Shown piece after piece: positions 1 to 64,000 of a stretch of DNA of 64,000 nucleotides (within the stretch, counting starts at the first letter, position 1; each line of letters starts with the position of its first letter). This DNA is from Meghimatium bilineatum (taxonomy: Eukaryota > Mollusca > Gastropoda > Stylommatophora > Philomycidae), in the NCBI GenBank assembly GCA_034231615.1, contig CM067310.1, positions 1,009,501-1,073,500 of the forward strand, in the 5' to 3' direction. The notes beneath the pieces were generated by a model. It was given only the letters and a program-made list of their open reading frames with translations. It was not told the origin of the DNA and did not search any database. The position numbers and the translations under genes are program-made.

Positions 1-470
1 ACTAACGTTAACAACAAAACTAACGTTCATAAGAGCTTGCATATTCCCAGTGATAATATATGGGTGTGAATAATGGACAATCACCAACAAAGTGATAAGA
101 AAAATAGCATTTGAAACAAAATGTGACAGAAAAATCCTCGGAATACCATGGACCAAAAAGATCACAATTATAGCCACCCGGAGAGAAATTAACGTAAAAG
201 AAAACTGGCTATACGATATGGTTCTTTTCAGAAAGCTACACTATCTTGGCCATATCAAACGAAATGGCAGTCTAGAAAAGATCATAATGGAGGGCAGGAT
301 GCCAGAGGGACGAACAAGAGGCAGACCAAGAAGAAGATAAACGCAAAATATCAAAGACCAACTGAACATGACAGTAACAGAAGCAGGAAGACTGGCTCAA
401 GATCGACAGATTTTTCGAAAGTCTGTGATGACTGCTACATCCTATGCAGGATGTGGTACCTGATGATGTT
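1..470 (+). mobile_element. Non-LTR retrotransposon ORF2 C-terminus, cut by window edge
   Basis: Frame 92-340 reads KCDRKILGIPW...LHYLGHIKRNGSLEKIIMEG and GRTRGRPRRR, the post-RT region shared by RTE/Jockey-like LINEs; stops and a frameshift upstream (FPVIIYGCE, about 40-70). Ends in ATGATGTTGTT about 460-470. Fossil 3' end. Confidence 0.8.
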
Positions 471-774
471 GTTACTATATGGTATAAATATCATATATAA
501 ATAACACGAGATGTCATTATATTGTTTACAATTTGACTTTATTCATAAAACAAGTTCATAAGTTACATTCTTTTTATTCACCCGCTGCCTTCACGGGTTA
601 GTACAGGAGTGTCTTAGACTAAGGGAGTAAACCCCTACGGGTTAACACAGGAGTATCTTAGACTAAGGGAGTAAACCCCTACGTAAAATACAGAGAATAA
701 ACTCTAAGGCAGATGATGATGTGTTAAACCAGATTCTGGTATGTCCTTCAGTTCTACTTGTTTTCAAGCATATT
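471..774. repeat. Short duplication within otherwise unassigned sequence
   Basis: 589-683 holds two copies of a roughly 52-bp unit (GGGTTA...CAGGAGT.TCTTAGACTAAGG). The rest of 471-774 shows nothing I recognise. Confidence 0.6.
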
Positions 775-1216
775 GACTTACATTGTTTATGGGGTGCAGA
801 GACGTTGGAGCGAGCACCTGTGCTCGCTTCGCTCGCCAGGACCAGGACTCATACTGGTCTAGACCTTGCTACGCCTCCCCGCGGAGCACCCTGGGCAACA
901 GAGAAATCTGGCCAAGGTAGCAAGGATCGGACGATCTCCAGCTGAAGGGGGAACCTGCTGTGGACTTGGAAACTTCCAAGAGAGGAAAGACTCTTCTTAT
1001 CCGCAGTACGTCCCGAGATTGTAGACAAGCTTCAGCAAAACTTTCGACAGCCTTTTTGACAAGGCTCAAGAACTTTTCGTCAGTTCCCTGTCAGCACCCA
1101 GCGTCGCGATATAACCAAAAAGTCCTTCTTAGGACTAGGTTGAAAGTGACGTGACTAGGCATCCCGAGATGGCCTAGTCGAATCCACTACTTAACAAACA
1201 AACAACAAAACAAACA
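775..1216 (+). mobile_element. CAAA-tailed non-autonomous retroelement, diverged copy
   Basis: Shares GAGCACCCTGG-AACAGA and TCTGGCCAA-..GGATCG blocks in the same order as the element at 17327-18560 and ends in a CAAACAAACAACAAAACAAA tail. No protein. The small ORFs across it are chance. Confidence 0.6.
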
Positions 1217-1237
1217 AACTTACATTGTTTATTGGTT

Positions 1238-1381
1238 ATATCGATGGGGTCTTTGTTACCTCTAATATTTTATGGTAGTGTGTCCTGATATAACCTAATT
1301 GGACTTTGTCCGCTGGTTGAAAGGGGCACGCCTCTCCAAAAGAGAGGCAAACTCATTAACTACCTACCTACCTACCTACTA
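1238..1381 (+). mobile_element. 133-bp hairpin element with ACCT tail, copy 1
   Basis: Nearly identical to 57871-58003. Contains a perfect 7-bp hairpin GCCTCTC-CAAAA-GAGAGGC followed by TAACTACCTACCTACCTACC. The second copy has a target duplication, so this is a mobile unit; class unknown. Confidence 0.75.
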
Positions 1382-1545
1382 CATACTAACATTGGAACTA
1401 ATAAACAGAGCCACGAGGGTATTACTGCAAACAGGCATGGAACGTGAAACGTGCCAGTACAAGCAGTCATTTGTGAAACGTAGCGACTGTGTGTCTCTAT
1501 TGCTTCCTGACTGTTTGTACAGACAGCAACTTACGAATTTCTGAA

Positions 1546-2275
1546 TAAAGGAGATGTGTTGAACTTGATGGATAAAGTAGAAGTGTTGAACTTGATGGAT
1601 AAAGTAGAAGTGTTAAAATTGATGGATAAAGTAGAAGTGTTGAACTTGATGGATAAAGTAGAAGTGTTGAACTTGATGGATAAAGTAGAAGTGTTAAAAT
1701 TGATGGATAAAGAAGATGTTTTGAACTTGTTGGATAAAGGAGATGTGTTGAACTTGATGGATAAAGGAGATGTGTTGAACTTGATGGATAAAGTAGAAGT
1801 GTTAAAATTGATGGATAAAGACGATGTGTTGAACTTGATGGATAAAGGAGATGTGTTGAACTTGATGGATAAAGAAGATGTGTTGAACTTGATGGATAAA
1901 GGAGAAGTGTTGAACTTGATGGATAAAGGAGAAGTGTTAAAATTGATGGATACAGGAGATATGTTAAAGGAGATGTGTTGAACTTGATGGATAAAGGAGA
2001 TGTGTTGAAGTTGATGGATAGAGGAGATGTGTTGAAGTTGATGGATAGAGGAGATGTGTTGAAGTTGATGGATAGAGGAGATGTGTTGAAGTTGATGGAT
2101 AGAGGAGATGTGTTAAAGTTGATGGATAGAGGAGATGTGTTAAAGTTGATGGATAGAGGAGATGTGTTGAAGTTGATGGATAGAGGAGTGTTGAAGTTGA
2201 TGGATAGAGATGTGTTAAAATTGATGGATAGAGGAGATGTGTTGAAGTTGATGGATAGAGGAGATGTGCTGACAT
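1546..2275 (+). repeat. 27-bp minisatellite, about 27 copies
   Basis: Unit TTGAACTTGATGGATAAAG.. of 27 bp; two homogenised blocks, GATAAA type (1546-1975) and GATAGA type (1990-2275). Open in several frames (9-residue repeat LMDKxxVLN) only because 27 is a multiple of 3. Confidence 0.95.
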
Positions 2276-2316
2276 TGCTAAAAAAATCAGCTGTTAGATG
2301 TGGACCCTGACCATCT

Positions 2317-2494
2317 ACAATATGAGACCTATTGACTATTAGAAAATTCAGATGTTTAGAATGACATTTTTTGCGATTTTTTTAATTGGCTGTGACACAA
2401 CGTATAATCTTAGTAACCTATGACAATCACTAGAATGGTTAAATGTGTCATTAAGAAGGTTATATTTTCCATTAGACAATATGTCTTATATTGT
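2317..2494. mobile_element. MITE-like element with about 28-bp inverted ends, copy 1
   Basis: Left end ACAATATGAGACCTATTGAC and right end (reverse complement) ACAATATAAGACATATTGTC match along 28 bp with few mismatches; no coding capacity; homologous throughout to 5723-5906. No clear target duplication. Confidence 0.7.
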
Positions 2495-2985
2495 CAACAA
2501 TCATGATGTAAACACTGCTGTTGATGGCTAATATATTCTTCAATTGGAAGAAACCGACATTATATATATCGCAAGTAAGACTGTGCTCCTACGTAGTAGA
2601 ACATTAACTGTTTAACTAGCAAGCTACAGGAACTGTAAGCATGCATACCATTTGATACCTGCTAGGGGAGAATCAGCATCAATGAGTTTGTCAAGAGTGT
2701 ATTTATGTTGGTAATAATCGATTTACCAATATCGTGTCACACACAAATATAAGTGTATTTGACACTATCTACCAGATATTTATTGGGGATGAAGGGGGCA
2801 GGAGGGGGAGGATGGGTGCTCTTCCGGATTCATAAACATGGTGTAAACCTGACAAATCGACGATATAAGATCTGCTGTCTCATTGGAAAACAACGTTCTA
2901 AAGTGAGTCATGTGATTCTTTCCGTGATTTTCATTGGTTCACTTTGTGACGACAGCTTCAATGACTCTACTTTAAAAAAAAGGTA
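2495..2985. other. Unassigned intergenic sequence
   Basis: No gene, array or clear element. 2880-2975 has a TTTCATTGGTT motif like those in the MITE-like elements and may be another diverged copy. Confidence 0.4.
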
Positions 2986-2987
2986 CA

Positions 2988-3175
2988 GCATCTTGTGAAA
3001 AGATGAGAAATGCAGCAGCTCAACAGCGGAGAGTAGCGAAAAATTCACGGGTAGATAAAGAAACCAAATACAGTGGTCATCTCATGCCCGAACTGTCCAA
3101 TGTCATTTGCGGGCCAGAATAGGGTTTATTAGCCATCTACGAACTCATAATCAAGGACATAACTATAACTGAATT
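2988..3175 (+). mobile_element. LINE ORF2 C-terminal fragment with zinc-finger end (family K, copy 1)
   Basis: Matches 33327-33638 over [15 protein letters not shown]..., then CPNCP and the 3' TTAGCCATCTACGAACTCAT block. Frameshifted and with stops. Its 3' end runs into the 32-bp array at 3145-3372. Confidence 0.8.
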
Positions 3176-3372
3176 TCATAATCAAGGACATAACTCTGAA
3201 CTGAATTTCATAATCAAGGACATAACTCTGAACTGAATTTCATAATCAAGGACATAACTCTGAACTGAATTTCATAATCAAGGACATAACTCTGAACTGA
3301 ATTTCATAATCAAGGACATAACTCTGAACTGAATTTCATAATCAAGGACATAACTCTGAACTGAATTTCACA
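3145..3372 (+). repeat. 32-bp tandem array grown from a LINE 3' end, 7 copies
   Basis: Unit CATAATCAAGGACATAACTC + TGAACTGAATTT. The first unit is the 3' end of the LINE fragment next to it (same sequence follows the zinc finger at 33620). Followed by (CAT)n 3377-3391. Confidence 0.9.
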
Positions 3373-3479
3373 ATTCATCATCATCATCATGACAATTGAT
3401 TGTTACCTTGGATGTCTGTGCTGTTAAATGTCTGCCGCCTAATATTTTTGTGAGAGCGACATTATTGTTACTGTTTGTT

Positions 3480-4070
3480 TTGTATTTTCTGGAAAAAGAC
3501 CTTAAGGTTAGTTAGTTTGTTTGTTCCTTTCGTGCCGCAAGCGACACATAGGGCAGAGGTTTTGGTTCTCCATATGATGAGGTCCGCTGCTTGCAGCTTT
3601 AGTTCCTGCATGGTCTTACAGTCTATTAATTCCCCTTCTTTAAGAATGGTGTTTTTAAGGGTTGTTTTATGTCTTCCTCTTTTTCTTTTACCCTCAGGTG
3701 ACCACATAAGGGCTTGTTGGTTTATTCTGTTTACATCTAGTCGTAAAACGTGGCCAAGGTATGTCCATCTTCGTTCTTTTATGATGTTTGAAACATACTC
3801 TTGGTGTGTTTTGTCTCTTAGATCACTATTTGTGACGTAGTCGCTCCATTTTATGTTCATCAGTTTGCGAAGACATTTGTTGTCGAAGCTGTTTAGTTTG
3901 TTGTCTGTTGCTTGAGTTGATTTCCAGCTTTCACTACCATACGTTAGCACTGAGACAATACATGAGTTAAATAGCTTTAGTTTGGTGTTTGTCCCTAGAT
4001 CTTTTGATTTCCAGATATTAGTTAATTTAGCAAATGTGCCAGCTGCCACTGCTATACGTGTAAGGTAGAA
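3480..4070 (-). mobile_element. LINE ORF2 C-terminal fragment, 193-aa ORF intact (family T)
   Basis: ORF 4049-3468 reads [60 protein letters not shown] and ends with CVACGTKGTN; this is the region after the RT domain. Tail AACTAACTAACC type on this strand. 5' truncated. Younger than the degenerate relatives at 29600-30215 and 14410-14800. Confidence 0.85.
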
Positions 4071-4600
4071 ACATAGAAAATATATTGTATACTGTTCTTT
4101 GAATATTTTTGTACCAATACCCTACAGTTGGGTAGTCGTGCGGTCAGCGAAACACTCATCAAAACTTGTGTTCTACGTAAGCACTACTGCTATACAGTTT
4201 TACATCAGTATAACGTATTATCGATTGTCGTATTGATATTTGACGGTATTTACAGATGTTTGTAACAATTATAAACGTGTGACAGCATTGGAAAATGTTT
4301 CACAGTACTTAAAGGTGATTAACAGCACGGAGATGTGTGACAGCACTTTGAAATGGCTGCTGGTACTCAGAGATGCTTGGCAGCACACATATGTTAGACG
4401 ATATTCAGAGATGTCTGACATCACTTAGAGATGTTTGGTAATTACTGATGTTTGATCAAACTTGCGAGATGTTTGACAATAAACATAAGTATTTAGCTGT
4501 CTTTGTTTGCTGCCCGACACTACTAAAATGCTTGATACAGGTCAGTAATTGTTGACAGCTCTGACAGACATTCTATAGTGTTGTCTCAATGATAGACATT
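4071..4600. other. 3' flank of the channel gene
   Basis: Includes the presumed 3' UTR of the channel. Degenerate 'AGATGTTTGACAGCA'-like motifs recur from 4250 to 4480. No AATAAA on the minus strand that I could find. Confidence 0.4.
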
Positions 4601-5367
4601 CTAGAGTGTTGTCTCTAAGTGTCCTTGAATGTCTGTACAACTGCTGCTAGCACTTTTTTGTCTGTGTATTTCTGCAGCACAAGTGACACGGTTTTCCGCT
4701 GGAATGTCCACAACTGGGCTGCTTTCACGAATCTCCTGGACACCGTTTGTAATGACAGGATTGTTTGTTATAACTGAAGGAGAACTGCTGATGTCAGGGG
4801 AAGACCGTATTTGTAGAGGTTCAATAACTGGAATTGTAGGAATAGATGGGCTCTCAACAGGGGTAAAACATCTCATAATTAGATCCGAACCGCTATCCCT
4901 GAGGGTGACAACTTGCAGGTTACCCGGCATCCATATAATGTTATGTTTATCTCTTGGTGATACTGGAGACATAGGAGGGCTAACAACAGATAGTTTTCTG
5001 ACCCTTCCACCATTGTTCTCTTTGTCATTATTGCTTGAGCCTCCTACAGTGAGATTTGTGGGAGGAACGCAGTCTGGATTTTGTTTTGGAATGTTTAAAA
5101 TCTTGTCAGTTAAACTCTGTTGTTCCAGGTTGTCAGGCGACATAGCTTTCGTTGGAGAAAGATCTGAAGAGTTGAAATTTTGCACACCTTTGTCTCTTGT
5201 TCTTTCAACATGATTATGCGGTGTTTGATTGGTGCGGTGCGCACCATCATGTGTTGTGTTCTGACTGCTGGTACTCCTGCTGTTTCTGTTGGTGGATGAG
5301 GACCTTCTAATGTAGTTATTCAAACTCTGGCCATCACTGGAAGCATTATCTTTCTTGAATGGTAAAT
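4601..5367 (-). CDS. Cngl: Exon 18: C-terminal tail and stop (aa 1062-1316)
   Basis: Acceptor GATTTTCAG; ends at TAG 4603-4601. Ser/Pro/Asn-rich disordered tail with repeated SP sites ([26 protein letters not shown]), plausible phosphorylation sites. No PDZ-type end recognised (terminal GHLETTL is weakly PDZ-ligand-like, T-T-L, class I). The 194-aa plus-strand ORF here is antisense. Confidence 0.87.
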
Positions 5368-8300
5368 CTGAAAATCAGAATGGAAATTCTTGACATCAAA
5401 CATGCAATCAGGTCTAGCAAAACTTAATTCAAATCAGAAGTTGCAACATTTAGGGTCGGGGACTGGATTTAGCGTTATTTGTGTGGATAGGGTACAGTCA
5501 TCTAGATGCAAGGATTACACACACGTCACACTTAAGGGGTATTTCATTCGGGATTTCTCTCGTTGAGTCAATTCTCACAAGCTTAGTTTAAAAAAAACTA
5601 GACTTCTCCATGATATACTTGCACGACGATCTCATTCAGCGTGATTTGTCATATTATTCCCGGATTTTCCCGTGCTTGTCATTGGATGACGACATAACGT
5701 ATACGCAAAACGTGAGCATAGGCAGTATAAGACCTACTAGCTAATCAGAAATCCAGCCTTTTAAAATGACTCTTTTGACTGTTCCCTTGATTTTCATTGG
5801 CCGTCACACAAAGTATAATCATATTGACCAATTAAAAATCGCAGGAATAATCAAATGAGTTATTAAGAAGGTTTGATTTTCTCTTAACCAGTAGGTCTTA
5901 TATTGTGATATGTCACGAGTGACAAAGTGACAAATGATCCGTTCCATGATTCAAGAATATCTCATCATCATCATCAAGTGCCGTCTCAGCAACGAAGATT
6001 GGCTGCAACAGAGAAACTGAGTAACAGAGAATGATGGCGGTAGTGTGGTGGGGGGGGGGGGCGGAATAAACAATTCACTTTTAAACATAACAATAAAAGA
6101 TAAATAGCTAGCTCTATCATATGCTCACAACATTCAATGTAGTCGGTCAAGCCGTGATTGGGGATACTGTTTCAATGTAGTCGGTCAAGCCGTGATTGGG
6201 GATACTGTTTCAATGTCGTCGGTCAAGCCGTGATTGGGGATACTGTTTCAATGTAGTCGGTCAAGCCGTGATTGGGGATACTGTTTCAATGTAGTCGGTC
6301 AAGCCGTGATTGGGGATACTGTTTCACTCAATGTAGTCGGTCAAGCCGTGATTGGGGATACTGTTTCACCCAATGTAGTCGGTCAAGCCGTGATTGGGGA
6401 TACTGTTTCACTCAATGTAGTCGGTCAAGCCGTGATTGGGGATACTGTTTCACTCAAGTCGTCGGTCAAGCCGTGATTGGGGATACTGTTTCACTCAATG
6501 TAGTCGGTCAAACCGTGATTGGGGATACTGTTTCACTCAATGTAGTCGGTCAAGCCGTGATTGGGGATACTCCTTCACTCAATGTAGTCGGTCAAGCCGT
6601 GATTGGGGATACTCTTTCACTCAATGTAGTCGGTCAAGCCGTGATTGGGGATACTGTTTCACTCAATGTAGTCGGTCAAGCCGTGATTGGGGATACTGTT
6701 TCACTCAATGTAGTCGGTCAAGCCGTGATTGGGGATACTGTTTCACTTAATGTAGTCGGTCAAGCCGTGATTGGGGATACTGTTTCACTCAATGTAGTCG
6801 GTCAAGCCGTGATTGGGGATACTCCTTCACTCAATGTAGTCGGTCAAGCCGTGATTGGGGATACTCTTTCACTCAATGTAGTCGGTCAAGCCGTGATTGG
6901 GGATACTGTTTCACTCAATGTAGTCGGTCAAGCCGTGATTGGGTATACTCTTTCACTCAATGTAGTCGGTCAAGCCGTGATTGGGGATACTGTTTCACTC
7001 AATGTAGTCGGTCAAGCCGTGATTGGGGATACTCTTTCACTCAATGTATTTTGTGTTGTGTGCCGATAACGGCTTTTATACAAAGCATCAAATTTGTGTT
7101 GTTTGTGCATTGCTATTGAAATGTACAACTTTACGAAGGTTTTGTACGTACCTGAATCGAAAGCACCTCCATTCACCAAACTCTCATCTGTCTTACAACT
7201 GTCGTTGCTGTGATTCTGTACGTTTCCATTTTGAGTACACATCTCTGTATTATGATCAATAACTCTGTCATGAACTTGATTCACGTCCCAAAAGTTATCT
7301 TTCCTGTCCTGGCTGCTATCAGACTTGTTTAAACCTGAAGCATGTTTCTGCGGTGAATGCTGATTCCAGCGTATTTGTTTCGCATGCTCTGAATGAGTTC
7401 CATAGCGCTCGGTGAGTAGTTGTCCATCCTCTTCGTCACACTCATCATCAAAGCTGCTGGTAGTTAAGGCATCGTGTAGAACTTCTGACAGGGAGACCTG
7501 AAGGGAGACATAATCATGCGAAGTGTGAACATGGGAAGTGTGAATATGTGAAGTGTGAACATGTGAAGTGTGAATATGTGAAATATGAATATGTGAAGTA
7601 TAGGAATGCGAAGTATGACAATGTGAAATGTGTGAATGTGAAGAATGAGAAAGTGAAGTGTGAGTATGTGAAGTCTGAGAATGTTAATTGTGGGAGTGTG
7701 ACGTGTGAACATGTGAAGTGTGAGAATGTGGAGGACAAATATGTGAATTGTGAATATGTGAAGTGAGAATTATTAATTGCAGCATAAATCTCCTTACACT
7801 ATTGAACTATCATCTAAAACATAAATCTCCTTACACTATTGAACTATCAACTAAAACATAAATCTCCTTACACTGTTGAACTATCCCCCATTTAGAAGAT
7901 CTAAACTTGACCGTTAGTTTGTGTGAACTGAACCTATAGATGGGTAAATCTCTCCTATATATAAGTATGTCCTCCCGTTAACCGATTGTTCGTCAGAAGG
8001 CTCATCAAAAATCTACCGGTAAAGAGGAATCCATAGGAAAAGATAGAAAACCGGACGATAACTTAATTTATTATTTTAGGAAACCACACCCTCCACCTTA
8101 CTAAAGATGTATCCATGGCCCTTGTTTCATACATGCATAGCCCTTATTTCATACATCCACTGCCCTTATTCCATTCATCAACTGCCCTTATTCCATACAT
8201 CGTAACTGGCAAGTTAAAACAGAATAAGACTTACATCATCAGAACTGTCCGTCAACATTGGCTCATCGTTCTCGTCATCTGTGTCATAGCCGTTAGTCTG

Positions 8301-11300
8301 AGAGCCAGATTTGTCAACACTCAACGAAGGATTCACCGATGTAGTGGACGGCTGACTGGACAGTCTAAAACTATGACTGCGTTGTGGTGTCAGGTGGTGG
8401 AGATTTGATGTAGAGGTACCCAGCCTATGACTATGTGATCTGACCAGAGATAGCAAATGTTAACTTTCATATAATAAACAAACATGATCAAATATGAGAA
8501 AATGGTCAACGATGACAATTTGATGATGGTCAAAAAATGATGATTTGATGATAGTCAACAATCATGATGTGATGGTCATCGATCATTTTTTATGATGATT
8601 AGCGATGATGATGGTCAACAATGATGATATGAGGATGATTAACAATGATGATTTAATGATAGTCTGTTTCACCTTTACAGACGAACAGAAAGAAGGACAT
8701 AGTAAAAGTTCGAATGGACCATGACGACTTCAAAATTTCACACATAATTCCATGCCCAGGCACTCACACATGATTCCATGCCCGGACACTCACACAAAAT
8801 TCCATGCCCGGACACTCACACATGATTCCATGCCCGGACACTCACACATGATTCCATGCCCGGACACTCACACATAATTCCATGCCCAGGCACTCACACA
8901 TGATTCCATGCCCGGACACTCACACATGATTCCATGCCCCGACACTCACACATAATTCCATGCCCGGACACTCACACATGATTCTATGCCCGGACACTCA
9001 CACATGATTCCATGCAGGTTTTATGTAGAAAGTGCCTTGTCTATATTCACTTAGTCTGGTCTTCCATCTGTTTGTTTGTTTCAAGAGAAAGACAACGACA
9101 ATACGGTTGAACATAAGCAGAACTGCATGAAAATGCCAGAAGATGGTTGAATAAAAAAAAAGTCATGCAGCAAACGGGATGTTAGCCAGGTTCCCTCAGA
9201 TGGCACCAACTCGCCTCGCAACTTGCGCCGACAAGATTTCCGTCTTAGATCACACAGCATCACAATGAAGATGCGATTTTAGTCAAAACTTCTTCAATTT
9301 CAGGAGCAACAATTGTGTAGCCTTTAGTTTCCTATTTATTTATTGTCCATGATTCGCTTCTACATAATAGAAGTGGATCTATGTATCATCATTATGATAG
9401 TTCTAAAAATAAGACAAACTATAATGAACCCCTTAACACAACAGACAACCAGACTTCACTTGAGATTCACATCATCTCACCTTGAATGAGGTCTTAGATA
9501 TGAGATTTAAATCATCTCACCTTGAATGAGGTCTTAGATATGAGATTTAAATCATCTCACCTTGAATGAGGTCTTAGATTTCTATGACTGCTTCTGATAC
9601 TTGTATTGAGATGCTTGACAAAACGTGAGTCTGGGTCCATAATTTGTATAACAGTTTGTATCAGCTTCGGTGTTTCTGGCGGTGTTTTGATAATTTTTTC
9701 TGCCTCGGCTTTCTTCTTTTTCTCCATCTTAGCATTTGCTTTCAACAGTTTCCTGAAGAAAAACAAAACAATTCAATCAATGGTAGACTGTAGAACAACT
9801 TTGTAAGACAAGTTTCTCTAATTTACATGGTACAAATGTTACAGAAGAATTGAAGTCAAGTTTCCCTCATTTACATGGTACAAATGTTACAGAAGAATTG
9901 AAGACAAGTTTCCCTCATGTACATGGTACAAATGTTACAGAAGAATTGAAGTCAAGTTTCCCTCATTTACATGGTACAAATGTTACAGAAGAATTGAAGT
10001 CAAGTTTCCCTCATTTACATGGTACAAATGTTACAGAAGAATTCAACGAATCTTCGATAGAGAGCATAATAAAAATATGTATGTTAGAAATAAAATAGAG
10101 GTGTGCTGGTTGTTCATCGCAAGTGATGATGACCATTTGTTACATTCACTTTTAAAAATTCAATTATAAATATGCCCATGCATAATAGTTCGTAGACATC
10201 TAAGACCTTAGCAAAAGCCATATCATAAGCCATATCATAAGCCATATCATAAGCCATATTCAAGCTGCAGATGTCAGTGGACAGTTTCCACATGGAATGA
10301 CCACTGTAGACGGATTTTGGTATATCCGTGACTTTCTAGCTACTCTCCGCTGTTGAGCTGCTGCATTTCTCCTCTTTTCACAAGATGATGCGCTCTTTTT
10401 GACTGTAGAGCGCCATGTAGATCTATTTTGTGCAAGTTCTTCCCATGTGTCTTGGTCTATTTCAAACGCTTTCAGTGAGTACTTTAACAAGTCCTTGTAG
10501 CGCTTCTTTTGGCCACATTGAGATCGTGTACCCTTCTCCAGCTCGCATTAGTGAAGCATCTGTATGTACCATATTTGGCAGGCGATGGTCTGGCATACGT
10601 ACCGCATGACCTGCCCAATGAATCTGCGTCTGCATCAGGATAGTGTCAATGCTGGGGATAACAGATCTGTCACGGACTGATGACGTACTTGATCAGTGGA
10701 ACACACGTTCTGAAATTGATTAGTGGAACACACGTTCTGAAATTGATTAGTGGAACACACGTTCTGAAATTGATCAGTTGAACCCCGGCTTGGAATTGAT
10801 CAGTGGATAAGTCCGATAAGTGAAAGCTGTGATAAGTCCGTGTTTAAAACGGTTATAGGTTCGTAAGCGGTTATAGGTTCGTGTTGAATGCGGTTATAGG
10901 TGATAGGCCCGTGTTTAAAGCAGTGAGAGGCCCGTGTTTAAAGCAGTTATAGGCCCGTGTTTAAATTGGTAATAGGCCAGTGTTTAAAGCAGTGATAAGC
11001 TCGTTTTTAATGTGGTTATAGGTCCGTGTTTAAAGTGGTGATAGGCTGGTGTTTAATGTGGTTATAGGCTGGTGTTTAATGTGGTTATAGGTCCGTGTTT
11101 AAAGTGGTTAGAGGCTGGTGTTTAAAGCAGTGATAAGTTCGTGTTTAATGTGGTTATAGGCCCGTGTTTAAAGTGATGAGAGGCTGGTGTTTAAAGCAGT
11201 GATAAGTTCGCGTTTAAAGCAGTGACAGGTCCATGTTTAAAGCAGTGACAGGTCCATGTTTAAAGCAGTGACAGGTCCATGTTTAAAGCAGTGACAGGTC

Positions 11301-14300
11301 CATGTTTAAAGCAGTGACAGGTCCATGTTTAAAGTGGTGATAGGCTGGTGTTTAAAGTGGTTAGAGGCTGGTGTTTAAAGCAGTGATAAGTTCGTGTTTA
11401 ATGTGGTTATAGGCCCGTGTTTAAAGTGATGAGAGGCTGGTGTTTAAAGCAGTGACAGGTCCATGTTTAAAGCAGTGACAGGTCCATGTTTAAAGCGGTG
11501 ATAGGCTGGTGTTATTTTCATGACCAACGGCATACCTGTGAATAGTGTGGTCAGCATGAAGGCTACCGTCTTCACTTCCCAGAAGATATTGTACCATTTT
11601 CCTTAGTCTTGGACAACTTTGGAGCACTTAGGGAGGTATTGTTTATAAATAATTTGGGATTAAATTAAAGAATGTTGGGATTATTTTGAGCTGAAATACA
11701 CAATGATACTTCTGGAAGTGGACAAACATGCATATATACACACAATGATACTTCTGGAAGTGGACAAACATGATATATACACAATGATACTTTTGGAAGT
11801 GGACAAACATTGATCACTTATTGTTGTTTTCCCCAAATCCCACTCCTCATTTTTTATACGGAATGTGAAAAGAAAAAATAGCATAAAATAAGGGACTTAC
11901 TTTGCTCTTCTTTTCAGTAAAGCTTGAGCATCCGGATACTCTGTCATAGCCATCTCAAAGTCATGCTTGGACAATGTGAACACGTTTGTATAACCTTTAC
12001 TTCTGACGTCTGCTGTACGTCTGTTCCCACGGCCAGACATGGCAAGCAAGCTAAATTAGAATATGTATATTATAAGAATTCAGCGAAGTTATGAAGTGAA
12101 TGGGGAATATCAGAAATAGATTATCAATTCACTCACGGACTCAGTGGTCGAGTGGTTAGTAGTGCTCGTTTCACAAACCTAACTAGGTCCAAATTGTTTG
12201 CTAATTAAAAGCTCGACTGTGTGACGCTGATTTTCGAAAGGGAAGCAAAGATTAACGACACTGTTTACCTTCCATGCATGCCGTAAGAAACGACTAAGGA
12301 GGTTATGGGGTGGAGTTGGCTCTCCAATTCTATAGAGGGTCAAAATGAATCAGATGACTCACTCCGAAAGCGCAGATATCGCAACTGTAGAAGGTGAGAC
12401 AATGCATTCAGTTCTCCGGACTATATCCTGCTAATCTGCAGGAATGTGAGAACGAACAAACTCATCTTTCACATTCTACAGTGTTTTCAGTATTTCAGCT
12501 AATCTCTGCTATATTATCCGTGACCTTCAAAAAAATTGCATACACTCCATAGACTCCATGTAGGGTTTAGTTATTTCCGTGGTAGAGTAGTTAGTTAGCC
12601 CATCTCACAAACTCAATTCATCACTTTTCATGAACATTACTAGCAATCTCGTATTCTCTCAGGAAATAGAGACGATTACTAGCAATCTCGTATTCTCTCG
12701 GGAAATAGAGAAGATTACTAGCAATCTCGTATTCTCTCGGGAAATAGAGAAGATTACTAGTAATCTCGTATTCTCTCGGGAAATAGAGAACATCACTAGC
12801 AATCTCGCATTCTCCCTTGGAAATAGGGAACATCAATAGCAATCTCGTATTCTATCGAAAAATAGAGAATATCACTAGCAATATCGTATTCTCTCGGGAT
12901 TCTACCATTATCGTCATCCTTCTGATATAACGAGTATATATACACACACACATGTACTCTAATACATAAACACATACACACATTACCTGATCTCTCCGAA
13001 AACGCTTCCTTCATATAAAGTAGCCAGCACTGTCAGGCCATCCTCTCCACCCACAACCTCCACCTGCCCTTGTGTTACAATGTACATCTCTCTACCGACT
13101 TCACCCTAGACAACAAATACATGAGTCATAGCAACAAATGTTAAACATTCAAACTACAACAAGTAGAAAATTACCAATATCTCGGACATGTAATCACACA
13201 TGACCTGACATGTCATCACACATGACCTGACATGTTATCACACATGACCTGACATGTAATCACACATGACCTGACATGTAATCACACATGACCTGCCATG
13301 TCATCACACATGACCTGACATGTAATCACACATGACCTGACATGTAATCACACATGACCAGACATGTAATCACACATGACCTGACATGTAATCACACATG
13401 ACCTGACATGTCATCACACATGATGTAAGATGTGAAACAGAAGTTAACAGTAAACACAATCAATCTTGTGTCAGGCCGAGTGGCGCAGGCAATCATGCTT
13501 CTCCACAACTCTCTGTCTCTTGCGTTGTCATTAAGTTCAGTTGGAGACATCTGGTGTGTAGTGTTGCCACACTGGTGACATCTGGGTTGTAGTGTTCCCA
13601 CACTGGAGACATCTGGGTTGTAGTGTTGCCACACTGGAGACATCTGGGTTGTAGTGTTCCCACACTGGAGACATCTGGGTTGTAGTGTTGCCACACTGGA
13701 GACATCTGGGTTGTAGTGTTGCCACACTGGATAATTCAGCACAAAAAACTCTCCAGACATCTCTGTCATCAGTAATTCTGAGACGTAGAAATATCCTGAA
13801 CACACCACTTCTCCTTTCACCCTCGACTGTTCCTTGATGTTATCAATCAACGATTGTCTCACTTCTCCTTTCACCTTCGACTGTTCCTTTCAAAATAATT
13901 TTACAAAGTCAGCTTCGTCTCGTTACTTGACCAAATCAGTATATGCCGTTTCATCCTGCCAACAGTGGCTCAAGACAACTTGCCCGTTTGTTAATTTGCT
14001 GTCGGAGAAATATATATGTCGTGTGTTCTATATATCTAATTCTTAACAAATATCTGTAACACTTATTGCGAAAAGCCTGATTTGTTCTTCCTGTGTCTGT
14101 ATTGAGTTTCCAACTTTCACATCCGTACAAATAGCATTCTTAGCTCTAGCAGATCTGAATAGACTCATCTTTCTTGTCCATATTCAACCTTGCCATGACA
14201 TCCTATTCATGACAAAGATGACCATATTCTGAGGATGTGGTGTGCTCGGAGACGAAAATGTGAATCTAGTTACGAGGCGACTAGTTGCGATCTACGCGGA

Positions 14301-17300
14301 TCTAGTTCAATCCCGCTTGCGGTTTATGTTTTGTTTCATGTTTCTACATGACATTAAGAAATTACTGAGTTTTTACATGACATTCAGTAATTACTGAGTT
14401 TCTACATGACATTAAGAAATTACTGAGTTTCGAGAACAAATGTCTTCGTAGGATAACTAACACACATTGGAGTGAATTCAAATCGAATGATAAAATCAGA
14501 GAAGAGACACATCAAAATTTCATCACAGATGTTATCAGAAAACGCTGTTGGTCCGACATCGCGCATGTCCTACGCACAGACATCACAAGAATACACCACC
14601 AATCTCTTGAATGGATACATACAGGCAAAAGAGCCAGGTGAAGACCAAAAGAAATACTCAGAAGAACAATACTTAAAGAAAGTCAAACAACTAATATTCA
14701 TACTATTCAAGAACTGTACAGAATAGCTTTGAACAGACAGAATTGGAGAGATCTGACCTCTGCCCTATGCGCTAACTTCAGCGCAAAAGGAATATGAATG
14801 AATGAATGAATGACATTATTGATTTAGCATTACCAACACAACAAGCGAGCCTCAGCTTCTTACAACACAATTAGCGAGCCTCAAATTCTTACAACACAAC
14901 TAGCACAACTAGCGAGCCTCACCATCTTACAACACAACTAGCGAGCCTCACCTTCTTACAACACAATTAGCGAGCCTCAAATTCTTACAACACAACTAGC
15001 AAGACTCACCTTCTTACAACACAACTAGCAAGACTCACCTTCTTACAACACAACTAGCGAGCCTCACCTTCTTACAAATAAAATCTCCAGGTAAATATAG
15101 AATTGGCCTGAGTTTCAAGACTAAGTCATACAACAGGTTTCTCTCACAGTCCTGAAACAGCTGGACCTTAGACAGCGTGTTGAAGTGCACATTTATGGCT
15201 AGATCTGTCTGTAGTTTCTTTGGAAGCGAGCACACTAATGACCTTTCATCTGTAACAAGCATATTCAAGTATTTGTACAGTTGAAAATGTTGAAATAAGA
15301 CGTAAGAGAATTGATTTCATTGCCTTTGGGGTACCCCATATGTACTGCGTCCCATTATGTGAGGCTGCACGCCGGGTTCCGAGAGGACGAGGTAAATCTC
15401 CATTGTCGGGCACCAACCCAACATACTAGATGTCTGAAGGCTAGGGCAAGACAGGGCAATATAAGGTGAAAACGGAACATACTAGATGTGTGAAGGCTAG
15501 GGCAAGACAGGGCAATATAAGGTGAAAACGAAACATACTAGATGTTTGAAGGCTAGGGCAAGACAGGGCAATATAAGGTGAAAACAGAACCATGTGTTTA
15601 TCAATATATGAGTATACAAGATCAGCGAACAGTTTAACAATTACACCACGATCCCCTTACACCAGGATCCCCTTACGCTAGGGGAGTTACTTAATTACAC
15701 CAGGATCCCCTTACGCTAGGGGAGTTACTTAATTACACCAGGATCCCCTTACGCTAGGGGAGTTACTTAATTACACCAGGATCCCCTTACGCTAGGGGAG
15801 TTACTTAATTACACCAGGATCCCCTTACGCTAGGGGAGTTACTTAATTACACCAGGATCCCCTTACGCTAGGGGAGTTACTTAATTACACCAGGATCCCC
15901 TTACGCTAGGGGAGTTACTTAATTACACCAGGATCCCCTTACGCTAGGGGAGTTACTTAATTACACCAGGATCCCCTTACGCTAGGGGAGTTACTTAATT
16001 ACACCAGGATCCCCTTACGCTAGGGGAGTTACTTAATTACACCAGGATCCCCTTACGCTAGGGGAGTTACTTAATTACACCACGATCCCCTTACGCTAGG
16101 GGAGTTACTTAATTACACCAGGATCCCCTTACGCTAGGGGAGTTACTTAATTACACCAGGATCCCCTTACGCTAGGGGAGTTACTTAATTACACCAGGAT
16201 CCCCTTACGCTAGGGGAGTTACTTAATTACACCAGGATCCCCTTACGCTAGGGGAGTTACTTAATTACACCAGGATCCCCTTACGCTAGGGGAGTTACTT
16301 AATTACACCAGGATCCCCTTACGCTAGGGGAGTTACTTAATTACACCAGGATCCCCTTACGCTAGGGGAGTTACTTAATTACACCAGGATCCCCTTACGC
16401 TAGGGGAGTTACTTAATTACACCAGGATCCCCTTACGCTAGGGGAGTTACTTAATTACACCACGATCCCCTTACACCACGATCCCCTTACGCTAGGGGAG
16501 TTACTTAATTACACCAGGATCTTCTTACGCTACGGGAGTTACTTAATTACACCAGGATCCCCTTACGCTAGGGATATCCTTAACTACTACATCAGATCCC
16601 CTTAGGCTACAAACTTTCTTAACTACATCAGGATCCCTTTACGCTAGGGAGATTATTAGCAACTACATCAGGATTCCTTTACGCTAGGGAGATTATTAGC
16701 AACTACATCAGGATCCCTTTACGCTAGGGAGATTATTAGCAACTACATCAGAATCCCCATAGGCTATGAAAATCCTTATCTACATCAGGATCCCGTTAGG
16801 CAATGGAGCTCCTTAACTAAATCAGAATCCCCTTACGCTAGGGGAGTTACTTAACAGTTACATCAGGATTCTTTTACGCTAGGGGAGTTACTTAACAGTT
16901 ACATCAGGATTCTTTTACGATAGGGGAGTTATTTAACACCTACATCATAATCACCGAATGAGAATAATTTGCAAAACAACAGTAATGCATTGCTATAAGC
17001 ATTAAAAAAAAGTACAACATAAAAATGTATATAAAAAACCCCAGATGTTATGAAAATTAGCAAAACGGCAACGCCGATGGATATAACAATAGATAACACC
17101 AAAGTGAAACTAGCTAAAGAATTTAAATATCTAGGCAGCATTTGTTTTTCCGAAAATAGAAGATTAGATAAATAAATAGAAAAAAAGTTGTCAGAAAGCA
17201 AACACAGTCACATACCAACTTTCATCTTGACGTCTTCATCAAAAGATCAAGATGGAAATTAAAAAAAAAACCAATAATATCTACAATTGTTATACCAACA

Positions 17301-20300
17301 CTCTGCAACCAATGTCAAACATGGTCACTGGGGTGCAAAGGGAACGCATTGCGCTAGGCGGACCCAGGGTTAGCAGATAACCAAGATCCCAAATGTACCT
17401 CCTCGCGGTGCACCCTGGAAACAGAAATACAGCAGCTCGTGCTGATTCTGGCCAAATCTTTTGGGGATCGTGTCCGAGAATGTGGAGGTAGCAGATGGAA
17501 AGAGATTTCACTGCACAAGAGACAGACAATATCTCCGACACCGCCAGCATCACCACATATAGCGACACTGTCGATATACAGTGAAGCTAGTCAGTCCAGT
17601 CTGAACATTGGAGGGGCGGCCAATGTAAAATGCACGTAAAGGTAGGTGCATGGCGAGAGACAAATAGATTTCACACTGAGTACAATGAAACAATGAAAAG
17701 GCAGAACAGCGCTAGAGGGCAGCGCGAACTGCAAATAGAAAGTGAAAAGTTCCTAGGAAAGGGGAACTACAAGCTCCGTCAGCTCGAGACGAGCTTCTAG
17801 TTACCTGTGCTCCGTACAGAGAGAGACCTAACCCATTCATTGGCATTCGGAAAAGCAAGAAGACCTAACCCAACTCTAATGTCGAGCCTTCCTAAACCGG
17901 AAATATGCTCGCGAAGAGAAAGGGTCCCGTACCCGATGGGCTTAGACAAGAAAGGGACAACGATGGCAGTCCTGGCCCAACTCTACTGTCAAGTTTTCCT
18001 ATACCGGAAATACACTTGCAAAGAGAAAAGGTTCAGTACCTGATGGGCTCAGGCGCTATTGGGACAAGGTCGCTCAGCCAGAGAACGCCTTGCTCTCAAA
18101 CGCGTGGTGTGAGACTCGAACGTGGACAAGAGGTACACGATATCGGTGAATGACACCTCGGCTAAGAAGGCGAAAGAGCCAGGTGTCCAACTCTTCTGTT
18201 GAGTTCTTCCCCTTAAGGAACCAGGCTCACGTATGAGAAACGGTTCAGTACCCGATGGGCACAGGCACAGTACGTCCAATTACACGAGGCAAGTTCCTAG
18301 ACAGTGGAACACCTCGTGCAAGACAGACGAAAGCAAAAATCGTCTGGGCGAAGAGTCACCACATGCACGCATGCCTGAGACAGATATGGAGGCTGTCACA
18401 GGCTAGGGTAGCCCACCCGAATTGTCAAGGCATGCCGAAATCGAATGTGCTAGGCCTACAAGGCGCATAACGGTGGTACAACGTAATCACGCTCCCGGCG
18501 AAAATCGCACGGATATCCGTGCTGGTTACAATGGAGTGAACGCAAAACAAACAAATCAAACAAACACGGTCCCCTAAATTAGATAACATAAGAAATGAAG
18601 AAATTAGGAGAAGAGTTGGTATATTACATGTATTTTACATATCGAAAGGCAGCAAGTAAAATGGTTCGGTCACTTTAAGAGAATTGAACCCAAACTAATT
18701 ACCAAAGAGAGCATCACAAATACACCACAAAGATTGCCATATTTTAAACATGTATATCTACATCACACTGACCCCCATGTATATCTACACCACACTGACC
18801 CCCATGTATATCTACACCACACTGACCCCCCATGTATATCTACACCACACTGACCCCCATACACATAGCCATATTGTAAATAAGAAATCAGATTTACTTA
18901 CCGATAGTTTTTTGCTGATTCCAGTTGTACAGAAACCATTCTCTGACTCGATCTTTCATTTCTTGTGGTAGATTGATAGATTGCATGTACCAGAGACAAG
19001 AGTCCATCTTTTTACGATAGTTGTCCTTGACCATTCCAGCAGCTTCAACTATGTCACGTATCTAGTTGAATAAAGATCAATTGTATTTGTAGATTTATGT
19101 TCTAGTTAGATAATGATAGGCTATATTTGTAGATCTTAGCTTTAGATAGATAATGATAGGCTATATTTGTAGATCTTAGCTTTAGATAGATAATTATAGG
19201 CTATATTTGTAGATCTTAGCTTTAGATAGATAATGATAGGCTATATTTGTAGATCTTAGCTTTAGATAGATAATGATAGGCTATATTTGTAGATCTTAGC
19301 TTTAGATAGATAATGATAGGCTATATTTGTAGATCTTAGCTTTAGATAGATAATGATAGGCTATATTTGTAGATCTTAGCTTTAGATAGATAATGATAGG
19401 CTATATTTGTAGATCTTAGCTTTAGATAGATAATGATAGGCTATATTTGTAGATCTTAGCTTTAGATAGATAATGATAGGCTATATTTGTAGATCTTAGC
19501 TTTAGATAGATAATGATAGGCTTTATTTGTAGATCCTGTAGTCGTAACCTAACCTTCGATAACAGTAACCATGTTGTTCCGACAGGCCGATGTTGTGCTT
19601 GAACTAGTTACAGGCACGGCGTGGATGGGAGGAACAACAAAGAAACCTGTCGCAAGGGCAAGTGTTGTGCCCTGATGTCGACGTATGTTTCGGCAACATT
19701 AGACTCGAAACACCATCGAGTCGAATGGCTGCTGGAACAGAGGGCGGAGCACTTGTGGGAATGCCTACATGCTGTGAGGCCAATTTCTAATCAAGAATCA
19801 AGGCTATATTTATATAATCTTTGTTCAAATTAGAAAGTGATTGGGATTGAACAATCTTAGATCCAGTTACATTTTATGTTACATTATGTTACATTATATT
19901 ACATTATTTTACATTATGTTACATTATATTACATTATGTTACATTATGCTACATTATATTTGAATTTTTCATATATTTCTAATTCAATAATAATAATAAT
20001 AATATTTGCCGAAGACAGGTATGTCGGACAACTGACGCAAAGAAAACGGCGACATAAGTTATTTTCATTTTATGGACTACATCGTACTGCAAGAGAGATC
20101 CAGTGGGAGTATGAGAATGTGTCCTGCTACAAGAGAGATCCAGTGGGAGTATGAGAATGTGTCCTGCTACAAGAGAGATCCAGTGGGAGTATGAGAATGT
20201 GTCCTGCTACAAGAGAGATCCAGTGGGAGTATGAGAATGTGTCCTGCTACAAGAGAGATCCAGTGGGAGTATGAGAATGTGTCCTGCTACAAGAGAGATC

Positions 20301-23300
20301 CAGTGGGAGTATGAGAATGTGTCCTGCTACAAGAGAGATCCAGTGGGAGTATGAGAATGTGTCCTGCTACAAGAGAGATCCAGTGGGAGTATGAGAATGT
20401 GTCCTGCTACAAGAGAGATCCAGTGGGAGTATGAGAATGTGTCCTGCTGCAAGAGAGATCCAGTGGGAGTATGAGAATGTGTCCTGCTACAAGAGAGATC
20501 CAGTGGGAGTATGAGAATGTGTCCTACTGCAAGAGAGATCCAGTGGGAGTATGAGAATGTGTCCTACTGCAAGAGAGATCCAGTGGGAGTATGAGAATGT
20601 GTCCTACTGCAAGAGAGATCCAGTGGGAGTATGAGAATGTGTCCTGCTACAAGAGAGATCCAGTGGGAGTATGAGAATGTGTCCTGCTACAAGAGAGATC
20701 CAGTGGGAGTATGAGAATGTGTCCTACTGCAAGAGAGATCCAGTGGGAGTATGAGAATGTGTCCTACTGCAAGAGAGATCCAGTGGGAGTATGAGAATGT
20801 GTCCTGCTACAAGAGAGATCCAGTGGGAGTATGAGAATGTGTCCTGCTACAAGAGAGATCCAGTGGGAGTATGAGAATGTGTCCTGCTACAAGAGAGATC
20901 CAGTGGGAGTATGAGAATGTGTCCTGCTACAAGAGAGATCCAGTGGGAGTATGAGAATGTGTCCTGCTACAAGAGAGATCCAGTGGGAGTATGAGCATGT
21001 GTCCTACTACAAGAGAGATCCAGTGGGAGTATGAGAATGTGTCCTGCTACAAGAGAGATCCAGTGGGAGTATGAGAATGTGTCCTGCTACAAGAGAGATC
21101 CAGTGGGAGTATGAGAATGTGTCCTGCTACAAGAGAGATCCAGTGGGAGTATGAGCATGTGTCCTGCTACAAGAGAGATCCAGTGGGAGTATGAGCATGT
21201 GTCCTGCTACAAGAGAGATCCAGTGGGAGTATGAGAATGTGTCCTGCTACAAGAGAGATCCAGTGGGAGTATGAGAATGTGTCCTGCTACAAGAGAGATC
21301 CAGTGGGAGTATGAGAATGTGTCCTGCTACAAGAGAGATCCAGTGGGAGTATGAGAATGTGTCCTGCTACAAGAGAGATCCAGTGGGAGTATGAGAATGT
21401 GTCCTGCTACAAGAGAGATCCAGTGGGAGTATGAGAATGTGTCCTGCTACAAGAGAGATCCAGTGGGAGTATGAGAATGTGTCCTGCTACAAGAGAGATC
21501 CAGTGGGAGTATGAGAATGTGTCCTGCTACAAGAGAGATCCAGTGGGAGTATGAGCATGTGTCCTACTACAAGAGAGATCCAGTGGGAGTATGAGAATGT
21601 GTCCTGCTACAAGAGAGATCCAGTGGGAGTATGAGAATGTGTCCTGCTACAAGAGAGATCCAGTGGGAGTATGAGAATGTGTCCTGCTACAAGAGAGATC
21701 CAGTGGGAGTATGAGAATGTGTCCTGCTACAAGAGAGATCCAGTGGGAGTATGAGAATGTGTCCTACTACAAGAGAGATCCAGTGGGAGTATGAGAATGT
21801 GTCCTGCTACAAGAGAGATCCAGTGGGAGTATGAGAATGTGTCCTACTACAAGAGAGATCCAGTGGGAGTATGAGAATGTGTCCTGCTACAAGAGAGATC
21901 CAGTGGGAGTATGAGAATGTGTCCTACTACAAGAGAGATCCAGTGGGAGTATGAGAATGTGTCCTGCTACAAGAGAGATCCAGTGGGAGTATGAGAATGT
22001 GTCCTACTACAAGAGAGATCCAGTGGGAGTATGAGAATGTGTCCTGCTACAAGAGAGATCCAGTGGGAGTATGAGAATGTGTCCTGCTACAAGAGAGATC
22101 CAGTGGGAGTATGAGAATGTGTCCTGCTACAAGAGAGATCCAGTGGGAGTATGAGCATGTGTCCTACTACAAGAGAGATCCAGTGGGAGTATGAGAATGT
22201 GTCCTGCTACAAGAGAGATCCAGTGGGAGTATGAGAATGTGTCCTGCTACAAGAGAGATCCAGTGGGAGTATGAGAATGTGTCCTGCTACAAGAGAGATC
22301 CAGTGGGAGTATGAGAATGTGTCCTGCTACAAGAGAGATCCAGTGGGAGTATGAGAATGTGTCCTACTACAAGAGAGATCCAGTGGGAGTATGAGAATGT
22401 GTCCTGCTACAAGAGAGATCCAGTGGGAGTATGAGAATGTGTCCTGCTACAAGAGAGATCCAGTGGGAGTATGAGAATGTGTCCTGCTACAAGAGAGATC
22501 CAGTGGGAGTATGAGCATGTGTCCTGCTACAAGAGAGATCCAGTGGGAGTATGAGCATGTGTCCTACTACAAGAGAGATCCAGTGGGAGTATGAGAATGT
22601 GTCCTGCTACAAGAGAGATCCAGTGGGAGTATGAGAATGTGTCCTGCTACAAGAGAGATCCAGTGGGAGTATGAGAATGTGTCCTGCTACAAGAGAGATC
22701 CAGTGGGAGTATGAGAATGTGTCCTGCTACAAGAGAGATCCAGTGGGAGTATGAGAATGTGTCCTGCTACAAGAGAGATCCAGTGGGAGTATGAGAATGT
22801 GTCCTGCTACAAGAGAGATCCAATGGGAGTATGAGAATGTGTCCTGCTACAAGAGAGATCCAGTGGGAGTATGAGAATGTGTCCTGCTACAAGAGAGATC
22901 CAGTGGGAGTATGAGAATGTGTCCTGCTACAAGAGAGATCCAGTGGGAGTATGAGCATGTGTCCTACTACAAGAGAGATCCAGTGGGAGTATGAGAATGT
23001 GTCCTGCTACAAGAGAGATCCAGTGGGAGTATGAGAATGTGTCCTGCTACAAGAGAGATCCAGTGGGAGTATGAGAATGTGTCCTGCTACAAGAGAGATC
23101 CAGTGGGAGTATGAGAATGTGTCCTGCTACAAGAGAGATCCAGTGGGAGTATGAGCATGTGTCCTACTACAAGAGAGATCCAGTGGGAGTATGAGAATGT
23201 GTCCTGCTACAAGAGAGATCCAGTGGGAGTATGAGAATGTGTCCTGCTACAAGAGAGATCCAGTGGGAGTATGAGAATGTGTCCTGCTACAAGAGAGATC

Positions 23301-26300
23301 CAGTGGGAGTATGAGAATGTGTCCTGCTACAAGAGAGATCCAGTGGGAGTATGAGAATGTGTCCTGCTACAAGAGAGATCCAGTGGGATTATGAGAATGT
23401 GTCCTGCTACAAGAGAGATCCAGTGGGAGTATGAGCATGTGTCCTACTACAAGAGAGATCCAGTGGGAGTATGAGAATGTGTCCTGCTACAAGAGAGATC
23501 CAGTGGGAGTATGAGAATGTGTCCTGCTACAAGAGAGATCCAGTGGGAGTATGAGAATGTGTCCTGCTACAAGAGAGATCCAGTGGGAGTATGAGCATGT
23601 GTCCTACTACAAGAGAGATCCAGTGGGAGTATGAGAATGTGTCCTGCTACAAGAGAGATCCAGTGGGAGTATGAGAATGTGTCCTGCTACAAGAGAGATC
23701 CAGTGGGAGTATGAGAATGTGTCCTGCTACAAGAGAGATCCAGTGGGAGTATGAGAATGTGTCCTGCTACAAGAGAGATCCAGTGGGAGTATGAACATGT
23801 GTCCTACTACAAGAGAGATCCAGTGGGAGTATGAGAATGTGTCCTGCTACAAGAGAGATCCAGTGGGAGTATGAGAATGTGTCCTGCTACAAGAGAGATC
23901 CAGTGGGAGTATGAGAATGTGTCCTGCTACAAGAGAGATCCAGTGGGAGTATGAGAATGTGTCCTGCTACAAGAGAGATCCAGTGGGAGTATGAGAATGT
24001 GTCCTACTACAAGAGAGATCCAGTGGGAGTATGAGAATGTGTCCTGCTACAAGAGAGATCCAGTGGGAGTATGAGAATGTGTCCTACTACAAGAGAGATC
24101 CAGTGGGAGTATGAGAATGTGTCCTGCTACAAGAGAGATCCAGTGGGAGTATGAGAATGTGTCCTGCTACAAGAGAGATCCAGTGGGAGTATGAGAATGT
24201 GTCCTGCTACAAGAGAGATCCAGTGGGAGTATGAGCATGTGTCCTACTACAAGAGAGATCCAGTGGGAGTATGAGAATGTGTCCTGCTACAAGAGAGATC
24301 CAGTGGGAGTATGAGAATGTGTCCTGCTACAAGAGAGATCCAGTGGGAGTATGAGAATGTGTCCTGCTACAAGAGAGATCCAGTGGGAGTATGAGAATGT
24401 GTCCTGCTACAAGAGAGATCCAGTGGGAGTATGAGAATGTGTCCTACTACAAGAGAGATCCAGTGGGAGTATGAGAATGTGTCCTGCTACAAGAGAGATC
24501 CAGTGGGAGTATGAGAATGTGTCCTACTACAAGAGAGATCCAGTGGGAGTATGAGAATGTGTCCTGCTACAAGAGAGATCCAGTGGGAGTATGAGAATGT
24601 GTCCTGCTACAAGAGAGATCCAGTGGGAGTATGAGAATGTGTCCTGCTACAAGAGAGATCCAGTGGGAGTATGAGAATGTGTCCTGCTACAAGAGAGATC
24701 CAGTGGGAGTATGAGAATGTGTCCTGCTACAAGAGAGATCCAGTGGGAGTATGAGAATGAACGCTGAAGAAGAAGAAATAATAATATCTTGTATTTGAAG
24801 GTCTTAGATTTTGTTAAATGATGATACACTGTATTTGAAAGTCTTGAATCTGATTAAAGATAAAATATGAGTTAAAATTGCCAGTGAAACAGAATAAAAA
24901 AATATTTACCTGACCAATCAGCAAAGCAAACACAAAAACACCAGACAGCCAATAGAACGTCATGAAGCTATACTCAAGCTTATTGGTCGGTGTAGGGTTA
25001 TTGCCAATGGATGTAGCTGTTTTTGTTGCTAGGTAGAAGCAACGGATGTATCTAAAACATTTATAGAACCAACATTTAGCACAGAAAGTCGTTTTCAAAG
25101 TAGACCACATGACTTATAAATAATATTAGCTATGGACACACATGTAATTATGTCATAAAATAGAGAGCTTCTATTCACTGTACCAAAGGTTTTCCTGTAT
25201 TCAATAATAGTATAATATAGAACTATCGAAGATTTGAACCGCGTCCGCTCAGATGGTACCAGAGCCGGATTTAGACTTGGTAAGGCCCAAGCTTTCCGGA
25301 CGTGCGTCATTAGGACAAATAATGCTGCAATATATTTAAGTATATATGACAATTGCTCAGGACAGTGGGGGGGGGGGGGGCTAAGCTATAACGTGTGTAG
25401 CTTATACGTAAATCATACACTAGATGGTACTCACTCAACTTGCAACTTAATTTAGCTCATTCCGTACGTAAACACGATATATCGTGGCAGAGAGTGATCT
25501 CACCTATCCGGACGTATCCACGATGTATCGGTCTTACAGATATGCCATCTAAATTTGCTTTGCTTCGATCGTAAATGAATTAGTATTAACTTATTTAGCT
25601 GTTTAAACTTTAGAAATCTGGCTAACGAAAAGAAACCCTCGTACTACTGTGTGATTAGACGCGTGATATATCTATTTCAAATTAAAATGTTTACACACTC
25701 TTTCATTGACGATCTTGTATATATCATTTTATCTCAGCAGTGGGTCTTCCTCTAACTCTTTTCCTTTCAGAAATTTCTTCAACACAAAATCTGCTTGTGT
25801 GATACGATTGTTCTTCATTCTTGACACATGACTAATATTTCCACACGAGCCAATATTTCCACACGAACCAATATTTCCACACGACCAATATTTCCACATG
25901 GCCCGTATTTCAACATGACCCATATTTCAATATGACCCAGATTTCCACACGACCCATAATTCTACATGACCCGAATTTCCACACAACCCATATTTTTCAC
26001 ATGTCCACTACTTCCACATTATCGATATTTCACACGACCCATATTTTCACATGACCCATATTTCAACACGACCCATAATTCCACACGACCCATATTTCCA
26101 CACGACCCATATTTCCACACGACCCATATATAAAGATATACTAGAGGATAGCTGAATAGATACTTACGCGATACCTTCTCCACTGTAAACCCAGTCATTT
26201 GTACCGAGGCCCTCATACACTGACACAGCGTAGTAGCCACAGGCCTCCACGTGAATTAGAAATAACATGTACGTCACCGTCTTGATAATCCTGTAGAGAA

Positions 26301-29300
26301 ATTAGAAAGGAAGTCAAAGTTGTGTCTTTAACCAACAAATGTAAGACAGGGTTTGCTACTACTCTACAAGTAAGAGAAACTTTCTCATGTAAGACAGGGT
26401 TTGCTACTACTCTACAAGTAAGAGAAACTTTCTCATGTAAGACAGGGTTTGCTTCTACTCTACAAGAGAAACTTTCTCATGTAAGACAGGGTTTGCTTCT
26501 ACTCTACAAGTAAGAGAAACTTTCTCATGTAAGACAGGGTTTGCTTCTACCGAACCAAGTAGACCAGAATGTACTTCTACAGAACGAACCAAGTAAGCCA
26601 GGATTTACTTGTACCGAACCAGGTAGGTCAGAGTTTACTTCTACACAACCCGGTAAGTCAGAGGTTATTTTAATTTAATTTTTTTTAATATTTAAATTTT
26701 TTAATAGACTAGCAAATACAAACATATATTTATACGCACCTGATATACAAACATAAATTCATACACACCTGATATACAAACATAAATTCATACACACCTG
26801 ATATACAAACATAAATTCATACGCACCTGATATACAAACATAGATTCATACACACCTGATATACAAACATAAATTCATACACACCTGATATACAAACATA
26901 AATTCATACGCACCTGATATACAAACATAGATTCATACACACCTGATATACAAACATAGATTCATACACACCTGATATACAAACATAGATTCATACACAC
27001 CTGATAGCATGTGCTGAAGATCTGGATGCCTGATCACATCTTTCGTAAAACTCCCAGTAAGTCTGAATCTGGTAATGAATGAGAAAACCATTTTCCAGAA
27101 AAATTTAAGTAATCATTGGTTATTCAACCGTAGAAAAATGATGCAACATTACAATATCAAATACGAGAAATAAGATCACGCACGTAGATTAAATACGAGA
27201 AATAAGATCACGCACGTAGATTAAATACGAGAAATAAGATCACGCACGTAGATTAAACTTTGTTAAGTTCTTGCTCTAGATAATATCATTTCAGTAACGT
27301 AACATTTGTAAATTGTAAAAAATTGTTGACAAAAAGTATTGAATGAACATGGATCATCTTAACTGGATTGTTGGATAACATGGATCAACTTAACTGGATT
27401 GTTGGATAACATGGATCAACTTAACTGGATTGTTGGATAACATGGATCAACTTAACTGGATTGTTGGATAACATGGATCAACCTTGCTTGCTTGCTTCTT
27501 TATTTGGCACATTTTTTCTAGAATGTAGTCTTCCTGGATCTTCTTAACTCCCAAACAATTCCGGGCGAGATGATCTGACGCAGCTAGAGGCATGTTTACA
27601 CCATATGAGATAAATCTTATCCATCGTCGTCTTGGGGGGGGGGGGATTAGCCGCTATGACGAGGAACCATACCCTCTATTATTACCTCTTCCATGTCTTT
27701 ATGTCTTATTATATGACCCCCCCCCCCCCCTTAAAAAAGAGTTCTTATCGTAATGTCGTCATTCCTCACCACCTAGGAGTTTGTCAAAAAAAGATAAAGG
27801 TGGAGTGTCCACTGGTCTGCATCCCTTGGTCATCCATGTCGACCACGTAACAGAAAAATAAAGGTAAGCAATTGAGACAAGACATGCATTGACAATGAAG
27901 ATTGTTTTCACGTTGTGTGACTTCAGCCTATCCCCCATCTTTCCGTAGTCGTCCTCAGCGACATATCTGGCAACATTCAAGTTATGTCGTAGGCCTAACA
28001 AATTCAAGTTATGTTGTAGGCTTAACAAACTCAAGTTCTGCTGTAACAGCGGTGTTGGCAGCGTACAATAAGGTATCCATAAAATTGATTTGAAATGAAC
28101 AAAATTCTGGACTCACCTTGAGCACACGGGGAAGACGCAGCCAAGGATTGATACCAACATCCTCAATGAAGTAGAAAAAATCAAGAGGCGTCAGCGACAG
28201 GATGTCAAACTGAAACATTGAATGAAAGACATGTTGATTAGTAAACTGTAATATCATTACAACCAATCAATGTTGAGTAATATCATTACAACCAATCAAT
28301 GTTGAGTAATATCATTACAACCAATCAATGTTGAGTAATATCATTACAACCAATCAATGTTGAGTAATATCATTACAACCAATCAATGTTGAGTAATATC
28401 AAATTTAACTAGGTCTAGTTGGACCTGGGTCGTGAATACGTCTTCAGTATGGCAGGTGGATGGGTTGCTAAAACACATTTAGGTTCAGTCGTCCGTGTTT
28501 TGTGTTTGCAATTCCCTCATTTTCTTTAGAAAATTGGTGATCTTTTGTCAAGATCTTTAAGGGGATTTTTTATGGGGGGGGGGGGGAAGAGAGGGGGGTT
28601 TCAACCAACCAACGATTTAATTCCAAATACGTAAAGATATGTTCTGATTTCCTAGGGGAGGTAGGTTTAAAACCCCAAATCCCCCTTTTTAAGGGGCTCG
28701 GGTTGGACAACGTGGTGAGTCACGATCCTCATTCCAAAATGATGCTCTAGCGAACATATATAGGCGGACAGAAGAAAGAGATTGAGCAGACAGAAAGTAT
28801 GGATTGATAGTATTGAGGACTAGATAGATTCAGTTTCCCTAGTGGTGACATAGTCTAGCATTGCTCTCGTGCGGACCCAGGGTTAGAAGATAACCAAGAT
28901 CCTAAAAGTACCTTCTCTTGGTGCACCCTGGAAACGTCTAGGAAAAATAATAAAATATATACACCAAACGGTAAGTAATACCAATGGTACAGATTGTCGC
29001 CAAAACAAGAAAAAAAAGATAATATTGTCGACAGAAATATCTCTGTATATTAATTAAACTACGCCAACATCGGGTGAATGTTCTCGCCACGTTATTATAT
29101 GAATCAAAAACATGAACATCATATTCCAGAAATGCGAGAAGACGCAATATATTTAACCTTCGATGTCTTCGCAAAATAACGAACATCAAGTGTTAGCACA
29201 AAAACACAAATACTGAGTTCATTCAGGGAGCAAAATTACAGTTTGAACATTGAAACAAATTACGCGGATGTTTCTCACATTTTAGGAGGTAAAATATTGT

Positions 29301-32300
29301 CAGGATGGGAGTGGGATGACAATCTTAAACTGGATCGCAATCTTAAACTGGATCGCATTCTTAAATTGGATCGCAATCTTAAACTCCACTTATCAACAAA
29401 CACAAGATATAACCAACAAACACAAGATATAACCAACAAACACAAGATATAACCAACAAACTATTCACACTCGCAGATCAAATTGTCCTCCAGATCAAAT
29501 TGTCCTCCAGATCAAATTGTCCTCCAGATCAATACATCCAAATAAAAAATCATGGAAATTATCAGTTCAATAAATAATACCTCAGTAAACAACCAAATAC
29601 TAGAAAAAAAGTCTCCAACTTTAATTACTTGGGCAACCGAATGTTTGTGGAATGAAAGAAATAAATACACGCATATCAGTTACAGCTAGCACATTCACTA
29701 AACTAAATAATATCTGGAATTCTAAGATCTAGGAAGAAATACCAAGCTAAAGCTATTCAACTTTTGTATTGTCTCAGTATTAACGTACGGAAGTGAAAGA
29801 TGGAAATCAACTCAAGCAACAAGCACAAATTTTAAACAGCTTCGAAAACAAATGTCTCCGGAAACTGATGAACATAAAATGGAGCGATTTCGTCACAAAT
29901 AGTGATCTAAGAGACAAAACACATCAAGAATAGGTTTCAAACATAAGAAAACGCATATTCTGGGTCACATTTTAAGACTAGATGAAAACATAATAAACCA
30001 ATAAGTCCTTATATGAACACCTGAAAGTAAAAGAAAAGGAGGGAAGCCTAAAGCAACACTAAAACACACTTAACATAAAGAAGAGGAAATGCTAGGCTGC
30101 AAGAACGAACAAGAACTGAAACTGCAGGCAGCGGAAGGCAACACATGGAGAATCAAAACCTCTGCCCTATGTGCCACCTGTGGCATGAAAGAAACTAACT
30201 AACTTGGTGGGATGAATAATTTTTGGACAAAATGAAACGGAGAAGTCATCGAATTATTGACTGATTTTGATAAGAGAGAGGGGTACAGATTTGGGGAAAA
30301 TGTGTAGACGTGGTTTACAGACAGCCTTGATTGAGTTCAAGCAGAAACAACAATAAACCAATCTATGATTTGTCAGCTTACCTTGAACATCCATTTCTTG
30401 AGGTAATGTTTTGTAGTTGCCTTTCGGTTGGACTGAAACAAATCACAAGCGTTGAATAAGCAGAAAAAATAGGTAAGATGGAAGAAATAAGAGACAGTAG
30501 ACGGAACATGAAAAAAGAAAGATTAATCTGAAAAAACAAAACAATCGTTGGTTCTTTGGTTAGTGCGTTGTTTGGTTGGTTGGTTAGTTCGTCAGTTTGT
30601 TAGTTGTTTGGTTGGTTGGTTAATTGGTAGGTTGTTTGGTTCGTTAATTGTTTGTTTGTTTGATTGAATGGTTGGTTGCTTGATTGGTTGGTTGGTTGAT
30701 TGGTTATTTTGTTTTATGGTTGTCTGGTGGGTGGTCGGTTTGTTGGTTGTTTATTTGGTTGGCTGGTTGTTACATTGTTTATGTTTGATTGTTTGGATGG
30801 TTGTTTGTTTGGTTGGCTGACTGGTTGGTGAGTTGGTTGGTTGTTCGTTAGATGGCTGGTTGTTTGGTTAGTTGATTAGTTCGTTAGTTATTTGGTTGGA
30901 TGGTTAATTGGTAGGTTTTTTTGGATGGTTTATTTGGTTGGTTAGCTGTGTGTTTTGTTGAATGGTTGGTTGCTTGATTGGTTGGTTGGTTAATTGGTTT
31001 TTTAGTTGGTTGGTTTTTTGGTTGTTTATTTGGTTGACTGGTTGGTTCTTTGGCTGGTTGTTACATTGTTTATATGGGAGCCGCATAGCGCAGTGGTTAG
31101 CGCACTGGCTTCGCATATGAGTGGTCCTGTGTTCATTCCCCAGTTGAGACGGAAATGTTTTTCAGATCGCAACGGCTCCCAGATCGACCCAGCCTTAAAT
31201 AGGTACGTGATTAATCCGGGAAGTAAAGACTGCGAGAGAGAGGAGATGGCTACCGCCCTCATTTGCAGAGCCTCTGAAATGTGAGAACGCTAACATCTCA
31301 CACCCCTACGGCTTTAATAAATGATATGGGTTACTTTACTTTTTTTTCTACATTGTTTATATGTTTGGTTGTTTGGATGTTTGTTTGGCTGGCTGGTTGG
31401 TTGTTTGTTTGCAACCACATGCGTCTACACATCTATCGGGCGTGTGTTCTCGCCACGTTATTATATGAATCAAAAACATGAACATCATATTCCAGAAATG
31501 TGAGAAGACGCAATATATTTAACCTTCGATGTCTTCGCAAAATAACGAACATCAAGTGTTAGCACAAAAAACCCCCCACAAATACTGAGTTACTTCAGCG
31601 AGTAAAACTACAGTTATAGGGGTACCCAGTAGCAGATGACGTAGATGTTGGGTCGTATGAGAAGAATGAACTACAACTGCAGTATCCCGCAGCAAATAGC
31701 AAATATTGTGTGGTAAACTTTCAGAAGAGAAAAACAGTGGACCACTTCTGAGATGCAAAGACTTAAGAAAAGCATTGACTTTTCTATTGATTTAAAAAAT
31801 GCTGGAAAATTGTGGTACAGGATTGTAGTGCATGAAGGTGTAGAACCTATTGAAACACTTTTGAGGGACAAACTAGAACACAAGTGACATACACGTAAAG
31901 CAAAGTTCATCACAAGTGACATACACGTAAAGCAAAGTTCAACACACACGAGCAGTGACTGATCCATTATGTAGTTAGCACAACCTCAACACAAGAACGT
32001 GCTAAATAACCGTGTAAATGATGAAAACAACAATTCATAGATGTTCTATAAAATATCAACATTTTCTAATGAAAAGTTAATTTAGCCACAGAAATAATAA
32101 CAGCAGTGCCAATAGCAAAATGAAACAATAACAATAGCGCGCATAATACATTGATAGGATAACAGCAATAACACATTGAAATAAAAATAGCACTGCCCAT
32201 AACAAAGTGAAATTTTTAAAAAAAGCAGTACACATAACAAATTAAAATGACAGCAACAGTGCACATAACAAATTAAAATGACAGCAACAGTGCACATAAC

Positions 32301-35300
32301 AAATTGAAATGACAGCAACAGTGCACATATCAAATTGAAATGACAGCAACAGTGCACATATCAAATTGAAATGACAGCAACAGTGCACATAACAAATTGA
32401 AATGACAGCAACAGTGTACATATAAAATTGAAATGACAGCAACAGTGTACATAACAAATTGAAATGACAGCAACAGTGCACATAACAAATTGAAATGACA
32501 GAAACAGTGCACATAACAAATTGAAATGACAGCAACAGTGCACATAACAAATTTAAATGACAGCAACAGTGCACATAACAAATTGAAATGACAGCAACAG
32601 TGCACATAACAAATTGAAATGACAGCAACAGTGCACATAACAAATTGAAATGACAGAAACAGTGCACATAACAAATTGAAATGACAGCAACAGTGCACAT
32701 AACAAATTGAAATGACAGCAACAGTGTACATATCAAATTGAAATGACAGAAACAGTGCACATAACAAATTGAAATGCTAACTGGCACAAGACTACAACCA
32801 GAACGCATACAACTCACCTCAATAATACCGTTGTTTGCAAAGCGCAGTCTTGTCTTGAAAATGAAGATATCCAATATGTAAATAAAATCACATAGGTAGT
32901 CTAATATCAGCCAATACTTGAGGTTATCAGAAGTCTGGTACGGGAAAACTCCTCGTAGGGGAATCACCACAGAGTTGTACAGGAATGCCAGGCTGACCAG
33001 GAATAACCATGATACATACATCTTACCTGGCAAATAGAAATGATAAAATATCAGGGTGTTTCAAATAAAATAACTTGATCATGCTTCAGAAATCAGAGTC
33101 AAGGAGTCCCGTGATAATACAATCCTGCGGACTCAATGGAAATTCTTCTTCTTATTGTCCTTCTAAGACGAGAATTGACTGTTTCTCGTGACTTCCATTG
33201 GTTATTTCGTATATATTTTATGTGAATGAACCAATATCAGAAACTAGTCACGAGGTCCTGAGAGGGAACATGATCAACACTTTCGAACCTTTTCTAACTG
33301 GATGACGTCACTCAAATCTATTAATTATGTCAGGTGGCCAAAGGAAACGCTACAAGGACTCGTTAAAGGACTCACTGAAAGTCTTTGAAATAGACCACGA
33401 TACACGGGAAGAACTTGCACAAAATAGATCTACATGGCGTTCTAAAATAAAAAAGAGCGCATCATCTTGTGAAAAGAAGAGAAATGCAGCAGCTCAACAG
33501 CGGAGAGCAGCTAGAAAGTCACGGATAGACCAAGATCCGTCTACAGTCGTAATTCCATGTCCAAATTGTCCAAGGACATTTACAGCTCGAATAGGGCTCA
33601 TTAGCCATCTACGAACTCATAATCAAGGACATAACTAAAATTGAATTCTCAAAAGTGGATGTAACAAATGGTCATCATCATCATGTGATGGACGAACAAC
33701 ACATACATCATCATCATGTGATGGACGAACAACACATACATCATCATCATGTGATGAACGATCAACATGTCAGATGGAATCATTGTGTTTCTCGTTGGTA
33801 TTGTGGTCATGCTCGCCTTAGTCGCGGCTCGCTCAAATCTTGCATATATGGGCACGAATATAAACGTAATCTTTCTGGTCAGAGATTATATCCGATACCC
33901 CATCCATGGAATCTCACCGAGGTTATGGTACTATACAGAGGTTATGGCACCCCATAGATGTTCTGACATCCCACAGAGGTTATGGCATCCTAGGGGTAGC
34001 AATACACGAGGTAGGCAGTCTTATAAATGGAATTAAACAAAGCAGGTTACAACTAAAAGATCAACATCGCAGTAACTATCATCTTTACCCTGCGACTTCT
34101 GTAAGGTTTTGCAGGATTCAATGACGAACGGTTCTCCAACTGTGCCACGTTTGCTCATTTAATATGTAGTAGTATTATGAATCATTGAATCTAACTTCTT
34201 CTTGGTGTTTCTCTACCTCTTGTTTACATGTTCATGTTGTATGCTCTTTGCTGTTGGCCAATATGGGTTTATTCTCATTAAGTGGCCGAACTATTTTTGT
34301 CTCTGTTTTTCTCTATATTTGAGCACAGACATTGTTCTAACATTTCTTGTAATCTCTTCATTCCTCAGATAATCTCTTCATGTAATCTCTTCTTGTAATC
34401 TCTTCATTTCTCAGATAATCTCTTCTTGTAATCTCTTCTTGTAATCTCTTCATTTCTCAGATAATCTCTTCTTGTAATCTCCTCATTCCTCAGATAATCT
34501 CTTCTTGTTCTGTTTGCTGCTTTTCTTAGACCTCTTATTTTACACGTATTAATATGTTTGTTCCTTAGTTATTGTCCATGTTTGACATTGATAACACAGT
34601 GCTGGTATGAAGATTGAATTTATGATTTGCCTTTTGGTTTCCATCGGGATAGATATGTGATTAAAAATTGGTGCCAATCAATCAATTGTCATGCTGAATG
34701 GCGTAGGCGATCATGTTTCTCCACGACTCTCTGTCTCTTGTGTTGTCAATAAGCTCGGTTGGTGAGCTTCTACCGTGCCACGATACAAGTCTATCTAGTA
34801 ACTTTTCTCTTTGTCGTCCCCTATCTCTTCTCCCCTTGATCTTTCCAGTGCAAAATACAATTATAAACAATTACAGTAAAATACAATTTTATGATTCTAT
34901 GTATTGCAATGTAACAATTTTTTACATATATTTTGCCTTTATATTTACTTACCAATATTTGTCTATATTGTTTAGTTACCAAATGTTGTGTATATATTGT
35001 TTACTTACGAATTTGTCTCTCTGTTTATTTACCAATATCTGTCTATATTGTTTACTTACATTTCGTCTCTCTGTTTACTTACCAATCGGTGTACAGTTTT
35101 ACTGCAGTCTGCCGTTTATTCAATTTTTGAATTTTCTTAAAGAAAAAAAACCATAATAACAAATAAAACGAATATTGCATTCACTTTATGAACAAGAAAA
35201 GAACTTAGAAAGAATATTGCATTCACTTTATGAACAAGAAAAGAACTTAGAAAGAATATTGCATTCACTTTATGAACAAGAAAAGAACTTAGAAAGAATA

Positions 35301-37842
35301 TTGCATTCACTTTATGAACAAGAAAAGAACTTAGAATATTGCATTCACTTTATGAACAAGACAAGAACTTAGAAAGAATATTGCATTCACTTTATGAACA
35401 AGAAAAGAACTCATAAGAAAAAATATTGCAAGAAAAAATATTACAAGAAATGGAGGACAATAAACGTTATATCTTACTATGCGGTTCCACGGTTTCTGGA
35501 AACTGAAGTCGCTTGATAAACTTGGGAGTTCTAAACTTGCAGTGCCACACACCAACAAAGTTGTCATGATTGTCGTCTGTGAGGGCATCGCTTCCTTGAG
35601 AACCAGCCGGCACGAAGGAACCGAAGCGGATAGTCCTTGGTGCCTTCGGTTCATCCTGTCCTGATGCAACTGAGAAAATGAAATAAATAGACATAGTAAG
35701 TATGTACGTCCGTGTGTTGCCGTGGCCCCGGAAGGGGAGCAAAGAATAGCAACACTTTTTACCTTCCACGCATGTCGTAAAAGGCGACTAAGGAGGTTAT
35801 GGAATGGAGCTGGCTGTCCCATCCCATATAGGGTCAGTGACCCAAAGCCATGCTGAAGTCGGATGTGTCAGGCCGAAAGGCGCAGATATCACAGCAATGC
35901 TGTAAACCATGATACACCGCATTCCGTTCTCCGGACTACATCCTGCTAGTCTGCAGGAGTTTGAGAACGAACGAAGAAGAAGAAGAAAAAGTAAGTATAT
36001 AGATCTATACCGGCAAAAACCACCGAAGACGGATGTGTTGGGACATTGGCAGATACAAAACACCGACACAACGCATTTACATTCTCTAGACTACATCCTG
36101 GAAATCTAATAGCTCCAATTGTCCTGCTATACGAGAGATCCGGGGGGAGTTTGAGAATGTTGTCCTGCTATACGAGGGTACTGGCGGGAGTTTGAGAATG
36201 TTGTCCTGCTATACGAGGGTACTGGCGGGAGTTTGAGAATGTTGTCCTGCTATACGAGGGTACAGGCGGGAGTTTGAGAATGTTGTCCTGCTATACGAGG
36301 GTACTGGCGGGAGTTTGAGAATGTTGTCCTGCTATACGAGGGTACAGGCGGGAGTTTGAGAATGTTGTCCTGCTATACGAGAGATCCGGGGGGAGTTTGA
36401 GAATGTTGTCCTGCTATACGAGGGTACTGGCGGGAGTTTGAGAATGAACGATGAAGAACGAGTAGAACAGACAAAGGAAGATGAATACAGTAACAATATA
36501 AATACGTGGAGATTTTCCACCCTCCATTTGATGTTCAGTCTTCGTTTTCATCCATCCATCCATAAATCCATCAACCTATCAAACAGTCAATACATCAACC
36601 CGTCAACATATCAATAAATCAACCCGTCATCACATCAGCCCGTCAACCTATCAACCAGTCAATACATCAACCCGTCATCACATCAACCCGTCAACCTATC
36701 AACCCGTCAACATATGAACCCATCAACCTTTCAAACCATCAACCCGTCAACCTATCAACCCATTAACTAATCAACACATCACCCCAACAACCCTTCAACC
36801 CGTCAATACATCAACCCATCAACCAATCAACCCGTCAACTCATAAACCCAACAACCTATTAACCTGTGAACCCGTCAAAACATCAACTCATCTATACATC
36901 AACCTGTCAACCCATCAACATATCAACCCATCAACCCATTAACTCGTCAACCGATCAACCCATCAACTAGTCAACCCATCAACTCGTCAGAGGCATACGG
37001 ATACAACATTGAATAAGATAACACACACCCTCTAGCAATTTATATCCTCAAACATGGCCGTCTGCAATAGATGACATCTGCACACAAATCACCTGGTCTT
37101 CATTCATTCCTTTTCTTGAGTATTGTCGTGTTTCCGTTGGTCACTATTTCTATACTTGTAATCGCACGCCAAAAAATAGTCAAGACGACTCCAAGTATAT
37201 AAATAGTGATCAACGTAAATCACAACAATAATCCAGAAAAGGAGCGAATGAATGCAATAATTTAAAAAAAAGTATATTGTCTTTCCCCAGGTGGTTTGTA
37301 ATCCACTCTTGCCGTTAAGCGTAGGGATGATTGGAGCTCGAGATTGCGTTCTAAAGCCAGATGTGTAACCTCGGCTGTGCTATGACCGTGTCTATTCAGG
37401 ATGTCCCTCACGTTTTCTATCCACCTTTCTCACGGTCTTCCTCTGGCTTTGTACCCTGATCTCATTTGGTTATATGCTTGTACGGGCAACTTTTCGTGAT
37501 GCATTCTCATAATGTGACCAAACCACTTAATCTGATGCCTTTCTATGTATTCTGTACAAGGTATTATACCTATTCTTTCCCTGATGTCGTCATTTCGTAA
37601 TTTATCGAGCCCGGCGACCCCTGCGGCTATCCTCAAGCATTCCATCTCACATGTTTAAAAAAAGATAAATAATGAAAAAAAATGAACGAATGAACTCATG
37701 ATTAATTTTGTGTAGAAGTCTTGTAATGACAGCATTTATTAGAAACAGACAATCCAGATTGTTTAGGGGGAATGTGATGAGAAAGGAAATACTTGAACAT
37801 TTAGTAACAACCGGAAAGATCAAAGGGAGAAGACACAGAGGA

Positions 37843-37873
<31 letters not shown>

Positions 37874-40800
37874 ACATTCTGGATGAGTTGTCACAAACAG
37901 AACTTATTAACAACACAAGAGACAGAGAGTTGTGGAGAAACATGATCGCCTACTCCAATCGGTATGTCACTTGATTGATTGATTGAGATGTCTTGTATAT
38001 CCAGACAGTCACGATTAAGCGGTGGGGATAACTGTTAGGAAATTACATTAACACTAACACTCTTGTGACAATTTTTGACCCCCACCCCCCTTCCTGTTAT
38101 CCACAACTTGTCAAGAATTCCCCCTTCCTGTGAATGTATGTCTATTTTTAAATCACACCCCCCCCCCCAACCAATTTATGTAATAATAAATAGTTGGAGG
38201 ACACCCACATATATTTTACAAATGTAACTTATTTTTTAATTTCACCAAATTGTATCTAAATATTTTTTTTCTTCAAAAAACGTTTTGAATCTGTCGACAA
38301 AGCTCGTCAAACCAAACCCCCCTACCTCCCCTCACACCCTTGTGAAAAACCTATCCAACTTTTTCCGACCCCCAAATTGTTGATATAATTTATGGACAGA
38401 TTCCCCCCCCCCCCCCCCCCAATGTCATTTTGGTCATAGAATATTTTGCGATTATCGTGTCGCTACGAATATTCATAAAAATAAATATGAAACAAGATGA
38501 CACTGCCATAAAAATCACAATGTGTGATTCTTGATTAGGAACAAGCGTCACAACACTGGGGGCATTCCCATATATGCTCTGCTTGCCGTTCCGTCAACCA
38601 TCTAAAAGTGTATAAGCTCAGTGTCCCAGTAAGTTGCTGATTGCACGTTCTTCTGATCTTTCCGGAGAGGGAACACTTTCTCTCCTCGCCTCTAGTCACT
38701 GCTATTTTTACTATTCTCTGAATATGTACACTGTCTCGTTCGACCTTCTCCTCGTCTTCTCGTAGGGTATCCATGACTGGTCTAATAAATTCAATCCTGT
38801 CTCTTCTTATCTCAGTGCCGTTAACCAAGGTTTTACCAGCCAACACATCAGTTCTTTTGCTTCTCCTGACACCATCATGACGTGGACAGTAGATCCATGT
38901 AATGCTCTGCACATTGTTGAGAAGAGTGACCCAATGGATGTTTGGTAACATATCCTATTCAGGACATAGCCATCAACCCAACATTTTTTGACTGTAGTGA
39001 TTTTCTAAGCAATATTAATACGTTCAGTAGTTTGCCGTTGCTTTATGAACGGGACAATGGATGAGATAGCTTTAAATAGCTGTTTCTGAGAAGTGAAATG
39101 AAAGCTGATATATCCGTCCATTAAGCGCAGTAATCTGTTACAGCGTTATGTGGATACCGCTGTATTACTGTCAATCAGTTACAGGCATAGCCGTGCACGT
39201 GATCATATCAATCAAGTGAGTGTTATGTCAGATATGGAGCGCGGTATCATACGTACAAGTTATCATGCATACAAGTTATCATGCGTACACGTATAGAGCT
39301 TCAGCTGCGCTAGGTAATCCAATCTATCGATGTTATTTTTATATCCTGTGTTTGATTACTCTCTTCATGTTGTTCAATGTAGTGATTCTCCAATTTGTCC
39401 GCACATTGCATTTGTCTATCCGGACAATTTTCTCACCATTCAAACCTCCTTCCTTGATTCTTGATTAGAAACTAACATAATAGCACACGGGACATTCCCA
39501 TAAATGCTCCGCTCTCCGTTCCAGCAGCCATTAGAGTGTATGTAGATGTAAAGTCCCAGTCAGATGTTGATTATGTGATCTTCTGTTCTTTCCAAAAAAC
39601 GTACATGTCATTTCCTCTCCTCTAATCACTTCCATTTCTGTCATTATTTGTTTGTGAATGTTTTCAGTCTAATTGTCAACATTTTCATTTTGTAATGAAT
39701 GTATGACTGATTTAATTAAGTCAGCTTTATCTTCTTTCAGTACTCTACCGTCCATCGCAGCATTATCTGCCAATGAGTTGGTTCTTTCGTTCCCTCTGAC
39801 TCCAGCGTGACCCGAGCAGTATATCCATGTAATGCTCTGCACAATTGAGTTGCTCAATAACCATTCCATTCTCAGCATATTCTATCTTGCGCAGCATGCT
39901 TTGATAGTCTGTGAGTATTACCGAGTGTGTTGATGTATCAGTTATCAGCCAATTTAGTGCTGCTGTAACTCCCTCTATCTCCATCCTCATGCTCGATGTG
40001 ACAGTGGAGGATGCAGATGATGACTCAATCAACATCAAACCGTTTGTGTAGGCAACAAAACCCCAACCACTTTTATTTATATTCATGTTGACTGAACCAT
40101 CTGGCCATATAATTATGTCGTTAAGTTTCCAGTGTTGCTGGGCGAGTTCTTGTACTGTAACTTCTGCCATGATACCAGTTTATTTCCGCCACGAGTTATC
40201 TAGTTGAATTATTACGTTAGTCAGTGATGTTTTCTCAATGTCTACCTCTTCATTATTACGTTAGTCAGTGATGTTTTCTCAATGTCTACCTCCTCGTTAT
40301 TACGTTACTCGGTGATGTTTTCTCAATGTCTACCTCCTCATTATTACGTTACTCAGTGATGTTTTCTCAATGTCTACCTCCTCCCATTTACTGCCGTTTC
40401 TTCTTTTTCACATATTCTTCGCAGTGTGTCTTCAGCTTCTGCCACCCATGGCCTACCCCTCTTGATTTGTTTTCCCTTTATCTCATGCAGACGTTGGTGT
40501 AATGGGTGGTGAGTATATTCTGTTACTTTTAGATATGACTTCACTTGCGCTACTTGATGTCGCACTCTAATACTGGGGAGATCGAACAAAAATACTATTG
40601 TAGTGATGGGCGTATCCCTAGTACACCCCACTACCTCTCCAATTGGCTCGTTTTGGATTTTTTCCATTCTATCGCCTTATATCTGTGACAGTGTCAGTAG
40701 GCTAAGGCCATAATTTATGACAGATAGCACCAGCATTGTAGTTTTATTATGTACTTCCTGTCCTTCACACATTTCACTACCATATTTCGGTTGGTAACAT

Positions 40801-43800
40801 TGTTTTTGTGTGTGTGTTGTGATAATTTCAATTCGTCGTCTTTTGATGTTTTGTGCGTATCTTGATAAAGACCTTTTGGTTTAAACGTTGAAAATGTTTT
40901 GTGTATTGTAATTTATATGTTTTATTGTTTGTTCATTATAATCCCCTAGTTTTTGTGATAGTCCGTCGTGTCTTAGTGGAACATTTTTAGAAAGAGTACC
41001 GATTGCTGCATGTCCTTGGTGTCCATAACCGTGATGACACTGATATCTCTGCCGTCAGAATCACACCCTTGACATCCTTGTTGAATGAGAGACATCTATA
41101 AAAGTCTGTCCCCGTATATTTAAGATCCTGTCTCTGTCAATGAATGAACCCATGCAACTGATACCTGGTAGTGTGTATCAGTGGAGTACCAGAAAACCTT
41201 TGCTTTCGAGGGAGTAATCACAGCCGTGTGTTTTATTCACCATATCGATAATTGTTCTAATCCACCCTGTACACTGTCAGCAATATCTGTGTTATGTCCC
41301 TGCCTGCGTTGTATAACAATTGATCTAGTCCGCCCTGTACACTGTCAGCGATATATAAGTTCTGTTCCTGTCCATGTTGTATAGTAGGATATCATCAGCG
41401 TATGTTAGAACTCTACAAGGTCCCAATATCATTTAAATCTCTGTTACATTATTTAACTATTACATCGTTTAACCCTCTATTACAACATTTCTTCTTCTTC
41501 TTCAGCATTCATTCTCAAACTCCCGCTAGATCTCTCTTGTAGTAGGATTATGATGCTACTAGATCTCCAACAGCATGTAGTCCAGAGAGTGGATATGCGT
41601 TGTGTCGCCGTTTTATTTTCACCAATGGCCCGACACATTCATCTTCAGCGGGATTAAAACATTTAAATTTACATCATTTAACCCACTATTACATCATTTA
41701 ACTATTAACACAATTTAACTATTACAACATTTATTCACCTATTACATCATTTAACAATTACAAGATTTAGCATGCTATTACACCATTGAACTCTTTATTA
41801 CACCATTTATCTCTCTTATACATAATTTAACCTACAATTACATCGTGGAACACGTTATTACACCATTTAATTTTCTATTGCACCAATCAACTCACAATTA
41901 CACAATTTAACTTTCTATTACATAATTTAACACTTTATCTATAACAAGTTCGACTGACCAGATTTTGTATCATAATCCGATTCCGATGACGGTGTGGGAG
42001 GTTGAGAAATCTTTTCTTTGACTCTCTGTGTCCGGCTTGAGAAGGCACGAACAAGCTCGTGCATACGTTCGCTGAAGCTGCCACTGAAATTGGACAGACT
42101 AGCTGTTCCCATGCTGAGGAAAGAAATCAACAGTTGTCAGATTATACATCGTAATCATCTACGTATACCTTTAGACATCTACGTATACCTTTAGACATCT
42201 ACGTATACCTTTAGACATCTACGTATACCTTTAGACATCTACGTATACCTTTAGACATCTACGTTGACTTTTAGACATCAACGTTTACTTTTAGACATCT
42301 ATGCAAACCTTTACGGTTCATGACGGGATAATGTGTCCACACACATTCCAACTTTTTAATATTAGTCTTGATTTCCTACAGTTTTCGTGACGCGGAGATA
42401 AAAAAGAACACACGCAGCGTCTGCTACCGATCATTTGATCGGCGTGCAACGCACAGTGCGTCAATGGCCCGAGACATCCGCGCTTCGATGGAAAGAAACA
42501 AATTACAGAAAATGATAGAAATGGGAGTGACCAGGAGAGAGAAGGGAGGAAGTGATAGAAATGGAGTGATCAGGAAAGAGAGAGGTGGGAAGAAGTCATA
42601 GAAATGGGAGTGATCAGGAGAGAGAGAAAGAGAGAGAGAGAGAAGAGAAAGTGCTTTCTCTCTGACAAGATCAGAAGATCTCATAACCAAAAAGTGGTTA
42701 CTACACTAAGCGCTTATATTCTCTTACATGTCTCTCTTACATGGCTCTCTTAAATGGGTGATGTAATGACAATCACAATACTTTAGGGACTGCATCTTGT
42801 GCAGTTATGCTTGCTAATCAAGAATCAAGGAATCTCTTGTCTATCGTCGTCTTAGTAATCCCTTACCTCTGTTACCAGCAGCATCGGCGTTCAATATTTA
42901 TCTATCACGCTGTTGTGTCTAGTTACATGACGTAATCTGATCATGCCTAGTTGCATGACGTAATCTGATCATGCCTAGTTGCATGACGTAATCTGATCAT
43001 TTTGTTATGCCTAGTTGCATGACGTAATCTGATCATGATGGTATGTCTAGTTACATAAGCTAAATAGCCCAGCTTGCTTGTTATAATGTTGTTTAGTGGC
43101 AAGGTTTTTGTTGTTACAGTTTCGAATGTGATGGAAGTGTTTTCATGTTTACAGTTGTGTCTTCTCTGGACTACGCGGTTTCGATGGTGTAGATAACTTA
43201 TTACTGGAGACAGTGAGTTGCCAAATTTAACTCTATCCTGTAGGATCTGTGATTGTTCTTGTTAGCTGATTATAGGAAAAATGTAAATCATTCAGTTATG
43301 TTCCTACTTGCCAACTACCTATTTTCGATGCAGTGAAAAAAATGGCGTCTCGTTTACTCTAGCTAACGGTTAATGTAACATTGGAGACTGTCATCGGAAA
43401 CATATAATCAAAGGCAACAGCAGGGAATGCCCATCCCGATATTAAAAAAGGTATGTTACGGCGCACGGGGCGAAGGAATACAAATCGAACAACGGTTTGA
43501 CGGCGAAACTGGAAAGTGTGTGACACACAAGAGGCATGTTCAAGAGGTCAGAATAGGGGGATGAGAAAATATGGCGATGACAGAATAGGGGGATGAGAAA
43601 ATTTCGTGATGACGGAAAGGGAAATGAGAAAATATGGCGATGACAGAATAAAGGGATGAGTAAAGATGTCATGTAATGTGACGGTGATAGATGTCAAGTA
43701 ATGTGACGAAGACTTTCTTTCTAGATGCCACCATTCTATTTAATGTCTTACTTTCTAGATGACACCATTCTATTTAATGTCTTACTTTCTAGATGACACC

Positions 43801-46800
43801 ATTCTATTTAATGTCTTACTTTCTAGATGATAACAATCTATTTAATTTCTTACTTTCTAGAGGTCACCATTCTATTTAATGTCTTACTTTCTTACTTGAA
43901 TAAACATACGACAAAGCACGGTCTCCGTAGACACAAGCTCACATTAAAAACGAATCTCGCATCACCTTTACATAATTGATTCTCTTGGAAAATGTATTAC
44001 GTTCTTCAAGAGTATGTGCGTGAGTTGTCATCTGAATATCACTTACCCAGAATGTAAGGGTACGACACAAGTATAATGCCAGATAAAGTGGAAGTTGACA
44101 CGCCCAACCGCAGAGCTTAATGATCCCTGCCACCAAATATTGTGTCACGCAAAAATCAAATCATAATCTGGACACTTCGAACTGATCACAATAAATTGAG
44201 ATGGTTAGAAAAGAAAGATTGGATAAAACAGACATGTGCAACTGTGGACAGCTAGATCACAGACAGCAGAACATATTCTTAATTGCACGTCACCTCTACC
44301 AAAAACAAGAAAGAGAGAAAATGTGGCTTACATGACGGCACCGTTCCGAACCTGAGGGGACTCAGTGGATGGTCTGAAGTGAATCACACAATTCACTGAA
44401 ACTAGAGGCGCTGTAGCCTGATAATAAACTGAGGACTGAGGAAGACGTGAATCACACAGTTCAATGAAACTAGAGGCGATGTAGCCTGATAATTGACTGA
44501 AGTGAATCACACAGTTCACTGAAACTAGAGGCGATGTAGCCTGATGACTGACTAAAAACCGATGAAGAAGGGAATTACACGTGCATTGAAAATATTAATA
44601 CTATAATCTGATAACTGACTGAAGCTATTGATACTATAATCTGATAACTGAATGAAGCTATTGATACTATAATCTGATAACTGACTGAAGCTATTGATAC
44701 TATAATCTGATAACTGAATGAAGCTATTGATACTATAATCTGATAACTGAATGAAGCTATTGATACTATAACCTGATAACTGAAAGAAGCTATTGATACT
44801 ATAACCTGATAACTGACTGAAGCTATTGATACTATAATCTGATAACTGAATGAAGCTATTGATACTATAATCTGATAACTGACTGAAGCTATTGATACTA
44901 TAATCTGATAACTGACTGAAGCTATTTATACTATAACCTGATAACTGACTGAAGCTATTGATACTATAATCTGATAACTGAAAGAAGCGATTGATACTAT
45001 AACCTGATAACTGACTGAAGCTATTGATACTATAACCTGATAACTGAATGAAGCTATTGATACTATAATCTGATAACTGACTGAAGTTATTGATACTATA
45101 ATCTGATAACTGACTGAGGCTATTGATACTATAATCTGATAACTGAATGAAGCTATTGATACTATAACCTGATAACTGAATGAAGCTATTGATACTATAA
45201 TCTGATAACTGACTGAAGCTATTGATACTATAATCTGATAACTGAATGAAGCTAATGATACTATAATCTGATAACTGAATGAAGCTATTGATACTATAAT
45301 CTGATAACTGAAAGAAGCTATTGATACTATAATCTGATAACTGAATGAAGATATTGAAACGATAACCTGATAACTGACTGAAGCTATTGATACTATAATC
45401 TGATAACTGAATGAAGCTATTGATTCTATAATCTGATAACTGAATGAAGCTATTGATACTATAATCTGATAACTGAAAGAAGCTATTGATACTATAACCT
45501 GATAACTGAATGAAGATATTGAAACTATAACATGATAACTGACTAAAGCTATTGATACTATAATCTGATAACTGACTGAAGCTATTGATACTATAATCTG
45601 ATAACTGAATGAAGCTATTGATACTATAATCTGATAACTGAATGAAGCTATTGATACTATAACCTGATAACTGAATGAAGCTATTGATACTATAACCTGA
45701 TAACTGAATGAAGCTATTGATACTATAATCTGATAACTGACTGAAGCTATTGATACTATAATCTGATAACTGAATTAAGCTATTGATACTATAACCTGAT
45801 AACTGAATGAAGCTATTGATACTATAATCTGATAACTGAATGAAGCTATTGATACTATAATCTGATAACTGAATGAAGCTATTGATACTATAATCTGATA
45901 ACTGAATGAAGATATTGAAACTATAACCTGATAACTGACTGAAGCTATTGATACTATAATCTGATAACTGACTGAAGCTATTGATACTATAATCTGATAA
46001 CTGAATGAAGCTATTGATACTATAATCTGATAACTGAATGAAGCTATTGATACTATAACCTGATAACTGAAAGAAGCTATTGATACTATAACCTGATAAC
46101 TGAATGAAGCTATTGATACTATAATCTGATAACTGAATGAAGCTATTGATACTATAATCTGATAATTGAATGAAGCTATTGATACTATAATCTGATAACT
46201 GAATGAAGCTATTGATACTATAATCTGATAACTGAATGAAGCTATTGATACTATAATCTGATAACTGAATGAAGCTATTGATACTATAACCTGATAACTG
46301 AAAGAAGCTATTGATACTATAACCTGATAACTGAAAGAAGCTATTGATACTATAACCTGATAACTGAATGAAGATATTGAAACTATAACCTGATAACTGA
46401 CTGAAGCTATTGATACTATAATCTGATAACTGACTGAAGCTATTGATACTATAATCTGATAATTGACTGAGGCTATTGATACTATAATCTGATAACTGAA
46501 TGAAGCTATTGATACTATAATCTGATAACTGAATGAAGCTATTGATACTATAACCTGATAACTGAATGAAGCTATTGATACTATAATCTGATAACTGACT
46601 GAAGCTATTGATACTATAATCTGATAATTGACTGAGGCTATTGATACTATAATCTGATAACTGACTGAAGCTATTGATACTATAATCTGATAACTGAATG
46701 AAGCTATTGATACTATAACCTGATAACTGAATGAAGCTATTGATACTATAATCTGATAACTGACTGAAGCTATTGATACTATAATCTGATAACTGAATGA

Positions 46801-49800
46801 AGCTATTGATACTATAATCTGATAACTGAATGAAGCTATTGATACTATAATCTGATAACTGACTGAAGCTATTGATACTATAATCTGATAACTGACTGAA
46901 GCTATTGATACTATAATCTGATAACTGAATGAAGCTATTGATACTATAATCTGATAACTGACTGAAGCTATTGATACTATAATCTGATAACTGACTGAAG
47001 CTATTGATACTATAATCTGATAACTGACTGAGGCTATTGATACTATAATCTGATAACTGAATGAAGCTATTGATACTATAATCTGATAACTGACTGAAGC
47101 TATTGATACTATAATCTGATAACTGAATGAAGCTATTGATACTATAACCTGATAACTGAATGAAGCTATTGATACTATAATCTGATAACTGACTGAAGCT
47201 ATTGATACTATAATCTGATAACTGACTGAAGATCGATGAAGAATTAGAGGAATATATGTAATCTTCAACTATAATTTTTAAAAAAACAACAACTAAAGTA
47301 ACCACAATTGGATATCACATGTCAGCACCTACCTGGCACTACAGGGGGTCATATCGTATGTTTTTTGAGTGTTCAAATGAACTCCACTTTTAAAACTGAC
47401 ATTTACTTCACACATTTAAATACTTTGTGTCCGAACTGTATGGAAAATATTTACAGAAAATACATCACAGATTCTCGTGTAGATATTCTAGCGATTTATC
47501 CGGAAAAATTGCATCTACAATTATGTCCAGGGACACGCATTATCCTAGAATTGTGAGGAAAAATGCTATGCCACTTTGGAAATAAGAAGCCAAAATGATT
47601 TTTGAGCAACCAAAATGTTAAGTTATTGAACTGATAAAATGTCAGACTTATCCCGGGAGATATCAGTTCAAACACATCTTATTGAAAATAAAAAAGGAAG
47701 TGGAAGGGTTGAGGAGAATTAACTGTGGTCTCTGCAAAGAATTCTGAAACGAAATATTTTCACTGGGAAACTGACACTGTGTACATAAAGCATAAATCTT
47801 TCCGATCGTTACTTCTGGCCACATCCGCCGTGTGTGTCTCTCTCTCCGCCATTTCATTTGGAGAAACTAATGAGGAGGCATGGATTCGCCAAACGTTGGA
47901 AATCTGCTTAAATTTAACACTGGTGGACTGATAATCCTGCCAGACAACGTTACAAGCCAATTTAATTTCCAAATCACCAAAGAGAAACTAAATTAAGAAA
48001 AGACAGTTTTTAAAAACTGGTCAATGAGATTTCCAGATCAATTTCTCTGCAATGTTTGCGTGTCTCCTCAATAACTTTCTCTATCGCATCTTTCATTTTC
48101 ATTTGGTCATATGTCTTATGCTGTAACCGGCAACTTTTTTTAGATTGTGTTTTCACTGCAGGTTATCATCAGACTGTACCTGGCACGACTGTAGGTTGTT
48201 CGATTCCCTTATCAATAAATCCATTAGAGTGCTGAGTCCGACAGTTCCAGTTGGATGTTGATTTATCGGTCTCTTCTTATATATATATTATGTTTTTCTT
48301 GAGAGGCTTTTTCGACCTTTACACCAATCTCGCGTAGTCTTGAGGAGCTGTTTCAACCTTTATACCAATCTCGCGTAGTCTTGAGGAGCTGTTTCGACCT
48401 TTATACCAATCTCGCGTAGTCTTGACGGGCTGTTTCGACTTTATACCAATCTCGCTTAGTCTTGAGGAGCTGTTTCGACTTTAAACCAAAGCAAGCAGTA
48501 GTTTCGGCAGATTGTACGCAAATGTTTGGCGTAGAAATGGCATTAACCTACAGACTAAGCTGAAAGTTTACAGAGCAGTGGTACTTCCAGTGCTGTTATA
48601 CGCTAGTGAAACATGGACTGTGTATAGACGTCACGTGAGGAAACTCAATCACTTTCACACAACTTGTCTCGGAAACGGTATGAACATCAGATGGCAAGAC
48701 AAGATTCCAGATACCACTGTCCTTGATAGATCTGGTATCCCCAGCATTGACACTATCCTGATGCAGACACAGATTCATTGGACAGGTCATTTAGTACGTA
48801 TGCCAGACTATCGCCTGCCAAAGATACTTTTCTATTTGAGCTGGAAAAGGGTAAACGATCTCAAGGTGGTTAAAAGAAGCGCTACAAGGACTCGTTGAAG
48901 ACCTCACTCAAAGTGTTTAAATAGACCACGATAAATGGGAAGAACTTGAACAAAATAGATCTACATAACGTTCTACAGTCAAAAAAAATTATCCTGTGAA
49001 AAGAGGAGAAATGCAGCAGCTCAACAGCGGAGAGTAGCTAGAAAGTCACAGATAGACCAAGATCCGTCTACAGTGGTCATTCCATGTCCGAACTGTCCAA
49101 GAACATTTACAGCTAAAATAGGGTGTAACATAACATGTAACAGAATCTGTTATAAATATGTAACATACTGTAGTTATAAATATTTAACATGACCTAGTTA
49201 TAAATATTTAACATAATCTAGTTACAAAGATTTAACATAACCAAGTTATAAATATGTAACATAATATAGTTATAAATATTTAACATAATCTAGTTATAAA
49301 TATGTAGCATAACCAAGTTATAAATATGTAACATAACCAAGTTATAAATATGTAACATAACCAAGTTATAAATATGTAACTTACTGAGAGACTGTGTCCA
49401 GATCAGTTCTGGCCAGGGCGCCAAGACTGCGGCGGAGGTCAGTGGTACTCCACATGGAGGTTGTACTGAGCAGGCCAGGACTCCTAACAGAACGTCCGGA
49501 GATGTCATCTATGCTGAGTGAGGCCAAAGGACGAGGGCGAATTAGCAAAGAAGCCGCTGATGCTAAAGCTGCTTCACGTAAAGTGGACGACGTATAACTT
49601 GAACGTCTTTGTCCTGTGGGTAAGATTGAAGATGATTTATAGAATTATCTAATGTTAATGAAATCTCGACTACATGTGTTGTGTCTACGAAATGTCAATT
49701 CAAAGAAGAAGAATACATATGTACACATGACTGAAGGAAGGCATACTATGGTTCTGTCCATCTATCCACCCAATCATATCTATGTTTCTTTAGCACCGAA

Positions 49801-52800
49801 TACTGTGCATAGAGTGGAAACCAGAGCTCTCCAGCTCGAGAGATGTGATGCTAGTGCGTGTAATTCTTGCATGTTGTTGGGACACATAGTCAGGGCATAC
49901 CATCTTTGATGTGTATACATCACAGAAATTGTTCTGCTTTGATGTGTATACATCACAGAAATTGTTCTGCTTTGATGTGTATACATCACAGAAATTGTTC
50001 TGCTTTGATGTGTATACATCACAGAAATTGTTCTGCTTTGATGTGTATACATCACAGAAATTGTTCTGCTTTGATGTGTATACATCACAGAAATTGTTCT
50101 GCTTTGATGTGTATACATCACAGAAATTGTTCTGCTTTGATGTGTATACATCACAGAAATTGTTCTGCGAAGAGTTTCTTTTGGTTTTTCTCTTCTTCTT
50201 CTTCTGCGTTCGTTCTCAAACTCCTGCAGATTAGCAGGATGTAGTCCGGAGAACAGAATGCGTTGTGTCATGGTTTACAGCATTGATGCGATATCTGCGC
50301 CTTTCGGCCTGACACATCCGACCATCATGGCTTTGGGTCACTGACCCTATATGGCATGGGACATCCCAACTTCATCCCACAACCTACTTAGTCGCCTTTT
50401 CCGATATGCGTGGAAGGTAAACAGTGTTGCTATTCTTTGCTCCCCTTTCGGGCCTAGGCAACACACGGGCATGGTTTTTCTCTTATTCTTTTGTCAACTG
50501 GTACCCATTTTATATCTTGTGGTAGTAGTGTGTTTTAATTTATTATAAGTACATAGACCTAAGTCTATCATCTCCTTCTCACTGTCGTAGAAACATATTT
50601 TTATTTCGTATCTTCTCTTAAGTGCTTGTTGGCTTTCATTCTTCCTAAACAATATTTCAGAGTTTTAACAGAACATAGAAGACTGTGCAGAGATGTAATA
50701 ACCAAAGCCACAAGTCATGGGCAATAAGAAGACAATATCCAAACAAAAAAGTGAATGCCATTTATACCATCAGGTCACAGAGCTGGTCAAGAAACATGGA
50801 AGCAGCTGGAAATAATTGTTATGACGTTCTCTTTTGTCAGCCCTTGCATTCTTCGATAGAATCACCACCATGATTATGTGCCGTCTCCGTAGCGAAAGTT
50901 GGCTGTAACAGACCTCCAACACCTCAAGCCTCTTGTATTCGTGGTACACTCGTGTGCTACACTTTAACCTGTGCATCTAGTGATGTAACTCTCCCACTCA
51001 GGCCCGTAGATAAGGAGAGGATTCGGGGTATTCAAACTCCCTCCTGATAAAATCTGAGCCTCTCTTTTAGTAGTAGTAACTTAGCCAAAATGTCTGTAAA
51101 AATCCCTTCATTGGCTATTTATAACAAAGATGTCTGTACATTTTCCGTCATTTGTAACAAAGATGTCTGTACATTTTCCGTCATATTGTGAAACTTACAC
51201 GCGAAGCGCACAAATGGCTGTCTATTTCTGCCCCTTAAGATAATCATGTTCGGCACTGTGGCGAAGTGGTACAGAGCGTGTCTGTGACGACCAACGTACC
51301 GAGTTCGATCCCCACCACAGGCAATTGTGCATTCGGACCGTTCAGAAAGAAATGGTTTACTACTGTCATTACTGCGTGTTTTCCTGTAAAGGAGGTGCAG
51401 GGAGGCTGTTAAGGCTTGGAAATAAGAGCCGCTTTGCCAAAGCTGTCGCCGCGACGTGTACAGGAAGAATTTTTTATTGCACCTCCGAAAGATACAAATC
51501 CTTGTCCCAACCGTGGATTGAACCCGAGACCTCAGGAATCTGAGGCCGGCGTTCTAGCCGTACACGTATTCATATTGCCTAGAAAATCAGCACAGTCAAC
51601 AAAAGCTGGGTTGATAGCTAAGTCCTGTAAAAGATATGCTTCTTAAGATAATCATACCTACGGCCCGTTCCCCCGCTTGTATCTCTGCCTACCTGCGCAG
51701 AAGTAGAACCATTATTCCGAGTCAAGGGGCAAAATCTTTATAAAAGTCAGTTTTGCAGAAAATAATTATACAGAGTTATGTACCCTGTTTCAATACCGCA
51801 AGACTAGAAACGTGGCTATATACAAAGAGGCCCGAGAAATTTTTTTTTAAAATGAATATGTCCTGCTCTCGTTTATTTCCGTGAATTTCGTTGGTTGTTG
51901 TTGCCAGCAACACAACATATTTGCATATTCATCAACAAAAATGAGGAAATAATCAAAATGATCAATGTATAAAGGTTTTCTTTGATTCTGCTTGCATGCC
52001 TTACTGTGGATGATGGTGATGATGATGAAGATGATGAAATAATCCCTTTAGCTGTTAGCGGCAGCTCTTGACAGGACATAGTCTTTCTGACAAAAGCACA
52101 AGTTACTTTTAGTTATTAACTGAGGTGAATAATCAACGTTCAGAAACATCAACGTTCTAGAAGGCTGGCTTTTAAACAACATATTAAGAAGTAAGCTGGG
52201 GGTAATTTCTGCCCTGTGAAGAGACATGATTTCCACTGAGTGGAAACAGTGTTGTTTGAAGTCAGCGATAGAATGCAGTAGAGGTTGAGGCCGATCAAGA
52301 CGTCAGGAATATTCAGATATTTATGAATAGAAATAAATAGATATACATATAGAAATACATAGATATACATATAGAAATACATAGATATACATATAGAAAT
52401 ACATAGATATACATATAGAAATACATAGATATACATATAGAAATACATAGATATACATATAGAAATACATAGATATACATATAGAAATACATAGATATAC
52501 ATATAGAAATACATATAGAAATACATAGATATACATATAGAAATACATAGATATACATATAGAAATATATAGATATACATATAGAAATACATAGATATTT
52601 TGAAATACATGCACATGTCGCTAGCGAAGGTGGACAACTTGCCAGAGATCGCGGGGATGTCAGGAAATTCATAATAAAGACTATGTTCTGGAAAGAATAC
52701 GTCACATGACACAACTGAGGTGACACTCCGACTCATATGATTATCAAAAAGACATGGATGTGTAAGGGAGGTTTATGAATACATTCAATCAATCAATAAA

Positions 52801-55322: not shown

Positions 55323-56445
<1,123 letters not shown>

Positions 56446-56582
56446 TATATTTATATGTGTCTTATTGTATCGTTATTTCTGACAAAGGTATGCAACCGAA
56501 ACGTTAATTTGTATTGTCCTTATTCTGTAAGTATCATTTTTCATACTCTGTCACGTTTTAAGTGTCATTGAACTTATACACT

Positions 56583-56675
56583 TTTAGATGGCTGACGGAA
56601 CGGCAAGTAGAGCATATATGGGAATGCCCCCAGTGTTGTGGCACTTGTTCCTAATCAAGAATCAAGAATTAGTGT
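56583..56675 (+). mobile_element. RNase H LINE, extreme 3' end
   Basis: Frame [20 protein letters not shown] then CTAATCAAGAATCAAGAATT; same end as 19560-19802 and 38530-38960. Confidence 0.8.
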
Positions 56676-56694
56676 CAGTTGTATTTTTCTGGGT

Positions 56695-56945
56695 TATACA
56701 TCAATACTTATTTAGACAATTATTTTTTGATGTGAACATTATCAATACTTATTTAGACAATATTTTTTTATTTGAACATTATCAATACTTATTTAGACAA
56801 TTATTTTTTGATGTGAACATTATCAATACTTATTTAGACAATTATATTTTGATGTGAACATTATCAATACTTATTTAGACAATTATTTTTTGATGTGAAC
56901 ATTATCAATACTTATTTAGACACTTATTTTTTGATGTGAACATTA
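56695..56945 (+). repeat. 41-bp repeat, 6 copies
   Basis: Unit CAATACTTATTTAGACAATT + ATTTTTTGATGTGAACATTAT. Confidence 0.94.
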
Positions 56946-57690
56946 TTATTTGAGTTAACAACGCACGTCTCAAAATTGCGATCGGAAAATAAGCGACAGG
57001 ACTAAACAGCATTCAACGACGAAACAATGTTTCGGCACTAACACGGTTGTTATAATTATGCAGAAAATCTTTCGTAAACATCTTCAATATGCTTGTTGAG
57101 ACTTCTTTATTACAGATAGTTGAGGTAACAATTGTTCTTGAAACACAATCCAAAGCTGCCAGACAGGTAAACGGAATCATCGATTTTATGTCGGTTTCAA
57201 AGTCCTCTATGTGGATGTTAAGTTTAGTTAAAGAAGATGCGTTTTTCTTTCTCTTTTTGATCGAGTCATTACAGAATCAGTGCAGCAGACGTAGAAACTG
57301 TTCAACCAGATAAGATGACAGAGCCAAGTCTGATCTAGAATAACCATGCTCTGAAATCATAGACAGCGTCAGTTATGTTGGCTAATATTGTGTAATTTGC
57401 GTACACAAGTCCAATGACAATCAATGAAAATAGTTGGATTAACAAGATAAGTGACGATGTTTTAATCTGCGCAGGATTACTGTGGAGAAGAACATGCATA
57501 GAGCTGTATAACCGTTACTAAAACATAATTGAGTACTGAAACTATTCGTTACTTCTGGCTCTATCTTCATTAGAACACGCGTATCGAATACGTATATATC
57601 GGAGAACATACTGGTATACCTCGCCCACAAGGCATACACGAGACATTTCGTTTGTAATTTTGATATTTTTCTGCCATTTCTGAATATGAT
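56946..57690. other. Unassigned sequence 5' of the channel gene
   Basis: 57005-57316 is open on both strands (74 codons plus; about 90 codons minus lacking an early Met). I recognise no family. Confidence 0.35.
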
Positions 57691-57694
57691 TTGC

Positions 57695-58045
57695 TCGGTT
57701 AATGACTACACTCTGAATAGGATATGTTGGGTTGATGACTAAATCCTGAGCAGGATTTGCTATGTTGATGACTACATTCTGAGAAGGATTTTCTGGGTTG
57801 ATGACTACATCCTGAGAAGGATTTGCTATGTTGATGACTACATCCTGAGAAGGATTTGCTGGGTTGATGAGATATTGATGGGGTCTTTGTTACCTCTAAT
57901 ATTTTATGGTAGTGTGTCCTGATATAACCTAATTGGACTTTGTCCGCTGGTTGAAAGGGGCACGCCTCTCCAAAAGAGAGGCAAACTCATTAACTACCTA
58001 CCTGGGTTGATGACTACATCCTGAGCAGGATTTGCTATATTGATG
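57695..58045 (+). repeat. 31-33-bp repeat interrupted by an element
   Basis: Units GTTGATGACTACATCCTGAG + AAGGATTTGCTGG; five units before and one after the insertion at 57871-58003. Confidence 0.9.
57871..58003 (+). mobile_element. 133-bp hairpin element with ACCT tail, copy 2
   Basis: Splits a unit of the surrounding array and duplicates GGGTTGATGA (57861-57870 and 58004-58013). Sequence almost identical to 1238-1370, with the GCCTCTC/GAGAGGC hairpin and TACCTACCT end. Confidence 0.9.
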
Positions 58046-58049
58046 GCTA

Positions 58050-58215
58050 CAACTTGTGTAGGATATACTGGCTACTTTCCTGAGTAGGATATGATGGCTA
58101 CTTCCTGAGTAGGATATGATGGCTACTTCCTGAGTAGGATATGATGGCTACTTCCTGAGTAGGATATGATGGCTACTTCCTGAGTAGGATATGATGGCTA
58201 CTTCCTGAGTAGGGT
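58050..58215 (+). repeat. 25-bp repeat, 6 copies
   Basis: Unit GAGTAGGATATGATGGCTAC + TTCCT. Confidence 0.94.
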
Positions 58216-58269
58216 ATGTCACCATATTTATTTTAAAATATAAATTGCTAGGCCATAAATGTATTGCAT

Positions 58270-58825
58270 GTTTAGCCTTGCCTCAATTGTCTTCAGCAGT
58301 CTCAGTGTCCAGCCTCAGTTGTCTTCAGTAGCCTCAGTGTCCAGCCTCAGTTTTCTTCATCAACCTCAGTGGCCAGTCTCAGTGTCCAGTTGTCTTCAGC
58401 TGCCTTACAGTGACCTGTCTCAGTTGTTTTAAATTGCCTTACAGTGTCATGCCTCAATTGTCTTCAATTGCCTTACAGTGTCCAGTCTCAGTTGTCAACA
58501 GCAACCTCAGTTGTCTTTAGTTGCCTTACAGTGTCCAGCCTCATTTGTCTTCAGTTGCCTTACAGTGTCCAGTCTCAGTTATCTTCAGCTGTCTTAGTGT
58601 CCATCCTCAGTTGTGTTCAGTTGCCTTACAGTGTCCAGTCTCAGTTGTGTTCAGCTGCCTTAGTGTCCATCCTCAGTTGTGTTCAGTTGCCTTATAGTGA
58701 CTAGCCTCAGTTGTGTTCAGTTGCCTTACAGTGTCCATCCTCATTTGTGTTCAGTTGCCTTATAGTGACTAGCCTCAGTTGTGTTCAGTTGCCTTACAGT
58801 GTCCAGTCTCAGTTGTGTTCAGTTG
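58270..58825 (+). repeat. About 36-bp degenerate minisatellite, 15 copies
   Basis: Unit CAGTTGTCTTCAGTTGCCTT + ACAGTGTCCAGCCTCA with GTG/CTT and CTG/TTG variants. Confidence 0.9.
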
Positions 58826-58834
58826 AAACAACAG

Positions 58835-61050
58835 AGAGAAAATAATAGACGTTCGAGTAATACATAACATGTATGCAGACATGGACTATAAGGCAGTACT
58901 AATAACAATTAAAACAAACAGAGCGAAAAACAACAAGCACAAGAAAAGCACAAAGCACCAAGGACAAATCGATATACAGAATTGAAAATACTAAACATGT
59001 GCGAAAAATATATCCAGGAAGTTGACAAAGAATTCGCTAAGCTACCAGAAAAAAACCCAGCACATAGAAGAAGAATGGAAATATTTCAAAAATTCCATCA
59101 TAAAAAATGCAGGAAACATGCGGATATAAAAATCATAAAGGCACGAAACCCAAAATAACAGTTTGGTTGACAGAAGAGGTAAATCACGCAACGAACGATA
59201 AAAAAAACAAAAATACAACAACTGGAAACAAGCAAAATGCATGAAGGTTATTAGCATACAAGACAGCAAAGATTAACACCAAGAAAATCATAAAATCTGC
59301 AAAAATTAAGTCATGGCAAGAATATGGAGAGAAATGCTTAACAAGGATAGACAAAAGGCACCAAGATGTTCTACAAGAAAGTACAAAACAAGAGAAATAA
59401 AAAAGACACTTACGAACCAACAGAAATAATCAACGATGAACACGGCAACAAACTAAATAGGGCCCAGAACATCATGGAAATATGGAAAAACTACTTTTAT
59501 CAACTGTTAAACTTCAAGGAAGAAGAAGTGATAACAACAATAAATATAATAAAAGACCTAGAACCATACATCCTGAAATCTGAAATTCAAAACACAGTTA
59601 AACATACATCAAATAACAAAGCACCAGGAATAGACGGCATATCTATATAACTACTAAAAATTCTAATAGTGACAAGTAAAAAGTAGCTACACAGACTGTT
59701 CAATGTGATATGGAAGACACAAGAGACACTACATGAGTGGAATACAGCGGTTATTGTTCCCATCTGGAAGACAAAAGGCAGTAAAAGGGAATGCACTAAG
59801 TATAGAGGCATATGACTCTTAAGCCACATAGGAAAAATCTTTAGCAGGATACTTGAGAGAAGGATGCACGCATATATATATAACCACAGCTCAACAACAA
59901 ACAATCGATTGGGCTTTCGGAAAAATAAAAGCTGTACAGATGCAATCTTCGCCATCAAACAACTTTCAGAAAGAGCGACATAACATAACCAAGACTTATG
60001 TTTAGCTTTCGTGGACCAAGTGAAAGCTTTTGACAGAGTGGATAGAGCACAACTATGGATAACACTACAGACATATGGAGTTCTCAAATTTTATAAGCAT
60101 ATGTCAGAGCATACACGTCAATAGTCAATGCTCAGTAAGAACGAACACAGGTATATCCGATAGTAAGACAGGTATTTGTATTATATCTCCCCTCCTCCCT
60201 ATTGCCATACCAAACTGAACACATCTGCAAAGTAGCAAAGACAATGGAAGAAAACAATCTGAAGGATAACTTAAACGAACTACTATTTGCAGATGACCAA
60301 GCGCTAGTAGCATCATCAGAAGAACAACTACAAAGACAGATTACATTAAACATGCCAAACCTTTAACATGAAGATACATACAGAAAATAATGAAGTAATG
60401 AAGATAGTAAGATAAGAAAGAAATACCTATATATTTATATTGGAAATAACACTTAAACAAGTGACAGAATTCACATACCTATGACGTAATATAACAACAG
60501 ACGGCAAGAACAGCAAAGAAATACACAATAGATGTAGTAAAGCAATAGGACAAATAAAACCAATCTTCAGAAACAAAAAACGTAAATGTAAACACCAAAA
60601 TAACACTATTCAAAACGATTATTATACCAACGCTGTGCTACCAAAGCCAAACATGGACAACGACAGCACAAGGCAAACGTAAGCTTGTGACAGCTGAAAT
60701 GGCATGCTTACACCAAATTCTAGGAATATCGCTGAGACAGTGAGGAATGAGGACATTAGACAAAAAACCGGCACCACCCCCATTATTGGAATATTTCAAG
60801 AGACAACAGATCAAATGGTTTGCACACATCAGCAGATTACCACCAGACAGCATACCACAGCAAGCTATGCTACACAGTTAGAGTTAAGGCAGACCTAGAG
60901 GCCGACCACGAAAACGATGGACCACCGAAATAAAAGAGACGACAAATTCCGTAATATACTCAGCACACAAATGGGCCATCTCTAAAAAAATGCTACCCCT
61001 GACGCTGAAAGGCAACAAAGGGTTTAACAATAGATAGATAGAAACAGTTG
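58835..61050 (+). mobile_element. LINE ORF2 pseudogene with RT domain
   Basis: In order, across frameshifts and stops: KITVWLTEEV (59155), GNKLNRAQNIMEIWKNYFYQ (59445), NNKAPGIDGIS (59615, RT start), EWNTAVIVPIWKTKGSKREC (59735), NRLGFRKNKSCTDAIFAI (59900), LAFVDQVKAFDRVDR (60005), LLFADDQALVASSEEQLQRQ (60285, FADD active site), post-RT domain with TTTAQGKRK/ACLHQILGIS-like pieces, GRPRKRW (60895). Tail TAGATAGATAGA. Endonuclease missing. RTE/Jockey-like. Confidence 0.85.
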
Positions 61051-61079
61051 TGTCTCTTTATATGACCAAACAGGTGTAA

Positions 61080-61420
61080 TTTTCTTTTTGTTATTGTGTT
61101 TAGTAACCAACACTCTGTAATCTTCAATATGTTTATAATATCTGAGTTTCTCTTTGTGCCCTTCCATGATATTCTAAGTATCTTTCTGAGCGTTTCATCT
61201 CAACGGCGTTGCTCTTCTTTGCCACAGTTTTACTTAGGTCCATGTTTCACAGCCATATGTTGCAACCGGGAAAATAAAAGTTCGTAGCATTAACAGTTTC
61301 ATTTCTATTTTGTTGTTTTTCCATATATTTTTCAAACGTGTTATTTTACAGCATGCCATTGCCAATCTCTTCCTTATCTCTGCCATGCAGTCTCCTGATA
61401 TTACGGAACAATAAAAACCA
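61080..61420 (-). mobile_element. LINE ORF2 post-RT fragment
   Basis: Minus frame LMLRTFIFPVATYGCETWT (about 61290-61235) and further IW-NNKIEMK-like sequence. Probably the 3' part of the same insertion as 62340-63430. Confidence 0.7.
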
Positions 61421-62219
61421 GCAGTAATAATTTACACACACACAAACCTGCTTGCAATGTCTAAGGCATGAATCAATATTTCCACAATTCAGCCTTGTAA
61501 TATGTGAGTAGTAACCAGATTAACATGTTGTTTTCTTCTGGTCCTGGCTACGAGGAAGTAATCAATGAAGAAGATACTAAAAATTATCCATTCGGGAATA
61601 ACAAGCTCAATTCAGGAATAAGAATCACACAATTAAAGAATATGAAATATAATTCTGGAATCGGAAGCAAAATTCAGAATTTAGAAGTAAATTACAACGT
61701 TCGATTATTAATTTTTTTTTCCAATTAAAATAATAATTTAAAATTCAAGCCAATTTGCTGAAGCTCTCTTTACGAGAGCACACATCTATATGTCGTAGTA
61801 CGCAATTGAAATGATTTTAACTGATATACTAAATTTTAAAATAAGGATCTAATTAAAATTGTGTTTTTCGAGTTTGCCATTATTCGCCATAACTGTGAAT
61901 TGGCTATATTTGTTATTTTACCTTTGGTATGTAAACTCCTGAATAACCACATGCGTTTAACATTGTGATATGTGATAGAAGGCCTCAATACTAGGGTGTG
62001 ACCAACATGAAACTTGTTTATATTTGTGTGTGTGTTGTTTATGTTTACATGTAGACCCAATTTGGTTGTTTCTGTATTAAGGCAATCTGACACTAAGTAA
62101 TTCTAAACGTTTGTCGTGTTCCAGGCATTTACATACCAGTGTAGTCTGTGTGTGACATTGACCGGTCCATATTCACTATAGCTTTTGAATATACACGTGG
62201 AAATTCTGAACTAAACTCG
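61421..62219. other. Unassigned sequence between two LINE pieces
   Basis: 61580-61690 has imperfect AATTCAGGAATAAGAATC-like units. No gene recognised. Confidence 0.4.
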
Positions 62220-62345
62220 CATCTTTATTTGAGATGATGTGTGGTCGGAGATAGAAAACCTGTAGACTAAGGTTTCGAGGAGAGTAGGTGCCATCTGAGC
62301 GGACTTAGTTCAAATCCCGTTTTCTGCATGATTTTTATTTTTACG
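62220..62345 (+). mobile_element. tRNA-derived SINE, family C, best copy
   Basis: GGTTTCGAGGAGAGTAGGTG + CCATCTGAGCGGAC then TTAGTTCAAATCCCG (box B) and TTCTGCATGATTTTTATTTTT end. Confidence 0.7.
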
Positions 62346-63430
62346 AATAAATCCTCGCAGCTTCTAATATTATATTATTCATTGACTTCTGACAATCGAG
62401 TTATTGAGTAGCGTGATCCAGTCTTGACTTCTGACAATCGAGTTATTGAGTAGCGTGATCCAGTCTTGACTTCTGACAATCGAGTTGTTGAATATCTTTT
62501 TCCAACTTTGTTGTTAAATACTGTAATTTTTGTCCCTGACTCAGCTGTAAGATCAATATCATCAGCAAAACGCAAGTTGCAAATAGGGTGACCTCCGATC
62601 GATATAGACGTGCAGTAATCATGTAATGTCTCCTACACCACATGATGTGCTATAAGTATATGTTGAAAAGTACTGGAGACATTATGCATCCTTGCCGAAC
62701 TCTCACATTTGTTTTAAAGAATTATCCAAATGCATTATTTGATAAGACAGCTCCAATTGCGTTTCTGTAAAGTTATTCAACAATGTCTATCGTGGCGGTG
62801 ACAAAATTAAATTGTCACAGTATGTGCCACAGACCACCATGCCAAACACGGTCAAAGGACTTTGTAAAATCAATGAAATTGTGGTATAGATCACGCTGGT
62901 ATTGAATGTTTTTCACTAATAATTCTGATGTGAAATATTTGTTCAACAGTGCCTCTGTTCGCTCTGAAACCAGCTTATTTTTTTTGCAATTACCTCCTCG
63001 GACTTGTGTTTTATTCTGTTCAGTAGTATTTTTAGCATCATTTTACTCGGGGGGGGGGGGGGGGGGGGTTGAGGTCGGGGGGGGGGAGCGGTTGGGTTGT
63101 TTATAAGGTTAATTGTTCTGTAATTCGTACGTACTTTCAAATTTCCTTTCTTGGGAATTGGTATTATTAGTGAATGTGTCCATTCAGTGGGCCATTGTTT
63201 TGTGTTCCATATATTCTAGCAGATTTTGGTCATAATAGCTACCACATTAATTCCTCCGTATTGACAGAGTTCTGCTGGAATGTTGTCTACGCCTGGTGAT
63301 TTTCCTCCCGTCAATGTTCGTAAAAGTGTTTATTTCATTGTCTATGGAAATGGTGGATGTAAGTGTGCATCATGGGTAAGAAATAATTCAAGTTCAAATA
63401 ATTGTTGTTTTTGTTGATATTTGTTGTTAT
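62340..63430 (-). mobile_element. RTE-like LINE RT domain, pseudogene
   Basis: Minus strand from 63430: TISIDNEINTFTNIDGRKI, NYRTINLINNP (63115), KMMLKILLNRIKHKSEEVIA (63045-62990), FRANRGTVEQIF, FADDIDLTAESGTK (62575-62535). A 26-bp G run (63050-63079, broken) and a 42-bp triplication (62395-62500) lie inside. Many stops. Confidence 0.85.
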
Positions 63431-63464
63431 TGTAGATCCTGGACGCATGAGTACATCTCATATA

Positions 63465-63615
63465 CGGTCAAAGTGATTCAGAAGCCATGCTGAAGACGGA
63501 TGTACCTGGCCGAAAGTCGCAGATATCGCAGTAACGATGTATAACCATAACAGACTGCATTCCGTTCTCCGGACTATATCCTGCTAATCTGCAGGAGTTT
63601 AAAAATGAACACAGA
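63465..63615 (+). mobile_element. SINE family A, 5'-truncated
   Basis: CAGAAGCCATGCTGAAGACG, GCCGAAAGTCGCAGATATCG, TTCTCCGGACTATATCCTGC and AATCTGCAGGAGTTTAAAAA in order. Confidence 0.85.
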
Positions 63616-63639
63616 GAAAAGGAATATAACTAGCGAGTA

Positions 63640-64000
63640 GCTGGCACCATCAGCGTGAATACACAGCAGGATCTGCTCATGCAGAATACCCCAGCATCTG
63701 CCCAGAATCCAATGATTGTCTTACATACCCCAGCATCTGCCCAGAATCCAATGATTGTCTTACATACCCCAGGATCTGCCCATAATCCAATTATTGTATT
63801 ACATACCCCAGCATCTGCCCAGAATCCAATGATTGTCTTACATACCCCAGCATCTGCCCAGAATCCAATGATTGTCTTACATACCCCAGGATCTGCCCAT
63901 AATCCAATTATTGTATTACATACCCCAGCATCTGCCCATAATCCAATTATTGTATTACATACCACAGCATCTGCCCAGAATCCAATGATTGTCTTACATA
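63640..64000 (+). repeat. 39-bp minisatellite, at least 8 copies, runs off the window
   Basis: Unit CATACCCCAGCATCTGCCCA + GAATCCAATGATTGTCTTA; units alternate GTCTTA/GTATTA and AGCATC/AGGATC with a higher-order period of three units (117 bp). Confidence 0.95.

Follow-up and report, generated by a model that had tools for sequence, protein, structure and literature searches.

Splice-junction minisatellites of a CNGB1-like channel gene of Meghimatium bilineatum: donors only in one gene, donors and acceptors in a genome sample

Introduction

Why should minisatellite arrays copy the 5′ splice sites of a gene and leave its 3′ splice sites alone? This question is raised by a channel gene in a 64,000-nucleotide stretch of Meghimatium bilineatum DNA, which we refer to as the window (C13:1009501-1073500, from a genome of 1.61 Gb in 32 contigs). 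An initial annotation described arrays at several donors of this gene and none at its acceptors, and read this one-sidedness as suggesting a donor-linked process. Here, we describe these arrays and compare the gene with exons of dynein and kinesin genes from other parts of the genome.

Results

Arrays at the splice junctions of the channel gene

By phmmer, Pfam and tblastn, the gene at 4601..55322 (minus strand, as are all window features below) encodes a CNGB1-like cyclic-nucleotide-gated channel, of which 16 exons were placed. Its product matches the CNGB1 chain 7rh9_B (phmmer, E 6.7e-133) and contains the Pfam domains Ion_trans and cNMP_binding. Exons 3 and 4 of the initial annotation's count, which has 17 introns, were not found among the 16 exons placed in the window. 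Compared with the CNGB1 chain, about 17 residues are absent between exons 6 and 7 (28209-32818), and therefore at least one further exon probably exists; a pattern search of this interval found no tiny exon.

TRF analysis (period ≥ 10) yielded 78 merged arrays in the window. Sixty-seven of these are inside the gene, amounting to 20,487 bases and 42% of its intronic sequence. Three of them cross donors, and inspection of their units in register bore out that in each case the first unit holds the end of the exon and the donor. At exon 8 (27001..27068, donor CAG|GTGTGT, assigned by reading frame and CNGB1 alignment), the array at 26716-27006 consists of 10 copies with a period of 29, each containing the exon end and the donor. 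The array of exon 12 (15068..15249, ending in ...GDFICKK, donor AAG|GTGAGG, assigned by CNGB1 alignment) lies at 14834-15077 and likewise has a period of 29, and that of exon 15 (9561..9752, donor AAG|GTGAGA, assigned by tblastn) comprises three copies with a period of 40 at 9461-9579. Apart from the donor, the first units contain 6, 10 and 19 exonic nucleotides at exons 8, 12 and 15 respectively. With the true donor counted, strong donor copies number 10 at exon 8 (scores all 10.0-10.5), five at exon 12 (11.6-12.2 and one at 9.6, the true donor scoring 11.6) and three at exon 15 (all 10.6); some copies of the exon 12 array have lost the splice signal. Exon 8 also contains a second ATCAGG (27035-27001), exactly 29 nt, i.e. 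one array period, upstream of the ATCAGG of its donor, while the exonic stretch around this second motif otherwise scarcely resembles the array unit.

A fourth array, at candidate exon 2 (49385..49613, donor TCA|GTAAGT, a candidate by open frame and splice signals only), had been described as beginning inside the donor. This holds in so far as intron base +5 is the first base of the array (49124-49380, period 24), which shares with GTAAGT the final GT alone; neither the exon nor the donor recurs in the units.

As claimed initially, no array copies an acceptor of the gene (0 of 15 placed acceptors crossed). The closest array ends lie 18 nt upstream of exon 17, 22 nt upstream of exon 11 (array at 19084..19535, period 40) and 38 nt upstream of exon 7. 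The last of these arrays (28248..28401, period 29) ends 38 nt before the acceptor that we chose and 2 nt before an alternative AG.

The largest array (20090..24759) has 116.8 copies of a 40 nt unit. This unit is a fragment of a dispersed repeat, and 16 of the sampled genomic sequences contain matches to it outside arrays. As this array arose from a dispersed repeat, array birth requires no splice site. Among the 67 arrays of the gene, 10 have at least one homologue outside arrays within the sequence examined. By eye, the sequences at 20090-24759, 36119-36446 and 54440-54540 look like related pieces of one dispersed repeat, two of which have expanded into arrays (non-array matches of the unit in 16 and nine sampled sequences).

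The donor pattern of the gene compared with chance

Three crossed donors against no crossed acceptor gives P = 0.25 in this gene. Both ends were placed for 13 introns, not counting those after exons 1 and 2. Three of the 13 have an array within the first 5 intronic nucleotides versus 0.33 expected under random intronic placement, and none has one within the last 5; the corresponding P value of 0.0024 is post hoc and comes from a single gene selected for its odd appearance. Arrays cover 63% of the first 200 intronic nucleotides compared with 28% expected (reached in 0 of 5000 shuffles), and the last 200 nucleotides are also enriched (45% versus 28%, P 0.014).

Crossing of donors and acceptors in other genes

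Family searches elsewhere in the genome matched 105 exons for dynein DHC_N2 and 123 for kinesin. After exclusion of four weak kinesin matches (C16, C19) and of two dynein matches on C1 that contain internal stops, 222 matches (103 dynein, 119 kinesin) were carried forward. Sequence with sufficient margin was available for 113 of the 222; L064 and L068, near-copies of L063 and L067, were dropped, leaving 111 exons. Junction coverage and the crossing counts with at least 5 nt on either side used all 113 exons, all other sample statistics the 111. To place exon ends, we scored splice signals around the HMM matches rather than using transcripts. Ten candidate crossings were inspected by eye, and the donors of L032 and L102 and the acceptor of L081 were corrected by hand; the acceptor crossing of L081 was rejected, its acceptor having been misplaced. 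The sample is non-random in that it was drawn from dense 10-kb regions and top-scoring loci, with only the last 32 exons taken from a shuffled list.

In these 111 exons, arrays cross four donors (L032, L061, L102 and the L072 exon at C12:3064528), or five with the marginal L078 (2.0 copies, 81% matches), and four acceptors (L041, L095, L104 and a different L072 exon, at C12:3067552). Donor-only copying, as proposed in the initial annotation, is contradicted by these counts: donors and acceptors are crossed at about equal frequency in the independent sample, i.e. 3.6-4.5% (4 or 5 of 111) and 3.6% (4 of 111) respectively, the 95% interval of 4/111 being 1-9% in a sample of this size. Where at least 5 nt on either side of the junction were included, the numbers were three donors and four acceptors. 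Pooling of window and sample gives 7 or 8 donors versus four acceptors (binomial P 0.55 or 0.39). Crossings are few, and a twofold donor bias is compatible with the counts.

Four units of L104, including the true one, bear a polypyrimidine tract and AG, and the acceptor array of L072 contains CTCTAG|GACAT in three units. The 47 nt unit of L061 (1592-1972, sense strand; kinesin exon DSKLTRLLQ) contains an AG, 28 exonic bases and the donor, which gives a row of about eight potential mini-exons, and the 60 nt unit of L102 (521-1006; dynein exon) comprises 49 exonic bases plus the donor in about eight copies.

Compared with the sample, donors of the channel gene are crossed more often (3 of 15 versus 4/111 or 5/111; Fisher P 0.036 or 0.053). 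The gene is thus somewhat unusual in its donor-crossing rate, which counts against a reading of pure chance. Very probably, chance nevertheless accounts for most of its run of three donor arrays, given introns that are 42% array.

Placement of arrays relative to intron ends

Array coverage in the sample (113 exons) is 4.4% in the first 10 intronic nucleotides and 3.5% in the last 10, as against 21-25% at 100-380 nt from donors and 13-14% at that distance from acceptors; both junctions are depleted in array coverage relative to the deeper intron. When crossing arrays are counted at the junction, seven array edges fall in the first 20 nt after donors versus 5.4 expected (P 0.25), and six in the last 20 nt before acceptors versus 2.5 expected (111 exons, P 0.032), the latter mostly from acceptor-crossing arrays. 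Therefore, any edge excess at the junctions is the acceptor's. This small excess is not predicted by the donor-only idea, and plain chance fails to account for it as well. An excess over random placement at the donor junction itself, as anticipated by the initial annotation, was seen post hoc in the window gene alone and not in the sample.

Further from the junctions, the two intron ends differ. Coverage does not differ between the donor and acceptor sides at 0-60 nt (P 0.47), but at 60-380 nt it reaches 21% after donors and 13% before acceptors (sign-flip P 0.026). Twenty-nine arrays start 20-150 nt after donors, i.e. 2.0 per kb, versus about 0.6 per kb at 150-1000 nt. This contrast becomes smaller when placement nulls are applied. 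With five crossing arrays included, 36 starts lie 0-150 nt after donors compared with 22.7 expected for a flank of ≤ 1400 nt (0 of 1500 shuffles) and 27.5 for a flank of ≤ 700 nt (P 0.0027). In contrast, 21 starts (four crossing arrays included) lie within 0-150 nt of acceptors versus 17.0 (P 0.12) or 20.8 (P 0.55) expected. Of the other donor-side cut-offs, those of 100, 200 and 300 nt also give a significant excess with the longer flank, whereas that of 60 nt does not (P 0.075). With the shorter flank, significance is confined to 150 and 200 nt and is lost at 60, 100 and 300 nt. On the acceptor side, none of the cut-offs (60, 100, 150, 200 and 300 nt) gave a significant excess. These P values are optimistic because the bins were chosen during exploration.

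Plain chance does not explain the donor-side excess of starts. There may thus be some bias towards the donor side, though one that does not take the form of donor-only copying. What is left of the donor-linked process proposed initially is a weaker and different effect, namely more array starts than expected in the first 150 intronic nucleotides; what falls is the one-sided copying of donors.

Discussion

Origin of the junction-spanning arrays

Arrays whose units contain the exon end and the splice site occur at three donors of the channel gene, and arrays cross junctions at both intron ends in other genes. Repeats with this layout have been described before. In amphioxus, 'mirages' are minisatellite-like duplications of intron/exon boundaries, for which both 5′ and 3′ boundaries are possible and in which AG/GT signals are present in many, not all, copies (PMC3087553). 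Examples named there and in related work are the globins BflGb6 and BflGb9, Adh3, TnC and PGBD5; of the last, it is stated for the lancelet that tandem repeats overlap 5′ and 3′ splice sites (PMC3902484). The arrays described here resemble mirages in three respects. First, the repeat unit spans the exon-intron boundary at exons 8, 12 and 15 and at the sampled junctions; second, both boundary types are duplicated across the genome sample, whereas in the window gene only donors are; and third, the splice signal is kept in many, not all, copies, as in the 10, five and three strong donors above. In size, the units of amphioxus Adh3 (10-72 bp) are a closer match than those of the globins (about 150-160 bp). 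The amphioxus genome is smaller than the 1.61-Gb genome analysed here.

Human genes provide further cases. The 31-bp VNTR of CBS, c.1444_1467+7(16_21), is present in 16-21 copies (PMC2630376; PMC1395315), and by its coordinates the unit comprises the last 24 exonic and the first 7 intronic bases, the same layout as at exons 8, 12 and 15. It is a single polymorphic locus, while the arrays here are known from one assembly. CBS also carries 844ins68, described as a duplication of the intron 7/exon 8 junction (PMC2630376). Unlike the arrays of exons 8, 12 and 15, this is a single duplication and not an array. In Romano et al. 2002, the duplicated site is reportedly a 3′ splice site. In human segmental duplications, minisatellites with units of ∼30 bp, some of them at exon-intron boundaries, are reported to vary between paralogs and to be able to form novel introns (PMC2812944); the likeness to our arrays lies in unit size and boundary position. 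Since amphioxus mirages and the human CBS VNTR share the boundary-spanning layout, the arrays described here belong to a known kind, and we consider it highly likely that they are mirage-type minisatellites.

We infer duplication and slippage as the mechanism, and the authentic junction as the one that is spliced. Where short tandem arrays are as dense as in this genome, a local duplication a few tens of nucleotides long would occasionally span a splice junction, and the array would then enlarge via slippage or unequal exchange. The exon would be kept intact by the first unit of a donor array, with the surplus copies in the intron, and by the last unit of an acceptor array. Because an intact copy of the junction would thus lie beside the exon at either end, donor and acceptor kinds could both persist. 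The simplest account would therefore be local tandem duplication anywhere that selection permits, either splice junction included.

Explanations of the donor-side excess

The excess of array starts after donors could reflect selection rather than mutation, if mobile-element insertions near exons are purged while older native sequence with its arrays stays, given that the intron 5′ end needs only about 6 nt and the 3′ end needs a branch point and a polypyrimidine tract. Consistent with such purging, dispersed repeats in the sample make up ∼27% of deep intronic sequence but ∼1-6% of the 60 nt nearest to exons. However, the excess survives when arrays are confined to non-dispersed sequence, where 29 starts lie 20-150 nt after donors versus 18.0 expected (P 0.002) and 15 lie at this distance on the acceptor side versus 17.0; dilution by mobile elements was hence rejected as the sole cause. 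The acceptor side also shows no deficit against random nulls, and arrays that repeat the polypyrimidine tract and AG do cross acceptors (L104, L072). Overall, we regard selection as a possible but doubtful explanation.

An alternative is the process favoured by the initial annotation, in which a transcription- or splicing-linked event, e.g. an R-loop, U1-associated nicking or slippage at the exon edge, makes arrays at or after donors. The start excess at donors, with no significant one at acceptors, its persistence with arrays barred from dispersed repeats, and the high array content of the first 200 intronic nucleotides of the window gene would all agree with this. On the other hand, acceptors in the sample are crossed as often as donors, the last 200 intronic nucleotides of the window gene are enriched as well, and the excess depends on a cut-off that was picked while exploring. 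An R-loop signature was rejected: the GC skew of donor-proximal arrays (mean 0.067) differs significantly neither from zero (P 0.44) nor from that of deep arrays. Nor is there a significant excess of donor-like motifs on the sense strand of arrays away from placed exons. At score 5, we counted 21 sense versus 13 antisense motifs in 140 sample arrays (Wilcoxon P 0.27) and six versus four in 61 window-gene arrays (P 0.07); at score 7, the sample leans towards sense (7 versus 2), again not significantly. Relic donors were also sought in the 32 arrays that start 0-150 nt after donors and were rejected, the counts being six sense versus two antisense at score 5 (Wilcoxon P 0.40) and three versus none at score 7. 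Taken together, this makes a donor-linked process unlikely.

That the repeated donors are functional decoys regulating splicing of the channel is very improbable: the strong copies mostly score at least as high as the true donor, and in C. elegans one minisatellite, CeRep25B, occurs near regions of alternative splicing more often than expected (PMC4039745), but similar arrays occur at both ends of unrelated dynein and kinesin exons, and the amphioxus data suggest that regular splicing is undisturbed by mirages (PMC3087553).

Implications

With local tandem duplication as the preferred origin of the arrays, one weaker, modest asymmetry remains, namely the donor-side bias in array starts, which is exploratory and cut-off-dependent. 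Our literature searches, which were not exhaustive, revealed no earlier description of such an enrichment of array starts at the 5′ ends of introns. It is conceivable, though we hold this tentatively, that the first ∼150 intronic nucleotides are a birth zone of minisatellites in this lineage, which would point to a process acting at intron 5′ ends during transcription or splicing. If the excess holds genome-wide, a mutational bias at intron 5′ ends becomes directly testable.

The arrays reported here probably add another animal lineage to those with mirage-type repeats. Those with repeated AG...GT blocks, e.g. in the kinesin locus L061, are ready material for the model of intron gain put forward for the amphioxus globins (PMC3087553).
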